Shown here one piece after another: positions 1 to 64,000 of a stretch of 64,000 nt of DNA. Position 1 is the first letter of the stretch. Every line of letters starts with the position of its first letter. Under the pieces are notes generated by a model. It ran no database searches. It saw only the letters and a program-made list of their open reading frames with translations, and was not told the origin of the DNA. Both the position numbers and the translations under genes were made by a program. Source of the DNA: Ruminococcaceae bacterium AM07-15 (GTDB lineage: Bacteria > Bacillota > Clostridia > Oscillospirales > Butyricicoccaceae); contig QUDE01000007.1 in assembly GCA_003477405.1 (NCBI GenBank), positions 62,001-126,000 of the forward strand, written 5' to 3'.

Positions 1-1122
1 GAAAAGGGCATAGAATACCTGGATTTCAATGAGATCTGCCTGGTGCTGGGCCAGGGCAACGAGAATTTCGCCCGCAAGGTGTCCCAGGCCCTGATGGGCG
101 TCACCTGCAGCAAGGGAAAAAACCCCGCCAAAGAGCGTCTCCATCAGAAACTGCTGGAAAGCACCCATGGGGATTTTGCCGCCATCCACTTCACTTCCTC
201 CGGCTCGGAGACGGCAGAATGGGCGGTCAAACTGGCCCAGAAGCTCACCGGCCGCAGCGAAGTGCTCTCCTTCTGGAACAGCATCCACGGCCGCACCCAT
301 CTCAGTGCTTCCATGTCCGGCCTGTCCAAGCGCAAGACCCATTACGGTCCTTTGTGCCCCGGCACGGTGTTCGGCGTCTATCCCGACTGCGCCCATTGCC
401 CCCTCCACTGCTCCCCGGAAAACTGCGGCTTTGAGTGCCTGTCTTTCCTGGACAAAAAGATCGCCATGGAATCGGCCCAGGACATCGCCGCCGTCATTGT
501 GGAGCCCTACCAGGGCGCCGGGGTCATCTGCCCCCCGCCGGGCTATCTGAAGGCCCTGGAAGAGTGGGCCCACGCCAGAGGGATGCTCTTCATCATGGAC
601 GAGGTGCAAAGCGGCATGGGCCGCACCGGATCCCTCTATGTCTACCAGAAAGAGGGACTGAAACCCGACATGCTCCTTCTGGGCAAGGGCCTGGGCAACG
701 GCCTGCACATCGGCGCTCTCCTCACCCGTGAGCCGGTGGAGGACAAAAACCTGCTCTACGCCCTTTCCGGCGGGTCCGGAGATGACGCCGTGGCCTGCGC
801 CGCCGCCTGCGCTGTTTTTGAAGAGCTGGAAGGCGGGCTGCTGGAGCATATCCAGGAGGCCGGAGCTTATTTGGAAACAGAACTGCGCGCCTTAGCCGCC
901 CGGTTCTCCCAGGTCTATCAGGTGCGGTGCCAGGGGCTGGCCTGCGCAGTGGAATTCCGGGAAGAGGAAACCTGCACCAAGGTGAAAAAAGCCCTGCAGG
1001 AAGCCCATATTTTCGTGGCTCCCTATGAGAAAAATGCCCTGATGCTCAAGCCCCCCTACTCGGTGACCAAAGAGCAGATCGGCAAGGTGGTGGCCACCAT
1101 CACCGCCGCCCTTGACAAGTAG
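1..1122 (+). CDS. Class III aminotransferase, 5'-truncated by window edge
   Basis: PLP-dependent fold-type I aminotransferase of the acetylornithine/4-aminobutyrate/diaminobutyrate group, moving an amino group between an omega-amino donor and a keto acid in the cytoplasm. The frame is open from base 1, so the start lies outside the window; 373 residues are visible. Family marks are GSGSE-like SSGSETAE near the N-terminus, the PLP-contact segment IMDEVQSGMGRTG, and the Schiff-base lysine in LLGKGLGNG. A cysteine-rich insert (CAHCPLHCSPENCGFEC) after the PLP-phosphate region is less usual and could bind a metal. The GntR regulator gene follows immediately downstream on the same strand. The substrate cannot be told from sequence alone. 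Confidence 0.9.
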   Translation, partial: EKGIEYLDFNEICLVLGQGNENFARKVSQALMGVTCSKGKNPAKERLHQKLLESTHGDFAAIHFTSSGSETAEWAVKLAQKLTGRSEVLSFWNSIHGRTHLSASMSGLSKRKTHYGPLCPGTVFGVYPDCAHCPLHCSPENCGFECLSFLDKKIAMESAQDIAAVIVEPYQGAGVICPPPGYLKALEEWAHARGMLFIMDEVQSGMGRTGSLYVYQKEGLKPDMLLLGKGLGNGLHIGALLTREPVEDKNLLYALSGGSGDDAVACAAACAVFEELEGGLLEHIQEAGAYLETELRALAARFSQVYQVRCQGLACAVEFREEETCTKVKKALQEAHIFVAPYEKNALMLKPPYSVTKEQIGKVVATITAALDK

Positions 1123-1140
1123 TTTGTTTCCACTTACTAT
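1112..1140 (+). promoter_or_regulatory. SigA-type promoter for the GntR regulator
   Basis: TTGACA (1112-1117), 17-bp spacer, TACTAT (1135-1140). The -35 box lies inside the last codons of the aminotransferase gene, so the regulator can be transcribed on its own. Confidence 0.6.
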
Positions 1141-1195
1141 TTAAGGTACCAAACCATTGATCTCCCAGAATGGGAAAAGAAAGGGAAGTGATGCC

Positions 1196-1939
1196 GTGGA
1201 CCGGAAGATCGAAAAGGATTCCCGGGTGCCCATGTACGAGCAGATCGCCGCCCGGCTGAAAAACGAGATCCTGGAAAAGAAATTCGGTTCCAGCGGCAAT
1301 ATCGGCACTCATACCCAGCTGGCCGAGGAATTTGGCGTCAGCCTGATCACTGTTCGGAAAGCAGTGCAGCTTCTGGTGGACGAAGGGCTGCTGGATGTGG
1401 TGCAGGGCAAAGGGACTTTTGTGAAAAACACCGTTTTGCAGGATGACCTCACCCGGCTTACCGGCGCCAGCAATATCATTTCGGAAAGCCATCTTTCTGC
1501 CAAGGTGGATGTGGCCGCTTTCGAGATCATGGACACCCCCTCCTCCTTCGGCCCTGAGCTGAAAGCGGGGCTGGGCCAGCAGTGCCTCCACATCCAGCGG
1601 GTGCATCTGCTGGAAAAGGCCCGCACCGCCTATGCTGAGATCTATATCCCCGGCAAATACGGGGCCAATTTCACCAAAGCCGATGTGGAAAGCCGCACCA
1701 TCTACCAGCTTTATGAGGAAAAGCTCCATATGCAGCTGGGCCGGGGCAAGCAGACCATCCGGGCCGACCGGGCTTCCCCCCAGGCAGCCAAGGCTTTGCA
1801 GATCCCCGAAGGCTGGCCGGTGCTCTCCATCCGCCGCCGGGCTTATAACGCCCAGGGAGAGCTGGTGGAATACATGATCATGACCTATGAGTATACCCAG
1901 TATTCCTTTGATGTGGAGCTGAACCTGAGTTCCCGATAA
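1196..1939 (+). CDS. GntR-family transcriptional regulator (HutC/UTRA type)
   Basis: A 247-residue DNA-binding repressor or activator. Residues about 5-75 form the winged-helix GntR domain (VPMYEQIAARLKNEI, then TQLAEEFGVSLITVRKAV, the helix-turn-helix). The rest is a UTRA effector-binding domain (IQRVHLLEKARTAYAEIYIP and the C-terminal VEYMIMTYEYTQYSFDVEL). The start chosen is GTG at 1196, with a GGGAAG ribosome-binding site about 8 bp upstream; an in-frame TTG at 1157 has no such site. It follows the aminotransferase gene by about 70 bp with its own promoter. It may control amino-acid catabolism genes, but the effector is unknown. Confidence 0.9.
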   Translation: MDRKIEKDSRVPMYEQIAARLKNEILEKKFGSSGNIGTHTQLAEEFGVSLITVRKAVQLLVDEGLLDVVQGKGTFVKNTVLQDDLTRLTGASNIISESHLSAKVDVAAFEIMDTPSSFGPELKAGLGQQCLHIQRVHLLEKARTAYAEIYIPGKYGANFTKADVESRTIYQLYEEKLHMQLGRGKQTIRADRASPQAAKALQIPEGWPVLSIRRRAYNAQGELVEYMIMTYEYTQYSFDVELNLSSR

Positions 1940-1944
1940 AGCAA

Positions 1945-1977
1945 AAGAGGATTCCTTTTTGTGGAATCCTCTTTTTT
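1945..1977 (+). terminator. Rho-independent terminator after the GntR gene
   Basis: The 11-bp arms AAGAGGATTCC and GGAATCCTCTT enclose a 7-base loop and are followed by a run of T. Confidence 0.9.
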
Positions 1978-1989
1978 CCTGTTCTGCCC

Positions 1990-2018
1990 TTGCACATGGA
2001 TAGGTAAGGCGATATAAT
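1990..2018 (+). promoter_or_regulatory. SigA-type promoter for the LRR protein
   Basis: TTGCAC (1990-1995), 17-bp spacer, TATAAT (2013-2018), 46 bp before the start codon at 2064. Confidence 0.75.
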
Positions 2019-2063
2019 GAAAAAAGAGGAATTCCCTAAATTTTGCAGGAAAGAAGGATCTGT

Positions 2064-3404
2064 ATGAAAAAAGCAAGACATTGTTTCCGCTTTGCCTTGG
2101 TGCTGGGCGCCTTGCTGGCCCTCACCTGCCTGTCGGCCTTTGCTCTGAAAGAGGGAGACTTTGAGTACACCCTCAGCGGCAACGAAGCCAAAATCACCGA
2201 ATATGTGGGCCCCGGCGGCGATGTGGTGGTGCCCGACACCCTGGGTGGTGTGCCTGTCACCGTCATCGGCCAGAAATCCTTCCGCATGAACGATACCCTC
2301 CAAAGCGTCACCCTGCCCTCTACCATCCGGCTGATCGATGACGAAGCCTTTTACGATACCCCCAATCTCCGCAGCATCAATCTGCCCAATGGCCTGACGG
2401 AGATCGGCTACGAAGGCTTCCGGGCATCCGGCCTGACCAATGTTACCATGCCGGACAGCGTCACCACACTGAGCATCGGCGCTTTCCGGCAATGTAAAAA
2501 CCTTCAGTCGATCCATCTGTCCGCCAATCTGACGGAGATCCCCATGGACTGCTTCCAGGATTGCACGGCTCTCCAGTCGGTGGAGATCCCCTCCAAGGTG
2601 AAGCTGCTGGACACCAACTCCTTCCGGAATACAGCCCTCCGGGAGATCACCATTCCCCCCAGCGTGACCACCATCGGCAACCTTGCCTTTGAAAACTGCA
2701 AAAACCTCCAGTCGGTCACTTTTTCCTACGGTTTGGAAAACATCTATCGCTACGCTTTTGAATACTGCACTGCTTTGAAAAGCGTCTATCTGCCCACTTC
2801 TCTCACCACTCTGTCGGAGGCGGCCTTTGACCACACCGGCATCACTTCTCTGATCATCCCCTATGGTGTCACCGATTGCTTCGGCGTCAACTCGGACAGC
2901 ATCCAAGAGATCAGCGTTCCTTCCACTGCCGATTTCAGCGCCTCCACCACCTCCAAAAACTGCCTGGTCTATTGCGCCGCCGGTTCCAGAGCGGAAAAGG
3001 ACTGCCAGACCTTCAATGTCAGCTATCAGATCGATCCTTCGGTGGATTCCCGCATCCAGGTGATCTATCAGGGAAAGCGCATCTCCTTCGGCGCATACGG
3101 CCAGAACCCGGTACTGGACAACAACCGCACTCTGGTTCCCCTTCGCTCCATCTTCGAAGCCATGGGCGCCACAGTGGAATGGGACAACGCCACCCGCACT
3201 GTCATCGCTTCCCGCAATGGAGTGGATATCCGCCTGACCATCGGTCAGAACACCCTGTACAAAAACGGCCAGGCTATCGCCCTGGATGTGCCGGCCAAGA
3301 TCATGAACGACCGGACCATGGTGCCGGTGCGTGCCATTGCCGAAGCCTTCAGTGCCGATGTGGATTGGGTCCAGGCCGCGCAGTTGGTCACTATTGTGGA
3401 ATAA
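2064..3404 (+). CDS. Secreted BspA-type leucine-rich repeat protein with stalk domain
   Basis: A 446-residue exported protein. Residues 1-27 are a signal peptide (basic start, hydrophobic core, cleavage near LSAFA). Residues about 60-280 hold some eight BspA/LRR_5 repeats of the type LxxVxLPxxLTxIgxxAFxxC. Residues about 345-445 match the copper-amine-oxidase N-terminal-like stalk domain (VPLRSIFEAMGATVEWD and VPVRAIAEAFSADVDW). Such proteins sit on or outside the envelope and mediate adhesion or carbohydrate contact; no enzyme activity is implied. The ATG at 2064 follows AAGAAGG by about 7 bp; an in-frame TTG at 2043 would spoil the signal peptide. It stands alone between a promoter and a terminator. 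Confidence 0.88.
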   Translation: MKKARHCFRFALVLGALLALTCLSAFALKEGDFEYTLSGNEAKITEYVGPGGDVVVPDTLGGVPVTVIGQKSFRMNDTLQSVTLPSTIRLIDDEAFYDTPNLRSINLPNGLTEIGYEGFRASGLTNVTMPDSVTTLSIGAFRQCKNLQSIHLSANLTEIPMDCFQDCTALQSVEIPSKVKLLDTNSFRNTALREITIPPSVTTIGNLAFENCKNLQSVTFSYGLENIYRYAFEYCTALKSVYLPTSLTTLSEAAFDHTGITSLIIPYGVTDCFGVNSDSIQEISVPSTADFSASTTSKNCLVYCAAGSRAEKDCQTFNVSYQIDPSVDSRIQVIYQGKRISFGAYGQNPVLDNNRTLVPLRSIFEAMGATVEWDNATRTVIASRNGVDIRLTIGQNTLYKNGQAIALDVPAKIMNDRTMVPVRAIAEAFSADVDWVQAAQLVTIVE

Positions 3405-3420
3405 CCCCTCAAAAATCAAA

Positions 3421-3449
3421 AGAGACGGCTTTCCGCCGTCTCTTTTTTC
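3421..3449. terminator. Bidirectional terminator between convergent genes
   Basis: AGAGACGGC, 5-base loop, GCCGTCTCT, then T's. It ends the LRR gene on the plus strand and overlaps the 3' end of the minus-strand PfpI gene at 3448. Confidence 0.88.
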
Positions 3450-4035
3450 ATACTCTTTTGGCAAAGGGGTCCCGATGGGGGTCTTCATTCCACAGGTATT
3501 CCATATCCTTTGCAATGGCCAGAGCCTGCTGCCGTCCATAGAGCCGGGCCACAAACCCCAACGCCATGTCCATCCCTGCGGAAATACCGGAAGAAGTAAA
3601 GAACTTCCCATCCTCCACCCAGCGGGCTGCAGGCTGCCAACACACATTCTCCCCTTGCTTTTTTACCCAGGCAAAGGATTTTTTGTTGGAGGTGGCCCGT
3701 CTGCCGTCCAGCAGGCCGCAGCGGGCCAGCAAAGCCGAACCGGTGCACACCGACAAACAGTATTGCGCCTTTGCTCCCCTCCGGGCCAGGATTTCCAAGA
3801 AGCCTTGATCTTCGGCCAAGGGCCGGGTCCCCATGCCTCCGGGAAGAAGCAGCACCTCCCCTTCCGCTTCGCTGAGGGGCACCGTCATCACCGGCACTCC
3901 CTGAGCGCTGCGGCAAATCCCTCCCTGGACGCTGGCATACACGATCTGACAGCCGGGAAGCCTTCCCAGCACTTCCGCCGGGCCAAAGGCATCCAATGTT
4001 TCAAAATGAGGAAAAAGCAATAAAACGACCTTCAT
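3448..4035 (-). CDS. DJ-1/PfpI family protein
   Basis: A 195-residue class I glutamine-amidotransferase-like protein, close to isonitrile hydratase or the N-terminal half of GlxA-type regulators. It shows the nucleophile elbow SVCTGSALLA with Cys97, the family loop LLLPGG, and the closing GISAGMDMALG. The start at 4035 has a strong AGGAGGG site 7 bp upstream; a longer in-frame extension to 4110 lacks one and would run into the neighbouring gene. Members detoxify aldehydes or hydrate isonitriles, and no C-terminal AraC helix-turn-helix is present. The specific reaction is unknown. It lies 52 bp downstream of the P-loop gene on the same strand and may be co-transcribed with it. Confidence 0.87.
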   Translation of the reverse strand: MKVVLLLFPHFETLDAFGPAEVLGRLPGCQIVYASVQGGICRSAQGVPVMTVPLSEAEGEVLLLPGGMGTRPLAEDQGFLEILARRGAKAQYCLSVCTGSALLARCGLLDGRRATSNKKSFAWVKKQGENVCWQPAARWVEDGKFFTSSGISAGMDMALGFVARLYGRQQALAIAKDMEYLWNEDPHRDPFAKRV

Positions 4036-4087
4036 CCCAATCCCTCCTAAGCCTACACTTTCTATTTTTCCAATTACCTTGCTGATC

Positions 4088-4576
4088 TCAGCACTCTCCG
4101 TTCTGATCAATCACCATTTCTCCCTCCCCCTGCGGTTCCTGAAAACCTGCCCAATACTGCTCCAATCGTTCATCGGTGACGGGAACACCGTTGGCATGAG
4201 GATGCTGAAAACGACAGCGCAGGCGGCGTCGCAGCAATTCTTTATCTGCTTTCAAATACACCAGTTGATCGGTTCCCCCCGCCTCACGGATCAACCGGCG
4301 GTATGTAGAACGACTGTCCTTGCTCCAAAAACTAAAATCCAGGATCACATCCTTCCCTTTTGCAATCTGCTGCAGCATTTCTTCTCTCAGCTCTTTTTCC
4401 ACCTGTTTTTCCAAATTTGTGTAAGTCTCATGCGGCATATCCAGTACTTCCCTACCATAAAGCGTCCACATTCTCTCATCGATAGACAAGCGAATATATC
4501 CCTCTTTTTCCCGTTCTTTCGCATATGTGGTCTTCCCTGAACCGCACAAACCACACATCATAATTACCCGGCTCAC
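4088..4576 (-). CDS. P-loop ATP-binding protein (AAA_33 / zeta-toxin-like kinase)
   Basis: About 162 residues. A Walker A motif, GLCGSGKTT, lies near the N-terminus, followed by IRLSIDERMW, which resembles the D-E substrate site of small-molecule or nucleic-acid kinases, and DVILDFSFWSKDSR as a Walker B-like strand; an Arg-rich lid follows (ELLRRRLRCR). The start is uncertain. GTG at 4576 has AGAAGGG 8 bp upstream and puts the P-loop near residue 10. An upstream ATG at 4642 would add 22 charged residues but has no ribosome-binding site. A TATAAT box on the minus strand (4664-4669) lies upstream. It is divergent from the 5' half of spoIIID and outside the inserted element. Substrate unknown. 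Confidence 0.8.
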   Translation of the reverse strand: MSRVIMMCGLCGSGKTTYAKEREKEGYIRLSIDERMWTLYGREVLDMPHETYTNLEKQVEKELREEMLQQIAKGKDVILDFSFWSKDSRSTYRRLIREAGGTDQLVYLKADKELLRRRLRCRFQHPHANGVPVTDERLEQYWAGFQEPQGEGEMVIDQNGEC

Positions 4577-4761
4577 CTTTTCATCCCTTCTTTCCGCTCT
4601 TTTGGCATTTGAAACTATTTTCTGTTGTTCTCTGGTCGGCATCACACAGGATCTTTTAAAATTATTATAACACAATCCAACTCCTGACGGAAAAAAGAGC
4701 TAAACCCCATCCGGCCTGCATAAAATGAGGTAAAGACGAAAAGAGAGGGAGGGCAAAGAGG

Positions 4762-4902
4762 GTGAAAGGTCTACCCGAGGAACGGTGTGCCGAACTGGCC
4801 CGATATATCGTGGAACACAATGCCACCGTACGCCAGGCCGCTCAGCGGTTCGGCATTTCCAAATCTACCGTACATACAGAAGTAACAAAAAAGAAATGCT
4901 AG
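4762..4902 (+). pseudogene. spoIIID: spoIIID 5' half, interrupted by the inserted element
   Basis: GTG start at 4762 with GGGAGG about 9 bp upstream. Codons 1-38 encode the N-terminal part of SpoIIID, the mother-cell DNA-binding regulator that acts between SigE and SigK. ARYIVEHNATVRQAAQRF and GISKSTVH match the SpoIIID helix-turn-helix of Bacillus. At codon 38 (CAT, 4873-4875) the match stops. The next nine codons are element DNA and end at TAG (4900-4902), giving a 46-residue product that lacks the end of the recognition helix and the basic C-terminus, so it should not work. The rest of the gene is at 29648-29791. A CATAAAAT stretch at 4719-4726 is a weak candidate SigE -10 box; I would not rely on it. 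Confidence 0.93.
4872..4876. other. Left attachment core (attL) of the spoIIID element
   Basis: ACATA occurs here inside spoIIID codons 37-39 and again at 29647-29651, and is the only identical stretch at the two junctions. Joining the left flank to the right flank through it gives ACC GTA CAT AAG GAT, which encodes T-V-H-K-D in frame as in intact SpoIIID. A short core like this is usual for large serine recombinases. Confidence 0.85.
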
Positions 4903-4999
4903 TTTGGATGATAACATAAAGCCACCTGGTCAATTTTGAAATAAAATGTCCTCAAAACTAGATAATATCTGAAAATAAAAATTGTTTAAGCTACCGATA

Positions 5000-5040
5000 G
5001 GGCTTGTTGTCTGTAAAGAGCAGACAGCAAGCCCTTTAAT
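5000..5040 (+). terminator. Terminator at the left end of the element
   Basis: A 14-bp stem (GGGCTTGTTGTCTG with CAGACAGCAAGCCC, one G-T pair) and 7-base loop, followed by TTTAATTTTT. In the integrated state it stops transcription coming from spoIIID. In an excised circle it would stop transcription coming from the recombinase. The rest of 4903-5216 holds no gene that I can see. Confidence 0.85.
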
Positions 5041-5216
5041 TTTTACTCCGACCTGTCTGTTGATGGTTATACAGTACCTCCCCTTCATAAAGTCAAACTA
5101 TCTTACTTCACTTTATGCAACAATAGTTTTACTTCAAATGTGAATATGGCTATTGCACCAAAGGTGTTAAGTATGCGAATAGAAGTTCCTGAGATGATAT
5201 GGGCAGAAATTCTAAA

Positions 5217-7787
5217 CTATAATTTAAGACCGCTAAAAATGAGCTCCAAATCTTCTTGCACAGTAGTTACAGACTCCAGACAATCGGCTTCGATGGCATT
5301 GAGCATAATCTGCTCTTTTTCGTACAGTCGAGTCAATATTTTGGCATCCAGAGAGAATGGCTCGTCCATATCTGTAATAAACTGCTGTTGTAGATAATAA
5401 TACTGGGTATATTGACCATCGGGTAGGCCTAAGCGGTGAATTCTATCCTTTGACTGCAACAAATGTATAAGATTATAGCTGTATTCAAAATAAATTGCAT
5501 CATGACAGGATTTATGTAACGAGACAGATTCGGCCAGGGTGTGTGGGTTGGTAATCAAGACATCAATATGGCCATCTCGAAAATCCGATATAATTTGCTG
5601 GCGTTCATCCATGCTGGTTTGACCATAGATGCATTCTACATGGATGCCTTTCTTCCACAAAGTACTGGCAATATGATTGATTGAGTCTACAAAGATACAC
5701 CAGATGATCACTGGCTTTCTCTGTGTAACCAGCTTTTCAGCCAGAGAAATACATGCACGGAATTTTGATGTGCTTCCAACAGAGTCAATGAGCTGTTTTA
5801 CATCCTCGGAGTAATCCACATAATCAATGTCCTCGATATCAGCAGCCGAAATGTCCAAAATGTCTGCAAAGTCAGACAGCTCCAGTTTATCAAGCAGCAT
5901 CGCAGGATTCGATTCCAACTGCAACAACCGGATAATAAGTGCCAGCTTATTCCTTGCGTATTTCAGTTGTAAGATATGAAAGAGTTGATTTTCTGCCTCA
6001 CTTGCAGATACTTCTTCAATAATATCTGGGTTTGCATTCGGAACTGCCAACTGCTGTTTTGTTGTCCGACAAAAGAATGGCTGGAGTTTTTTATTGATCA
6101 GATTGATATCATCTTGAGATGGAGCCTTAAGCTGCTGAGGACTAAATCCGAAGAATTCATCATACTCGTCGTGGTACAGAATGTTCAACAGGTTCCATAT
6201 ATCCGTATAGGAATTAGGAATCGGTGTACCGGTCAGAGCAATCGTATAAAACGCATTTTCAGCTAACTCCAAGGCTTTCCGGGCATTGCTTCCATCAATG
6301 GCCTTTACTTTATGTACCTCATCAAATACCAAAAGCGTTGATGTTCCCATCAGTTTTTGAACTTCCGGAAGATAGGAGCGCAAACAATCATAATTCAATA
6401 AAATAAGATTTGCACTGCCGCTTTCAAACAAAAGTGCCGTTCGCTTCTCGTCCGCTGTCTTATAGTTTGGATTATGGATGTTAAAAACCCGAAGCGGTAG
6501 CTTGTTACCAAAGCAGAGCTGAAATTCATCCTGCCAAGAGCCAAAGGAATTTTTAGGGCCAACCATTACAAGACGGCGTACCAATCCTTTGGCATAGAGG
6601 TATGCAAATACCCCCAGGACAGAAGCCGTTTTCCCAGACCCTGGGACAGAGAAATTGCAGGCTTTCTTCATCGTACACATGAAGAAAGAGTCCCACATCT
6701 GCTTTTCACGAAGTGGTCGGCTGAAAGCGCTATTTACAACGGCTTTGTAGTCTTCATATTTTTCGAGAACTTCCGGCTTGTGCTGCTTAATTGCCAAGCC
6801 AAGTCCTGCCCGCTTTTCTATATGTAGTTCCCGATCCGTGATGTATTTTCTAAGCCGGGATGTAACAAAAAAGCGGTATCCTCGTTTATCAGATTCGTTC
6901 TGCAATAAACTGATAATGCGGTTAAATTGTGGATATTTCAGTGTATTTTTGAAGGAAATGCGCTCATCTGTGCTTTTTGAAGTGTCCACAAACCGTTTCA
7001 GCCGCATTTTATAAAAGGCAGTATTCCAGAGTGGATTAGGGATTCCCTTGAAATCTAAGGTCAATACGCCATCGTAATCCAAAAGCATACAGTCTGTTTC
7101 CAACTGTAACGGATCGATAATCAGCTGACCTTTATTGTGCTTTTCCAACTCCTGATAGACGAGAGAGTCCATTTCAAGAACGCAAACATTTTCTGCCTGA
7201 TTGCTCCACAGTTTCTCAAAAGTCTGCTGGCTCTTGGTAATTTTGGAATAATCGAACGGTGACGCCTGCCAACTGCAGGTGATATCGAAAGCTTCATAGT
7301 TGGACTCAAAGGCAGCTGCGGTTTCGTTGTTGGACCCACGGAAACAGATGATATTTCCTTCTGCGTCTTCGACGATTCCAAACTTGTCGTGGAAAATGCC
7401 TTCCTGGGTAAAAGCAACCTTGATGTCGATAACTCCAAGACCCACCAAATAAGCCAAATTAGAGATATTTCTTTCTTCCTCAAGCGAGAGCGTTTCCCGC
7501 ATTTTGGAAACCAGTTCTTCTCTTAGGGAGGCTCGCAGCGCAAACCCCTCTTGAATTTGCAGATATTCTTCTTTTTCGATCTCTGCGGACACAATAAGCC
7601 GCATGGTGTGCCCATTTTGCGCAAAGCGCTCAAGACCTTTAGCGTAATTGGCAAGGGCCTTGGCAGAGAAATACGCTGTGGCACGGTCATAGCGCACACT
7701 CTCGGCCAACACAGGAGAGTAAAACTGTTCTCCCAAATTATCCTCATAAGAGGAATAGGTGGCTTGCAAAGATAAGTCCTTAAACAT
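5217..7787 (-). CDS. PLD-like nuclease domain fused to SNF2/DEAH helicase
   Basis: An 856-residue protein. The N-terminal ~230 residues form a phospholipase-D-like domain with an HKD-type motif (H133, K135, then GSNN at 151-154). The C-terminal part is a superfamily 2 SNF2-like helicase: Walker A VPGSGKT (381-387), DEVH box (489-492), motif III TGTP (519-522), and motif VI QSKDRIHRLG near residue 775. Nuclease plus DNA translocase is typical of anti-phage systems such as DISARM (DrmC/DrmD) and Mokosh, but the domain order and partners here match none that I can name. It starts at an ATG overlapping the stop of the ParB-like gene by one base (TAATG), so the two are translationally coupled. It is third and last in its operon. 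Confidence 0.88.
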   Translation of the reverse strand: MFKDLSLQATYSSYEDNLGEQFYSPVLAESVRYDRATAYFSAKALANYAKGLERFAQNGHTMRLIVSAEIEKEEYLQIQEGFALRASLREELVSKMRETLSLEEERNISNLAYLVGLGVIDIKVAFTQEGIFHDKFGIVEDAEGNIICFRGSNNETAAAFESNYEAFDITCSWQASPFDYSKITKSQQTFEKLWSNQAENVCVLEMDSLVYQELEKHNKGQLIIDPLQLETDCMLLDYDGVLTLDFKGIPNPLWNTAFYKMRLKRFVDTSKSTDERISFKNTLKYPQFNRIISLLQNESDKRGYRFFVTSRLRKYITDRELHIEKRAGLGLAIKQHKPEVLEKYEDYKAVVNSAFSRPLREKQMWDSFFMCTMKKACNFSVPGSGKTASVLGVFAYLYAKGLVRRLVMVGPKNSFGSWQDEFQLCFGNKLPLRVFNIHNPNYKTADEKRTALLFESGSANLILLNYDCLRSYLPEVQKLMGTSTLLVFDEVHKVKAIDGSNARKALELAENAFYTIALTGTPIPNSYTDIWNLLNILYHDEYDEFFGFSPQQLKAPSQDDINLINKKLQPFFCRTTKQQLAVPNANPDIIEEVSASEAENQLFHILQLKYARNKLALIIRLLQLESNPAMLLDKLELSDFADILDISAADIEDIDYVDYSEDVKQLIDSVGSTSKFRACISLAEKLVTQRKPVIIWCIFVDSINHIASTLWKKGIHVECIYGQTSMDERQQIISDFRDGHIDVLITNPHTLAESVSLHKSCHDAIYFEYSYNLIHLLQSKDRIHRLGLPDGQYTQYYYLQQQFITDMDEPFSLDAKILTRLYEKEQIMLNAIEADCLESVTTVQEDLELIFSGLKL

Positions 7788-9028
7788 TAGGCATCAAGTT
7801 CCCCTCTGATGCGGTTGAGCACCTCTTGAATCTGGTCCAGTCGATTCCGGACATCATCCTTTTGCTCTTCGTTCAATTTCTTGAAGATATTGGTGTCAAT
7901 GCTATCCAAAGTTTGGTATGCATCCTTGGCTTGCTGCGCAGGACGATTGCGAGTGGCATCACCGTCCGCTTTGCTGACCCATTTTTCTGTAGAGTGGGCA
8001 AACTCCTCCCGCAACACATCTTGAGTACGAATGTTTTCGTTGATTACCTTTGCGGTAATAACGGGTGTACCTTCCAGAGTGTCATAAACCTGTTCAGCCA
8101 ATTCGAGCTGTTCATCCAGGAAACCGGAAGAAAACTTGGAATTGGAAATGATTTTTCCTACTTTTCGGATATATCTTGTCATGTCTCCTCGCGGCTGCAT
8201 AAGAAGGTTCGCAAAAACAGCAAGTTTAATATCCTCTTTTTGCTCGTCGCTATGGCATTTTTTCAGGATTTTATATAACTCTTTCAAAGGGTCATTCAGG
8301 TTCATTTGCTTGGCCAAATAAAACTGCAGTGGCGCATTTATGGATTCCAAAAATTCAATCATCAATTTAGCTCGCTCGATGTCTGCCTTAATATCAGCCT
8401 CTGTTGCGTTAGTTCCAAGACAATGCAGGTATTCTTTAATCGTAAGTAGACTCTTCCCGTCTTCTCGTGTACAGATTAGATCGTTATATATACCGACAAG
8501 GCGGTCAATAGGGTCATATTCTACCGGCCGGTCTTGCCCTAATTGAATGGTTAATTCTAACTGTTTAATCTGTTTGGCGTTATGACCCAATGTGTGTTCC
8601 AATATGGATGCTTCAAAATATTGTTCTGCTCCTGTGCTCTCTTGAATATTTCTCAGGCATGCAAATCGGCGGTTTCCATCAATGACCCGACCGTCGGCTA
8701 AAACAACACCTGGATTCATTTGACCATAAACTTGAATGTTCCGCTGCGTGGTTTTCAGCCGTACCTCATTGCTTTTTACGATAAAATTATGGACCAGTGC
8801 GTTATACTGCGCGTCATGCTGTACGCTACCAATCAAATTGTGGGGATGTGTTGCATTATATTGACTAATATCGGTTGCGATTCGGTCATTCTGGTCATTG
8901 AAATATAAGAAATCCAGCCGAATGCGGTAGATTTCATAATCCTCATCTCTTCCATCAATCAACAATTTCTGTTTTCTTCCCGTTTTGATAACCGCATTTT
9001 GCGCAATGCCATCAATAAGTAAGTTCAT
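7787..9028 (-). CDS. ParB/Srx-fold nuclease-like protein
   Basis: A 413-residue protein. Residues about 85-125 contain the ParB/sulfiredoxin signature (MNPGVVLADGRVIDGNRR), in which GNRR is the usual nucleotide or nucleic-acid contact. The remaining residues are mostly helical with no other family that I recognise; the C-terminal 100 residues are highly charged and may bind DNA. ParB-fold proteins in defence loci act as nucleases, ATPases or CTPases (for example in DNA phosphorothioate systems). It sits between the alphaCTD-like gene (19 bp upstream) and the helicase gene (1-bp overlap), so the three are very likely one unit. Chromosome partitioning is unlikely, since no ParA is nearby. Confidence 0.82.
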   Translation of the reverse strand: MNLLIDGIAQNAVIKTGRKQKLLIDGRDEDYEIYRIRLDFLYFNDQNDRIATDISQYNATHPHNLIGSVQHDAQYNALVHNFIVKSNEVRLKTTQRNIQVYGQMNPGVVLADGRVIDGNRRFACLRNIQESTGAEQYFEASILEHTLGHNAKQIKQLELTIQLGQDRPVEYDPIDRLVGIYNDLICTREDGKSLLTIKEYLHCLGTNATEADIKADIERAKLMIEFLESINAPLQFYLAKQMNLNDPLKELYKILKKCHSDEQKEDIKLAVFANLLMQPRGDMTRYIRKVGKIISNSKFSSGFLDEQLELAEQVYDTLEGTPVITAKVINENIRTQDVLREEFAHSTEKWVSKADGDATRNRPAQQAKDAYQTLDSIDTNIFKKLNEEQKDDVRNRLDQIQEVLNRIRGELDA

Positions 9029-9047
9029 AATCGTCCCTCATTTTTAC

Positions 9048-11759
9048 TTAAATATTTTCAAAATACGCATCATAATCAACGAATATCTTTTCCGAGATAG
9101 AGTCATAATACATTTCGTTTTCACGCGCAGTCTCCATAAGTTTCCACACAGAACATTTAATCCGATATTCAGACCAAAGATAGTCTGCCAAATCATAGAT
9201 ATCCATTGACAGCGAATCTTGACTATACAAGATAACTTCTATCAGTCCAGCAAGCCGGACCTCCTGGCGGCCTTTCCTGAATAGGCGGGTTCCCCCCATG
9301 CGCTGATATGAGAACATATCTTTGTTCTCGGCAAGAAGAGACGCGTAAAACCAGTCATCAAATCCGTATTCGTCCAGTTTGTGCGCAAAGCCTGCTTTTT
9401 GCAGGGAGAATACGGTAAAAAATTCTCCGCCACTTACATACTCTGACACATCCTCGCAGAACCCTCTTAAATCCTCTTTTCCAATGCCGGCTTGATTCAA
9501 TTTGCGGATTTGTATGTAGCGCTGAGGAGCAAATTCAACAATTTCCATCTCCTCGCGCAGCTTATAGAGCTGGGAACAAAAAGTCACCGTTGAGAGAAGG
9601 CTTCTCTTAAAGGCGGAAATATCCACAATGTCCTGGTCCAGAAGTATATGCCTGAAATATTCGACTGCGGAATGATATTTGCCACTGACAACATAGTTGG
9701 AGTAAATGTGAAAGCCGAGATTTGTAATACTGTAACTGTTGAGCAGCCCCCTGTCCGCATCAGGAAAAAGACGCCGGTAGATCTCATGAAGCTCAGAAAG
9801 AAGATAGAAATCATCCGTCAACTCTCCTTTGAGTTTCTGAGCCATTACATCGGACATGGCAGGAGAGTCAATCCGATAGGTGTCCCCGTCCAAATAGGCC
9901 GCAATGCAACCTAAATAATTTGCCTTTACACTACTGCCCTTTATCCCATATTCCTCCTCATAGCGTTGGACAAAGTCTTCTTTGGAGATAGGAGCACACG
10001 AAAGTAGCAAGTCCATTACTTGCTGGTCACGGTTGAAATTACCAAACTCTATGGTCGGCATATGTTGGAACTGAATATTTGGATATGCTTCCTCTGTACA
10101 TATCTTCTTTAGCAAATTATGAAGCTCGTATTCATCCCGAATGTCATATTCCAGCATAAGTTCTGCGTGTTCGTTAAAAAGTTTAAGGGCAGAGATCTCA
10201 ATGTCAGTATACTGATTGAGATCTAATGTATCTAGCAGTTTAGTATAATCGTAAAGAAGAATAGGATAGTACCGCAGACGCTTCCATTGTTTCCACAGAA
10301 CATTCCTACTTGCGGCAAGCTTGTTCTCATATCCCCGACCACTTATCATGAGTTTAGAATTATCCGCGATACCCAAATCTGACAGTAGCGCATGATATTT
10401 TTCTACAAAAGAGCTAAAAGATATTTCATCGGCTGCATATTGCCGCAACGCATAGTCGCATAGGGCATCACGCTTGCAGGGAACAATGTTTGAACCGATT
10501 TGCACGCAATTTTTGTATGCGATGCGTTCTCCTGCACGCCGGAAGGCGATTGGAAAAGAGTCGTCATCCTTCAATTTTTCCGGTGGCAAATCACCGGCCT
10601 TATATGCGAGCTTAAGATATTCAAACACAGTATCATTTTCTTCAAATGCAAGCCGAAAATCATCTCGTGAAAAATCGTATTTCTGAAACACTTCGGTATA
10701 ACGGTCCTCATATAGTGTAGGTCGATTTTTTAATGAATCACGCTCTAATTGCCGAATGCGCTCACGCTGTACATTCAGTTCATTTCCAACATCCTCCAAT
10801 GTCCGACCACGCAGTCTTTCAGTCAAAACATACCCACGACGCTGATTCGCAAGCTGTGCTGCGTACTCAATGGCAGTCATTCTCTTGATGGCATAGTAGC
10901 CACCTTCGTTTCGCACTACTTTTTGGGTGGCGATGAGAAACCGCAAATTGGCGTCCAATACATCTGTTGGCACCAGAGCACAGATATCCGATACGCTTTT
11001 GAGATTGCATCCATATACTGATTTTTTTAAAATGGATAATATCTGGGCCTGAATCCCCCTTGCAAAGACCGGCGATGTAGAGATTGCGCGAATAAAGTCC
11101 GGGCTGTTTACAAGAACATCTTCACTCATATTTTCAGCAGAGTGTTCTTGAAAATAGATCTCACAGAGTGGGCTGATTTGCTCATAAAGGTCGTTTGCAG
11201 AAAGTGTATAAATAGAGGACAGTCGTTTCACCACTGATTGGCACAACCCATCAGAGGTTGTTAGTGGCATATCAGAGGAGGTCGCTGATGAATCTAAAGC
11301 GGGCTGCAGTAGACAGGTATCTCTCTTTTCAAGAATTTCTGTTACTGTTTTTTCGCCGACATTGTTCCACTTCTTTATTTCGTCACGAGTGAAGTGCTGT
11401 AGTTCCGAAAGAAAAGAAATATTTTGCCTTTTCAAGCAGTTGTAAGCCCTGTTCGACAGCCCCATCTGTTCAATGGGAATGTCTTGATACGCAATGCCAT
11501 CATCTCCTGTAAACGATGGCGCACTTTTGTGCTCCGTGGCTTCTTCCGGTGCAAAACCTGCTGCACAAACTTGTAGGCTTGCTTTTTTCTCAAGAATCTC
11601 CTGAATACTTTTCGCACCTAAATTCTTTATATTGTGCAGATCTACTTCAGACAGTGCATTAAGAGCCCCAATTGTTAATATACCCGCTCTATGGAGCGCA
11701 TTGTACGAGCGTGTGGAAAGGTTTAATTCCTTAATAGAATCAGATTTATGGTAAAACAC
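9048..11759 (-). CDS. Large protein with two RNAP alphaCTD-like repeats and sigma4-like HTH
   Basis: A 903-residue protein, first in the three-gene operon. Two N-terminal copies (about residues 8-59 and 95-146) match the helix-hairpin-helix fold of the RNA polymerase alpha C-terminal domain (IKELNLSTRSYNALHRAGI; IEQMGLSNRAYNCLKRQNI), each closing with LGAKSIQEILEKK or VGEKTVTEILEKR. Residues about 310-345 resemble sigma region 4 (RGRTLEDVGNELNVQRERIR), a DNA-binding helix-turn-helix. The remaining 550 residues are unfamiliar and mainly helical. It may recognise DNA or the host polymerase for the helicase and ParB-like partners, or regulate the operon. Function unknown. Confidence 0.82.
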   Translation of the reverse strand: MFYHKSDSIKELNLSTRSYNALHRAGILTIGALNALSEVDLHNIKNLGAKSIQEILEKKASLQVCAAGFAPEEATEHKSAPSFTGDDGIAYQDIPIEQMGLSNRAYNCLKRQNISFLSELQHFTRDEIKKWNNVGEKTVTEILEKRDTCLLQPALDSSATSSDMPLTTSDGLCQSVVKRLSSIYTLSANDLYEQISPLCEIYFQEHSAENMSEDVLVNSPDFIRAISTSPVFARGIQAQILSILKKSVYGCNLKSVSDICALVPTDVLDANLRFLIATQKVVRNEGGYYAIKRMTAIEYAAQLANQRRGYVLTERLRGRTLEDVGNELNVQRERIRQLERDSLKNRPTLYEDRYTEVFQKYDFSRDDFRLAFEENDTVFEYLKLAYKAGDLPPEKLKDDDSFPIAFRRAGERIAYKNCVQIGSNIVPCKRDALCDYALRQYAADEISFSSFVEKYHALLSDLGIADNSKLMISGRGYENKLAASRNVLWKQWKRLRYYPILLYDYTKLLDTLDLNQYTDIEISALKLFNEHAELMLEYDIRDEYELHNLLKKICTEEAYPNIQFQHMPTIEFGNFNRDQQVMDLLLSCAPISKEDFVQRYEEEYGIKGSSVKANYLGCIAAYLDGDTYRIDSPAMSDVMAQKLKGELTDDFYLLSELHEIYRRLFPDADRGLLNSYSITNLGFHIYSNYVVSGKYHSAVEYFRHILLDQDIVDISAFKRSLLSTVTFCSQLYKLREEMEIVEFAPQRYIQIRKLNQAGIGKEDLRGFCEDVSEYVSGGEFFTVFSLQKAGFAHKLDEYGFDDWFYASLLAENKDMFSYQRMGGTRLFRKGRQEVRLAGLIEVILYSQDSLSMDIYDLADYLWSEYRIKCSVWKLMETARENEMYYDSISEKIFVDYDAYFENI

Positions 11760-11918
11760 ATTCTTCGCCTCTTTACTTTTCGGAAATAACTTGGTTTTAT
11801 CATCTTTGCTTCAACTAAGAAATCTCCATTTATGTCCGTATCGTCTCGGAATAGGTATGTAAAAACAGTTTCCCTATTTGGTTAGTTTCTCCAAGTGGAA
11901 TATATGAATAGTCAAACT

Positions 11919-12689
11919 TTAGTCAGTCCACCTGGCATCTACTTCTTTCTCCGCAACAAATCCTATTGCCTTCTGTGAATCTAATACGACATAAACATGG
12001 GTTTCACTGCCTATCCATTCTTGAGTACCCTCTATAGGCTGCCCTTCCTCATCGTAATCCTCTTTCCAATGGTCTTGTTCTTCAATAATTATGCTTATCT
12101 TTTGGGAATACTGAAAATTCCTAATATTTTGATAGTGAATATCGATTGACTTATCTTTTTTCAACTCGTTTTCAAAAAAGATAAGGATAATTCCTTCCGA
12201 ATTAGGCGCAATAGATTTTGAATTCTCTTTTGCGTGAAATCCGTACAAACCAGCATGCTCGATTTCACGTGCTAATCCATTTCCTATATTTTCAACCGTT
12301 ATTTCTAACTCTCCTCTGGTTTTCGTCCCTAAGTAATAGTTCTCTTGATGCTCACTACATTGATAGACTTCAATCAATTTCTTGCCAAAGGCTCCGTATA
12401 GCTTGATACTTGTAATTTTCAGAACGGGATGTTCCGTTGTCATATTCTCAAAAACAAGATTTTGCCGTTGCTGCTCATCAAGTAGCTTTCGATTTTGCTC
12501 TTCCATTACGGCGTTTTGCCAAAGGGCTGTTCCTGACACGGCTACCGTTCCAAAGTAGGCCATATATGCAAGCCAAAACTCTTTGTCTGAAAACAAAACT
12601 TTACCTATACAGACCAGAAATACTAAACATAATAGCGGAACCATAATGACAAAAATAGTTGCAAAAAATATTTTCTTTTGTTTTTTCAT
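11919..12689 (-). CDS. Two-helix membrane protein, hypothetical
   Basis: A 256-residue protein with two transmembrane segments near the N-terminus (about residues 5-30 and 38-58), a short coiled-coil stretch (MEEQNRKLLDEQQRQN) and a soluble beta-rich C-terminal domain. The start at 12689 has GAAGGAA 7 bp upstream; an ATG at 12719 has no clear site. It lies upstream of, and in the same direction as, the putative defence operon, with about 160 bp between, and could be a membrane effector of that system or an independent gene. I do not recognise the family. Confidence 0.7.
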   Translation of the reverse strand: MKKQKKIFFATIFVIMVPLLCLVFLVCIGKVLFSDKEFWLAYMAYFGTVAVSGTALWQNAVMEEQNRKLLDEQQRQNLVFENMTTEHPVLKITSIKLYGAFGKKLIEVYQCSEHQENYYLGTKTRGELEITVENIGNGLAREIEHAGLYGFHAKENSKSIAPNSEGIILIFFENELKKDKSIDIHYQNIRNFQYSQKISIIIEEQDHWKEDYDEEGQPIEGTQEWIGSETHVYVVLDSQKAIGFVAEKEVDARWTD

Positions 12690-12742
12690 CTCATTATTCC
12701 TTCGCTTCCCCAACCTCATAAGTCAATGGAGCAGACCTTTGG

Positions 12743-12770
12743 TTGACTCTTTCTGATAAAATGGTATGAT
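12743..12770 (+). promoter_or_regulatory. Orphan SigA-like promoter
   Basis: TTGACT (12743-12748), 16-bp spacer, TATGAT (12765-12770), reading rightwards into a stretch with no intact gene. It may be left over from a lost gene. Confidence 0.4.
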
Positions 12771-14383
12771 AGGACATTTGCTTATTCATCAAGAACGATA
12801 AAAGTCAACCTTCATTCCACAAATACTTTATTATCTCAATAGCACAATATAGAACATTTTTATCCCATTTATTTCAAAATGTTCCATATAAAGAATAGCA
12901 CAAAACCAGATAAAGCTCTACCGTAAATATTCTATCACAGCAACTGTCCAATAAGCAGGACTATAGCAGTTGTATCTCTGAAAACAATAACAATATAATA
13001 ATGGGAAAATTATTTCCTTTCCTGCCATGCAGAATGCAGGATGGAGTCAAATCATATCGTTTCTGTGCCTTTATCACCAATCCCATGCTGTCCTGCTCAA
13101 AAGGTTGTGTCCCCATGCTGCATTCCAGATGGCACATATGGCTCCATCCAGAAGCATAGTGGCGTAGGTGGTGACTCAGACCTTTTCTACACCATAGTCT
13201 CTAATCTAGACGCACTACTCCACCAGCACCAACTTTCCTTCTCTCTAGTTCAGAAATCATTTCTTTTGTGTAATCGCTCAGACCGCCGTGTTTAATTTGC
13301 CGCAAGCAATGATAGTGCTGAGCAATTAACTGATCCTGATCCCTAACCATGCCTGTGTTCATCAAACACCGTTTGGGCAGATCCGCCTCATTGCCGGTGG
13401 TAAAAGAAAATGAATCTATTTTCTTATCAGCGTGACCTCAAAATCACTTTTAAATCTCAAATTAAAATAGTATATTTACTATATCCCTTCGGCAAAAAAA
13501 GGATATATTATTGCTATTATATTAAAATTATTGTGTTATTTTTGCTCCGCTACATATTTAAATGATCTGAATAATTAACTTAATGTTTGTGCTTCATTTG
13601 AAGTTAAAGTTTACAGAAAGCAAGTTATGCAGTATACTATTATTATCAAAAATTGTAAAAATATGTAGACTTTGAAGAAAAGCATATTTTTCTCGCTCTG
13701 CATTTTACTATTGATATGATTTTTGATTAGGAACACTAGATAGATCTTGCTACTATAGATTTAACCATAGAATACACTTTTCAAGATGACCATAGTTTAG
13801 GCCACCATAGATTAAATTTGGTCAACAACTTTATAAAACGCAGTGAATTTTGGCTCTCTTCGACTCTCTATTATTCTATATCTTTAGTTGCATCACTACC
13901 TAGTAGCTTATCAGCTCTGTTTAATAATCGCATTGTTTACGATATCGCTTTAAAGCAAGTTTTACTATCTATTCCTAAATTAGATCATAGTCCTTTCAAT
14001 CCGTCTATTTTCCGAAAAAGCGCTACTACTATCCCATATAATAATCCATCTAGATTATAACTTAATAATTTTCATTTCTAGCTAATATATTACAAATTGA
14101 AATTCCATTATGCTTGTATATTATATTTTTAAATAATTAAGCACTAAAAAATATAATACAAAACTTAACATTTTATGCATCTCTTATTCCATGGATTTGA
14201 AATGCAGAATTTGGTAAATCATATTATTTGGGGGGTAAGTAACTAGCAGCATTCCGTTAACACATATTCTTGCCACTTTATTAATACACACTTTTCAAAT
14301 AATAAGCCCACTTTGATAATTCTATTTTCATTATAGCGGAATGTGCTTGTTAGCAAACTTATTAAATTGGAGATCAAATACAT
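12771..14383. other. AT-rich stretch with no convincing intact gene
   Basis: 1.6 kb between the membrane protein and the TPR/MORN gene. The AT content is very high from about 13440 onwards. Reading frames here (for example plus 13041-13295 and 13818-14060) have no ribosome-binding site, recognisable motif or plausible composition. The only protein-like segment is on the minus strand at 13201-13440. Confidence 0.6.
13201..13440 (-). pseudogene. Possible gene remnant
   Basis: A minus-strand frame open over about 77 codons encodes a normal-looking protein segment (DQDQLIAQHYHCLRQIKHG, then YTKEMISELERRKVGAGGVV) ending at TAG (13201-13203). The nearest ATG (13362) would give 53 residues and has no good ribosome-binding site, and the frame is closed upstream by a TGA. 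It may be the tail of a decayed gene. I do not recognise it. Confidence 0.3.
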
Positions 14384-15538
14384 ATGAGACAACGAACATT
14401 GGTACAGATACTCAGTAACATTATTAGTATGTTAGCCATCCTAATAGTAACGATGATCATTATGGTAGTTGTTCGCAATGTATCAAATTTAACTCTTATG
14501 GAGGCTATTGATCCAAAAACGCAAAATAAAGCGGTAACTGAACCAACTAACCCATGGCTAGAAGCACAAAATTATATGAAAACAGAACAATGGGATAAAG
14601 CATTACCGCTTCTAATGGATGCTATACAAGATGCGCCAGAGCAAGCAGAGAGATATATTGCATTGTCTCAAACGCACCAAGCCAGAGGAAATCTTCAAGC
14701 TGCTTTGGAAACGCTAGAAAATGGTATGGAGCTTGCATCTGATACGGAAATATTGGAACCATATCTGCATGCGCTAAATCAAACCATGCTCCTCACAGAT
14801 CTTCAACAAAGATATTTACAACAAATAGAGAAAGCATTTGCTCAAAAAGATCAACTACAGTTAGAAAAACTGTTGGAAAAATGGGAGAATGCATATAATA
14901 ACGCTACCAGTGCTAATAGTGAAGTTTCCTGGATTAATCCATCTGGTCTAACATGGTGTCAGAAAAGTTTTTATGCCGAATTTACAGGGACAGGCCTGGC
15001 CTTTGATAGATATTCTATGTACTATGGCTCACTTCTAAATGGAGTTCCCCATGGGGAAGGAATGTATGTTGCAGTAGATACTGTATATCAAGATGAAGTG
15101 ATATCGTATATGCTCATTGTCGGCACTTGGGAAAACGGAATACTCCTCGGTGAAACTCGATTTGAAGAATGGCTTACTGGAAAAGAACACAAACTTATAT
15201 ATACTATTGATGCTATCCTTGCCGGAGAAGAAGAAAGATTTATCCAAGCAGATGTGAAACTGATGCACCCACCTTTAAACAACGGTAATTACCAAAGTGA
15301 TCACCAATTTGATCTTTCCATTACAGAAGGAACATTACAACTGGATAATTCTATTCCTGGATATGATGGTGCATTGGTAATACCCTGTTGTATGCATGAA
15401 GGGTGTACAGCCAGCGCAATAATCAGTACAGATGATCAGTCAGTTTTTTATCAAAATCCATATCCATGGAATAAAGACTGGCCTTATCAGCCGGCAATGC
15501 CAAGAATATTCTTAAACTTCATGTACCAACTGGCTTAA
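14384..15538 (+). CDS. Membrane-anchored TPR and MORN-like repeat protein
   Basis: A 384-residue protein. Residues about 9-32 are a single transmembrane anchor. Residues about 55-125 form TPR-like helices (WDKALPLLMDAIQDAPEQAE, then ARGNLQAALETLENGM). The C-terminal half has MORN-like motifs (YYGSLLNGVPHGEGMYV and GTWENGILLG). It ends near QNPYPWNKDW, a sequence repeated in the next gene, so the two are paralogues. It starts at ATG 14384 after an AT-rich leader with only a weak site (TTGGAG). It is first of a likely operon with the paralogue and the Ser/Thr kinase, suggesting a substrate, sensor or scaffold of the kinase. AT-rich codon use differs strongly from host genes. Confidence 0.75.
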   Translation: MRQRTLVQILSNIISMLAILIVTMIIMVVVRNVSNLTLMEAIDPKTQNKAVTEPTNPWLEAQNYMKTEQWDKALPLLMDAIQDAPEQAERYIALSQTHQARGNLQAALETLENGMELASDTEILEPYLHALNQTMLLTDLQQRYLQQIEKAFAQKDQLQLEKLLEKWENAYNNATSANSEVSWINPSGLTWCQKSFYAEFTGTGLAFDRYSMYYGSLLNGVPHGEGMYVAVDTVYQDEVISYMLIVGTWENGILLGETRFEEWLTGKEHKLIYTIDAILAGEEERFIQADVKLMHPPLNNGNYQSDHQFDLSITEGTLQLDNSIPGYDGALVIPCCMHEGCTASAIISTDDQSVFYQNPYPWNKDWPYQPAMPRIFLNFMYQLA

Positions 15539-15557
15539 TATGGCAAGCGAGGAACTC

Positions 15558-16562
15558 ATGAAAAAGATACTGAATATCATTATTACTACATTGGCAGCTC
15601 TAATTCTATTAATGGGGACTTACAGCCTAATCGGTATTTGCAACATTTTAAAATTCAAATCTATCCATCCTATCATAACTATGAGTGGAACTAAATCGTC
15701 GCTAATTGATGCTCAGCCGATACAAGAAACCTTAGAATCACCTTCGCACATGGGAACTGAGGAATCTACAGAAGACACAGCATGTTTACCCGAATTGTCT
15801 TCTACACAAGTAGAAATACTGGAATCTCTTTCTTCCAAAATGGCAGCTGGCGATCGAATAGCCGCTGCGGAAATACTGCGTCACTGGAAACTCATGTTAG
15901 AAGAAAATTCTGATGGTACAACTCGTACTTTACAGGGATATTCATTCGATGGGACAACCATACATAAACACTATACTGGTACTGCATTGGCATCAGACAA
16001 TGCTAATCGATTCTACTATGGAGTTCTAACAGATGGAGTTCCAAACGGTGCTGGGTATTATCTAGTGTTACACAATAACCAGCTTGAAAAGACTACATAC
16101 CTTTGGATATCTGGAACATGGGATCACGGTATATTGACCAACAACTTCCACCTTTTCATTGATGAAGTTCCATTAGATCAACCAAGTGCCATGCGAAACA
16201 GATTAGAGATGATAGGTGTGACCGATGGTTCAGAACAAGAGAGATTTTTGTCAGCACATGTGACTCAATATACTATACAGACACAATGGGATCAAACAAG
16301 TCCAATATCTACACCCATACATGAGTTTCAAGTGCAATATGATATCCAGAATGGAAAATTGATAGAAGCTCAATGGACATTTAAAGATCACCGATATTTA
16401 CGAGCTTGTACGGAAGTTGTCGATGGTATCACTGCTTTTATGGGGGTAACAGACTGTTCAAAAAGCCAATTTCAAAACCCATATCCATGGAATAAAGAAT
16501 ATCGATTTGTCTATAATCCATTATTCGGAACTTATCCCGACATTATGGAATGGAACTTCTAA
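15558..16562 (+). CDS. Membrane-anchored MORN-like protein, paralogue of upstream gene
   Basis: About 334 residues with one N-terminal transmembrane helix (residues about 4-26), a low-complexity linker, and a C-terminal domain sharing YYGVLTDGVPNGAGYYL and QNPYPWNKEY with the upstream protein; the TPR part is missing. It begins within 20 bp of the previous stop. ATG 15558 has GAGGAA close upstream; ATG 15540 touches the previous stop (TAATATG) and would fit coupled translation. I prefer 15558 because the anchor then starts like that of the paralogue. The duplication points to related partners or a heteromeric membrane complex under the adjacent kinase. Function unknown. Confidence 0.72.
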   Translation: MKKILNIIITTLAALILLMGTYSLIGICNILKFKSIHPIITMSGTKSSLIDAQPIQETLESPSHMGTEESTEDTACLPELSSTQVEILESLSSKMAAGDRIAAAEILRHWKLMLEENSDGTTRTLQGYSFDGTTIHKHYTGTALASDNANRFYYGVLTDGVPNGAGYYLVLHNNQLEKTTYLWISGTWDHGILTNNFHLFIDEVPLDQPSAMRNRLEMIGVTDGSEQERFLSAHVTQYTIQTQWDQTSPISTPIHEFQVQYDIQNGKLIEAQWTFKDHRYLRACTEVVDGITAFMGVTDCSKSQFQNPYPWNKEYRFVYNPLFGTYPDIMEWNF

Positions 16563-16602
16563 GAGTGCATCTTCCAACTCACATAGAAAAGGAGGAATGT
16601 AT

Positions 16603-17760
16603 ATGATTCTGGAAGATTTGAAAACCATATGGCCAGAATGGAAAATTGTGGGCACTTATATTGGCAAGGGGTCTTTTAGCACTGTCTACCACGCAGTGCG
16701 TGAAGATGACTTTGTAAAAAGTCATGCTGCTATTAAAGTAATTTCTATTCCTACCAGACCAGATGAAATCGATATTTTTTCTTCTGATGGAATGGGATTA
16801 TTTGAAACAAAAACATATCTTCAAAGTATTGTAGATCAGTTTATTCAAGAAATTAAATTGATGGAATGCCTAAAGGGAACACAAAATGTGGTCAGCGTAG
16901 AAGATTATCAAGTAGTAGAAAATACCGATGGAATCGGCTGGACAATATATATTCGCATGGAATTGTTAACACCACTTATCCAATATTTTGAAAACAAACA
17001 GATCGTAGAAAAAGAAGTAATTCGTTTAGGATGCGATATCTGTTCAGCTCTAGAGCTATGCAGTAAACTTAACATTATACATCGAGATATTAAACCAGGA
17101 AATATACTTGTAAATGATTTTGGCCATTTCAAACTAGGTGATTTTGGAATTTCAAGAACAATGGCAAATATAACATTTGGATTTACTCAAAACAGAGGGA
17201 CACCTGATTATATGGCACCAGAAGTGATATCTAGCCCCTACTATGACGCTAGAGCAGATATCTATTCATTAGGTCTCGTGCTCTATCAACTACTAAATCA
17301 TAAGCAGTTGCCATTTTGGGATAATGACAAACAATATCTTAGTCATCCAAATCGTTATCTCGCTTATTCGCGGCGAATTAGTGGAGAGCCATTGCCATCA
17401 CCGTGCCAAGCTTCACCAGCTATGGTGGAAGTCATACTTCGTGCCTGTGCTTTTCGTCCGGAAGATCGATTTGCCACGGCAACAGAATTTAAACAGGCAC
17501 TAGAAGCAGTAAACAATGAAATTGCTCCAGCAAATAAACCCACTCTACCGTTGGAAACCGTAGAATTGCAGCTGTCACAAACAATACTCAAGGAAGGCAA
17601 CAATGAGGCTTCTCCGCTTAACATATCAAATTGGGAATACTCAGATAGTCATCCATCTGAAAAACATTTTAACTTCAACACAGGAATTTGGATTCGTTTA
17701 GGAATTATCCTTTTTGAGTTGATTATCATCATATTTCTCTATTTATTTTTCTTTATATAA
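16603..17760 (+). CDS. Membrane-anchored Hanks-type Ser/Thr protein kinase
   Basis: A 385-residue eukaryotic-like kinase. It has a glycine loop GKGSFSTV (21-28), catalytic Lys45 (AAIKV), HRDIKPGN (160-167), DFG (180-182) and the activation-segment end GTPDYMAPE (199-207), so all key residues are present and it should be active. A single C-terminal transmembrane helix (about 359-383) anchors it with the kinase domain in the cytoplasm and almost nothing outside, so it does not sense through an extracellular PASTA domain as housekeeping PrkC does. The start at 16603 follows AAAGGAGG by 7 bp; a frame extension to 16507 overlaps the previous gene. It is the last gene of the three-gene membrane module. 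Similar kinases occur in abortive-infection systems, but that role is inference. Confidence 0.9.
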   Translation: MILEDLKTIWPEWKIVGTYIGKGSFSTVYHAVREDDFVKSHAAIKVISIPTRPDEIDIFSSDGMGLFETKTYLQSIVDQFIQEIKLMECLKGTQNVVSVEDYQVVENTDGIGWTIYIRMELLTPLIQYFENKQIVEKEVIRLGCDICSALELCSKLNIIHRDIKPGNILVNDFGHFKLGDFGISRTMANITFGFTQNRGTPDYMAPEVISSPYYDARADIYSLGLVLYQLLNHKQLPFWDNDKQYLSHPNRYLAYSRRISGEPLPSPCQASPAMVEVILRACAFRPEDRFATATEFKQALEAVNNEIAPANKPTLPLETVELQLSQTILKEGNNEASPLNISNWEYSDSHPSEKHFNFNTGIWIRLGIILFELIIIIFLYLFFFI

Positions 17761-18059
17761 ACAACTTATTCTGTGGAAATTGTATCTTGCAAAAAATATC
17801 GTATATCATAATATCTTGTTGATATTATGACTCCCGGTAATCAGCAAATAAATTGTATTAAAAAAATGCGCTATAGGTAGCTCATATGATCTCATATGCT
17901 TGTATCACAACCGAGGCAAATAAAAAAATAATCCAAGGTAACAAGGTAGTTTTAGATAAGATAGACCGAGTTTCTCTAATTAAAAACAAATAAAAAGATA
18001 TTGGTTTACAAATCTCTGATAGAATAAAGTTGCGACACACCATTCGAAAGGAAACAGCA
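17761..18059. other. Gene-free AT-rich gap
   Basis: About 300 bp after the kinase gene. No reading frame with a ribosome-binding site and no clear hairpin; the IS256-type transposase remnant begins at its right edge. Confidence 0.5.
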
Positions 18060-18840
18060 AACCATATTCGATCTGTATGTCTATGTGGACAATATCTGGT
18101 TGCGCCGCAACAGGAGCGAAGTGTTCAAAAGCACTACCATTCTTGTGGAAATTATAGTCAATGAGGACGGATATCGAGAAGTCCTTGATGCTATTGAGGA
18201 TATAAAGGAGGACTAGGCCAGCTGGACAAGCTTCTTTCAATAGCTCTGCATGCGCAGCCTGGACAGCATCAAACCGATGGTTGGAGATAAACGCCTTAGT
18301 ATCTAGGGACTGTGGTCAAAGTGTCTTCTTAGTCCAAATACCAGTGCTGTACCGTCCACTTCTACCATAATATATTCCCGTGTTTCAAAATAAAGCTGAT
18401 AGCAAAGATGCTCAAAGCGATCCGTGCTCAGAAGAGCAAGAAAGTTGCTGAGAAAAGGCAGACGGTAGTGGGAGACCTGTGCTCCATAAAGATGAAAGAG
18501 GCTTCTACGAAGATGGAGAATGACACCGAGAAAACATTAGCCTCCTACGAATTTCCTAGTGAGTATTGAACCTACATCCGTACAAACAATGTTATTGAAC
18601 GGCTAAACTAGGAGATCCACCGTACCTGTGTGTTTGGCAGTTTCCCGCACGATAACTCTACCCTTCCCGGCTATACCATGTAGCCGGTACCTAGTGGAGC
18701 AACAAGAAGTACATGAACATGAATCATCTGGAGGTTGCTGTTGCAGACTTTATTCAGTCCAAAGTCTGCAAACTAGTTCACGAAAAATCCTTGATTCTAC
18801 CTAATTTTCTGCGTGATAGTCACTATTTATAAGAAAATAT
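18060..18840 (+). pseudogene. Decayed IS256/Mutator-family transposase, C-terminal part
   Basis: With frame jumps and stops, the plus strand reads as an IS256-family DDE transposase: LYVYVDNIWLRRNR, ILVEIIVNEDGYREVLDAI, then YQCCTVHFYHNIF, IKLIAKMLKAIRAQKSKKVA, YIRTNNVIERLN and MNMNHLEVAV. At least five stops interrupt it and the N-terminal ~40 percent is missing. The end (KVCKL) is also found at the end of the second copy at 22412-23350. This is an inactive insertion-sequence relic in the element cargo. Confidence 0.85.
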
Positions 18841-19403
18841 TGAGATATGTCCTTTTCTCTATATGCCTACTGCTTACCTAAACGATACCCAATATTTGAT
18901 GCATCTAATGAAATGAGTATAGCAGAATGTAGTGAAACTATCACACTTTTGGCAGTTAGGAAAGCCTCTATATTACATATTGATCGTAATTCCAGAGATG
19001 CGCTGGAAATGTTTCAACTAAATACATTGACGCAGTTCTCCCAAGATCCTAGCCCCTAGTCTTAAAGCTCTGCTATTCCAAAATGTAACCTAGGCAGACC
19101 TCCGGAAAAAATGATGATCGAGTCATATGTTATCCAAGGAATCAATCAACTATGGAAATCGTTATCTAATATGCCCAAATAATCTAACCGACATGCTCAA
19201 AGTTAAAAACCTGTCAAAAAACAATACACTTTTAGAAAGAGCTGTATCACTCTAATATAAAGTACTGTTCGCTGGTGGCTGAAACAATGCTACTATTATT
19301 CTATGCCAAATCCATCAAAAACTAAATTGAATTTTTGATAAGCACTTCAATTCAGCACGAAAATGCATCAATATATTATAAACGAATGGAAAGAGTTACT
19401 ATC
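18841..19403. other. Gene-free gap after the IS remnant
   Basis: About 560 bp of AT-rich DNA. One short plus-strand frame (18847-19059) has no ribosome-binding site or family resemblance. Nothing else supported. Confidence 0.5.
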
Positions 19404-20705
19404 ATGAATAATTTTGATGTTCATACTTACGAATTTACTAATGCAGCATGGAGATGCATGCATGATGCAGTAGATAGCCTACAATTTCAGCAACAAGATG
19501 CACAGACAATCTATAATGTGCTTAAACATCAATTACGGCTGCACCCCTTTGGGGAGTACCTTAAACGGTATCTCTATGTAAAGAAAGGATTGACAGCTGC
19601 TTTCCATACTATTCCGCTTCAAGAATATCAGATGATTCTCCGCAATGCATTTATGGAAAACCATACGCCACCTTCCTTTACGCCTACAACCACAAAGTTC
19701 AGCGCCTTGTGTAAAAATTGGCTAACTCAGAAGACTGTTCGGCGCAATGTAGTTTTTTTGTTAGGCTTTGGATTACGCATGAATACAGAGGATGTCAATC
19801 TTTTTCTTACCAAAGCGCTTCAGGAATATTCAATAAATTTTCAGAATCCATTCGAAGTAATTTGTTGGTACTGTTATGAACATCAATTCCCCTACTCAAA
19901 GTTTAAACAACTCTGGGATCTCTATCAAACTATGCCAGGGGAACAAATACATCTGAGAGCCCCCTACCAAGAATGTCCTTTGAGGATACAGGATACAGCC
20001 AATATTCTATATAGCGATACGGCACTATTGACATACCTGAAAAAATTATCAACACAAAGTGGTGTATCAACCATAAATCTCATAGCCAAGCAACAGTTTG
20101 ATTTGCTGTATCATACAACACAAGACCTTGTTGCTCAAGAACGCAATCAAATAGAGGAAGAAAAGCATTTGCAATTTATCCATACATTTCAGGATAAGCT
20201 ATCTCGGAATGATCGACTCGATGACAAAGAAAAACAGCGGAGAATTATACAATTACATAACCGGAAAAAGATTTTTTCTAGGAAAGATATTACACCAAGC
20301 GATATAGAACGACTGATTTGTGCATCCATTCCCAAAGATCGTCATGGCAACCTTACAATTGGAAAAGCATCACAATTAAATGAACAGTTTGCTGGAAAAC
20401 GATTCAGTCGGCAGCGTATCTGTGAGATTCTTGCTGGCCATACAGAAGTTACCAGATTTGATTTGATTACTCTGCAATTTTTCATCGTTTCACAGCAGCT
20501 AGATCGATATCCAGATCCCAAAACACGATTCATCCATTTTTACAATTCTACAAATAATATATTAAAAATATGTCAATTAGGGAAATTATATATTCAAAAT
20601 CCTTATGAATGTTTTATCTTAATGTGCACTTTAAGCGAAGATCCTATGGGAACATATGCCGATGTATGGGAATTATCCTACTTCCAACCCAATTTACTTC
20701 GATAA
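19404..20705 (+). CDS. Hypothetical protein with C-terminal HTH-like segment
   Basis: A 433-residue soluble, mainly helical protein that I cannot place in a named family. The C-terminal third has a segment resembling an XRE/helix-turn-helix fold (LTIGKASQLNEQFAGKRFSR, then RICEILAGHTEVTRFDLITL), preceded by a charged linker (residues about 265-320). The start at 19404 has GGAAAG about 9 bp upstream and gives MNNFDVHTYEF. It lies between two decayed IS256 copies and 156 bp upstream of the CHAP hydrolase, with the same AT-rich composition as the kinase module. Regulation of the hydrolase or nucleic-acid binding are guesses. Confidence 0.7.
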   Translation: MNNFDVHTYEFTNAAWRCMHDAVDSLQFQQQDAQTIYNVLKHQLRLHPFGEYLKRYLYVKKGLTAAFHTIPLQEYQMILRNAFMENHTPPSFTPTTTKFSALCKNWLTQKTVRRNVVFLLGFGLRMNTEDVNLFLTKALQEYSINFQNPFEVICWYCYEHQFPYSKFKQLWDLYQTMPGEQIHLRAPYQECPLRIQDTANILYSDTALLTYLKKLSTQSGVSTINLIAKQQFDLLYHTTQDLVAQERNQIEEEKHLQFIHTFQDKLSRNDRLDDKEKQRRIIQLHNRKKIFSRKDITPSDIERLICASIPKDRHGNLTIGKASQLNEQFAGKRFSRQRICEILAGHTEVTRFDLITLQFFIVSQQLDRYPDPKTRFIHFYNSTNNILKICQLGKLYIQNPYECFILMCTLSEDPMGTYADVWELSYFQPNLLR

Positions 20706-20861
20706 AATTTCAAATTTGTATTACCGGAAAATTGATTTTACAGATATCGTAGGTACCTTAGTATAATAAACATTAGAAAGGAGGAATAAGAGCAATAGGT
20801 TACGAGCCAACTACCGGAAAGGCTCACCAACACCCTAATCCATCATCAGGAGGTACTGAAT

Positions 20862-22256
20862 ATGAAAAAGCAATATATTCCAATGCTGATAGTAGCGATT
20901 TTACTATTCCAATTGATGACCACAGTATCGCTGGCTCAAACAATCCACTCAGAAAATCAATTAGAAACCATTGAAGCACATTTTCAAAAACATGGATATG
21001 TATTGAAGAGGAATTTCTGGGCGAATAATTCACGCACTGCTCAAGTCTTGATCAAAGATCTTCAAAATCTATATAACAATCTAGGCTACCCAGTATCTAT
21101 AGACGGTTGTTGGGGGCCGGAAATGGAGACTACCACTAAAAGACTACAGCAAAAACTAGGAGTCACTGCAGATGGTAAAATGGGAACACAAACTTTTTCT
21201 GCGCTAATGCGCTACGCACGTACTACTTTGCTGCGAGAACTAGCTGACGGCGTATATGTGATTTCCCCTCGCTGTGCTCCTAAACTAGCAATGGATGTAG
21301 CCGGTGGTTCTACAAGTAATGGCGCTAATATCCAAATTTATCCTAAAAATCAAACATCCGCCCAAATGGTGCATGTTGAATATCAAAACAATGGATATTA
21401 TCGCTTAACATTTCTCTGTTCTAATAAAGTCCTTGATGTATCAGGAGGTAGTAGACAGAGTACCGCCAATGTCCAACAATACAATTGGAATGGGACAGAT
21501 GCTCAGTTATGGAAAATTGCAGCAGATGGAGACTACTACCATATTATCAACAAAGGCGGCTGGAAATATCTAGATGTATGTAATGGTAGCCAGACTGCAG
21601 GCACCAATGTATGGGTATATAATGGTAATGGAACTGCAGCTCAAGATTGGAAGTTCACTCCGATTAACAATATGACTACCGCTGGCAATCGGGAAAAAAA
21701 CTTTGAGAATCAAGTTTTTTCTATCGGTCATGCTCAACTTGGGAAAACATACAAACCTTATGGTGGTAATTCTACGACAGCTTGGTGTGGCTACTATGTC
21801 CGCTATGTATTGAAACAAGCACTGCAAAATACCGGTGTATCGAATTATACCGATGTAATCCCATATAATCGCTTGACTGGTGCGGTAGGGACGGCAGCTG
21901 CTTATCAAACAGGACGCTATGGAGCATATTATTCGTTAACCGACTGGTATTACAATGGTACAAGAATGAAACAAACCTCCGATAACAAGGACTATACTCC
22001 TCAACCCGGCGATGTTATTCTGATAGAAACCAACAATGTTTTGTCTGATGGCCCCGATCACCTTGGGATTGTCATTCGAACCAATTCAGATGGAAGCTTC
22101 ATCACCTCAGAAGGAAACACAGGTACAGGTAACACTTCAACCAGAACCGTAAAAGAATATACTTATGTTAAATCTGGTTCCACCTGGAAACGTAAAGGCT
22201 ATACCGGCGTTAATAGCAGTGTACATGTCATTTGTACTGTTACAGCAAAGAATTGA
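20862..22256 (+). CDS. Secreted cell-wall hydrolase: PG-binding, ricin-type lectin, CHAP
   Basis: A 464-residue protein. Residues 1-25 are a signal peptide. Residues about 58-118 form a peptidoglycan-binding domain (LYNNLGYPVSIDGCWGPEM, then LGVTADGKMGTQTFSALM). Residues about 125-270 are a ricin-B-type beta-trefoil lectin with repeated QxW-type ends (AQLWKIAADG, AQDWKF). Residues about 290-460 are a CHAP amidase/endopeptidase with catalytic Cys in TTAWCGYYVRYV and His in DGPDHLGIVI. It probably cleaves peptide bonds of peptidoglycan outside the cell. The ATG at 20862 has AGGAGG 7-8 bp upstream. It may aid competition, remodelling or transfer of the element. No transmembrane anchor. Confidence 0.87.
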   Translation: MKKQYIPMLIVAILLFQLMTTVSLAQTIHSENQLETIEAHFQKHGYVLKRNFWANNSRTAQVLIKDLQNLYNNLGYPVSIDGCWGPEMETTTKRLQQKLGVTADGKMGTQTFSALMRYARTTLLRELADGVYVISPRCAPKLAMDVAGGSTSNGANIQIYPKNQTSAQMVHVEYQNNGYYRLTFLCSNKVLDVSGGSRQSTANVQQYNWNGTDAQLWKIAADGDYYHIINKGGWKYLDVCNGSQTAGTNVWVYNGNGTAAQDWKFTPINNMTTAGNREKNFENQVFSIGHAQLGKTYKPYGGNSTTAWCGYYVRYVLKQALQNTGVSNYTDVIPYNRLTGAVGTAAAYQTGRYGAYYSLTDWYYNGTRMKQTSDNKDYTPQPGDVILIETNNVLSDGPDHLGIVIRTNSDGSFITSEGNTGTGNTSTRTVKEYTYVKSGSTWKRKGYTGVNSSVHVICTVTAKN

Positions 22257-22411
22257 TCTACTTTATACCATAAAAGCCAAGAAGTATAATTTTCAGCAAA
22301 TTTCTAAATGTGTTTATTGACATTTACGGGAAGGCGATATATCTCTATATCGCCTTCCCATATGCAAATTATTCCCCTTGTTTGAGTATAAAACAATCAG
22401 CTTACAATAAG

Positions 22412-23350
22412 CAACAAGAAGCAGCTCAAGGAGCTAGCTGGTGTAAAGTAGTGTAGAGGACACTTTCAACGAGCTACTAGAGACCATAGCAAAGAAGTTG
22501 ACTCAAGCAATTCGATACGAGCGTAATTATCATCAGCACTAGAGCTATTACAGCAGCTACTACAATCGCAACCTCACCACTACTCCTGTGGATGTTACAT
22601 TCAAAATACCTAAACTCAAGGAAATCTTCTTTGGGGGCTGCCATCATTGAGTGGTATCTCTACCGGGAAGGCAGTGTAGAGGGGGCTCCCATTGAGATGT
22701 ACCTGACTGGCGTAATAATCTGACATATGGTGGACATCATTAAGGTCCTCTGTATCCGTAAAGTCTCTCTCCGCTATCAGGAACTAAACAGGAAATCGTA
22801 TGTCTACATTGAGGATTGACGAAACCGTCCTCTACAGGACAAACGCTATTTGTATATCTATGTGGATGGAATCGAGTTGCACCGCAACAGGAGCGGGATG
22901 TTTAAAAATATATCCATTCTTGTGACAATTATAGTCAATGAAGATGGATATCGAGAAGTCTTTGGTTCTATTGATACTATGAAAGGGGACCAGGCTAGCC
23001 ATTAGCTCCGCAGGCATGACCTGGACTGCGTCAAACCGATGGTTGGAGACAAATACCTCGCAGCTAAGACTGTGGTCAAAGTTCCGAGGTCAAATACCAG
23101 TGCTGTACCGTCCACTTCCACCATAATGTATTCTCCGTTACTCCGTATTCTAAAGTGAAGCTGGTAGCTAAGATACTCAAAGCGATCCACACTTAGAAGA
23201 GCAAGAAAGCTGTCTGAGAAAAGGCAGACGGTAGTAGAAAGACTGTGCTCTATGAAGCTAAAAGAGACCTCCGCGAAAATGGAAAATAGCATTAAGGATG
23301 CCTCCGTTGCTAACTAATTTCATTTACAGCAGAGTCTGCAAACTAAAGTG
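22412..23350 (+). pseudogene. Decayed IS256-family transposase, N-terminal and central part
   Basis: A second relic of the same insertion sequence as at 18060-18840. Segments in different frames read TFNELLETIAKKLTQAIRYE, YYNRNLTTTPVDVTFKIPKL, YLYVDGIELHRNRSGMF, YQCCTVHFHHNVF and KVKLVAKILKAIH. It has many stops and frameshifts and lacks the NNVIERLN region through an internal deletion, though the terminal AESANxx segment resembles the end of copy one. The two relics share long stretches of near-identical bases (for example around 18115-18200 and 22880-22980). They flank the unknown gene and the CHAP hydrolase gene, both in plus orientation. Confidence 0.85.
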
Positions 23351-23380
23351 CTATTTTTTACTCTATATATGATAGAATAT

Positions 23381-24541
23381 TTACTTGAAAATTTTTCTGT
23401 ATTTCAGCAATTCCCCAGGTCTTTTATCAAATTTCTCTTGGAACTCTTCAAAGGTCATCGCTCCCTCTTCCACCTGCTCCAGTAACTCCTTGCCATACAG
23501 CTGCACTTGATTATATCGCCGCAGAATATCCGGATGCTGCTCTTTTCTCCGATGGGCTGCCATCTGTGTCCGGTTGCACACTCTTCGGTACAGCTTCTTC
23601 GCTTCATCCCGGCTGACTTTCTGCTGATGCTTGGACATGGCACCGATATTCTTGCATGTTTTTCCCTCTTTTCCTTCCACAGGCCGGTCACAATAACAAC
23701 TGACCACGGAATAAGGCTGAAAATAACGATTGCAGTAGGCGCACCGGCGGAGAAAAACCTCTTGGGCACAGACCATATCAAACTCCCAGATGGTGAGGGC
23801 AACCAAGCTGTCTGTGGCCATATATACATGGCCTTCCAGGTTCTGTCCGGTGGGCACCGGACCCGCAATGCCGGTATAGCTATAAACTTTGTGATTGCAT
23901 GAGAGATGAAACCTTGGTGACAATGCCTGATAGTTGTTTTCCACCCAAACCCGATATTTCCAATCCTTATATTGCAACTCAGCATACCGATGCAGAATAT
24001 CGCCTCGCTTCCCAGCATCGTCACCCATAACCTGATCCAAAAAGCATGCAAGATCTTTCTGATATTTTTGTAGCTGGACAAAAATTTCTACCACACAGCC
24101 CAGCCATTTTTGCAAACGCATGTGTGAAATAAGAATCTCCGTCCCATACTCCCGTGTCCCGTCCAGCACCCCCATGTATTGCAGTTCCTCGTCAGTCATA
24201 TTTACATTGATCAACTGATTTCTGATCTGCTGCTCTACCAATATTTTCAGCAAAGGATGCTTCTCCGATAATTCCGCTTTCAATCCGTGATACCAGGAAG
24301 CCACCCGCTGACCATATTCCACCTTCCACTGTTTTTCCTGTTTTTCTCGTTTCCAGCTTATTTTAGACAGAGCACATATGCGTTCTTCACGCAAGTGCTC
24401 TGTCTTTTCTATTTGTGCACCCCAGTCCACATCCAAAAATATAACCAACCACGAACCCAATGGCGTCTCTGCCACAGAAAAATTATTTTGACACACATAT
24501 TCTCGCTTATTTTCCAAGCTCATTTCATAATATGACGGCAC
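23381..24541 (-). CDS. DUF6076-like protein with zinc-knuckle motif
   Basis: A 386-residue cytoplasmic protein. The C-terminal region holds a probable zinc-binding cluster (RRCAYCNRYFQPYS, then CYCDRP and a further Cys in KTCKN) followed by a very basic helix. I associate this with the DUF6076 family often seen in clostridial mobile elements, at moderate confidence. The GTG start at 24541 has GGGGAGGGG a few bases upstream. It is divergent from the HTH-RepA-Mob operon across a 155-bp region containing repeats. Role unknown; a DNA-binding or replication-linked function would suit the position. Confidence 0.72.
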   Translation of the reverse strand: MPSYYEMSLENKREYVCQNNFSVAETPLGSWLVIFLDVDWGAQIEKTEHLREERICALSKISWKREKQEKQWKVEYGQRVASWYHGLKAELSEKHPLLKILVEQQIRNQLINVNMTDEELQYMGVLDGTREYGTEILISHMRLQKWLGCVVEIFVQLQKYQKDLACFLDQVMGDDAGKRGDILHRYAELQYKDWKYRVWVENNYQALSPRFHLSCNHKVYSYTGIAGPVPTGQNLEGHVYMATDSLVALTIWEFDMVCAQEVFLRRCAYCNRYFQPYSVVSCYCDRPVEGKEGKTCKNIGAMSKHQQKVSRDEAKKLYRRVCNRTQMAAHRRKEQHPDILRRYNQVQLYGKELLEQVEEGAMTFEEFQEKFDKRPGELLKYRKIFK

Positions 24542-24632
24542 TGCAACCCCTCCCCACTGTGTGTTGAACTATTTATCACAAAAATAATTTAACACATATT
24601 GCATCCTGTTTCAACCCGTTATATCCTGTTTT

Positions 24633-24687
24633 TGTACAAAGGAATATGGCCAATTCCTCTTAATTCAAATCGATTCTGTACAAAGGA
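24633..24687. repeat. Direct repeats TGTACAAAGGA upstream of the HTH/RepA genes
   Basis: TGTACAAAGGA occurs at 24633-24643 and 24677-24687, 44 bp apart; the first is part of the palindrome TTTGTACAAA. ATCCTGTTT also occurs twice just to the left (near 24603 and 24623). They may be operators or iteron-like sites for replication or excision control. The second copy includes the ribosome-binding site of the HTH gene. Confidence 0.5.
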
Positions 24688-24696
24688 GGATATTTT

Positions 24697-24927
24697 GTGA
24701 AGAAGGAAGAACTTCAAGAGCTCTACTCCATGCTGTTTTCCCAGTACCCCGACATCATCAATATTTCTCAGCTCCAAAAGATGCTGGGGATCAGCCGCCA
24801 TCTGGCCTATGACCTCATCAATCAAGGTCGTCTCACTGGAATCAAAATTGGTAACGCATTTAAGGTGCCCAAGATCAGCGTCATTCGCTATATTATGGAA
24901 CAGGAGGCAAATTCCCATGACTGTTGA
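24697..24927 (+). CDS. Excisionase-like helix-turn-helix protein
   Basis: 76 residues. Residues about 22-68 match the MerR-like excisionase HTH (ISQLQKMLGISRHLAYDLI, then IKIGNAFKVPK). The GTG start at 24697 has AAAGGAGG 8 bp upstream. It overlaps the RepA-like gene by 11 bp, so the two are coupled. In related elements such proteins assist excision or regulate the replication gene; here it is a candidate recombination directionality factor for the serine recombinase, which is inference. Confidence 0.82.
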   Translation: MKKEELQELYSMLFSQYPDIINISQLQKMLGISRHLAYDLINQGRLTGIKIGNAFKVPKISVIRYIMEQEANSHDC

Positions 24928-25936
24928 GCCATTATCCACTGTGGATGCTGATACGCTGCTGTCCTCACCTCTGCCTCAAACTGTGTTTCTGGTAGAAGAA
25001 TTGCTGCCGCAGGGAGTGCACATCCTTTGTGGCGCTTCCAAAATCGGAAAAAGCTGGCTGGTGCTTTGGCTGGCTTTGCAAGTAGCCCAGGGGCTGCCTG
25101 TCTGGGGACTGAAAACGCTTCCCTGCAAAGTCCTGTACCTTGGCTTGGAGGACACTCTCAGCCGCATTCAAGACCGGCTCTTTCGCCTGACAGACCAAGC
25201 TCCCCCAACCCTTCGGATTGGTACCTTGTGTCATCAACTGGACCATGGACTTCAAAATCAGATAGAACAATATCTTTGCAGTTTTTCCCATACTAAACTT
25301 ATCATCATTGATACCTTCCAAAAAATACGGGACAACACTATAAGTCGTGGCAGTCTTTATGCCGCAGATTACAAAGACATGTCCCTTCTCAAGCAACTGG
25401 CGGACCGCTACAATCTTTGTATTCTGTTGGTACATCATCTACGAAAGCTGACCGATACCGCAGATCCCTTTAACGAAGTTTCCGGATCCACAGGCCTTCA
25501 GGGAGCTGCCGATTCCACATTCATTCTAAAGCGCAACAACCGGGCCAGCGACGAAGCCATCCTTTTGGCAACTGGCCGGGATATTGAGTATCAACAGCTC
25601 ACACTGCGTTTTTCCCAATTTCGTTGGCATTTGGTGAGCCGAAAAGATGCCACTACTCTGGCCAAAGAAGAAATTCCGTCTTTTCTTTTTCGGCTTGCTG
25701 ATTTCGTCCGGCAACAGAAACACTGGGAGGGAAGCGCTACTGCACTGCTGGCAGCCATGGGAGAAACAGAGGTCACCGCCAACAATGTGGTCAAGCTTAT
25801 CGCCCGCTACTGGGAACGCGCCCTGGATCCAATGGGAATCACCTATACTTCTCATCGTACTGCGGCAGAACGCCGCATCTCCCTCACGGTCACCCATGAC
25901 GGCAATGACAGCAATGACGGCAAATACCCTATATAA
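24917..25936 (+). CDS. RepA-like AAA ATPase (hexameric RecA-fold)
   Basis: A 339-residue RecA-fold ATPase of the RepA/AAA_25 type, resembling plasmid replicative helicases. Walker A is ILCGASKIGKSW near residue 40; Walker B is LIIIDTFQKIRD; the conserved LLVHHLRK and SGSTGLQGAADST follow, as in the RepA family. ATG 24917 follows CAGGAGG by about 9 bp; a frame extension to 24809 lacks support. Placed between the HTH gene and the mobilization genes, it suggests the excised circle can replicate or that the ATPase aids transfer. A C-terminal helical segment (residues about 240-335) may bind DNA. Confidence 0.85.
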   Translation: MTVEPLSTVDADTLLSSPLPQTVFLVEELLPQGVHILCGASKIGKSWLVLWLALQVAQGLPVWGLKTLPCKVLYLGLEDTLSRIQDRLFRLTDQAPPTLRIGTLCHQLDHGLQNQIEQYLCSFSHTKLIIIDTFQKIRDNTISRGSLYAADYKDMSLLKQLADRYNLCILLVHHLRKLTDTADPFNEVSGSTGLQGAADSTFILKRNNRASDEAILLATGRDIEYQQLTLRFSQFRWHLVSRKDATTLAKEEIPSFLFRLADFVRQQKHWEGSATALLAAMGETEVTANNVVKLIARYWERALDPMGITYTSHRTAAERRISLTVTHDGNDSNDGKYPI

Positions 25937-25939
25937 AAA

Positions 25940-26110
25940 CAGCTGTCACAGTCGTCATCGCTGTCACACGGAAAAGGAACTGCCTTCTGAAAACCAGGAC
26001 ACCCTCACGGGTGTCCTGGAGGATAGCGAGCATAGGCTTTGTATTGCCATCAAAGCCGGCGGCATAGCCGAAAGGGGCTGTGCCCCTGTCACCCCTATAA
26101 TGAAGGAGGA
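25940..26110 (+). other. Candidate oriT region
   Basis: A non-coding stretch directly before mobC. It holds a perfect 11-bp inverted repeat with a 4-base loop (CCAGGACACCC / GGGTGTCCTGG, 25994-26019) and a second hairpin, GGGGC-TGT-GCCCC, near 26078-26090. Inverted repeats beside mobC and relaxase genes are typical of transfer origins. No T-run follows the first hairpin, so it is not a normal terminator. Confidence 0.5.
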
Positions 26111-26118
26111 CTCATTTT

Positions 26119-26424
26119 TTGAGACATAGAACCTGCGCTATTCAAATTCGCGTAACCGAAAAAGAAAAACAGCATATTATCCGCAACGCCCATCGCTGTG
26201 GGCTGAGCGTCTCCACTTATTTGCGAAAACTCAGCCTCGGAAAAGAAATCCAATCCGCTCCGCCCCTTGCTCTCTACCGGGTCTATACCCAGTTGACACA
26301 GCTGCAGCAGGAATACCCCAATTTGTCATCTGCCTCCATAGCGGAACGGTTGAAGACCATTTCACAGGCCCTGATGCAGGTCTGCTGCCACACAGAGAGA
26401 GGGGATGATCCCCAGTGGCCGTAA
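26119..26424 (+). CDS. MobC-like mobilization accessory protein
   Basis: 101 residues. The N-terminus resembles the ribbon-helix-helix of relaxosome proteins (IQIRVTEKEKQHIIRNAHRC, then GLSVSTYLRKLSLG), followed by the MobC-type helical tail. It starts with TTG at 26119, with GAAGGAGG about 9 bp upstream, and overlaps the relaxase start by 10 bp. It should bind oriT and help the relaxase nick DNA. Confidence 0.82.
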   Translation: MRHRTCAIQIRVTEKEKQHIIRNAHRCGLSVSTYLRKLSLGKEIQSAPPLALYRVYTQLTQLQQEYPNLSSASIAERLKTISQALMQVCCHTERGDDPQWP

Positions 26425-27797
26425 CAAAAATCTGGCCCATCAAAGACAGTATCCGCCGTGTGGTAGAGTACGCTGAAAATCATGAAAAAACCCAATGCAG
26501 CGATTTGGAGACCGTCATCCATTACGCCGGAAATAGGAAAAAAGCCGAACAAGACCAGACCATATTCGTCACCGGCATCAACTGTGGACGGGACACGGCT
26601 TTTCAGGAGATGCTGGCTGTCCAGGAGCGTTTTGACAAAACAGATGGCAATGTGGCCTATCATGCCTACCAAAGCTTTCCTCCCGGTGAAGTTTCACCGC
26701 AGCAATGTCACCAGATCGGCGTTGAGCTGGCCCAACAGCTATGGGGAGAACAACATCAGGTGCTGGTCGCCACTCATTTTAATACGGGCACCTATCATAA
26801 CCACTTTGTGCTGAACTCTGTCAGCTTTGTAGACGGCAAAAAGTTCAACTGCAATCGTGCCGCCTACCGTGCACTTTTTCAAGCTTCCGATACCCTATGC
26901 AGAAAATACGGTCTGTCTGTGATCGAACGCCCCGATGGAAAAACGCCCCGCAATCTTTATTTTGCTGAAAAACATGGGGAACCCACTCGATACAATCTCA
27001 TGCGTCAAGCCATTGACGAGTGCATCGGACTCAGCAGCAATTTGGATTATTTCCTGAAAAGCCTTGCCCGGCGTGGTTATATTCTGAATTGTGCCCCCAA
27101 CCGGAAATATCCCACTATCCGCACCATCAACAGCAAAAAATCTGTACGGCTGTATCAATTAGGCAAGGGCTACTCCATGCCTGAAATCCAGAAACGCATT
27201 CACCAACTGAACTGGGAGATCCAATATCCATCCTATCAGGCAGATTACCACTATTACAAAACTCTCAAGCATTCCCCCGTCCGAAAAATGAAAGTGCGGG
27301 GAAGTTTTAAAAAATCCAAAAAGATCACCGGATTTTTTGCCCTCTATCTCCACTACTGCTATTTTCTCGGTTTGCTGCCCAAAAAGAAAAAACATACTCC
27401 CCTATCTCCTCAGATGCGCGAGGCCTGCCGCCACCTGCAGCAATTCTCCCAGCAGTTTGAATTAGTGCACCGTGCACATCTCAACACACCGGAGGATGTG
27501 GAGCATTTCCTCGATCGGATTGCACGACAAATTCAGCAGTTGCAATCCCAGCGAACCCACTGTTACAATCGTCTTCGGCGTTGCAGCAATATAGAAAGCC
27601 GGACTGCACTATTGCAGGAACGGGACCAATGCACTGCGGCATTGCTGCCTCTGTACCGGCAGCGGAAAATTGCCCTGCGGATTCTCCACACCCGGGAGTC
27701 CATGTGTGCCAACCTGCGTGCAGAACAGAAACTCCGGCAATATCTGACCAAGCCAAAAGAACGCCAACATCACCGCAGTCAGTCCTATTCTCGCTGA
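26415..27797 (+). CDS. Relaxase (MobA/VirD2-type mobilization nuclease)
   Basis: 460 residues. The N-terminal ~200 residues form a relaxase domain with the three-histidine metal motif HFNTGTYHNHFVLNSV and a probable catalytic Tyr in the first 30 residues. The C-terminal half is basic and helical (KKSKKITGFFALY, with a later coiled-coil stretch around residues 340-450). The GTG start at 26415 lies inside mobC (10-bp overlap). It would nick oriT and lead single-stranded element DNA into a recipient using another element's conjugation channel, since no channel genes are present. Clostridial integrative mobilizable elements carry this gene set. Confidence 0.9.
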   Translation: MAVTKIWPIKDSIRRVVEYAENHEKTQCSDLETVIHYAGNRKKAEQDQTIFVTGINCGRDTAFQEMLAVQERFDKTDGNVAYHAYQSFPPGEVSPQQCHQIGVELAQQLWGEQHQVLVATHFNTGTYHNHFVLNSVSFVDGKKFNCNRAAYRALFQASDTLCRKYGLSVIERPDGKTPRNLYFAEKHGEPTRYNLMRQAIDECIGLSSNLDYFLKSLARRGYILNCAPNRKYPTIRTINSKKSVRLYQLGKGYSMPEIQKRIHQLNWEIQYPSYQADYHYYKTLKHSPVRKMKVRGSFKKSKKITGFFALYLHYCYFLGLLPKKKKHTPLSPQMREACRHLQQFSQQFELVHRAHLNTPEDVEHFLDRIARQIQQLQSQRTHCYNRLRRCSNIESRTALLQERDQCTAALLPLYRQRKIALRILHTRESMCANLRAEQKLRQYLTKPKERQHHRSQSYSR

Positions 27798-27835
27798 CCT
27801 CCGCATAGATTGAAACAGATCACGAGGAGGTGGCT

Positions 27836-28006
27836 GTGACTGTGGCAACACGCAAGCTGAACTATCGCTTTCATGACCCAAACCCACCGGCGGAAGCCGT
27901 CAACATTCTGCTGCAAATCTGTATTGATGCCAACCGCACCAAAGTAGAAGCCGCCATGAAACATATCACTTCCCATCCCACAAAACCGCTACATACAAAA
28001 CCATAA
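27836..28006 (+). CDS. Small conserved-looking protein between relaxase and recombinase
   Basis: 56 residues, with a GTG start and GAGGAGG 5 bp upstream. The start TRKLNYRFHDPNPPAEAVN and the helix ILLQICIDANRTKVEAAM look like a real small protein, and a terminator follows 6 bp after the stop. Similar small ORFs stand next to serine recombinases in clostridial mobile elements, from memory. Function unknown; a recombination accessory role is possible. Confidence 0.7.
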   Translation: MTVATRKLNYRFHDPNPPAEAVNILLQICIDANRTKVEAAMKHITSHPTKPLHTKP

Positions 28007-28011
28007 TGTTT

Positions 28012-28043
28012 TGGGCTTTGTCTCTGACAGGGCCCATTTTTTT
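28012..28043 (+). terminator. Terminator of the mobilization operon
   Basis: An 11-bp stem (TGGGCTTTGTC with GACAGGGCCCA, two wobble pairs) with a 3-base loop, then seven T's. It separates the recombinase gene from the genes upstream. Confidence 0.85.
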
Positions 28044-28045
28044 GC

Positions 28046-28074
28046 TTGCCTTTCCTACATCACAAGTTTATAAT
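28046..28074 (+). promoter_or_regulatory. SigA-like promoter of the serine recombinase
   Basis: TTGCCT (28046-28051), 17-bp spacer, TATAAT (28069-28074), 42 bp before the start codon. No convincing SigE or SigK box was seen in the 70-bp leader. Confidence 0.6.
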
Positions 28075-28116
28075 AGTCGTAACAGAATGACCATCATCAT
28101 ATAGAGAGGTATTTCC

Positions 28117-29652
28117 ATGAAACTTGCCGCTTACTGTCGTGTTTCCACAGACAAAGAAGATCAGCTCAACAGCCTGGAAGCTCAAAAACAATTTTTCACT
28201 GAGTATACCCAACGCACTGGCGATGTATTGGTACGGCTTTATGCCGATGAAGGAATTTCCGGCACCAAAATCAAAAACCGCAAGGAATTTCTACGGATGA
28301 TGAAGGACGCTGAGCAGGGTCTGTTTGATATGGTCGTGGTCAAGGACATCTCTCGCTTTGCCAGAAATACTGTGGATCTTTTGCAGAACATCCGCAAACT
28401 GAAATCTCTCGGTATTGAAACGCAATTTCTCACGGCCAACATGACCAGCATGGGCAACAGCGAATTTGTACTGACCATCTTTGGTGCATTGGCCCAAGAA
28501 GAAAGCGCCAATACTTCCAAGCGAGTCAAATTCGGAAAAAAGCTCAATGCGGAGAAGGGACGGGTCCCCAATCTAGTTTATGGCTATGACAAAACCATCG
28601 GGGATTACTTCCACCTCACCATCAACGAAACCGAGGCCAACGCCATCCGGCAGATCTATCAATGGTACACCCAGGAAGGGTATGGTGCGTCAAAAATTGC
28701 TGCCATGCTCAACGATCGTGGCCTGAAAACAAAACGCAACTGTCAATGGAGCCAGAATGCTGTCTGCCGAATCCTTACCAATGAGCTGTATACAGGAAAA
28801 GTGATCAACGGCAAAGAAGAAGTAGCGGATTTTCTCACGGGACGCCGTGCCGAAAAAGATGAAACCCAATGGCTGGTAGTAGACAAGCCCGAGCTGCAGA
28901 TCATCCCGCCAGAGACCTTTGAGCAGGCACAACAAATCATGCAGGCCCGGGGGAAATCTTTTCGGGTGGACAAGGAGCGGCAGAGCAACAAGTATCTGTT
29001 CTCCACGCTCATTAAATGCAAAGAGTGCGGTTTGTCTTTCCGGCGCATCGTCCGCACTTATAAAAACACCTATGTCCGCTGGGTCTGTTCCGGCCACAAT
29101 GGAAAAGGCGCCCATTCCTGTCCCAACGCTGTGACTGTGGAAGAAGATGAGCTGATCGATGTACTGCAAGAATACTTTACTCATCTTCTCCAGTCCAAAA
29201 AACAGGTAATCCGTCATGTGGTTGGAGAGTTCCAACGGATCTACAAAGCCAAGGATGACAACCTGCATTATGAAAAAGAATTGACCACTCAACTGGCCAA
29301 ATTGCAAAAGACCAGGCAGAAATATATGGATATGTATGCCGATGACCTAATTTCCCGTGAAGAACTCAACGAGAAAATCGGCGGAATGCGCAAAGAGATG
29401 GATCGGCTGGAAAATGAGCTGAAAATGGTATCCTATCACCTCACCAAAGGCGATCAGCTGGAAGCCATTCTTCAGGACACCTTCCGGCAGATCGAAGACA
29501 TCGCCGATGTGCGGCAGATGACTAACGCCCAACTGAAACGGATCATTCAAAAAATCGAAGTGGACAAGGATGGGAATGTGGATATCTATCTCCGCCTGCT
29601 GGGTGATCTGGGCCTGGACGATACCATTCTAATTCATAACGACGAAACATAA
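28117..29652 (+). CDS. Large serine recombinase (integrase/excisionase of the element)
   Basis: 511 residues. The N-terminal resolvase domain contains YCRVSTD with the nucleophile Ser10, plus DEGISGTK and VKDISRFARN. A recombinase domain follows (residues about 160-270, GYGASKIAAMLNDRG), then a zinc ribbon (IKCKECGLSF, then WVCSG and SCPNA) and a coiled-coil segment (about 370-450) that usually controls directionality. It should catalyse integration and excision through the ACATA core. Its TAA stop (29650-29652) overlaps the right core, so the gene ends at the element boundary. The leader has GAGAGG 8 bp before the ATG. The architecture is like the SpoIVCA-type recombinases that excise skin elements. 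Confidence 0.95.
   Translation: MKLAAYCRVSTDKEDQLNSLEAQKQFFTEYTQRTGDVLVRLYADEGISGTKIKNRKEFLRMMKDAEQGLFDMVVVKDISRFARNTVDLLQNIRKLKSLGIETQFLTANMTSMGNSEFVLTIFGALAQEESANTSKRVKFGKKLNAEKGRVPNLVYGYDKTIGDYFHLTINETEANAIRQIYQWYTQEGYGASKIAAMLNDRGLKTKRNCQWSQNAVCRILTNELYTGKVINGKEEVADFLTGRRAEKDETQWLVVDKPELQIIPPETFEQAQQIMQARGKSFRVDKERQSNKYLFSTLIKCKECGLSFRRIVRTYKNTYVRWVCSGHNGKGAHSCPNAVTVEEDELIDVLQEYFTHLLQSKKQVIRHVVGEFQRIYKAKDDNLHYEKELTTQLAKLQKTRQKYMDMYADDLISREELNEKIGGMRKEMDRLENELKMVSYHLTKGDQLEAILQDTFRQIEDIADVRQMTNAQLKRIIQKIEVDKDGNVDIYLRLLGDLGLDDTILIHNDET
29647..29651. other. Right attachment core (attR) of the spoIIID element
   Basis: ACATA is shared with 4872-4876. On its right, spoIIID resumes with AAG GAT GTC. 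It contains the last sense codon of the recombinase and the first two bases of its stop codon. Confidence 0.85.
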
Positions 29653-29791
29653 GGATGTCACCGAGCGGCTTCGGCTGACAAACCATCAGCTTTACGAACA
29701 GGTGAAAGCCGTTCTGGAGGAAAACAAGGCCGAGCGCCATATTCGCGGCGGCATGGCCACCAAGCGAAAATACAAGGAGCACCAGAACTGA
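29648..29791 (+). pseudogene. spoIIID: spoIIID 3' half
   Basis: Codons 38-84 of spoIIID, beginning at CAT (29648-29650) and ending with TGA (29789-29791). KDVTERLRLTNHQLYEQVKA completes the recognition helix, and AERHIRGGMATKRKYKEH is the conserved basic C-terminus (Bacillus has IRHLRGGEATKLKYK). There is no start codon or ribosome-binding site of its own, so it cannot be translated while the element is present. Joined to 4762-4872 it gives an 84-residue SpoIIID with all conserved parts. Codon use is GC-rich, like the host and unlike most of the element. No disabling mutation is visible in either half, so function has probably been under recent selection. Confidence 0.95.
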
Positions 29792-29860
29792 AATGCAGCT
29801 CTTTGGCGCTGCATTTCATCAAGGGGCGTAGAAACTTTTGTTTCTGCGTCCCTTACTTTT
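29791..29860 (+). terminator. Two stem-loops ending spoIIID
   Basis: AAATGCAGC / GCTGCATTT (29791-29816) overlaps the stop codon. A 13-bp stem GGGGCGTAGAAAC / GTTTCTGCGTCCC (29823-29852, two wobble pairs), followed by TTACTTTTT, is the likely terminator. Confidence 0.75.
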
Positions 29861-29902
29861 TATGTTTCCATTTCCTACACACATTGTCCACAAACACAAA
29901 AA

Positions 29903-29940
29903 TAAGGCAGTATCCTTCGGATACCACCTTATTTTCGATA
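29903..29940 (-). terminator. Terminator of the peptide-transporter operon
   Basis: On the minus strand, AATAAGG..GTATCC pairs with GGATAC..CCTTATT around a GAA loop, followed by T's. It lies just after the last gene of the operon. Confidence 0.8.
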
Positions 29941-29946
29941 AAATAG

Positions 29947-30924
29947 CTATATTTTGTGGCAAGCGGCCCGATGGCCAGGGGCCACTTCCCGCAGCTGAGG
30001 CTCCTCCTGGCTGCACCGCTCCTCCGCATAGGGGCAGCGGGTATGGAACCGGCATCCGGGGGGCACATTGGCCGCCGAAGGCACCTCGCCCTTGAGGACG
30101 ATCCGCTCTCTTTTCTTCCGGCCGGACAAAATGGGAATGGCCGAAAGCAAAGCCTGGGTATAGGGATGCTGGGGATGATCGAACAGCTCTTCTGTGGTGG
30201 CCGTCTCCATGATCTTGCCCAGGTACATCACCACCACCCGATCGGAAATGTGTTCCACTACATTGAGGGCGTGGGAAATGAAGAGATAGGTCATGTTGCC
30301 GTAGTTTTCCTTCAGATCCATCAGCAGATTGATGATCTGGGACTGGATGGACACATCCAGAGCCGATACCGCTTCGTCGCACACCAGGAACTCCGGCTGC
30401 AAAGCGATGGCTTTGGCAATGGCCACGCGCTGACGCTGGCCGCCGGAAAATTCGTGGGGATACCGCTGGGCATACACCGGGCTCAGGCCCACAGCCGTGA
30501 GCAGCTCTGCCGTTTTATCAAAGGCTTCCTTCTGACTCATGCCCATCTGCACCGTCAGCACTTCGCTGATGAGCCGTTTCACCGTCTGCCGGGGATTGAG
30601 AGAAGAATAGGGGTCCTGGAAGATGATCTGGAGCTTTTTCCGCAGCTGCCGCAGCTCGCTGCCTTTCAGCTTCAGGATGTCGTCCTTTTGGTCAAAGACG
30701 ATGCTGCCGCCGGTGGGCTGGTTCAGCCGCACAATGGCCCGGCCGATGGTGGTCTTGCCGCAGCCGGACTCACCCACAAGGCCTACCGTCTCGCCCTTGT
30801 TGATGTCCAGACTGACGCCGTCCACCGCCCGCACCACGCCCACGGTCCGCTGCATCAGACCGGCTTTGATGGGAAAGTGCACTTGCAGATCATCTATTTT
30901 CAAAATGGAATTTTGATTATTCAT
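29947..30924 (-). CDS. dppF: Dipeptide/oligopeptide ABC transporter ATPase (OppF/DppF)
   Basis: About 325 residues. Walker [10 protein letters not shown], signature FSGGQRQR, Walker [13 protein letters not shown], and the C-terminal oligopeptide-transporter region with a cysteine cluster ([16 protein letters not shown]) that in this family binds an iron-sulfur cluster. One of the paired ATPases driving peptide uptake. The ATG at 30924 overlaps the end of dppD by 8 bp; an in-frame GTG at 30936 is an alternative. Last gene of a five-gene operon and followed by a terminator. Peptide, dipeptide or nickel specificity cannot be decided from sequence alone. Confidence 0.92.
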
Positions 30925-31906
30925 TCGTATTTTCACCCCGCTTCAAAAAACAGCTCACTCTCCGTTTTCCTACCACCAGCTCTTCCGGGGCCTGCTTGTG
31001 ACAGATATCCATGGCATAGGGGCAGCGAGGGGCAAACCGGCACCCTTCCGGGAAATGCAGAGGATTGGGAACCGTGCCGGAGATGGATTCCAGCCGCCCG
31101 CCTCTTGTCACCTTGATGCCCGGGATGGACAGGATCAGAAGTTTGGTATAGGGATGCCAGGGATCTTCAAAGATCTGCTCCAGCGGCCCTTCTTCCACGA
31201 TCTTGCCGGCATACATCACCGCCACCCGTTCAGCGATCTGGGACACCACGCCGAAGTCGTGGGTAATGAGCAGAATGGACATATTCAGATCCTTCTGCAG
31301 CTGCTTCATCAGATCGATGATCTGGGCCTGGATGGTCACATCCAGGGCGGTGGTAGGTTCGTCGGCGATGAGCATCTGGGGATTGGAGGCCAGAGAAATG
31401 GCGATCATCACCCGCTGACGCAGGCCGCCGGACAACTGGTGGGGATAGACCTTCAGCCGTTCTGCCGGATTGGGCACGCCCACCTTTTTCAGAATCTCCA
31501 CCGATTTTTCAAAAACCTGAGCCTTGGTCAGATTGGGCTCATGAAGCCGGAACACCTCGCCCAGCTGCCGTTCAATGCGGTACACCGGGTTGAGGGAGGT
31601 CATGGGCTCCTGAAAGATCATGGAGATCTTGGAACCCCTGAGTTTGCGGGCTTCGTCCTTTGTCAGCTCCAGAATCTTCTGGCCGTCCACTTCCATGTAG
31701 TCGGCCTGGACCCGGGCAGTGTCGGCCAACAGCCGGATAAGGGACAAAGAGGTCACCGTTTTGCCGCAGCCCGATTCTCCCACCAGAGCCAATGTTTCCC
31801 CTCGGTTGATGGAAAAGGACACACCGTCCACCGATTTGACCATGCCTTCCGGGGTATCAAAATATGTGCGAAGATTTTTCACTTCAAGGAATTTTTCGCC
31901 TGTCAT
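30917..31906 (-). CDS. dppD: Dipeptide/oligopeptide ABC transporter ATPase (OppD/DppD)
   Basis: 329 residues. Walker [10 protein letters not shown], signature LSGGLRQR, Walker [13 protein letters not shown], and the OppD C-terminal Cys cluster ([16 protein letters not shown]). It pairs with DppF to power the permease. It starts 8 bp after dppC, with AGTAGGTG overlapping the dppC stop, and overlaps dppF; this tight spacing indicates coupled translation. Confidence 0.93.
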
Positions 31907-31914
31907 CTTTGCAC

Positions 31915-32838
31915 CTACTTTCTCATCTTCGGGTCGAAGGCGTCCCGCAGGCCGTCACCGATCCAGTTCATGGCCAAAACCGTCACCGAAATGGCAAGGC
32001 CGGGGATGATGGTCAAATACGCTTCCGATTGGAGATACTGCCGGCCCTGGCTGAGCATGACGCCCCAGTCGGGAGCTGCAGCATCGGCTCCCAGGCCCAG
32101 GTAAGTCAGGCTGGCCGCCGACAAAATGGCGCTGCCCACAGCCAAAGTGGCCTGGATGATAATGGGGCCCATACAGTTGGGCAGAATGTGATTCAAAATG
32201 ATCCGGGCATTGCCGAAGCCTGCCACCTTGGCCGACTCCACATACTCGGAATTCTTCACCGCCAGCACCTGGCCGCGGGTCAGACGGGCAAACCGGGGCC
32301 AGCCCACAATGGCCAGAGCCAGAATGATGTTTCTTTGGCTGGAGCCCAAAGCAGCCATGATGGCAATGGCGATGATCAGGAAGGGGAAAGACAGCATGAT
32401 GTCGGTCATGCGCATGAGGATGGTCTCCACGATTCCTCCGAAATAACCGCTGACAAGGCCGATGACGACACCGATGACACCGGTGATCAGCGCCACCGTC
32501 AGGCCGGTGAGCACCGAAGTGCGCCCGCCGTACAGCAGACGGCTCCAGATGTCACGCCCCAGGTTGTCGGTGCCCAGAATATGGCCTTCCGATCCGGGAG
32601 GTTTCAGCTGATTCAGCAAGTCCATATCCAAAATAGGATCATACTTTGTGAAAAGAGGAGCACCGGCGCAGAGAATGACGATGATCAGCAGCATCACCAG
32701 TCCCACCACGGCGATCTTGTTTTTGCGGAATCTGCGCACCACATCGGTCCAATAGGTGGTGACGGGCAAGGATTCCAGACCGATCTCCCCAGAGGCGCCC
32801 TTTTGCACAGGGTCGACTTTTTTCTTTTTATCCCGCAT
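31915..32838 (-). CDS. dppC: Peptide ABC transporter permease (OppC/DppC)
   Basis: 307 residues with about six transmembrane helices. The first follows a basic N-terminal tail (residues 1-40), and the BPD_transp_1 region has the EAA-type loop (GWPRFARLTRGQVLAVKNSE). The N-terminal OppC domain ends near LGTDNLGRDIWSRLLYG, typical of this subunit. Forms the channel with DppB. AAGGAGG precedes the ATG; 12 bp separate it from dppB. Confidence 0.93.
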   Translation of the reverse strand: MRDKKKKVDPVQKGASGEIGLESLPVTTYWTDVVRRFRKNKIAVVGLVMLLIIVILCAGAPLFTKYDPILDMDLLNQLKPPGSEGHILGTDNLGRDIWSRLLYGGRTSVLTGLTVALITGVIGVVIGLVSGYFGGIVETILMRMTDIMLSFPFLIIAIAIMAALGSSQRNIILALAIVGWPRFARLTRGQVLAVKNSEYVESAKVAGFGNARIILNHILPNCMGPIIIQATLAVGSAILSAASLTYLGLGADAAAPDWGVMLSQGRQYLQSEAYLTIIPGLAISVTVLAMNWIGDGLRDAFDPKMRK

Positions 32839-32850
32839 AACAGGCCCTCC

Positions 32851-33813
32851 TTAGGATTTTTTATCCAGGCGAATCCGGGGATCCACCCAGGCATAGACGA
32901 TGTCGATAAACAGATTGACCAGCAGATAGCTGATACAAAGCATCAGGGTGATGCCCTGGATCATGGGATAGTCACGCTTGGAGATGGAGTTCATCATCAG
33001 CCGCCCTACGCCGGGCCAGGAGAAGATGGACTCGGTGACCACCGCGCCGCCCAGCAGGCCGCCCACTTCACCGCCAATGACGGTGATCACCGGGATCATG
33101 GCGTTTTTCAGCGCATGGCCCCAAATGACCACCCGTTCCCGCAAGCCTTTACTGCGGGCATAACGCACATAATCCTGGTTGAGCACATCCAGCATGCTGG
33201 AGCGGATCATACGGGTCTGAGTTGCCGCCATGCCCAAAGCCAGAGATGCGGCCGGCATGATGATGTAGCTGAGGAAGGTGCCCAGGCCCTCACTGAGTTC
33301 AGCGGAACCGGTGGAGGGCAGCCAGCCCAGACGCAGGGAGAAAAAGATCATCAGCACCAGGCCGAACCAGAACTTGGGCAGGGACACGCCCACAGTGGCC
33401 AGAGCCGTGGCCAAAGAATCCCAGATGCTGTTGTGTTTGAGAGCGGCCAGAATGCCCAATGGAACCGAAACCACAAGGGCCAGCAGCATGGAGAAAGCGG
33501 CCAGTTTCAATGTGGCGGGCATGCGGGTCATCACACTGTCGAACACATCCTGGTTCGTGGCATAGGAGGTGCCCAGGTCGCCTTTACAGGCATTCACAAC
33601 AAAATCCACATATCGGACCAAAAAGGGTTTATCCAATCCCCACTGCTCTTCCACCACCGCTCTCTGTTCTTCGGAGACGGTGCCGTCTTCTGTGCCCAGG
33701 ATCAGGTCCACCGGGTCGCCGGGGGTGACATAGAGCAGAGAAAAAATGAGCAGAGAGATGATGAGCAGTGTGGGAATGGCTTGCAATAGTCTTCTCAGAA
33801 TATAAGTCCACAT
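32851..33813 (-). CDS. dppB: Peptide ABC transporter permease (OppB/DppB)
   Basis: 320 residues, starting MWTYILRRLLQAIPTL, the usual OppB N-terminal helix. Six transmembrane segments, a large extracytoplasmic loop after helix one, and the EAA loop (DYVRYARSKGLRERVVIWGH) that contacts the ATPases. AGAGGAG precedes the ATG. First of the dppBCDF block; a 91-bp gap containing a strong hairpin separates it from the binding-protein gene. Confidence 0.93.
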   Translation of the reverse strand: MWTYILRRLLQAIPTLLIISLLIFSLLYVTPGDPVDLILGTEDGTVSEEQRAVVEEQWGLDKPFLVRYVDFVVNACKGDLGTSYATNQDVFDSVMTRMPATLKLAAFSMLLALVVSVPLGILAALKHNSIWDSLATALATVGVSLPKFWFGLVLMIFFSLRLGWLPSTGSAELSEGLGTFLSYIIMPAASLALGMAATQTRMIRSSMLDVLNQDYVRYARSKGLRERVVIWGHALKNAMIPVITVIGGEVGGLLGGAVVTESIFSWPGVGRLMMNSISKRDYPMIQGITLMLCISYLLVNLFIDIVYAWVDPRIRLDKKS

Positions 33814-33835
33814 AGCGTTCTCCTCTTTACGAAAC

Positions 33836-33864
33836 AGGCCCTGTCAGGGTGCCTGACAGGGCCT
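33836..33864 (-). terminator. Intergenic stem-loop between dppA and dppB
   Basis: A 13-bp perfect stem (AGGCCCTGTCAGG / CCTGACAGGGCCT) with a 3-base loop and no T-run after it on the minus strand. It probably stabilises or partly terminates the dppA message, so that more binding protein than permease is made, as in other binding-protein operons. Confidence 0.65.
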
Positions 33865-33904
33865 GCCCCGGTTCTCTCACGGTTGCTCTGACGGTTTGTT
33901 TGCT

Positions 33905-35563
33905 TTACTTGTGATTGACGCCCACATTGCGGAACTCGTTGCACAGGGAGCGATAGACGCTGGCCTGCTCAAAATCGGTAACCGCTTTGCTCACGCCCAT
34001 CTGGGTGTATTCGAAATAGCCGAAAATATGAGGAGCATCGGCGATAAAGATCTCAGCGGCCTGGGTCTGCAGTTCGCTGCGCTCGTCGATGTCGATGGTC
34101 CGCCAGGCTTCATCCAGCAGCGCATCCACTTCAGGATTGGAATAGCCGCAGTTGGGGCTCATGGTGTCGCTGGTATGCATCAGGCGATAGGGGCCATCCA
34201 GGTTGGAATAGCCGCCCAGGATGTACATCTGCACATTGCCGTTCTTGATATCATCGGTATGAGTGCCCCATTCCACGGTCTGGGCGGTGCAATCCACGCC
34301 GATGGCCTTCAGCTGGGAGGAGACCACCACAGCCAGGTTTTCACGGTTGCTGTCGTTGTTGCCTACCTGGAGGGTAAAGCTGAGCTTCTGTCCGTCCTTG
34401 GCACGGATGCCGTCGGAACCCTTCTTCCAGCCCAGTTCGTCCAGCAGCTTTTCGGCTTCTTTGGGATCATACTCGATGCACACGGCCTTGAACCGCTCCT
34501 CGTCGCCGCCGGGGCGTTCATAGGAGATGGGGCCGTAAGCCCGCTTGGCCAGGGTGACGCCGGCGTCATTTTTGAAGATGGCTTCCACAGCGCTGTTCAT
34601 ATCCACCGCCATGGTCAAAGCCCGGCGCAATTCGGCATCCTGGAAGAACTCATACTGACAGTTAAAGCCGATCCAGCGGTAAGAACCTACTTCCGAAGCT
34701 CTCAGCTCCAGATAGTCCTTGTTTACGATGTTGCCCACTTCGGTGGGAAGCACCGACAGAGACATATCGACCTCCTGGTTCTGCAATGCGATGGCGGAAA
34801 CCGATTTGTCGGAGATGATCTTGAAGATCACTTTATCCAAAGCGGGTTCTTTATAGAATTCGTCGTTGCGCTCCAGCACTACCTGGGAGTCGATCACATG
34901 CTCCACAAATTTGTAAGCGCCCGAGCCCACCGGCTTGTTTTCAAAATCCCAGTTCTGCTCCACGGCCTGCCGGGGGATGATGTAGTTCTGATACATCTTG
35001 TACTCCCACAGCACATCAATGTCGTTTGTCACAAACTGAACGGTCTGCTCATCCACCACATTGATCTCTTTCAGACTGTTGGACAGTTCGGTGTAACGCA
35101 CCGAACCGTTGGCCGGGTCCAGATAGTACTCGTAGGAAAATTTCACATCTTCCGCAGTGACCTTGACCTTTTCGTCAAACAGGCCGTTGCCCGTCTGCCA
35201 ATATACATCGTCACGGATCTTGACAGTCCAGGTCAGGCCGTCTTCACTGCATTCCCACTCTGTAGCCAAAGAGGGTACAAAGTTGGAATCCTGATCCATT
35301 TCCACCAGTGTGTGGTAGATCTGACGGAGGATATAGCCGTCGCCGTCGGAAGTGGTCTTCCAGGGTACCAGGGTGGTAACCGGCATGTAGGTGCCGATGA
35401 CCAGCTCATTGGCGTCTTTCACCACTTCACCACCGGTGCTGGTTCCGCCGCCGTCATCGTTGTTGTCTTTCTGGTCATTGCCGCCATTTTTGGCGCAGGC
35501 GCTGAGCAACATCACAGAGGCCAAAGCCAGCGCAATCAGGGACATCCATTTTTTCTTCAGCAT
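33905..35563 (-). CDS. dppA: Peptide-binding lipoprotein (OppA/DppA family)
   Basis: 552 residues. A lipoprotein signal (MLKKKWMSLIALALASVML, lipobox LLSAC) is followed by a Gly/Asp/Asn-rich linker and an SBP_bac_5 domain (YHTLVEMDQDSNFVPSLATEW, then LTWTVKIRDDVYWQTG). It captures peptides outside the membrane for DppBCDF. The start at 35563 has GGAGAGAAGG upstream; the longer frame to 35686 has no signal peptide and is rejected. First gene of the operon, divergent from the RpiR regulator. Confidence 0.93.
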   Translation of the reverse strand: MLKKKWMSLIALALASVMLLSACAKNGGNDQKDNNDDGGGTSTGGEVVKDANELVIGTYMPVTTLVPWKTTSDGDGYILRQIYHTLVEMDQDSNFVPSLATEWECSEDGLTWTVKIRDDVYWQTGNGLFDEKVKVTAEDVKFSYEYYLDPANGSVRYTELSNSLKEINVVDEQTVQFVTNDIDVLWEYKMYQNYIIPRQAVEQNWDFENKPVGSGAYKFVEHVIDSQVVLERNDEFYKEPALDKVIFKIISDKSVSAIALQNQEVDMSLSVLPTEVGNIVNKDYLELRASEVGSYRWIGFNCQYEFFQDAELRRALTMAVDMNSAVEAIFKNDAGVTLAKRAYGPISYERPGGDEERFKAVCIEYDPKEAEKLLDELGWKKGSDGIRAKDGQKLSFTLQVGNNDSNRENLAVVVSSQLKAIGVDCTAQTVEWGTHTDDIKNGNVQMYILGGYSNLDGPYRLMHTSDTMSPNCGYSNPEVDALLDEAWRTIDIDERSELQTQAAEIFIADAPHIFGYFEYTQMGVSKAVTDFEQASVYRSLCNEFRNVGVNHK

Positions 35564-35723
35564 AACCTTCTCTCCTATCTCTGTGTTCTCCTCGGCCCAG
35601 GTTGTCTCCCAGGCACTTCTTCTGCGGTTTTGCCTCCGTCTGGTCTTGCTCCATGCCTCCGCCCCCTTCTGTTCCTTTGCTTTCATCTGCTAACACTATA
35701 TCTTTATGTCAGAGATTATCATA

Positions 35724-35767
35724 AACTTTACAAAAAATAAAGCCCTTTTTAGCAATTTTGTAAAGTT
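35724..35767. promoter_or_regulatory. Perfect inverted repeat, candidate RpiR operator
   Basis: AACTTTACAAAA (35724-35735) and its exact complement TTTTGTAAAGTT (35756-35767) are separated by 20 bp, in the AT-rich region between the divergent dppA and rpiR genes. The position and symmetry suit a dimeric regulator such as the adjacent RpiR protein acting on dppA. Confidence 0.55.
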
Positions 35768-35870
35768 ATACAATATATCAAACGGATTTTTAGTGCATTT
35801 TTAAATTTATTATTTTGCACTATACATTTTAGTGGAAAATATGCTATACTTTTCACAAAGAAAGGGGCTG

Positions 35871-36764
35871 ATGGGTTTGATCGATCTTTCGGTTTTGTTC
35901 GACCAGAATTTCGACCCGGCGGATTGGATGCTCACCCGCAAACAGAAGCAGATCGTCACATATATACGCGACCATCCAGGGGAAGTATGCTATCTGCCCC
36001 TGAAAGAGCTGAGCCAAAAGGCAGGCTGTACCGAAGTGACCTTGCTCCGTCTGTTTCAGCGGCTGGGATTTGCCGGTTACTCCGATTTCCGGCGGGAATA
36101 CCGCCAGTCCTATGAAGTGTTCCGCTCTCCGGAGAATATAGCCTCCACCCAGGATTTCCAACGCTCCCAGCAGCAGAACCTGCAGCTTCTGGGGCACATC
36201 TGCCAGCAGGAACGGCAGCATCTGTACACCTTTATGGACGCCATGGATCTGCGCCCCATTATGAAGGCGGCTCAGGCCATCCACAGCGCCGATTACACTC
36301 TGCTCATGGGACGGGGCATCAGCCGTACCATGACGGAAGTGCTTTCCTATCGACTGGGGGTCCTGGGAGTGCGGGCTGTCGTGGTCAATCCCGAAGAGAC
36401 CACCTCACTGGAAGGCCATATGAATACCATCGATGAACACACCACGCTGGTTGCCCTCACCTTCCCCCGGTATCTGAACGAGCTGGGAGCAGTCACGCAG
36501 CTGGCGGCGGCCAAAGGGGCCAAGGTGGTTGCCATCACCGATTCCCCGGCCTCCCCCATCGTTCCCTTCAGCCATACGGTGATCTATTGTCCCATGGCCC
36601 GAGGTACTCTGTACAATTCTTTCGTGCCTGTGCTTACGGTGATCAACCTGATCGCCCACTCCATCGCCATCCAGCGGGGAGGCGGCAATCAGAGCCAGAA
36701 GCTGGAACGGCTTCGGCTTACTCTGGAAGGGACCCATCCTTCGGCCCTGGATGGTCTCCTATAA
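35871..36764 (+). CDS. RpiR/MurR-family transcriptional regulator
   Basis: 297 residues. The N-terminal HTH_6 domain (residues about 15-85; LPLKELSQKAGCTEVTLLRL, then LGFAGYSDFRRE) is followed by a SIS phospho-sugar-binding domain (about 125-265; LLMGRGISRTMTEVLSYRLG, ALTFPRYLNEL). RpiR regulators usually sense sugar phosphates. Here the gene is divergent from a peptide-transporter operon, so it may link carbon or cell-wall status (for example muropeptide recycling) to peptide uptake; that is inference. The ATG at 35871 has AAAGGGG about 4 bp upstream. An upstream ATG at 35832 lies within the likely promoter (TTGCAC at 35815, TATGCT at 35840). Confidence 0.9.
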   Translation: MGLIDLSVLFDQNFDPADWMLTRKQKQIVTYIRDHPGEVCYLPLKELSQKAGCTEVTLLRLFQRLGFAGYSDFRREYRQSYEVFRSPENIASTQDFQRSQQQNLQLLGHICQQERQHLYTFMDAMDLRPIMKAAQAIHSADYTLLMGRGISRTMTEVLSYRLGVLGVRAVVVNPEETTSLEGHMNTIDEHTTLVALTFPRYLNELGAVTQLAAAKGAKVVAITDSPASPIVPFSHTVIYCPMARGTLYNSFVPVLTVINLIAHSIAIQRGGGNQSQKLERLRLTLEGTHPSALDGLL

Positions 36765-36776
36765 CACCTGCAAACA

Positions 36777-36818
36777 AAAACCCGTGGCAGAACTTGTTCG
36801 TTTTGCCACGGGTTTGCT
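36777..36818 (+). terminator. Terminator of the RpiR gene
   Basis: AAACCCGTGGCA and TGCCACGGGTTT pair around a 14-base loop; GCTTT follows. Confidence 0.8.
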
Positions 36819-36843
36819 TTAAAAATTGTTCGATATGGGAAAA

Positions 36844-37078
36844 CCCCCGGACTCTTGTCCGGGGGGCAAACTGTCCAGAAACCTACATAACGAAAAAAGA
36901 TCATTTGCCCTACCCTTCACCAATCCGAAAAAAGCCACGACCTGTGCGTGGCTTTTTGCACTTATCAAGAGGCCAGTGTACGCCGAAGGCGTACATGCAG
37001 ACCCTTGCAAAAACTCGAAAAAGTGGCTTTTACCACTTTTTCAACATGCAAAAACCCCCGGACCATCGTCCGGGGGTT
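36844..37078. repeat. Structured repeat copy 1, bracketed by duplicated terminator hairpins
   Basis: The left edge is CCCCCGGAC-TCTT-GTCCGGGGG and the right edge CCCCCGGAC-CATC-GTCCGGGGG: the same stem with different loops. Between them are three hairpins: AAAAAGCCACG..CGTGGCTTTTT (about 36928-36957), GTACGCC-GAA-GGCGTAC (36979-36995) and AAAAAGTGG..CCACTTTTT (about 37018-37041). The inner part is homologous to 57543-57725, with the spacing kept and paired changes in two of the stems. The right outer hairpin is also the terminator of the minus-strand binding-protein gene. Short frames within it are unlikely to be genes. Confidence 0.8.
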
Positions 37079-37118
37079 TTCTTTCCAAACGGGGTAGCGT
37101 TTGTTTTTTGAGAAAAGA

Positions 37119-38657
37119 TTACTCTTTCCAGCTGAAGTTTTCGATGCGCACATCACCGGCGCCGTCGATTTCCACATTCTCCAGGTTGGCGTTGTAAGCC
37201 CGCAGGTTCAGGGGCTGATACAGAGGCACCTGGGTGCAGATGGTGTTCAGCTTGGCACAGATCTCAGAGGTGATGGCCTCACGCTCGGCAGCATCAGCAG
37301 TGGCTGTGGCCTGGTCGATGAGGGCGTCGATCTCAGGATCGTTCAGACGGCTCTTGTTGGCAGCGTTGATGGACTTGCTGTGGTACACGCCGTTGAGGTA
37401 GGTGATGGTGTCGGCCATGGTGTAACCGCCGATGGCAGCCACATAGTTGCCTTCGGCCACGGTGCTCATGTAGGTAGCCAGGTCCATGCTTTCGATGTTG
37501 GCAGTCACGCCGATCTCAGCCAGGTTGGCCTGCACCACTTCGGCCGCACGCTTCTTGGTATCGTCGGAGCAGATGATGGGGAAATCGATGCTGGCAGGAT
37601 CCACGCCGGACTTCTCCACATACTCCTTGGCTTTCTTCACATCATAGCTGTCCACATTCTCAGTGCTGGTGCCAGGCAGGTTGGGGGGAACCTGAGTTTC
37701 GCCCACAACACCCAGACCATTCAGAGCAACGGTAACAACGCTTTCCTTGTCGATGGCGCAGTTCAGAGCATGACGGAAGTCCTGATTGTCCAGACCGGAC
37801 ACTTCGTTGTTCAGCATGATCCAGTTCATGTTGGCGGGAGTGTACTCCAGAACGGCCAGATCGGGGTTCTCCTTGATCCGATCCACATCCATGCTTTCCA
37901 CTTCCATCAGCAGGTCTACTTCACCGGCTTCCAAAGCAATGGTCCGGGAGGAGCCTTCGGGAATGATCTTCCAGATCACATTCTTGATCTTGGGAGCGCC
38001 CAGATAGTAGTCTTCAAAAGCGGTGAACTCCAGCTGATCGCCCCGCTTCCAGTCCACAAACTTGTAGGGGCCGCAGCCGATGGGGTTCTCATTGAAGTCA
38101 TTGCCGGCGTCAATCAGTTCCTTGGGAACGATGGCGTTGGCATGCTGAGTCAGGTTGAACAGCAGAGAAGCGTTGGGAGTGCTGGTGTGGATCCGCACAG
38201 TGTACTCGTCCACCACTTCCACAGACTCGATGCAGTCATTGTACAGAGAGCCGTCGGGGAAGGTCTTGCCATACTCAATGGAAGCCTTCACATCTTCAGC
38301 CTCCATGGTGGAGCCGTCGTGGAACTTCACATCCTGGCGCAGCTTGAACTCCCAGCAGGTGGGGTCAATGTTGGTGAAAGATTCCGCCAGATCGGGCTGG
38401 GGATTCAGGTCGTTGTCCAGACGCAGCAGGCTGGTGTAGTTGAGCAGGTTTACATTGTAACCGGCCGAAGCGTTGTGGGCGTAGGGGCTGACAGAAGGTG
38501 TCTCACCCATGGTTGCAACAATAATGGTGTCCTTATCATGGGTGACGCCGCCGCCACCGCCCGACTGGCCGGAGTCCTTGGAGCAGCCCGCTCCCAGACC
38601 GACCATCATGCTGCCCAGCAGCAAGCCGCCCAGCAGTCTCTTCATGGTGTTTTTCAT
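37119..38657 (-). CDS. Second peptide-binding lipoprotein (SBP_bac_5 family)
   Basis: 512 residues. A lipoprotein signal (MKRLLGGLLLGSMMVGL, lipobox LGAGC) with a Gly-rich linker, then a family 5 solute-binding domain (TSLLRLDNDLNPQPDLAESF, CGPYKFVDWKRGDQLEFTAF). Related to but clearly different from DppA. It has no permease or ATPase next to it and may serve the DppBCDF transporter 3 kb away with another ligand set. The ATG at 38657 has GGAGGAC 8-9 bp upstream; the frame extension to 38738 carries no signal peptide. The RpiR gene is convergent with it across the structured repeat. Confidence 0.9.
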   Translation of the reverse strand: MKNTMKRLLGGLLLGSMMVGLGAGCSKDSGQSGGGGGVTHDKDTIIVATMGETPSVSPYAHNASAGYNVNLLNYTSLLRLDNDLNPQPDLAESFTNIDPTCWEFKLRQDVKFHDGSTMEAEDVKASIEYGKTFPDGSLYNDCIESVEVVDEYTVRIHTSTPNASLLFNLTQHANAIVPKELIDAGNDFNENPIGCGPYKFVDWKRGDQLEFTAFEDYYLGAPKIKNVIWKIIPEGSSRTIALEAGEVDLLMEVESMDVDRIKENPDLAVLEYTPANMNWIMLNNEVSGLDNQDFRHALNCAIDKESVVTVALNGLGVVGETQVPPNLPGTSTENVDSYDVKKAKEYVEKSGVDPASIDFPIICSDDTKKRAAEVVQANLAEIGVTANIESMDLATYMSTVAEGNYVAAIGGYTMADTITYLNGVYHSKSINAANKSRLNDPEIDALIDQATATADAAEREAITSEICAKLNTICTQVPLYQPLNLRAYNANLENVEIDGAGDVRIENFSWKE

Positions 38658-38709
38658 CGAAAATGTCCTCCGTTTTCTTTGGGGGAAACTTCCCCCCGAT
38701 TCCTTGTCT

Positions 38710-38738
38710 ATTATAGCCATACCCCTCTCAATGGGCAA
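38710..38738 (-). promoter_or_regulatory. SigA promoter of the second binding-protein gene
   Basis: On the minus strand, TTGCCC (38738-38733), 17-bp spacer, TATAAT (38715-38710). The rest of the gap from 38740 to 38980 is very AT-rich; I see no other gene or site in it. Confidence 0.75.
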
Positions 38739-38981
38739 CTATCCAGCGCAATATATCAATATTTTTCTTCTTTTTCCTTTGTTATTTTTTATAATTTTGC
38801 AAATTTATAGCCAATTTTTCTTTTTCCTTTTTGTGCATATTTCTATGCATTTTGCTAGTTATTTAACAATTTAATCGTCATTTAATATCTTATAGGGCAT
38901 TTTTCCCCATATATTACACATAATTTTAACATTTGTGAAATATTTCTTTTTTCTGCTTTATATTGCTTTTTCAGACAAAAA

Positions 38982-39013
38982 AAAAGAGCCATGGCAAAAG
39001 CCATGGCTCTTGA
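38982..39013 (-). terminator. Terminator of tuf
   Basis: On the minus strand, AAGAGCCATGG, loop CTTTTG, CCATGGCTCTT, then nine T's. Strong, as expected after a highly expressed gene. Confidence 0.92.
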
Positions 39014-39029
39014 AAGAACAAAGAGTAAA

Positions 39030-40232
<1,203 letters not shown>

Positions 40233-40344
40233 TTGAACTCTCCTCCTTAATAGTGCGGTATTCTAAAAAGCATATTGAATCGCCCTGCAATAAGCCCATT
40301 TTATCTTAAAAACAGCGGCAATGCAATACATAAATTGCAAATAC

Positions 40345-42414
<2,070 letters not shown>

Positions 42415-42452
42415 CTAGTGCTCTCCTTTCCAAAAACGGTTTGAATGGCGGA

Positions 42453-42923
42453 TTACCATCTGAAGTGGGCGAAAGCCTTGTTGGCTTCGGCCATCTTGTG
42501 GGTATCTTCGCGCTTCTTCACAGCGCCGCCGGTTCCGTTGATGGCGTCCATGATCTCGCCAGCCAGACGCTCCTTCATGGTCTTCTCACCGCGGTTGCGG
42601 GAATAGAGCGTGATCCAGCGCAGACCAAGGGTCTGTCTTCTTTCGGGGCGCACTTCCATAGGCACCTGATAGGTGGCGCCGCCAACACGCCGGGCCTTGA
42701 TTTCCAGGGCGGGCATGATGTTTTCCATGGCCTCATTGAACGCTTCCACAGGGTCCTTGCCGGTCTTTTCCTTTACAATGTCGAAGGCGTCGTAGACGAT
42801 CTTCTGAGCAATGCCCTTCTTGCCATCATACATGATGTTGTTGATGAGCTTGGTCACGAGTTTCGAATTGTAAAGCGGGTCCGGAAGAACATCCCTCTTG
42901 GGAACAAATCCTCTTCTGGGCAC
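42453..42923 (-). CDS. rpsG: 30S ribosomal protein S7
   Basis: 156 residues, starting with GTG ([16 protein letters not shown]) after AGGAGGG; the upstream ATG at 42941 would add six residues without a good site. Conserved [19 protein letters not shown]. It nucleates 30S head assembly and binds the 3' domain of 16S rRNA. The 181-bp gap to rpsL holds a stem-loop (43062-43081) and a weak promoter-like pair (TTGACC 43057-43052, TAGATT 43035-43030, minus strand). Confidence 0.97.
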
Positions 42924-43104
42924 TTTGCTTCCCTCCTTCACAGAATGATTTCATAGGTACTCAAGGGTTTTTTGAGCCCTTGTTGTGTGCCCTGCCGGAT
43001 CTTCCCTTTTTACCGATCGTCATAGCAATAATCTATAAAAATCCATCAAAAGGTCAATCTGGCAAAGCTCACACGCTTTGCTTTTTTTGGGTTATGCGCT
43101 TTTC

Positions 43105-43533
43105 TTACTTCTTGGCTGCGCCGGCCTTGGGCCGCTTGGCGCCGTACTTGGAACGGCTCTGCATACGGCCGCTCACACCCTGGGTGTCCAGGCTGCCGCG
43201 GATCACATGGTAACGCACACCAGGCAGGTCCTTAACACGGCCGCCTCTCACCATTACCACAGAGTGCTCCTGCAGGTTGTGGCCCACACCGGGGATGTAG
43301 CCCCAAACTTCCATGCCGTTGGTCAGGCGCACACGAGCCACCTTACGCAGGGCGGAGTTCGGCTTCTTAGGAGTCATGGTCTTGACCGTGGTGCAGACAC
43401 CTCTCTTTTGAGGAGAAGACTGATCGGTAGTCATCATCTTCTTGGAGTTGTACCCCTTCTGCAGCGCGGGAGAATTGGACTTGTAGCTGACCACTTCTCT
43501 TCCTTTGCGAACCAGCTGATTGAATGTAGGCAT
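43105..43533 (-). CDS. rpsL: 30S ribosomal protein S12
   Basis: 142 residues, full length. [12 protein letters not shown] start, decoding-site loops [11 protein letters not shown] and [15 protein letters not shown]. Both lysines at the streptomycin-resistance positions are the normal ones. AGGAGG precedes the ATG. Confidence 0.98.
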
Positions 43534-43621
43534 AACGCACCTCCTTATAGATTATTGCTTTATGACACCCACCCCCGGAGAGCCTGGGCCCTCCGGGAGG
43601 GGAAAAAGCCTGAAACAGGTT

Positions 43622-43870
43622 TTATTCTTCCAGCAGCGCAACGGCCACGGCGCATCCCACATGGATGCCGCACACGGCGCCAAGCTGGGCCATGGTGGGA
43701 ACACTTTCCACCGGCACAGACTGCTGCTGGCAAAGCGCGATAAAGGGACGGGTAACATGATCCTCGGCGTCCCTGGCCACAAAAGCCAGCTTCGCCTTTC
43801 CGGCGCTCACCGCCCGCTGGGACTGTTTGACGCCCACGGCCCGGGGGCCCTGCTGCAACACAGAGAGCAT
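43622..43870 (-). CDS. Ribosomal L7Ae/L30e-family protein
   Basis: 82 residues of the YbxF/RplGB group, RNA-binding proteins that recognise kink-turns. VKQSQRAVSAGKAKLAFVA and CGIHVGCAVAVALL are the family start and end. The ATG at 43870 is 6 bp after GGAGG; the ATG at 43876 touches the site and is less likely. It stands between rpoC and rpsL, its standard place in Firmicutes. Confidence 0.88.
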   Translation of the reverse strand: MLSVLQQGPRAVGVKQSQRAVSAGKAKLAFVARDAEDHVTRPFIALCQQQSVPVESVPTMAQLGAVCGIHVGCAVAVALLEE

Positions 43871-43924
43871 GTTCATCCTCCAAAAATACTCACGCAGTTA
43901 ATTATTATATGCTATCTTTCCCAA

Positions 43925-46900
43925 TTAGTCAACCATTTCTACAACTTCTTCATAAGTTGCCTGGTTGTACTCGTCCACGCCGCTGCCGGCGGGCACCAAT
44001 TTACCGATGATAACATTCTCCTTCAGGCCCAGCAGCGGGTCCACCTTGCCCTTGATAGCGGCTTCGGTGAGCACTCTGGTGGTCTCCTGGAAGGAGGCGG
44101 CGGACAAGAAGCTGTCGGTGGCCAGAGAGGCCTTGGTGATACCCAGCAGCACCGGTGTATAGGTGGCGGGCTCGAACTCCTTGCCTTCGGCGGCGGCCTT
44201 CTTGGCCCCTTCCTCGTTGGCATCCTCGAACTCGAAGATGTCCACCATGGACCCGGGCAGCAGCTCGGTGTCGCCCTGGTTTTCCACCCGCACCTTCCGC
44301 ATCATCTGACGGACGATGACTTCGATGTGCCGGTCGTTGATATCAACGCCCTGCTGACGGTACACGCGCTGGACTTCCTGGATCAGGTAAGCCTGCACCG
44401 CTTCCACATCCCGGGTGCGCAGCACATCGTGGGGATTGAGAGCGCCTTCGGTCAAAGCGGCGCCCATGGCGATCTCCTCGCCATCCTGCACCTTGAGGGG
44501 CTGGCCCAGGGGCACCTGGTAGACCTTGCTCTCGCCGGTCTCCCGGTCGGTGACGGTGATGGGACGGGTGGAGCCTTTGCGGCTGTCGTCCACCGACACC
44601 ACACCGGCGTTCTCCGACAGAGTGGCGGCGCGCTTGGGCTTGCGGGCTTCGAACAGCTCTTCAACACGGGGAAGACCCTGTGTGATATCGTTACCGGCAA
44701 CACCGCCGGTGTGGAAGGTACGCATGGTCAGCTGTGTACCCGGTTCACCGATGGACTGGGCCGCGATGATGCCGACGGCTTCACCGATGCCGATCTCGGT
44801 GCGGGAAGCCAGGTTGCTGCCGTAGCACTTGGCGCACACGCCGTGACGGGCCCGGCAGGTGAGCACGCTGCGGATCTTGATCCGGGTGACACCGGCGTCG
44901 GTGATGATCTTGGCGTCGTCCTCGGTCATCAGCTTGTCTTTGGACACCAGCACATTGCCGTTTGCATCCTTGAAGTCCTCCACCAGATACCGGCCGATGA
45001 GACGGTCGGCAAAGGGCTCGATCACCTGGTTGCCGTCGCTGATCTCAAAGACCCAGATGCCGTCGTCGGTGCCGCAGTCGTGCTCACGGATGATCACATC
45101 CTGGGACACATCCACCAGACGGCGGGTCAGGTAACCGGAGTCGGCGGTACGCAGAGCCGTATCGGCCAGGCCTTTCCGGGCGCCTCTGGAGGAGATGAAG
45201 TACTCCAGAACAGACAGGCCTTCACGGAAGTTTGCCTTGATGGGGATTTCGATGGTCTTACCGGCGGTGTTGGCCATCAGACCACGCATGCCCGCCAGCT
45301 GACGGATCTGGTTCATGCTACCACGAGCACCGGAGTTGGACATCATGAAGATCGGGTTGAACCGGTCCAGACAGTCGTTCAGGGCCTTGGTAACATCCTT
45401 GATGGTCTGCTCCCATTCCTCAACCACCAGGCGGTAGCGTTCGTCGTCGGTGATCAGACCGCGCTTGAACTGACGGTCGATGCGGGCCACACGCTTTTCG
45501 GTTTCGGCGATGAGGGTGTATTTCTCATCGGGGATGGTCATATCGGACACCGACACCGTCATGGCGCCGATGGTGGAGTACTTAAAGCCAAGGGCTTTGA
45601 TGTCGTCCAGCAGATGGGCGGTACGGGCGAAGTCATGGCGCTTGATACAGGCGGCGATGATCTTGCCCAGTTCCTTTTTGCCGCAGGAGAAGGAGATCTC
45701 CAGGTCGAACTCATGGCCAGGCTGGGTTCTGTCCACAAAGCCCAGGTCCTGAGGCACAGCCTGGTTGAAGATCAGCCGGCCCACAGTGGCCGGGACGATC
45801 TTACTTTCCATTTTGCCCTCAATTTCCCGGAATACCCGCACCTTGATGGGAGAATGGATGCCCACATAGCCCTGCTGATAGGCCAGAAGGGCTTCGTCTT
45901 CGTTGGCGAAGATCATGCCGGTGCCCTTTTCTTCCCGGTCGATGGTCAGGTAGTAAGAGCCCAGAACCATGTCCTGCGAAGGCACGGTGACGGGCATACC
46001 GTCCTGAGGCTTCAGCAGGTTGTTGGCCGACAGCATGAGCAGTCGGGCTTCGGCCTGGGCCTCGGCGCTGAGGGGCACATGGACGGCCATCTGGTCGCCG
46101 TCAAAGTCGGCGTTAAAAGCGGTACACACCAGAGGATGGAGCTTGATGGCCCGGCCTTCTACCAGGATGGGCTCAAAGGCCTGGATGCCCAAACGGTGCA
46201 ATGTCGGCGCACGGTTGAGCATGACAGGATGCTCTTTGATGACCACTTCCAGAGCGTCCCACACCTCGGTGCGGGCCCGTTCCACCATCTTCTTGGCGCT
46301 CTTGATGTTGTTGGCCACGCCGTCTTCCACCAGCTTCTTCATGACGAAGGGCTTGAACAGCTCCAGAGCCATCTCCTTGGGCAGACCGCACTGATAGATC
46401 TTCAGGTCGGGGCCCACCACGATAACGCTACGGCCGGAGTAGTCAACACGCTTACCCAGCAGGTTCTGACGGAACCGGCCCTGCTTGCCCTTGAGCATAT
46501 CGCTGAGGGATTTGAGGGGACGGTTGTTGGGGCCGGTGACAGGACGGCCGCGGCGGCCGTTGTCGATCAGAGCATCCACCGCTTCCTGGAGCATCCGCTT
46601 CTCATTGCGCACGATGATGTCGGGCGCGCCCAGCTCCAGCAGTCTCTTCAGACGGTTGTTCCGGTTGATCACCCGGCGGTACAGGTCGTTCAAATCGCTG
46701 GTGGCGAACCGGCCGCCGTCCAGCTGGACCATAGGCCGCAGCTCGGGGGGAATTACCGGCACCACATCCAGGATCATCCACTCAGGCCGGTTGCCCGACT
46801 GGCGGAAGGCCTCGATGACCTCCAGCCGCTTGATGATCCGCAGCTTCTTCTGGCCGGAAGCATCTTTCAGCTCGGCCCGCAGCTGAGCGGACAGCTCTTC

Positions 46901-47449
46901 CAGGTCGATTTCGGCCAGCAGCTTCTTGATGGCCTCGGCGCCCATTTCCGCCTTGAAATCGTCCTCGTATTTTTCCACCATGTCCCGGTATTCTTTTTCG
47001 GTGAGGATCTGCTTTTTCATCAGCGGGGTGTCACCGGGATCGGTGACGATGTAGCTGGCGAAATAGAGCACCTTTTCCAGCAGCCGGGGGGACATATCCA
47101 GCACCAGGCCCATCCGGGAGGGGATGCCCTTGAAATACCAGATGTGGCTGACGGGAGCGGCCAGCTCGATATGGCCCATCCGCTCCCGGCGCACCTTGGA
47201 CTTGGTCACTTCCACGCCGCAGCGTTCGCAGATCTTGCCCTTGAAGCGCACTTTCTTATATTTTCCGCAATGGCACTCCCAGTCCTTCTGGGGCCCGAAG
47301 ATCCGTTCGCAGAACAGGCCGTCCCGCTCGGGCTTCAGAGTGCGGTAGTTGATGGTCTCGGGCTTTTTCACTTCGCCATAGGACCATTCGCGGATCAGTT
47401 CCGGAGAAGCCAGACCGATCTTGATGGCTTCAAATGTCATGTTTGCCAT
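43925..47449 (-). CDS. rpoC: RNA polymerase subunit beta'
   Basis: 1174 residues. The N-terminal zinc site ([20 protein letters not shown]), the catalytic Mg loop [12 protein letters not shown], and the C-terminal clamp segments (RAARHGVC-like [17 protein letters not shown]) are present. 18 bp after rpoB, with GGAGGGG before the ATG. The C-terminus ends without the long extra domains of proteobacterial beta'. Confidence 0.98.
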
Positions 47450-47467
47450 AGTTTCTCTTCCCCTCCG

Positions 47468-50400
47468 TTACAGTGTCTCGTCGTCCAGCGGGTCGATCTC
47501 TTCTCCCACCAGTTCGTTCATCACTTCCAGCGGGTCTTCCTCCTCATTCTGCTCACCGATGCCGAAGCCGGCTTCTGCAAGCTCGCTGTCCAGAGCTACG
47601 CCCTGAGAGCCCATCTCTTCCTGGGCTCCGCCGCCGCGGACGATATCCTCGTAAGCATCGTCGTCATCGTCGTCGTCATTGAGGTGGATCTCTTCCATAT
47701 TCTTGTCCAGCACCTTCAGATCCAGACCCAGGGACTGCAGTTCCTTCACCAGAACCTTGAAGGATTCAGGCACACCGGGCTTGGGCACATTGTGGCCCTT
47801 GACGATGGCCTCGTAGGTCTTGACACGGCCCACGATGTCGTCGGACTTGACGGTGAGGATCTCCTGCAGGGTATAGGCTGCGCCATAGGCCTCCAGGGCC
47901 CACACTTCCATTTCGCCGAAACGCTGGCCGCCGAACTGGGCCTTGCCGCCCAAGGGCTGCTGGGTGACCAGGCTGTACGGGCCGGTGGAACGGGCATGGA
48001 TCTTGTCGTCGACCAGGTGATGGAGCTTGAGGTAGTACATATAACCCACGGTCACCGGGTTGTCAAAGGGCTCGCCGGTACGGCCGTCGTAGAGGATGCT
48101 CTTGCCGTCCTCCCGCAGACCGGCATCCCGGAAGAGGGCCCGGATGTCTTCCTCTTTTGCGCCGTCAAACACAGGGGTGGCCACATGGATGCCCAGTGCG
48201 CTGGCCGCAAAGCCCAGATGCACTTCCAGCACCTGACCGATGTTCATACGGGAAGGCACGCCCAGGGGGTTGAGCACGATGTCCAGCGGTGTGCCGTCCG
48301 AGAGGAAGGGCATATCCTCCTGAGGCAGAATACGGGACACAACACCCTTGTTGCCGTGACGGCCGGCCATTTTGTCGCCCACGGAGATCTTTCTCTTCTG
48401 AGCGATGTAGCAGCGGACCACCATGTTGACGCCGGGGGACAGCTCATCCCCGTTGGCCCGGGTAAAGACCTTCACATCCACAATGATGCCGCCGGCGCCA
48501 TGAGGCACGCGGAGGGAGGTGTCCCGCACCTCTCTGGCCTTTTCACCGAAGATGGCCCGGAGCAGACGCTCTTCGGCTGTCAGCTCGGTCTCGCCCTTGG
48601 GAGTGACTTTGCCCACCAGGATGTCGCCGGGGTGCACTTCGGCGCCTACGCGCACAATGCCCCGCTCGTCCAGATCCCGCAGAGCCTCCTCGCCCACATT
48701 GGGGATATCCCGGGTGATCTCTTCGGGCCCCAGCTTGGTGTCGCGGCTCTCGGTCTCATATTCTTCGATATGGATGGAGGTATATACATCGTCCCGCACC
48801 AGGCGTTCGTTGAGCAGGACGGCGTCTTCGTAGTTATAACCTTCCCAGGTCATAAAGCCGATGAGGGCGTTTTTGCCCAGGGAGATTTCGCCCTGAGAGG
48901 TGGAGGGGCCGTCGGCGATTACATCGCCCTTCTTCACCTGTTCTCCCACCGCCACAATGGGCTTCTGGTTGATGCAGGTACCCTGGTTGGAACGCATGAA
49001 CTTGATGAGCCGGTGGGTCTTTTCACCCAGCTCGTCGTAGTTGATGGTCACTTCCCGGGCGGTAACCCGGGTGACGGTGCCGTCGCCCAGAGCCAGAGGT
49101 ACAGTGCCCGAGTCCACAGCGGCCTTGTATTCCATGCCGGTGGCCACGAAGGGAGCCTCGGTCTTCAGCAGAGGCACAGCCTGCCGCTGCATGTTGGAAC
49201 CCATCAGAGCACGGTTGGCGTCGTCGTTTTCCAGGAAGGGAATCATGGCGGTGGCCACGGAGACCATCATCTTGGGGGCCACATCCACCAGGTCCACCTT
49301 TTCCCGCTCGATCTCGATGATCTCGTCGCGGCGGCGGCAGGTGACACGGTCGGCTTTGATCCGGCCGTTTTCATCCAGGGGCTCGTTGGCCTGGGCCACG
49401 ATGTACTCGTCTTCGATATCGGCGGTCATATACTGCACTTCATCGGTGACGATGCCGGTTTCCTTGTCCACGATGCGGTAAGGAGCCTCGATAAAGCCGT
49501 AGTCATTGATGCGGGCATAGGTGGCCAGATAGGAAATCAGGCCGATGTTGGGACCTTCAGGAGTCTCGATGGGGCACAGACGGCCATAGTGGCTGTAATG
49601 CACGTCGCGGACTTCCATGTTGGCCCGGTCACGACTCAGACCGCCGGGGCCCAGAGCGGACATACGGCGCTTGTTGGTCAGCTCAGCCAGAGGGTTGTTC
49701 TGGTCCATGAACTGGCTGAGGGGGGAGGAACCGAAGAACTCCTTGATGGCCGCCGTCACAGGACGGATATTGATCAGGCTCTGGGGGGTGACGATGTCCA
49801 GATCCTGAATGGTCATACGCTCGCGGATCACCCGCTCCATGCGGGAGAAGCCGATGCGGAACTGGTTCTGCAGCAGCTCGCCCACGCTGCGCAGGCGGCG
49901 GTTGCCCAGATGGTCGATGTCATCGGCAGTGCCCACGCCATTGGCCAGGCAGTTGAGGTAGTTGATGGAAGCCAGGATATCGTCCACAATGATGTGCTTG
50001 GGAATCAGCTCATCCACATTCTCCCGGATGGCATCCAGCAGCTCCTGGCCCTGGTGCTCTTCCATCAGCTGGCGCAGCACAGAGAAGCGCACCCGCTCAT
50101 AGATGCCCAGCTCTTCCTCGTTGCAGTCCACAAAGTCGTGGAGCCAGACCATGTCGTTGGAGAAGGCCTTGACCTCTTTGCCCTCCACATCCAGGTAGGC
50201 CACCGAAACGCCCTTCTTCTCGATGAGGGCGGCCTGCTCCCGGGTGAGCACCTGGCCGGGAGTGGCCAGCACTTCGCCGGTGAGGGGATCGGTGACGGGG
50301 CGGGCCAGTTTCTGGCCGCTGAGGCGCTTGGAAATGGCCATCTTCTTGTTGAACTTGTACCGGCCCACGGTGGACAGGTCATAGCGCTTGGGATCGAAGA

Positions 50401-51190
50401 ACAGGTTGTGGAGCAGAGTCTGCGCGCTGTCCACTGTAGGGGGCTCGCCGGGACGGAGACGCTTGTAGATCTCAATGAGGGCGTCCTCGGTGGTCTTGAT
50501 GGCGGAGTCCTTGTCCAGAGAAGCGATGATCCGCTCGTCCTCGCCGAACACCTCTTTGATCTCGGCGTCGGTGCCGATGCCGATGGCCCGGATCAGGGAG
50601 GTGATGGGCAGCTTGCGGTTTTTGTCGATGCGCACATAGAACACATCGTTCACATCGGTCTCATACTCCAGCCAGGCGCCCCGGTAGGGGATGACGGTGC
50701 TGGTGTACATCTCCTTGTCGGGCCGCTCGTTGTTGATGCCGAAATACATACCCGGAGAACGGACGATCTGAGAGACCACCACCCGTTCGGCGCCGTTGAT
50801 GATAAAGGTGCCGCCGTCGGTCATCACAGGGAAATCGCCCATGAAGATTTCCTGCTCCTTGATCTCACCGGTCTCCTTGTTCCGCAGGCGCATGCGCACC
50901 TTGATGGGGGCGGCATAGGTGGCATCCCGCTCTTTGCATTCTTCCACCGAATACTTGGGCTCTTCTTCCATGGAATAATCCAGGAAGGTCAGCTCCAGGT
51001 TGCCGGTGTAGTCGGTGATGGCGCCCACATCCCGGAACACCTCCCGCAGGCCGGTATCCAGGAACCATTGATAGGACTTCTTCTGCACCTCGATGAGGTT
51101 GGGCATCTGGAGCACTTCCCGGGTCCGCGAAAAGCAAACCCGCTCCTTTTTGCCGCACTGGATCCTGCCGTACTTTTCCCAGTTGTACAT
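47468..51190 (-). CDS. rpoB: RNA polymerase subunit beta
   Basis: 1240 residues. It contains the rifampicin pocket ([18 protein letters not shown]), [16 protein letters not shown], and the C-terminal [20 protein letters not shown]. The residue matching E. coli His526 is Asn here (codon at 49673-49675). The tail after residue ~1180 is unusually acidic (a run of seven Asp), which may be lineage-specific. The start at 51190 follows CGGAGTG; an ATG at 51241 lacks a site. rplJ/rplL are not upstream; a membrane-protein gene is. Confidence 0.97.
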
Positions 51191-51339
51191 TTGCCACACT
51201 CCGTTTCCTGTCAGTTTGCGATACACTAGGGTGCGTTGCATTTTTTTATTTCTTCCCTGTTGCCATCCTCACCGGCTTTTGCTAAAATGAGAGCGGTGAA
51301 AAATGACAACCAGTTGATTGCATATCGATGCAGTATATT

Positions 51340-51368
51340 ATTATACTATTTTCATTGCAAGAAGTCAA
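51340..51368 (-). promoter_or_regulatory. Promoter of rpoBC
   Basis: On the minus strand, TTGACT (51368-51363), 17-bp spacer, perfect TATAAT (51345-51340). The leader to rpoB is about 140 bp, long enough to hold regulation, though I see no clear fold in it. Confidence 0.8.
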
Positions 51369-51383
51369 CCGAACGAACTGTCT

Positions 51384-51466
51384 AAAACTGCCTGTTTTTT
51401 CAGGCAGTTTTTTGTTTATCCAGTCGGAACAAGCAAAAAGTTGGCCCGGCCGCCACAGCGGCCGGG
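51384..51466. terminator. Tandem terminators upstream of rpoB
   Basis: AAACTGCCTG / CAGGCAGTTT (51385-51410, T-rich on both sides) and GCCCGGCCGC / GCGGCCGGGC (about 51443-51466). Together they isolate rpoBC from the membrane-protein gene ending at 51475. Confidence 0.85.
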
Positions 51467-51474
51467 CTTTCTTT

Positions 51475-52437
51475 CTATTTTTCCGCCAGAAAGACAAGAG
51501 GAAGGGCGCAAACTCCAAACAGTGCCGGAAACCAAAGATAGGCGCCGCTGACGAGAAAGGCCGGCGTAATCTCCTTGTACATCAGCGCCGCACACAAAGG
51601 CATCACAGAAAAAGCCAGCAGGCCCAGAAGAAAGACGCCGACGGCCCAGATCTTTTTTCTCCGCTGCCAGAGCAACCCTCCCAGACCAAGAAGCAGCATA
51701 CCGGGCAGCCAAAGCAGATTGCCTTGCAGCACTTTGTCCCCTCCCTCTCCCATGCGGGAAAAAAGGAAGGCGATCAGGAGCCATCCCAGGGAAGCACACA
51801 CCAGTTCCCACAGCGGACGGCGGCAGAACGCCGTGAAAAAGAGCATGGCCAGCATCAGAAGCGCCCCCAGGCCGCAATACCAGAAGCTCTCCACCCGGAA
51901 AGCCAGATTTCCCTCTTGCAAAAAACCTGCGATCCGGGGCCACAGCCCATAGAGCAGTCCCCCGGCTCCTCCCAAAATCCACAGGATGCCTTTGCCTCCG
52001 TTTTCCATGGTTTTATGGGGCAGAAGAAGCAGCACCGCCCCCAATACCGGACAGAGGGAAATGAACGCCATTTCAAAATAGAAAAATCCCAAGTGAAAAT
52101 AAAGCCCCACCATTCCCGTCAGGCCCGAGATGATCTTCTCCAGCAAAACAGCGAAAAGAAGCAGAAAAAGGATTCCCTCCAGATAGATCAGAATGCCCCG
52201 GCCCTCCCGGCGGCTGTAGAGCATCCACAGGGCCACCACCGCCGGAAAAAAGGCCAGCCACATCCCCCGGCTCCATTGACTTACCACTTGAGAGAGGACC
52301 ATAGCCCACTCCGGCGCCTGGTAATTCTGGATGAGGCCGGGGAAAATGGCGCTCCACAGCCACACTGTATTCAGCAGTATGGCACACAAAAGGCCAAACA
52401 CCGGTGCTTTCCAATCAAAAATCACTTTTTGTTTCAT
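51475..52437 (-). CDS. Multi-pass membrane protein, hypothetical
   Basis: 320 residues with roughly nine transmembrane helices and short loops (for example LLCAILLNTVWLWSAIF, LGAVLLLLPHKTM, LLMLAMLFFTAF). No family motif that I recognise. The ATG at 52437 overlaps the stop of the upstream secreted-protein gene by 4 bp, so the pair forms one coupled unit, perhaps an envelope protein and its membrane partner. Confidence 0.78.
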   Translation of the reverse strand: MKQKVIFDWKAPVFGLLCAILLNTVWLWSAIFPGLIQNYQAPEWAMVLSQVVSQWSRGMWLAFFPAVVALWMLYSRREGRGILIYLEGILFLLLFAVLLEKIISGLTGMVGLYFHLGFFYFEMAFISLCPVLGAVLLLLPHKTMENGGKGILWILGGAGGLLYGLWPRIAGFLQEGNLAFRVESFWYCGLGALLMLAMLFFTAFCRRPLWELVCASLGWLLIAFLFSRMGEGGDKVLQGNLLWLPGMLLLGLGGLLWQRRKKIWAVGVFLLGLLAFSVMPLCAALMYKEITPAFLVSGAYLWFPALFGVCALPLVFLAEK

Positions 52438-52952
52438 TTTATCCCCTCCTCCATCTCGTCCGCCGTCACCACAAAAGCGGGCTCACTTCCTCCCAAGGAG
52501 CCAAAATCATATTCTTTGCCAGATTGCTCCAGTGTTCCTGTAATGGTGCGGGAACAATAGAATTCCACCGCTTTCCCATCCTGCACAATTTTCGCACGCA
52601 AAGTAGGGGTGAAATATTGACAACGCAGTCCGCCGGGCCCCAATGTATGGATCCGGCGTACCGGCCCTGTTTCCAATGGGGCCTCTGCATGAATGAAGAT
52701 TCCCCGATCCCAATCATAAAGGGCCGTTCCCTGAAATTCCTGGTCAAAGGTGACCGCTATGGGAAAGGCAGGATCGTCCTCCGGCCAAAAAATTCCCGAC
52801 TGTACCAGCTGCCAAGTCCAGGTCACATCTTCGATTCCCCGGGGCCTTTCCCCCTGAGATGCACTCTGGGAAACCAGGGAAAATGCGATGCTGCTCACAA
52901 AAGCAAACAACAAAAAACCAAAGCCATATCCCATCTTTTTTCTCATTCTCAC
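52434..52952 (-). CDS. Small exported or anchored protein, hypothetical
   Basis: 172 residues with an N-terminal hydrophobic segment (YGFGFLLFAFVSSIAFSLV) acting as signal peptide or anchor, then a soluble domain ending in FVVTADEMEEG. GTG at 52952 is 6 bp after GGAGGAGGG; an ATG 6 bp further in (52946) is the alternative. Coupled to the downstream membrane protein by a 4-bp overlap. No known family. Confidence 0.72.
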   Translation of the reverse strand: MRMRKKMGYGFGFLLFAFVSSIAFSLVSQSASQGERPRGIEDVTWTWQLVQSGIFWPEDDPAFPIAVTFDQEFQGTALYDWDRGIFIHAEAPLETGPVRRIHTLGPGGLRCQYFTPTLRAKIVQDGKAVEFYCSRTITGTLEQSGKEYDFGSLGGSEPAFVVTADEMEEGIK

Positions 52953-53045
52953 AGCAATCCCTCCTCCCAAAATCTTCTGTTTTTATTTTACATTATGTAA
53001 ACTATTCTGTCAATAGACTAAAAAGGAAAACCATTTTATTTTTTC

Positions 53046-53074
53046 TTGCTTTTCATTTTCCTTCCTGATATAAT
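53046..53074 (+). promoter_or_regulatory. SigA-type promoter
   Basis: TTGCTT (53046-53051), 17-bp spacer, TATAAT (53069-53074), reading towards the membrane-protein gene at 53205 with a leader of about 125 bp. Confidence 0.6.
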
Positions 53075-53204
53075 TTTTATATTATCATATTCCATATTTT
53101 TCTTTCATCCGATGTTGGAAGTCCGCTGGCGGCCGACGATCCAAACCATCACTTTCTTGACCGCTGCGGGCTATGTCGCTTTCCGGGAAAGGAGTGTGCA
53201 TTGT

Positions 53205-53666
53205 ATGAAGCGTTTTTTCCGTAAAAACATGGGGCTTATGATTCTTGTGGGATGCTTCTGGGGGCTTCAGCTGCTGCTGATCTGCTTCCGGGTGATGCGC
53301 ACCCAGAGCTTCCAGGAAGTGAGCAGCCAAAGCGGCCCTCAGTGGGAGCGATACCTGCTGTTTATGAATCTGGATAACCGGATGGGCCAGATTGTCTGCA
53401 CCGTTCATGTGATTTTCGTGGTTCTGGCCGTTCTTTTGGTCTTGGGCCATCTTCGTCTGTGGCAGGTGCTGGGCACTTTCGCCGCCAGTTACCTGGGCGC
53501 CTGGCTTCTTTCCTACATCGGCCCCGCCTGGGGTGGCGCCGGTCTTTCCAATTATACCTTGGAATTGTACCTTTCTTTTTATACTTCCGCTCTGTTTCTG
53601 GGCATCGGCATTGTGGTGTGGGCCTTCCGCCTGCTCTACCTGCGAAGGAAAGAAAAAACAGCCTGA
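53205..53666 (+). CDS. Four-helix membrane protein, hypothetical
   Basis: 153 residues with four predicted transmembrane helices (MGLMILVGCFWGLQLLLIC, VHVIFVVLAVLLVLGHL, VLGTFAASYLGAWLLSYIG, SALFLGIGIVVWAFRLLYL) and a basic C-terminus. The ATG at 53205 has AAAGGAG 10 bp upstream; a frame extension to 53046 covers the promoter and is rejected. Family unknown. Confidence 0.72.
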   Translation: MKRFFRKNMGLMILVGCFWGLQLLLICFRVMRTQSFQEVSSQSGPQWERYLLFMNLDNRMGQIVCTVHVIFVVLAVLLVLGHLRLWQVLGTFAASYLGAWLLSYIGPAWGGAGLSNYTLELYLSFYTSALFLGIGIVVWAFRLLYLRRKEKTA

Positions 53667-53696
53667 TGTCAGAATTCACAGCCAACAAAAACATGG

Positions 53697-53726
53697 CCCG
53701 GCAGCATAGCTGCCGGGCTTTCTTTG
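53697..53726. terminator. Terminator between convergent membrane-protein genes
   Basis: GCCCGGCAGC, loop ATA, GCTGCCGGGC, then TTTCTTTG. Confidence 0.85.
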
Positions 53727-53750
53727 TGTTCTTTCGCTAAAACCAGTTTT

Positions 53751-54227
53751 TTATTCCTTGTGCGCTGTTTTCCACGCTTTGATCCCCTGGTGCAGCATGG
53801 TGAAAAGTGCGGCTCCCACACCGTAGACGGCAGCGCTGTAAAATTCCACAAACTGCTCGATATAATAATTGACGGCCCCTACATCGCTTTGCAGCCAGAA
53901 GGGCAAAATGGCAAGACCTCCGGCCAGCATGGGAATGCCCACCACCAAAATATATTCCTTCCAGTTGATCAAGCCTACTGCGGCCAGCGCCAAAGCAGCC
54001 AGATACGCTACCCGGCCCACTTTCCGGTCGAGGCTTTTCAGCTCATCCGACCGCTGGGCCGTGGCTGTGTAATGGGTCTGGTCAATCTCTTCTCCCCGTT
54101 CCAGGGCCGCTTTCATCTGTCGGAACTCCTGTGCTGCATCCAGCTGCAGCTTGGCCCCGGCCCCGGCCAGACCGGCATAAACCAAAAGGAACAGCAATCC
54201 CAGAATACAAATCAGTTTCTTCTTCAT
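53751..54227 (-). CDS. Small membrane protein, hypothetical
   Basis: 158 residues: an N-terminal hydrophobic helix (LICILGLLFLLVYAGLAGAG), a charged extracytoplasmic or cytoplasmic stretch of about 45 residues, then two or three helices (VAYLAALALAAVGLINW, YILVVGIPMLAGGLAIL, FYSAAVYGVGAALFTML). A start with GGGAAAGG upstream and a SigA promoter (54305-54277) support it as a gene. No known function. Confidence 0.72.
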   Translation of the reverse strand: MKKKLICILGLLFLLVYAGLAGAGAKLQLDAAQEFRQMKAALERGEEIDQTHYTATAQRSDELKSLDRKVGRVAYLAALALAAVGLINWKEYILVVGIPMLAGGLAILPFWLQSDVGAVNYYIEQFVEFYSAAVYGVGAALFTMLHQGIKAWKTAHKE

Positions 54228-54276
54228 TGCCTTTCCCTCTCTTTCCTATATATTTAGTAATGCTTATTATATTAAC

Positions 54277-54374
54277 AGCATATTCTACTTCCCACTCTTT
54301 GTCAAGCACCCTTGTGGTATTTTTGTGATATCTTCCCTTTTTGTCGTTGCTTTTTGCCAAAATTCCGATATACT
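54277..54374. promoter_or_regulatory. Divergent promoters for the membrane-protein and PadR genes
   Basis: Minus strand: TTGACA (54305-54300), 17 bp, TATGCT (54282-54277). Plus strand: TTGCTT (54347-54352), 16 bp, TATACT (54369-54374). The PadR protein could control both directions from here. Confidence 0.6.
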
Positions 54375-54402
54375 GAAAGTAACCTTACAGCAGGTGAACT
54401 CC

Positions 54403-54768
54403 ATGAAAAAAGAACACAGCCCGGATTCCGGGCATTCCTTCGAGGACTATTTCAAACGAGCCATCAGTCCCATGCTGGTGCTCCATCTTCTTTCCCAGCA
54501 GCCCATGTATGTCTACCAGATGCAGCAGGAACTTTCCCGCCGCAGCCAGGGCCGGTATACCCTTTCCCTTCTTTATCCGGTGCTCTACCGGCTGGTCAAG
54601 CTGGGTTATGTGAAAGAAGACGGAAAGCAGATCTCCCCGGACAACCGGGTGCGGCAATATTATGCCATCACCCCCACCGGGACAGACTATCTGGCTGCTC
54701 TCCGTGGAGAATATCAGCAGCTCCAGCTTGCAGTGCAGCAAATTATGGAAGGGGAGAAATCCACATGA
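54403..54768 (+). CDS. PadR-family transcriptional regulator
   Basis: 121 residues. A winged helix of the PadR type: MLVLHLLSQQPMYVYQMQQE, then SLLYPVLYRLVKLGYVKE and the wing RQYYAITPTGTDYL. The short leader before the motif (FEDYFKRAISP) is usual. The ATG at 54403 has CAGGTGA upstream; the frame extension to 54325 passes through the promoter. Its stop overlaps the start of the next gene (ATGA), a common PadR/membrane-partner pair. Confidence 0.9.
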   Translation: MKKEHSPDSGHSFEDYFKRAISPMLVLHLLSQQPMYVYQMQQELSRRSQGRYTLSLLYPVLYRLVKLGYVKEDGKQISPDNRVRQYYAITPTGTDYLAALRGEYQQLQLAVQQIMEGEKST

Positions 54769-55097
54769 AAACCAAAGCCGCCCATTCCATCCAGAGCTAC
54801 CTCAAACAGGTCAAACCCTATCTGGCCGACTGCCCCTTAAAGACCCGCCGGCAGCTTTTGTCCGGCTTGTCCCAGGAACTGGAGGAATACGCTGCTCAGC
54901 ATCCCACCGTCTCTCTGGAAGAACTTTCTGCCTGTTTCCGTTTGCCGGAGGAAACTGCCCAGGAGCTGCTTCTGGCTGTGCCTCTGCCCGTGCAGGCGGC
55001 CAGCCGTCAGTTGAAGCTGCTCATGCTGCGAGCCTGTTTGCTGGTGACCGGCACATGGCTGTTTCACCTGGTATTTCTCCAGGGCTATCTGCGATAA
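54765..55097 (+). CDS. PadR-associated small membrane protein (DUF6120/DUF1700-like)
   Basis: 110 residues. The N-terminal soluble part has SIQSYLKQVKPYLADCPLKT and an LSACFRLPEETAQELL segment typical of PadR partners. One C-terminal transmembrane helix (MLRACLLVTGTWLFHLVFL). It overlaps the PadR gene by 4 bp, so expression is coupled. Such partners probably modulate the regulator or sense membrane state; family assignment is tentative. Confidence 0.75.
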   Translation: MKTKAAHSIQSYLKQVKPYLADCPLKTRRQLLSGLSQELEEYAAQHPTVSLEELSACFRLPEETAQELLLAVPLPVQAASRQLKLLMLRACLLVTGTWLFHLVFLQGYLR

Positions 55098-55129
55098 CCG
55101 CTCTGCAAAACCATTTCTCGTTCTATTGC

Positions 55130-55216
55130 AAAAGCGCCCAAAGGGCGCTTTTCTTTTTTCTCTGAAAATTTTTCCTAAAAACATAAAACCCGCCGGTCAC
55201 CCGGCGGGTCTTATGT
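55130..55216. terminator. Two terminators between convergent genes
   Basis: AAAGCGCCC-AAA-GGGCGCTTT followed by T's (55130-55159, plus strand) ends the PadR pair. ACCCGCCGG-TCA-CCCGGCGGGT, flanked by ATAA/TTAT (55181-55216), ends the XRE gene on the minus strand. Confidence 0.85.
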
Positions 55217-55269
55217 TTGTGAGCGGAACACTCACGGTTTTGCCCCGGCGGGGCGGCGAGCGCTTTTTC

Positions 55270-55593
55270 TCACCGGGAGTTTTTCTGCTGGGAGCGCAGA
55301 AACTCCAAAAAATCCAACAGGCTTTTGCGCTCCGCCGGGGGCAGGACACTAAACTCAGCACACAGCTTTTTCAGCGTTCCCTCTTCCCGCAGCTGGGAAC
55401 AGCCCAACAGATAGTCCACCGTCACGCCGAAAAAGGCGGCGATGTCGATGAGCATCTTGGCATCCCGGGGGAAGTGGGCCCCTGACTCGTAAAAGCTGAC
55501 CATCCGGGGAGAAATCCCCAAATGGGCGCCGAGTTCCTTTTGGGTGATGTTCCGCTCTTCCCGCAATTCGCGCAGTCTTTCTGCGAAAGTCAT
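55270..55593 (-). CDS. XRE-family helix-turn-helix regulator
   Basis: 107 residues. Residues 5-60 form a lambda-Cro/C1-type HTH (ERLRELREERNITQKELGAH, GISPRMVSFYESG), with DYLLGCS at the end of the domain as in SinR/ImmR-like proteins. The C-terminal 40 residues are helical. The ATG at 55593 has GAGGTGA upstream. It is divergent from the sigma-LRR gene across about 150 bp and might control it. Confidence 0.9.
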   Translation of the reverse strand: MTFAERLRELREERNITQKELGAHLGISPRMVSFYESGAHFPRDAKMLIDIAAFFGVTVDYLLGCSQLREEGTLKKLCAEFSVLPPAERKSLLDFLEFLRSQQKNSR

Positions 55594-55670
55594 GGGACAT
55601 CACCTCGACCCTATCATAAAATATTTTTCCCTTTCCGACAGCCAATAGTAGTATAATTTCTTCCTCACTG

Positions 55671-55699
55671 TTGACCCCGAAGTGTTCCTTCTGTACAAT
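55671..55699 (+). promoter_or_regulatory. SigA promoter of the sigma-LRR gene
   Basis: TTGACC (55671-55676), 17-bp spacer, TACAAT (55694-55699), 45 bp before the start codon. Confidence 0.65.
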
Positions 55700-55744
55700 A
55701 AAACAAGACATCTTTTGACAAAAATAACAAAATGGAGGAACTAT

Positions 55745-57508
55745 ATGGATCTGGAAAAGATAGTGGCCCAGGCCAAAGCGGGAGAGCGTGAGGCGCAAAG
55801 CACTCTCTATCAGCAATACTTTCAAAAGATCTATTCCCTGGCCCTGGGCATCACCAAAAACCCGGAAGACGCCATGGATATCTGCCAGGAAACCTTTTTA
55901 TCTGCCTTTCAGCACTTGTCCTCCCTGCGGGAAAGTGCAGCCTTTCCCCACTGGCTATGCCAGATCGCCGCAAACCAATGCCGCCGTCTGGTGAAAAACA
56001 AAGGCCGCTTCCTTTCTCCCGAACAAAAAGAGGACGAGCCCGATTTCTTTTCTTCCCTGCCCGATGACGACCCGGAAACCTTGCCCGAGCAAGTGCTGGA
56101 CAAGGAAGAGACCCGCCGCCTGATGGAAGAGACGGTGCAGCAGCTTCCCGATGTACAGCGGGAATGTGTGCTCCTTTACTATTATGCCGGCCTGTCGGTG
56201 GAAGAGATCGCCCAGGTGCAGCAGTGCTCCACCGGCACGGTGAAAAGCCGTCTCAACTATGCCCGGCAAAAGCTCCGCCAGCAAGTGCTGGTCATGGAAG
56301 AGCGGGACGGGGTCCGCTACCATGGCGCCATTCCCTTCTCCCTGCTGTTTTCCCAGCTGCTGGAACAGATTTCCGCTCCGGAAGCAAAAGCGCAGATCTG
56401 GCAGGGGGTGGAGAAAGCTCTGGGGGCTGCCGCGGCGGCCGGAGCAGGAACCGCTGCGGCCGGTGCTTTGGGCACCGGTGCAGGAGAAGCCGCCAAAACC
56501 GGGCTGTTTGCCACCATCAAGGCCAAAATCATTGCCGGTGTGACAGCGGCCGCCGTGGTCACCGGCGGCGCTGTGGTGGTCATTTCCAATCTGCCCGACC
56601 CCATCGTCTTTTCCGATCCAGCCATGGAGCAGAATATCCGGGTGCTCATCCACAAGCCGGAAGGGAAAATCTATCCGGAGGATTGCCAGGAGCTTTCCCA
56701 CCTCACCATCCTTCCCGACGGCTTTATCGTGGACACAGACAACGCATTTTACAACGATCCCCACCCGGAAGAGGGCACTGTGCCGGTAGAGAGCCTGGCC
56801 GATCTGCAAAAGCTGCCCCAGGTGACTTCTCTTCAGTTTATCCAAGGGGATGCCCAGCCCCTGCTGAACACCCTGGGAGAAAACCCCCATCTGCAGGAAG
56901 TGGACGCCACCTGGCGGGACACCCAGGACCTTACCGACCTCTCCTTTGTGCAGGGCCTTCCCAATCTCCGCAACCTGTACTGCACCATTGGGGACAATGT
57001 GGATCTGACCCCTCTAGAAACCGCCACTGAGCTGCGTGCCTTGCAGCTGGGATGCGGCAGTGTTTCCCTGGATCTGTCCCGGCTGGAGAATCTCACCTAC
57101 CTGGGCCTGATGCCCATGGGCAATGGCACCCGGGGCGGCACCTTCCACCTGGAAACCAGCCAGCCTCTCACCAAGCTGCGCCTTTTGCAGCTTTATTCCG
57201 GCCAGCCGGACAACCTGGAATTTCTCCGGGGTGCTTCTTCCCTGGAAGTGCTGGAACTGTTCTCTTTCGGAACGGCTGTCGACCTGTCCCCCCTGAGCAG
57301 TCTTCCCGCATTGCGGGCCGCAACTGTTGATGGGGGTCCCTATGACCTGACTCCCCTTCAGAATTGCCCCCAGCTGGAGGCCTATTCTTCTTCCATGGGG
57401 CAAAACCCGCCTTCCGTCCCGCAACTGGACACACAGGCATTCATGGATACCTACACCAATCCGCTGATGGATGAAATTTTCTACGATTCCATCGACAGAG
57501 AAGAATAA
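55745..57508 (+). CDS. ECF-type sigma factor fused to a transmembrane helix and LRR domain
   Basis: 587 residues. Residues about 5-85 are sigma region 2 (LYQQYFQKIYSLALGIT, DAMDICQETFLSAF) and about 120-180 region 4 (LPDVQRECVLLYYYAGLSVE, TGTVKSRLNYARQKL). An Ala/Gly-rich stretch (about 230-265) leads to a membrane helix (IIAGVTAAAVVTGGAVVVI, about 272-290). The remaining ~295 residues, presumably outside, carry leucine-rich repeats of the LxxLxxL/DLSPLSSLPAL type. The ATG at 55745 has GGAGG 7 bp upstream. No anti-sigma gene lies next to it, so the sensor seems built into the sigma factor. The stop is followed directly by structured repeat copy 2. Confidence 0.88.
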   Translation: MDLEKIVAQAKAGEREAQSTLYQQYFQKIYSLALGITKNPEDAMDICQETFLSAFQHLSSLRESAAFPHWLCQIAANQCRRLVKNKGRFLSPEQKEDEPDFFSSLPDDDPETLPEQVLDKEETRRLMEETVQQLPDVQRECVLLYYYAGLSVEEIAQVQQCSTGTVKSRLNYARQKLRQQVLVMEERDGVRYHGAIPFSLLFSQLLEQISAPEAKAQIWQGVEKALGAAAAAGAGTAAAGALGTGAGEAAKTGLFATIKAKIIAGVTAAAVVTGGAVVVISNLPDPIVFSDPAMEQNIRVLIHKPEGKIYPEDCQELSHLTILPDGFIVDTDNAFYNDPHPEEGTVPVESLADLQKLPQVTSLQFIQGDAQPLLNTLGENPHLQEVDATWRDTQDLTDLSFVQGLPNLRNLYCTIGDNVDLTPLETATELRALQLGCGSVSLDLSRLENLTYLGLMPMGNGTRGGTFHLETSQPLTKLRLLQLYSGQPDNLEFLRGASSLEVLELFSFGTAVDLSPLSSLPALRAATVDGGPYDLTPLQNCPQLEAYSSSMGQNPPSVPQLDTQAFMDTYTNPLMDEIFYDSIDREE

Positions 57509-57519
57509 ACCAAGCCAAA

Positions 57520-57750
57520 AGCCGCCCGAAAGGGCGGCTTTCAGACTGCCGAAAAACCTATACAGCGCAAAGAAACTGTTCGCCCTTCCCCTTATCAATC
57601 TGCAAAAACCGGCGACCGGTGCGTCGGTTTTTGCACTTCTCAAGGGACAAGTGTGCGCCGAAGGTGTGCGCGCAGGCCCTTGCAAAAACTCGAAAAAGTG
57701 GCTCCTGCCACTTTTTCGACACGCTCAAGCCGCCCGGAAGGGCGGCTTTT
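57520..57750. repeat. Structured repeat copy 2, bracketed by duplicated terminator hairpins
   Basis: The left edge is AAGCCGCCC-GAAA-GGGCGGCTT and the right edge AAGCCGCCC-GGAA-GGGCGGCTT followed by T's. Inside are the same three hairpins as copy 1: AAAAACCGGCG..GTCGGTTTTT (57604-57632), GTGCGCC-GAA-GGTGTGC (57653-57669) and AAAAAGTGG..CCACTTTTT (about 57693-57716). The longest identity with copy 1 is around CCTTGCAAAAACTCG plus the following AAAAAGTGG. The outer stems match each other within each copy but not between copies. Confidence 0.8.
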
Positions 57751-57827
57751 TCTTGCAACTCTTCGGGCAGACGCATATAATAATAAATAGGTAACCGTTT
57801 TCCCAGCAAATGAAGGAGTGATAAGGG

Positions 57828-59030
57828 ATGGACTATATCACCGTACAACAAGCCGCCGAAAAGTGGAACATTTCTCCCCGCCTGGCCCAGCAATACTGTG
57901 CCGACGGCCGCATCCCCGGGGCTCAGAAATTCGGCACGGCCTGGGCCATTCCCGCCTCCGCCCAAAAACCTGCGGACCCCCGAAAGGAGAAAGCCGCTTC
58001 CCCCTCCATCACGGCCCCATTGGAGGAAGCGCCTTCCCACCCCATTCCCATGCCCCTGCTCAACGGCCCTTTTCTCCCCGGGCATTGCAAGGAATATGTG
58101 GAAAGCATTCCGGATGCCCAGCTGAGGGACATCGCCTGGGCCGAATACTATTATTTCAGCGGCCAGCCGGAAGAGGCCGCCAGAATCGCCGAACTGTATC
58201 TTTCGTATGAGGAGCTGTCCCTGCGTCTTTCCGCCTGCCTGATCTATACTTATGCCAATTTGTCCATTGGCCAGATCCAGCGGGCCAAGCACACCCTGAC
58301 CCAAATCCAGAACACCCTGACCGCCGAGGAAACACTGCCGCCCCAGTTGCAGAGCGTGGCGGTATTTGCCATCACGGCCGCATCTGTCCTGCTCCATCTT
58401 CCCCTGCCCCAAGGGCTTCATTCCCTGCCGGAACACATCCGCTTACTGCCTCCCGGCCTGCGAATGTTCGCCCTTTATGTCCAGGCCCACCAGACCTATC
58501 TGGAAGGGGATTACGGCAAAAGCATCGGCATTGTGGAAACCGCCTTTGCCATGGAAGGCCAGCGGTATCCCATTCCTTCCATTTACCTCCATCTGGCGGC
58601 GGTGATGGACTACATGAGCCTGAAACAGCCGGAGCAGGCCCAGGCCCATTTGCTCAGTGCCTGGGAGCTGGCCCGGCCGGATGATCTGATCGAAGGCTTT
58701 GGCGAACACCATGGCTTGCTGGGCGGCATGCTGGAGGCCGTTCTGAAAAAGGACTGGCCGGAGGACTTCCGGCGGATCATCGCCATCACCTACCGGTTTT
58801 CCGCAGGCTGGCGCAAGGTCCACAACCCGGAGACCGGCCACCCGGTAGCCGACAACCTGACCACCACCGAATTTGCCGCCGCCATGCTGGCCGCCCGGGG
58901 CTGGACCAATCAGGAGATCGCAGGCCATCTGGGTATCTCTCCCAACACGGTGAAGCAATACATCTCCACCGCATTGCAAAAACTGAACATCAAACAGCGC
59001 AAAGATCTGAAGCAATATATGCTGCGATAA
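57828..59030 (+). CDS. LuxR-type regulator with N-terminal MerR-like HTH
   Basis: 400 residues. The N-terminus (about 3-45; ITVQQAAEKWNISPRLAQQY, IPGAQKFGTAWAIP) is the excisionase/MerR-like HTH. A Pro/Ala-rich linker leads to a long helical TPR-like middle (about 85-320), and the C-terminal 60 residues are a GerE/LuxR HTH (GWTNQEIAGHLGISPNTVKQ). Two different DNA-binding domains on one protein with a TPR sensor between them suggests it joins two sites or senses a peptide. The ATG at 57828 has GAAGGAG upstream. It is a single gene; target unknown. Confidence 0.85.
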   Translation: MDYITVQQAAEKWNISPRLAQQYCADGRIPGAQKFGTAWAIPASAQKPADPRKEKAASPSITAPLEEAPSHPIPMPLLNGPFLPGHCKEYVESIPDAQLRDIAWAEYYYFSGQPEEAARIAELYLSYEELSLRLSACLIYTYANLSIGQIQRAKHTLTQIQNTLTAEETLPPQLQSVAVFAITAASVLLHLPLPQGLHSLPEHIRLLPPGLRMFALYVQAHQTYLEGDYGKSIGIVETAFAMEGQRYPIPSIYLHLAAVMDYMSLKQPEQAQAHLLSAWELARPDDLIEGFGEHHGLLGGMLEAVLKKDWPEDFRRIIAITYRFSAGWRKVHNPETGHPVADNLTTTEFAAAMLAARGWTNQEIAGHLGISPNTVKQYISTALQKLNIKQRKDLKQYMLR

Positions 59031-59042
59031 TATCCGATTTTC

Positions 59043-59088
59043 AAAGGACTATACCAAAAAAATCTTGGATATAGTCCTTTTTTTCTGC
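59043..59088 (+). terminator. Terminator of the LuxR-type gene
   Basis: AGGACTATA..CCAA pairs with TTGG..TATAGTCCT around an A-rich loop, followed by seven T's. Confidence 0.85.
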
Positions 59089-59170
59089 AAAAGGGATGAT
59101 TTCAAATGCCTTTCTCTGTGCTACCCTAAAAATAGAGAATGGTTCCTGGCGAAAAGGAGGCCCCTGCCCA

Positions 59171-59830
59171 ATGACTGAAAATATCCGCAAAAACATCCCC
59201 AGCAGTCCTTCCAGCTCCTTTGTCTTCCCCATGGGCATTTGTTCTGAGGAGAAGCGCACAGCTCTTCCTTTCACCGATGTTCCCGTTGGGGCCTGGTACG
59301 AAGAGGGGGTGCGCTATGCCTGGTGCCATGGGCTGATGGCCGGCACCAGCCCCACCCTGTTTTCCCCCCGTCTGCCCCTGAGCCGGGGGATGGCGGTGAC
59401 CATTCTCCACCGCCTGGAGTCCTGCCCCGCCCCCAAAGGGGAAAGCCGGTTTTCCGATGTGAAGCCAGGGTATTACTGGAGCGAAGCCGTGCTGTGGGCC
59501 GGAGAAAAAGGCATTGTGCTGGGATGCGGCCGGGGCAAGTTCCGGCCGGAGGAACCCATCACCCGGGAGCAGCTGGTGGCTCTGTTCTACCGTCTGGCCC
59601 AGGTTTCCTCGGGAAAGCAAGAGGAAATCATGCCGACGGAATTTGCGGATTTTTCCGATGCCCGTCTCATCAGCCGGTATGCCCTGCCCGCCTTTCAGTG
59701 GGCCTTGGAGCAAAAGCTGATCCAGGGGACCCGGCGCCGCCGTCTTTTTCCCCGGCGCAGCGCCACCCGGGCCCAGATGGCCGTGCTGCTGCACCGTTGG
59801 CAGCGGCGTGATGACATGAAAACCATATAA
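59171..59830 (+). CDS. SLH-domain protein without an obvious signal peptide
   Basis: 219 residues with three S-layer-homology repeats (FTDVPVGAWYEEGVRYAWCHG, FSDVKPGYYWSEAVLWAGEKG and FADFSDARLISRYALPAFQW, each followed by xFxPxxxxxRgqm-like ends such as SRGMAVTILHRL). SLH domains bind secondary cell-wall polymers, but the N-terminus here (MTENIRKNIPSSPSSSFVFP) is not a normal signal peptide. Either the true start differs, export is non-classical, or the protein is a relic. ATG 59171 has AAGGAGG 10 bp upstream. Confidence 0.78.
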   Translation: MTENIRKNIPSSPSSSFVFPMGICSEEKRTALPFTDVPVGAWYEEGVRYAWCHGLMAGTSPTLFSPRLPLSRGMAVTILHRLESCPAPKGESRFSDVKPGYYWSEAVLWAGEKGIVLGCGRGKFRPEEPITREQLVALFYRLAQVSSGKQEEIMPTEFADFSDARLISRYALPAFQWALEQKLIQGTRRRRLFPRRSATRAQMAVLLHRWQRRDDMKTI

Positions 59831-59834
59831 CAGA

Positions 59835-59871
59835 AAAACGCCCCGCCGGTTTCAACTCGGCGGGGCGTTTG
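59835..59871. terminator. Bidirectional terminator between convergent surface-protein genes
   Basis: AAACGCCCCGCC and GGCGGGGCGTTT with an 11-base loop. Confidence 0.88.
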
Positions 59872-59887
59872 CTGCTTTGGGGTGTTT

Positions 59888-60646
59888 TTATTTCGCAGTG
59901 GTCAGAGTCACATCATAGAGGATGCACCCATTGCCTTTGCCGTTGTTTTTCGCCTTAATTCTGAGGAAATTACAGCCCTGGAGGTTGACATCCACATCGA
60001 TGGCGGCATCGCCTGCTTTGGCGGAATATTCCTTGATCAGGGTCTCTTCCCCGTACTGGTCCACATTGTAAAACTGGAGAGTGGACTGGCCTTCGTTTCC
60101 CAAATCATTGAAGGGGATGATGAACTTGCCGCAGATGCTGTCATATCCGGAGTCCAATTTGTAAGTGAGGTCGTTCTCCCGATAGTTCAGTGTTCCATTG
60201 GGGAAGGTGATTTTGTTGAAAGGCGAATAAGTCTCCCCCAGCACGGTGAACTGGGCGTCTTTCCCGGTGCTCACATAGTAATTCCAGATTTTATAAGGCT
60301 CCACCTCATCAATGGGCACGCTCTTGACGCCGGCATCGGGACGCTGGCCGATATACACCGTCTGGCTCTCCTGATCCCAGGCCACTTCTTTGTCGGTGAG
60401 CATACCGGTGAGGGCACGCACCGGCAGATAGGTGGTGCCGTCATAGATCATCGGCTCCACCACATTGCCATTCACATCGGTGGGCTTTTTCAGGTTGCCG
60501 TCCACATAGATCTTGATGCCGCCCATGGCCACTTTGATCTCCTTCATGGTGGCGGCGGAAGAGGGCAGAATGGTGCCCAGGGTCAGAACGGTGACCAGTG
60601 TGCCTGCGGCAAAGCCTTTCAGGGTTCCTTTTTCAAACTTCATCAT
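59888..60646 (-). CDS. Secreted stalk-domain protein
   Basis: 252 residues. A signal peptide (residues about 1-31, TLVTVLTLGTILPSSAA), a copper-amine-oxidase N-like stalk domain (about 40-100; KIYVDGNLKKPTDVNG, TYLPVRALTGMLTDKEVAWD), then a C-terminal domain that looks like a small beta-sandwich (NPCBM/carbohydrate-binding-like; LNYRENDLTYKLDSGYDSI). Probably a cell-surface sugar-binding protein. The ATG has GGAGAAAG upstream. Third gene in the minus-strand surface operon. Confidence 0.82.
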   Translation of the reverse strand: MMKFEKGTLKGFAAGTLVTVLTLGTILPSSAATMKEIKVAMGGIKIYVDGNLKKPTDVNGNVVEPMIYDGTTYLPVRALTGMLTDKEVAWDQESQTVYIGQRPDAGVKSVPIDEVEPYKIWNYYVSTGKDAQFTVLGETYSPFNKITFPNGTLNYRENDLTYKLDSGYDSICGKFIIPFNDLGNEGQSTLQFYNVDQYGEETLIKEYSAKAGDAAIDVDVNLQGCNFLRIKAKNNGKGNGCILYDVTLTTAK

Positions 60647-60693
60647 AGATACTTTCTCCTTTTCTGTTTTCTTTTATCAGCAAACCCCGGGCA

Positions 60694-61353
60694 TCAGGCC
60701 TGGGTCTTTTGATACAGGCGGTAGCACAGCAGGATGCTCTGCTCCACGGTGCAGCTCTGCTTGGGGGCGATGTTGTTGCCGCCCACCCCTTTGAAGATGC
60801 CGTTGTGGGCCAGGATGCCCATGGCCTGGGTGGCCCAGGAGGAAACCTGACCGGCGTCCTGATACAGGCTCAGGTCTTCAAACTGCTCGATGTAATCGGT
60901 TTTGTTCTGATCCTGGATATAGAGAATGGCCCGCAGGAGCATGGTGGCGATCTGCTCCCGGTTGGTGGTCTGCTGGGGAGCAAAGGTGCCGTCCCCCATA
61001 CCGTTGACGATGCCCGCCTGATAGGCTTTGCGCACCACTTCGCTCTGGGTGTCGGTGAAGGTGTCCGCCGGGGCGGCCGGCAGGGTCTTGCCGGTGGCCT
61101 TTTCTGCCAGCGTCACCGCCAGGGCGGCAAACTGCTCCCGGGTGGCCGCCGCCTGATAGGAGGGATCTCCCGGCAGGGCGGGCACCAGCCCGGCGCCGGT
61201 GGCTTCTTTGATCTCTTCCACGGCCCAGTCGCTGGGGCTGTTTTCTGTGGGGATATAGGGCAGGTCATCCGGGTCCACCACTTCCCCCTTCAGGGCGAAA
61301 GCAGGCAGAATGCTGAGCACAAGGCACAGACACAGAGCAATGAGCTTTTTCAT
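60694..61353 (-). CDS. Secreted SLH-domain protein
   Basis: 219 residues with a clear signal peptide (MKKLIALCLCLVLSILPAFA) and three SLH repeats (SDWAVEEIKEATGAGLVPA, TDTQSEVVRKAYQAGIVNG, SSWATQAMGILAHNGIFKG). It would attach to the cell wall. AAAGGAG precedes the ATG. It lies 33 bp after the 484-residue protein gene and 47 bp before the stalk-domain gene. Confidence 0.87.
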   Translation of the reverse strand: MKKLIALCLCLVLSILPAFALKGEVVDPDDLPYIPTENSPSDWAVEEIKEATGAGLVPALPGDPSYQAAATREQFAALAVTLAEKATGKTLPAAPADTFTDTQSEVVRKAYQAGIVNGMGDGTFAPQQTTNREQIATMLLRAILYIQDQNKTDYIEQFEDLSLYQDAGQVSSWATQAMGILAHNGIFKGVGGNNIAPKQSCTVEQSILLCYRLYQKTQA

Positions 61354-61386
61354 AGTATTTTCTCCTTTTTGTATTATTTTATTCTT

Positions 61387-62841
61387 TTAAAACTGATTGG
61401 TGAAAGCAGACAACTTTTGATCCAGCTTGTGCCGGTAATCCAGAGTGGAAGCCGGAACGGCCAGATGAGTGACGCCGTTTTCGTCCATCTGGAAATCCCG
61501 CTGCACTTCATTATAATAGTGCAGCCCTTTGAAAAACTCGGTCAGCTCTTCAAATTCCTCTTTGGTTTCGGCCTGGGCCAGGATCACCCGGCTGTCGGCG
61601 ATATAATCCAGCTCCACCCAGCCTGCTTCCTTGTCCTCATCGGTCACATCCACGCCCCAGCCGCCGGGGATGGTGCCCACCGGAATGCGCAGGGTCTTCT
61701 GCTCTCCGGCCTGGGCGGAATAGTGGATGCTCATGATCCAGTCGTTGCCGGGGAGGAATTCCGTGTTGGAATCCACAAGACCGCTGATTTCCTTGTATTT
61801 GTCGTACCGGAGATAGAAGCAATCCCCTTCGTCCGGATTCTTGGTGTTGTTCACCACATCCACCAGCAAAAAGCCGTCGCCGTTTTCAATGGTATAGCCC
61901 TTGATCTTCACCTGGGACTGACCATAGGTGGTCTCCACTTCCGGCTTCTCTTCCGGTTTTTCCTCCGGCTCAGTGGTTCCTTCTCCCGGTTCCACCGGGC
62001 CGGTGGGCTCCTCCGGGGCCTGATAGCCGTCGGAATAGAGCACATCCACCAGACGGATACCATGGGAGTTATACACCGAAGTGAAAATCTCCTTGTACTG
62101 GGCATCGGTGGAGGCGGTTTGCCAGTCGGTGACCATTTCGCCCCTTTGGTTGATATAAGCATAGGTAAGGGTGCGGGTGTCCCGATCGTTGCCGGTATAC
62201 CGGTCCAACAGGCTGTCGGTGGCGGGGCTGTCTTTGAAGACGATGGCCTTGCCATCCACAAAACGGCCGGTGTAATACTGGCTATCATAGCGGATGGGGC
62301 TGACCTCCAAAGGCAGGGTGATGGCCACCACCCCTGCGGTGTCCACATAATACTGCTGCTTGTGAAATTCCCCATCCTGCCAGTAGTCGTTGACTGCGGC
62401 GGCCAGGCCATAGGCGTCGTCGGAGAAATCAAACATAAAATCAAAACGACCCTGGTTCAGATTTGCGAGGATGTGTTCATAGATACCGTAGATGGGCACT
62501 TTGTGGTTTTCATATGTCACATAGTCATATTCCCATCTGGATGAGCCGTTGCTGTCCTTTATGTAGTGTTCCACCAGCACCAGGCCCTGGTGGGGCAGAT
62601 TACAGCTTTCATAGGAGATGCCATACAGCACGCCGCCGTTGTTCAGCGGACCGACGCCCCAGGGAAAGTTTCCCTCATCCCAGAACTTCTGCATATAGGG
62701 CGCCCTGCGGTACCAGAGCTCTCCGCCCTTCATGGTGAGGTAATAATAATAGCTTCCCGATTTGTCGGCGGCCATGGCGGACAGGGCGGAAAGCACCGCC
62801 AGCCAAAGGGTCAAAAGAATGGTAATCAGCCTTTTTTTCAT
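61387..62841 (-). CDS. Large secreted protein, hypothetical
   Basis: 484 residues. A signal peptide (residues 1-24, ITILLTLWLAVLSALSAMA), an N-terminal ~250-residue domain rich in aromatic residues, a Glu/Pro linker (EEPTGPVEPGEGTTEPEEKP and on), and a C-terminal domain of about 190 residues. No family that I recognise; it appears to be a surface protein. The ATG at 62841 follows AAAGGAGG by 7 bp; the frame extension to 62922 spoils the signal peptide. First gene of the surface operon with the SLH and stalk-domain genes. Confidence 0.8.
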   Translation of the reverse strand: MKKRLITILLTLWLAVLSALSAMAADKSGSYYYYLTMKGGELWYRRAPYMQKFWDEGNFPWGVGPLNNGGVLYGISYESCNLPHQGLVLVEHYIKDSNGSSRWEYDYVTYENHKVPIYGIYEHILANLNQGRFDFMFDFSDDAYGLAAAVNDYWQDGEFHKQQYYVDTAGVVAITLPLEVSPIRYDSQYYTGRFVDGKAIVFKDSPATDSLLDRYTGNDRDTRTLTYAYINQRGEMVTDWQTASTDAQYKEIFTSVYNSHGIRLVDVLYSDGYQAPEEPTGPVEPGEGTTEPEEKPEEKPEVETTYGQSQVKIKGYTIENGDGFLLVDVVNNTKNPDEGDCFYLRYDKYKEISGLVDSNTEFLPGNDWIMSIHYSAQAGEQKTLRIPVGTIPGGWGVDVTDEDKEAGWVELDYIADSRVILAQAETKEEFEELTEFFKGLHYYNEVQRDFQMDENGVTHLAVPASTLDYRHKLDQKLSAFTNQF

Positions 62842-63207
62842 CTTTCTTCCTCCTTTTCTCTCTGCACGAAATAAAGAAATATTCCTGCTTTCAGAATGCC
62901 ATACAGACGGCGCATTTGTCAATGAAAACCAGAGTCAATTTCTCCGCCTTTCGCCCTGTAAGATTCCAGCGAAAGCCGCCGGGTTTTATTTTTTCTCAAA
63001 TTATTTTTTCTTTTTTATTTCTGCCAGGAGCCGGGAAAGAAAAAACCATACTTTCCCTTTTGCCAAACCCCTTGATTTCCAATGGGTTTGGCCTTTTTTC
63101 TCTGGAAAATACTATGCAGCCAGCTTATTGTTTGATTTGGGAATCTTTGATATAGTACGATTAACAGGAACCCCCTTTTCAGGGGAAGAAAGAAAGGTGG
63201 ATGCACT
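62842..63207. promoter_or_regulatory. Intergenic region with hairpin and SigA promoter
   Basis: Between divergent genes. GCCAAACCC..GGGTTTGGC with T's (63062-63098) is a terminator-like hairpin reading plus. TTGTTT (63128-63133), 17 bp, TATAGT (63151-63156) is the promoter of the gene at 63208. No gene seen in the AT-rich remainder. Confidence 0.6.
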
Positions 63208-63486
63208 ATGTTCGAAAATGTGGGAAAAACGCTGTTTCAAGTGGGCCAGGTGCTCTTCTGGCTATTTATCATCTGCGGCAGCCTGTTGTTCCTTTTCTAT
63301 GTCATCGAAGGTCTGGCGCTGATGGGGATCGTCATGCTGATCTGCGGCGTGCTCAGTTCTCTGCTCTTTGCGCTGCCCATCATGGGCTTTGGCAAGCTGG
63401 TGGAAGATGTGCACCAGATCCGTACCCGTCTGGCCGCTTCCTCCCGTCCCCAGACCGCTCCCCGGGACGAACTGCCCGAACTGTAA
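63208..63486 (+). CDS. Small two-helix membrane protein
   Basis: 92 residues with two hydrophobic helices (LFWLFIICGSLLFLFYVI and LMGIVMLICGVLSSLLFAL) and a soluble tail. The ATG at 63208 has AAAGGTGG about 6 bp upstream and its own promoter. It is 21 bp before the next gene and probably co-transcribed with it. Function unknown. Confidence 0.78.
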   Translation: MFENVGKTLFQVGQVLFWLFIICGSLLFLFYVIEGLALMGIVMLICGVLSSLLFALPIMGFGKLVEDVHQIRTRLAASSRPQTAPRDELPEL

Positions 63487-63507
63487 TGCCATCAGGAGGG
63501 ATGTACC

Positions 63508-64000
63508 ATGAGTGAACGCTATACCCGGCTGTTTACGCTTCCCGGTTCCCTGTATGCCCAAGGCTCCCCGCTGATCATTCTGGCCGGAGCTTTGCTGAAA
63601 GACAACCAGACGGGAAGAGTGCTGGCACAGCTGAAATTCAAAAATGTAGGCACAAAGTCCGTCAAGGCCGTGAAGGTCTCTGTCACTCCCCTGGACGCCG
63701 CCGGAATGGAAAACGGCCAGCCGGTGGAGCATCAGTATCTGGATCTTCACGCCGCCCGGGATGGGGAATTCGGCCAAAAGGAGCCGATTCCTTTTCCCGA
63801 TCCCACCACTCGGGCTTTCCACGGAGCCATCACCCAGGTGGTGTTTACCGACGGCAGCCTGTGGGGCCCGGCGGAAGGGGCCTGGGAGGTTTTGTCCCCC
63901 ACCCGCACGCTGGAAAGTGTGCTGCGGGATCAAGAGCTTTGCAAAGAATACCAGATCCAGTATGGCGCCAACTGCCGCCTCTTCCCCCGGGAAGAGGCCG
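63508..64000 (+). CDS. Hypothetical protein, 3'-truncated by window edge
   Basis: 164 codons visible, open to the last base. It starts at ATG 63508 with AGGAGGG 6 bp upstream. LYAQGSPLIILAGALLKDNQ, then AQLKFKNVGTKSVKAVKVSV and PFPDPTTRAFHGAITQVVF suggest an Ig-like beta-sandwich of the kind found with zinc-ribbon membrane proteins in clostridia. The rest lies outside the window, so no function is proposed. Confidence 0.72.
   Translation, partial: MSERYTRLFTLPGSLYAQGSPLIILAGALLKDNQTGRVLAQLKFKNVGTKSVKAVKVSVTPLDAAGMENGQPVEHQYLDLHAARDGEFGQKEPIPFPDPTTRAFHGAITQVVFTDGSLWGPAEGAWEVLSPTRTLESVLRDQELCKEYQIQYGANCRLFPREEA

Follow-up and report, generated by a model that had tools for sequence, protein, structure and literature searches.

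SpoIIID stands between sigma-E and sigma-K in the mother-cell cascade of sporulation. Published accounts describe sigK expression as SpoIIID-dependent in both B. subtilis and C. difficile (PMC3789822, PMC5025042). In C. difficile, sigK itself is split by the skin element, whose recombinase CD1231 is reported to be made constitutively from a sigma-A promoter and whose small element-borne factor, CD1234, is placed under sigma-E; this two-promoter layout is described there as experimental, and expression of CD1234 is said to need SpoIIID as well as sigma-E (PMC5025042). We read CD1234 as 53 aa because an account of the yin element compares the two factors at 72 versus 53 aa (PMC10747680). In Bacillus cereus ATCC10987, gerE harbors gin, described as a 28.6-kb non-phage element with GirC and GirX (PMC5595907). 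Other site-specific elements in mother-cell sporulation genes include SPbeta in spsM, vfbin in spoVFB and yin in yabG, together with further elements in spoVR and kamA (PMC6957869, PMC10747680). As these sources present them, they are mostly prophage-like, belong to Bacillus or C. botulinum hosts and do not lie in spoIIID. The open-access literature that we searched yielded no described element splitting spoIIID; the original prediction for this locus named no earlier case either.

The split spoIIID gene and its empty site

In the window analyzed here, a 64,000-nucleotide stretch from Ruminococcaceae bacterium AM07-15, an insert of 24,775 bp lies between codons 1-38 and 38-84 of spoIIID, with the following features at its two ends.

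4762..4875, + strand: spoIIID 5' part, codons 1-38, GTG start; His38 is CAT at 4873-4875
4848..4899, no strand: attL, the left attachment site (host arm, CA and element arm TACAGAAGTAACAAAAAAGAAATGC)
4873..29647, no strand: inserted element, 24,775 bp; crossover CA at 4873-4874, repeated at 29648-29649
28117..29652, + strand: large serine recombinase, 511 aa (Resolvase, Recombinase and Zn ribbon)
29623..29674, no strand: attR, the right attachment site (element arm, CA and host arm), overlapping the recombinase 3' end
29648..29791, + strand: spoIIID 3' part, codons 38-84 and stop, matching the uninterrupted spoIIID locus L176

The original prediction held that the two halves could be joined, and this is borne out. 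Joining them in frame (4762..ACATA to ..29791) gives VKGLPEERCAELARYIVEHNATVRQAAQRFGISKSTVHKDVTERLRLTNHQLYEQVKAVLEENKAERHIRGGMATKRKYKEHQN, a protein of 84 aa that scores 117.8 bits against the TIGR02844 equivalog cut-off of 111.5 and matches the solved SpoIIID structure 2l0k over residues 6-82 (E 8.7e-21). Precise removal of the insert would restore the reading frame, as expected of an element that intervenes in a sporulation gene. The empty site is found in the genome nearest to the window's host, picked by rpoB (G411; rpoB DNA 97% identical over 2,501 bases), whose only SpoIIID match is an uninterrupted spoIIID of 84 codons, 98% identical. Its locus, L176, lacks the insert and aligns with window positions 2677-4054, 4693-4876 (93% identity), 29647-29885 and 29948-30743. 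An uninterrupted gene of about 84 codons that aligns across the junction was the check proposed with the original prediction.

The original prediction also placed the recombinase at the right boundary, and its ORF does terminate within the right attachment site. It has the Resolvase, Recombinase and Zn-ribbon architecture that defines large serine recombinases, and among its relatives in the PDB are a putative recombinase of a conjugative transposon and YokA, which we take to be the SPbeta integrase. The element has matching attachment sites at both ends in addition to this recombinase of its own. The halves had been thought to share ACATA; in 50 left and 107 right junction rows from the family, only the CA in the His38 codon is near-invariant (98-100%) at both ends, and the shared ACATA is partly coincidence. 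With the crossover limited to CA within the His38 codon, the element runs from 4873 to 29647. CAC is read at some of the right ends and at a small number of left ones. The attP reconstructed from the junctions is about 52 bp long and near-palindromic around the crossover dinucleotide, its majority form being ACCGTTCTAATTnGTnACnACCATA-CA-TATGGnnGTnACnAAATAGAACGGT. Gapped matches were removed before the junction consensus and open-frame counts were made; the 50 left rows retain a misregistered duplicate (L064) and three loci with ends of another type (L140, L142 and L144). The window's distal left element arm, AAAAAGAAATGC, deviates from AAATAGAACGGT, the consensus of the family, and excision of this copy might therefore be poor. 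No attB and attP pair from one strain was seen among the assemblies examined, and a scan of viral contigs with the attP pattern for a circular form gave no match.

Element genes and a candidate directionality factor

The remaining features of the element are as follows.

5217..11759, - strand: cargo, three ORFs (PLD + SNF2 helicase, a 413-aa ORF and a 903-aa protein)
16507..17760, + strand: cargo protein kinase, PF00069 (PADLOC mad6 / PD-T4-6-like)
24697..24927, + strand: HTH_17 protein, 76 aa (Pfam match)
24809..25936, + strand: AAA_25 ATPase (Pfam match)
26119..26424, + strand: NikA-like mobilization accessory protein, PF21983 (Pfam match)
26415..27797, + strand: relaxase, PF03432 (Pfam match)
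27783..27811, + strand: sigma-E-like promoter of the candidate factor, TCCTATT-N14-CATAGATT (consensus matching)
27836..28006, + strand: 56-aa candidate recombination directionality factor (start codon GTG, AGGAGG upstream)
28046..28074, + strand: sigma-A-like recombinase promoter, TTGCCT-N17-TATAAT (in the window assigned by eye, with the pattern scored across the family)

The relaxase and its accessory protein are those expected of an integrative mobilizable element, which the 24,775-bp insert likely is. Neither mating-pair (type IV secretion) genes nor phage structural or replication genes turned up in the 15 window ORFs that were compared with Pfam. The AAA_25 ATPase is presumably RepA-like. 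In the cargo, the PLD and SNF2 helicase ORF has partial PbeA/ZorD-like matches, the 413-aa ORF has no match and the 903-aa protein contains RNAP alpha-CTD domains.

The candidate factor was picked out by reading nine small elements and then building a profile. Its family, of about 57 aa, has no name in Pfam or NCBIfam, and it accompanies the recombinase in all 37 loci with more than 9 kb upstream. Clustering of the ORFs of 16 small elements gave the recombinase as the sole universal gene among the matches listed, and the predicted fold of the factor (one helix, pTM 0.42) matched no structure. Co-occurrence, size and promoter make this protein a candidate directionality factor. The pattern [AC]TATT-N13-15-CATA occurs upstream of it in 44 of 64 cases, 43 of them with a spacer of 14, where 0.26 would be expected by chance (maximum 3 in 200 resamplings); upstream of the recombinase it occurs in 1 of 78. 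Sigma-E scores were 9.75 upstream of the factor (8.17 shuffled) and 10.23 upstream of spoIIID (8.16 shuffled), and on this consensus match we predict control of the factor by mother-cell sigma-E. A sigma-E promoter for the recombinase itself was ruled out (8.67 versus 8.52 shuffled); the region upstream of it looks sigma-A-like, with the corresponding pattern in 22 of 78 cases against 3.7 expected.

Several observations on these promoters speak against excision in the mother cell. The window's own spoIIID upstream region has a sigma-E score of only 9.0. The strict candidate-factor pattern occurs in just 6 of 47 spoIIID and 3 of 20 spoIVA upstream regions, and its -35 variant CTATT departs from the consensus ATATT.

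One close likeness is to the C. difficile skin as described in the source cited above: both elements have a large serine recombinase and a gene for a small protein and split a mother-cell gene, and the candidate factor (56 aa) is likened to CD1234 (53 aa) by size and layout. In contrast to skin, the target here is spoIIID, one step above sigK, and the window's element carries relaxase genes. The gin element, a non-phage element with a directionality factor to which the candidate here may correspond, resembles the spoIIID element in splitting the gene of a small mother-cell regulator and in carrying an integrase; it differs in target and hosts, is described as having three recombinases and no structural genes for conjugation, and has a sporulation-specific recombinase (PMC5595907), whereas the recombinase here looks sigma-A-driven.

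Recurrence, mobility and constraint across the family

The spoIIID 3' part lies directly downstream of the recombinase in 77 of the 80 loci kept; two of the others lie elsewhere, and in one the contig stops at the junction. We searched 20 of the 80 carriers whole and found no full-length SpoIIID copy in any; in 19 the SpoIIID matches at E <= 0.001 number exactly two, one being an N part and the other a C part, and 18 of these 19 genomes have both on a single contig and strand. We also surveyed two genome sets, which we take to be Oscillospiraceae and Lachnospiraceae. Among 300 Oscillospiraceae genomes, 21 have two or more weak partial SpoIIID matches; by coordinates, 13 have both parts together on one contig and strand and 5 have them on two contigs, and G131, G308 and G128 were left out of the split count on account of matches that read through or are placed at contig edges. 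Among 299 Lachnospiraceae genomes, 20 have two or more SpoIIID matches, none better than about 1e-28, a count taken from matches alone with the junctions inspected in G010 and G013. The first reading of this locus understated the case, since the split recurs across both families.

Cargo varies from element to element. Cultivable carriers include Schaedlerella arabinosiphila DSM 106076 (L029, whose element measures 5.3 kb), Extibacter muris DSM 28560 (L039) and Agathobaculum butyriciproducens DSM 100391 (L026). Eight elements of 3.7-6.0 kb retain the recombinase and the candidate factor, with no relaxase recognized by eye among their ORFs, and a 2.6-kb relative (L132) has a recombinase without an ATG, GTG or TTG start. 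Similarity of the recombinase and of the host flanks is only loosely related (Spearman 0.26 over 113 pairs, which include a few cases of one genome fetched twice), a mixed congruence that fits neither strictly vertical inheritance nor mobility alone. In many pairs the recombinase has moved horizontally, as in L047 and L051 (flank 74%, recombinase 95.5%). Two relatives of the element lie outside spoIIID; the genome of one, L003, has no spoIIID or SpoIVA match, and the candidate factor and its promoter motif are still there.

The C parts are open to a stop 45-59 codons on in 107 of 109 rows; the other two rows represent a single locus that is truncated by the end of its contig. L029 and L035 have a common insertion with common inner genes (91% in the small-gene/ATPase block and 86% in the recombinase, with 83-87% in the flanks), and their spoIIID differs by 13 synonymous and 2 nonsynonymous changes, which points to strong purifying selection on both parts in an old insertion. 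C-part pN/pS is 0-0.12 in most pairs with a vertical signal and 0.27-0.29 in two more distant pairs; these 16 pairs were chosen by hand, 15 of them from the recombinase/flank comparison, and the weight falls on those that share an insertion. Median pN/pS was 0.41 for all 50 C-part pairs with 0.05 < pS < 0.5 and 0.39 for 36 N-part pairs, set-wide values of much weaker constraint than in the vertical pairs. SpoIVA is retained by all 32 of the split genomes tested (G002 has it as two pieces) and by 17 of 18 uninterrupted ones. Because the sister genome G411 lacks the element, the insertion in the window's lineage may be too recent to serve as proof that function has been maintained.

A predicted excision switch and its alternatives

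We predict, at a probability of roughly three in four, that the serine recombinase excises the element in the sporulating mother cell by means of a sigma-E-driven factor and so rebuilds spoIIID. The recombinase would be made in growing cells from its sigma-A-like promoter and would there keep the element integrated. During sporulation the small factor would be produced from its sigma-E-like promoter and would turn the recombinase to attL x attR, and the rejoined gene would yield the SpoIIID needed for sigK expression. The forespore would keep the element, which would thereby be inherited. Expression of the factor would have to be independent of SpoIIID, because SpoIIID is itself the product of excision; the SpoIIID dependence reported for CD1234 would be impossible here. 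The split, the relative's empty site, the symmetry of the attachment sites, the intact halves and, as consensus matches, both promoter types can be read directly from the DNA, and they support in part the original idea of a skin-like switch at a new target, although some relatives behave as ordinary mobile elements.

That last point raises the possibility that the insert is simply an integrative mobilizable element of the usual sort, with its attachment site in spoIIID, which it would leave at random or for transfer rather than in response to sporulation, enough cells losing it to keep sporulation going. The relaxase and NikA-like genes, the horizontal movement in several recombinase pairs, the two relatives outside spoIIID and the dissimilar cargo all suit this explanation, yet we consider it unlikely because the sigma-E-like promoter on the conserved small gene scores near spoIIID's own, the eight 3.7-6.0 kb elements described above keep recombinase and small gene with no recognized relaxase, and both spoIIID parts are strongly constrained in the old insertion. 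That spoIIID has been inactivated, its halves being relics in hosts losing or past sporulation, seems very unlikely: the lack of a full-length copy in the 20 carriers, the window's degenerate left arm, the relative with a non-standard recombinase start and the sister's uninterrupted gene would fit, but all complete halves found (ungapped matches only) are open, C-part pN/pS is low (0-0.12) in most vertical-signal pairs, with 0.27-0.29 in two more distant ones, and SpoIVA is kept in the split genomes tested.

One assembly, G231, contains an uninterrupted spoIIID together with a left junction of the family whose N part is identical at 93 of 93 bases. This could reflect a slow on/off switch in which rare stochastic excision divides the population into spore-capable and spore-incapable lineages, heritable through vegetative growth, as a form of bet-hedging. 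We find that highly improbable, however, since a metagenome bin of mixed strains, or a culture in which some of the cells had undergone developmental excision, would be expected to give the same pattern, and the sigma-E-like promoter favors developmental timing. An artefactual joining of unrelated contig parts might be entertained for one window only; it is refuted for the family, as the junction recurs in dozens of independent assemblies, including the 3.2-6.3 Mb contigs of L022, L028 and L029, and its probability is negligible.

For the family as a whole we lean, with less assurance than for the locus, towards a mobile family with anti-phage-type cargo that repeatedly captured spoIIID in Lachnospiraceae and Oscillospiraceae, so that in roughly 6-7% of sampled genomes per family the path from sigma-E through SpoIIID to sigma-K would run via programmed excision, with a directionality factor from a new protein family, itself controlled by sigma-E, as the driver. 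If spoIIID is gated in this way, DNA rearrangement would come earlier in the mother-cell cascade than in any case we found. Such gating would also alter how the capacity for spores is judged from genomes, as split genomes could be scored as lacking spoIIID when in all likelihood it still works. Spores are thought to carry many such gut anaerobes between hosts. For tests of directionality factors the family supplies about 80 natural variants of a single recombinase, candidate factor and attachment site, and it may be of use as a portable integrase system directed at a conserved codon of the recognition helix.

A sigK-like gene is split besides spoIIID in G017, G170 and G274, where two DNA rearrangements would be required for sporulation. 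Three loci from this bacterial group (L185, L186 and L187) have a sigK-like gene in two parts, separated by a recombinase gene with the Resolvase, Recombinase and Zn-ribbon architecture; at a threshold of 1e-3, tblastn did not match them to the spoIIID recombinase, nor did the candidate-factor profile match any of them.

The split spoIIID gene and its empty counterpart

The element that the original prediction put at 24.8 kb measures 24,775 bp if the crossover is placed at the CA dinucleotide of codon His38 in the sporulation-regulator gene spoIIID. The gene lies in two parts around this insert, and a serine recombinase closes its right boundary, both as proposed.

4762-4875, same strand as the 3′ part: spoIIID 5′ part (N part), codons 1-38, from the sequence
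27836-28006: candidate directionality factor, window copy, by profile match
28046-28074: sigma-A-like recombinase promoter TTGCCT-N17-TATAAT, read by eye
28117-29652: large serine recombinase, 511 aa, at the insert end, with Resolvase, Recombinase and Zn-ribbon domains
29648-29791, same strand as the 5′ part: spoIIID 3′ part (C part), codons 38-84 and stop, from the sequence

Read as one, the two parts encode an 84-aa protein whose score is above the cut-off of the SpoIIID equivalog model TIGR02844 and which can be aligned to the solved structure of SpoIIID (chain 2l0k) over residues 6-82. An uninterrupted gene of about 84 codons, sought among relatives, is found in G411, the nearest by rpoB of 370 genomes of the order scored (DNA 97% identical over 2,501 bases). 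Its product, 98% identical over 84 residues and alignable across the junction, is the sole SpoIIID match in that genome. The G411 locus, L176, has the same neighbours as the window (matches to 2677-4054, 4693-4876, 29647-29885 and 29948-30743) and lacks the insert; it is the empty site. Because the nearest relative is without it, the element may be young in the window's lineage. Beside spoIIID, an ATP-binding kinase-like ORF (by eye) occupies window 4088-4675, a stretch without a match in L176.

Ahead of the recombinase the insert encodes a relaxase, a NikA-like protein, an AAA ATPase and an HTH protein, and is therefore likely to be an integrative mobilizable element. Its cargo comprises a PLD/SNF2-helicase protein with partial matches to the anti-phage proteins PbeA and ZorD, a protein kinase with a stronger anti-phage match (mad6, E 1e-54), a protein with RNA-polymerase alpha C-terminal domains, a CHAP/ricin-lectin protein, a DUF6076 protein and unmatched ORFs.

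A recombinase family found mostly at spoIIID

A scan with one genome per species gave 233 relatives of the recombinase, of which 80 loci were kept. In 77 of the 80 the recombinase is followed immediately by the spoIIID 3′ part (76 ungapped and the truncated L037); in L067 the contig ends three bases beyond the recombinase match, within the junction, and L003 and L010 lie outside spoIIID. In 19 of 20 carriers searched as whole genomes there were exactly two SpoIIID matches, the N and the C part, which share contig and strand in 18 of them; a full-length copy was absent from all 20, the twentieth being the L003 genome. Carriers with the element at spoIIID include Blautia, Extibacter, Schaedlerella, Agathobaculum, Pseudoflavonifractor, Flavonifractor and Angelakisella records, and the split pattern was seen in 18 of 300 sampled Oscillospiraceae genomes and, judged by match number and strength only, in about 20 of 299 sampled Lachnospiraceae genomes.

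Elements range from 2.6 kb (L132) and 3.7 kb (L069) to about 35 kb (G006). L132 (G058:C111:11900-15016) holds barely more than a recombinase without an ATG, GTG or TTG start, the small gene was not detected in it, and it is possibly a decaying copy. Five small elements (L055, L064, L068, L069, L073) carry a nucleotidyltransferase/HEPN-like pair; in L069, the only pair run, the first ORF matches PADLOC PDC-S09 and the second matches nothing. An AbiLi-like ATPase occurs in six (L018, L029, L035, L036, L047, L061), five of them with an AbiLii-like partner (only L029 run). By their sequence, such genes would be addiction or defence cargo.

In the junction consensus, built from 50 left rows and 107 full right rows with duplicates and three foreign left ends left in, the majority arms mirror each other as ACCGTTCTAATTnGTnACnACCATA, then CA, then TATGGnnGTnACnAAATAGAACGGT. 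The mirror-image arms give an attP of about 52 bp, and about 50 bp is the size stated for such sites (PMC5595907). The shared ACATA of the original prediction survives only in its CA, which is near-invariant; the junction ends read both CAC and CAT, so the full pentamer is partly coincidence. The attachment target encodes SKSTVHKD, which we take to be the recognition-helix stretch of SpoIIID. The left distal arm in the window departs from the family consensus, which counts against efficient excision of this copy. Two left junctions in spoIIID, L140 (G298:C60) and L144 (G078:C159), show a different element end, AAGGA.G.TGGTGTCATAATAAGAATAG, shifted downstream by a few bases, and apparently belong to a second element family using spoIIID.

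In L003, from a Christensenella sp., a methyltransferase-like ORF serves as a natural secondary site for the element (9638-12077), which keeps the small gene and its promoter motif. Since a whole-genome search found no SpoIIID or SpoIVA match in this host, survival of the element does not depend on sporulation. In L010 the element adjoins a coding region that is WYL-like by eye.

Preservation of the spoIIID parts

Of 109 C-part rows (94 distinct), 107 have a frame that stays open until a stop codon 45-59 codons further, the remaining two being one locus interrupted by a contig end. The N parts are open to a start codon in all 49 rows but one, L120, which starts at a contig edge. Because gapped alignments were dropped, the survey loci may contain more frameshifted copies than the rows show; of the 80 recombinase loci, L037, L067, L003 and L010 alone were missing. 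The insertion and its inner genes are common to L029 and L035 (91% identity in the small-gene/ATPase block, 86% in the recombinase, 83-87% in the flanks), between whose spoIIID parts there are 13 synonymous and 2 nonsynonymous changes. In pairs whose recombinase divergence is close to that of the flanks, C-part pN/pS was 0-0.12, with two such pairs at 0.27-0.29; among unselected low-pS pairs the median was 0.41 for C parts and 0.39 for N parts. In several pairs the recombinases are far more alike than the flanks, a sign that elements also move.

SpoIVA is present in 32 of 32 split genomes tested (spoIIID parts on two contigs in five; G308 was searched too and left out of the set) and in 17 of 18 uninterrupted genomes. 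In G002 the SpoIVA match is broken into two pieces that lie 252 kb from each other on the same scaffold and strand (C20:236830-237279 and C20:489491-489769); either a second gene is interrupted, the region is rearranged or the scaffold is in error.

The candidate directionality factor and predicted excision in the mother cell

A protein of about 57 aa (56 in the window), with the signature KLNYRFHNPN...ADYLLKILIEAN..KVE.AI in small elements, is encoded upstream of the recombinase. Where more than 9 kb lies upstream of the recombinase, its profile matches 37 of 37 loci; for more than 5 kb, 1 kb and 300 bp the figures are 45 of 46, 60 of 65 and 68 of 75. The protein accompanies the recombinase outside spoIIID as well (L003, L010). 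Five members, including the window's, matched no Pfam family above cut-off and no NCBIfam family, and among the 120 of 218 homologues listed the few named by their source are hypothetical or uncharacterized. Known directionality factors of 53 and 72 aa are similar in size (PMC10747680). L064 carries two copies of the gene, at 7751 and 8986.

The pattern [AC]TATT-N13-15-CATA precedes the small gene in 44 of 64 sequences, 43 of them with a spacer of 14; resampling gave a mean of 0.26 and a maximum of 3. Of 74 matches, these 64 are the ones whose anchor is clear and which have 130 bases of upstream sequence, one duplicate dropped; some are near-identical. The same strict pattern precedes 6 of 47 spoIIID and 3 of 20 spoIVA genes. 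Upstreams were also scored against KMATATT-N14-CATACANT, which we take to be the B. subtilis sigma-E consensus; that of C. difficile is very similar (PMC3789822).

Sigma-E scores of upstream sequences (gene: observed vs shuffled)
Small gene: 9.75 vs 8.17
spoIIID: 10.23 vs 8.16
spoIVA: 9.10 vs 8.08
Recombinase: 8.67 vs 8.52

The window small-gene site, TCCTATT-N14-CATAGATT, reaches 11 of 13 on this scale, and the window's own spoIIID upstream only 9.0. Sigma-A-like pairs precede the recombinase in 22 of 78 cases against 3.7 expected.

In the C. difficile skin element the recombinase is constitutive, sigma-E and SpoIIID confine production of the small factor to the mother cell, and excision requires both recombinase and factor (PMC5025042). 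The layout here, a sigma-A-like recombinase and a small candidate factor that is sigma-E-like by consensus match, repeats that arrangement, and mother-cell excision restoring spoIIID is the most likely reading. The candidate factor would set off excision at an early stage in the mother cell and so bring the two parts of spoIIID back together; SpoIIID from the rejoined gene would then act on its targets, including sigK. Because the mother cell dies, the element would lose nothing, an argument published for such elements (PMC6957869). Whereas the skin factor CD1234 is under SpoIIID, the factor here must be SpoIIID-independent, because the excision product is SpoIIID itself.

Four assemblies hold an uninterrupted spoIIID together with a separate left-junction-like N part. 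In G231 (L085 and L141) the junction is that of the spoIIID-element family and the N parts are identical (93/93 bases); in G298 they are identical (105/105) but the element end is foreign; identities in G282 and G144 are 102/105 and 81/105. Such co-occurrence fits excision, and fits a strain mixture or contamination equally well.

The open-access full texts searched contained no element in spoIIID, in keeping with the original prediction; the targets they describe are sigK, spsM, spoVFB, gerE, yabG, spoVR and kamA. One report concerns a phage carrying its own spoIIID gene, not an insertion into it (PMC5027557). The skin/gin principle is already known; here it would act at a new, earlier control point and in a new host group, through a likely mobilizable element with an unnamed factor family.

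A sigK-like gene is split near TIGR02846 residues 109-120, on one contig, in G017 (C23:4354-11758, L185), G170 (C4, L186), G274 (C28) and G098 (C1, L187); its identity as sigK is tentative because the profile picks up further sigma factors as well (over cut-off in 2 of 52 genomes; hits in 11 of 14 controls). L185, L186 and L187 each contain a serine recombinase without a tblastn match (1e-3) to the spoIIID recombinase, and in G017, G170 and G274 spoIIID is split as well. Directly after the recombinase -10, a conserved GTAACAGAACG-like box is visible by eye at window 28079-28089 and in many recombinase upstreams; its likeness to the attachment-site arm GTnACnAAATAGAACGG suggests that the recombinase could control its own promoter by binding there.
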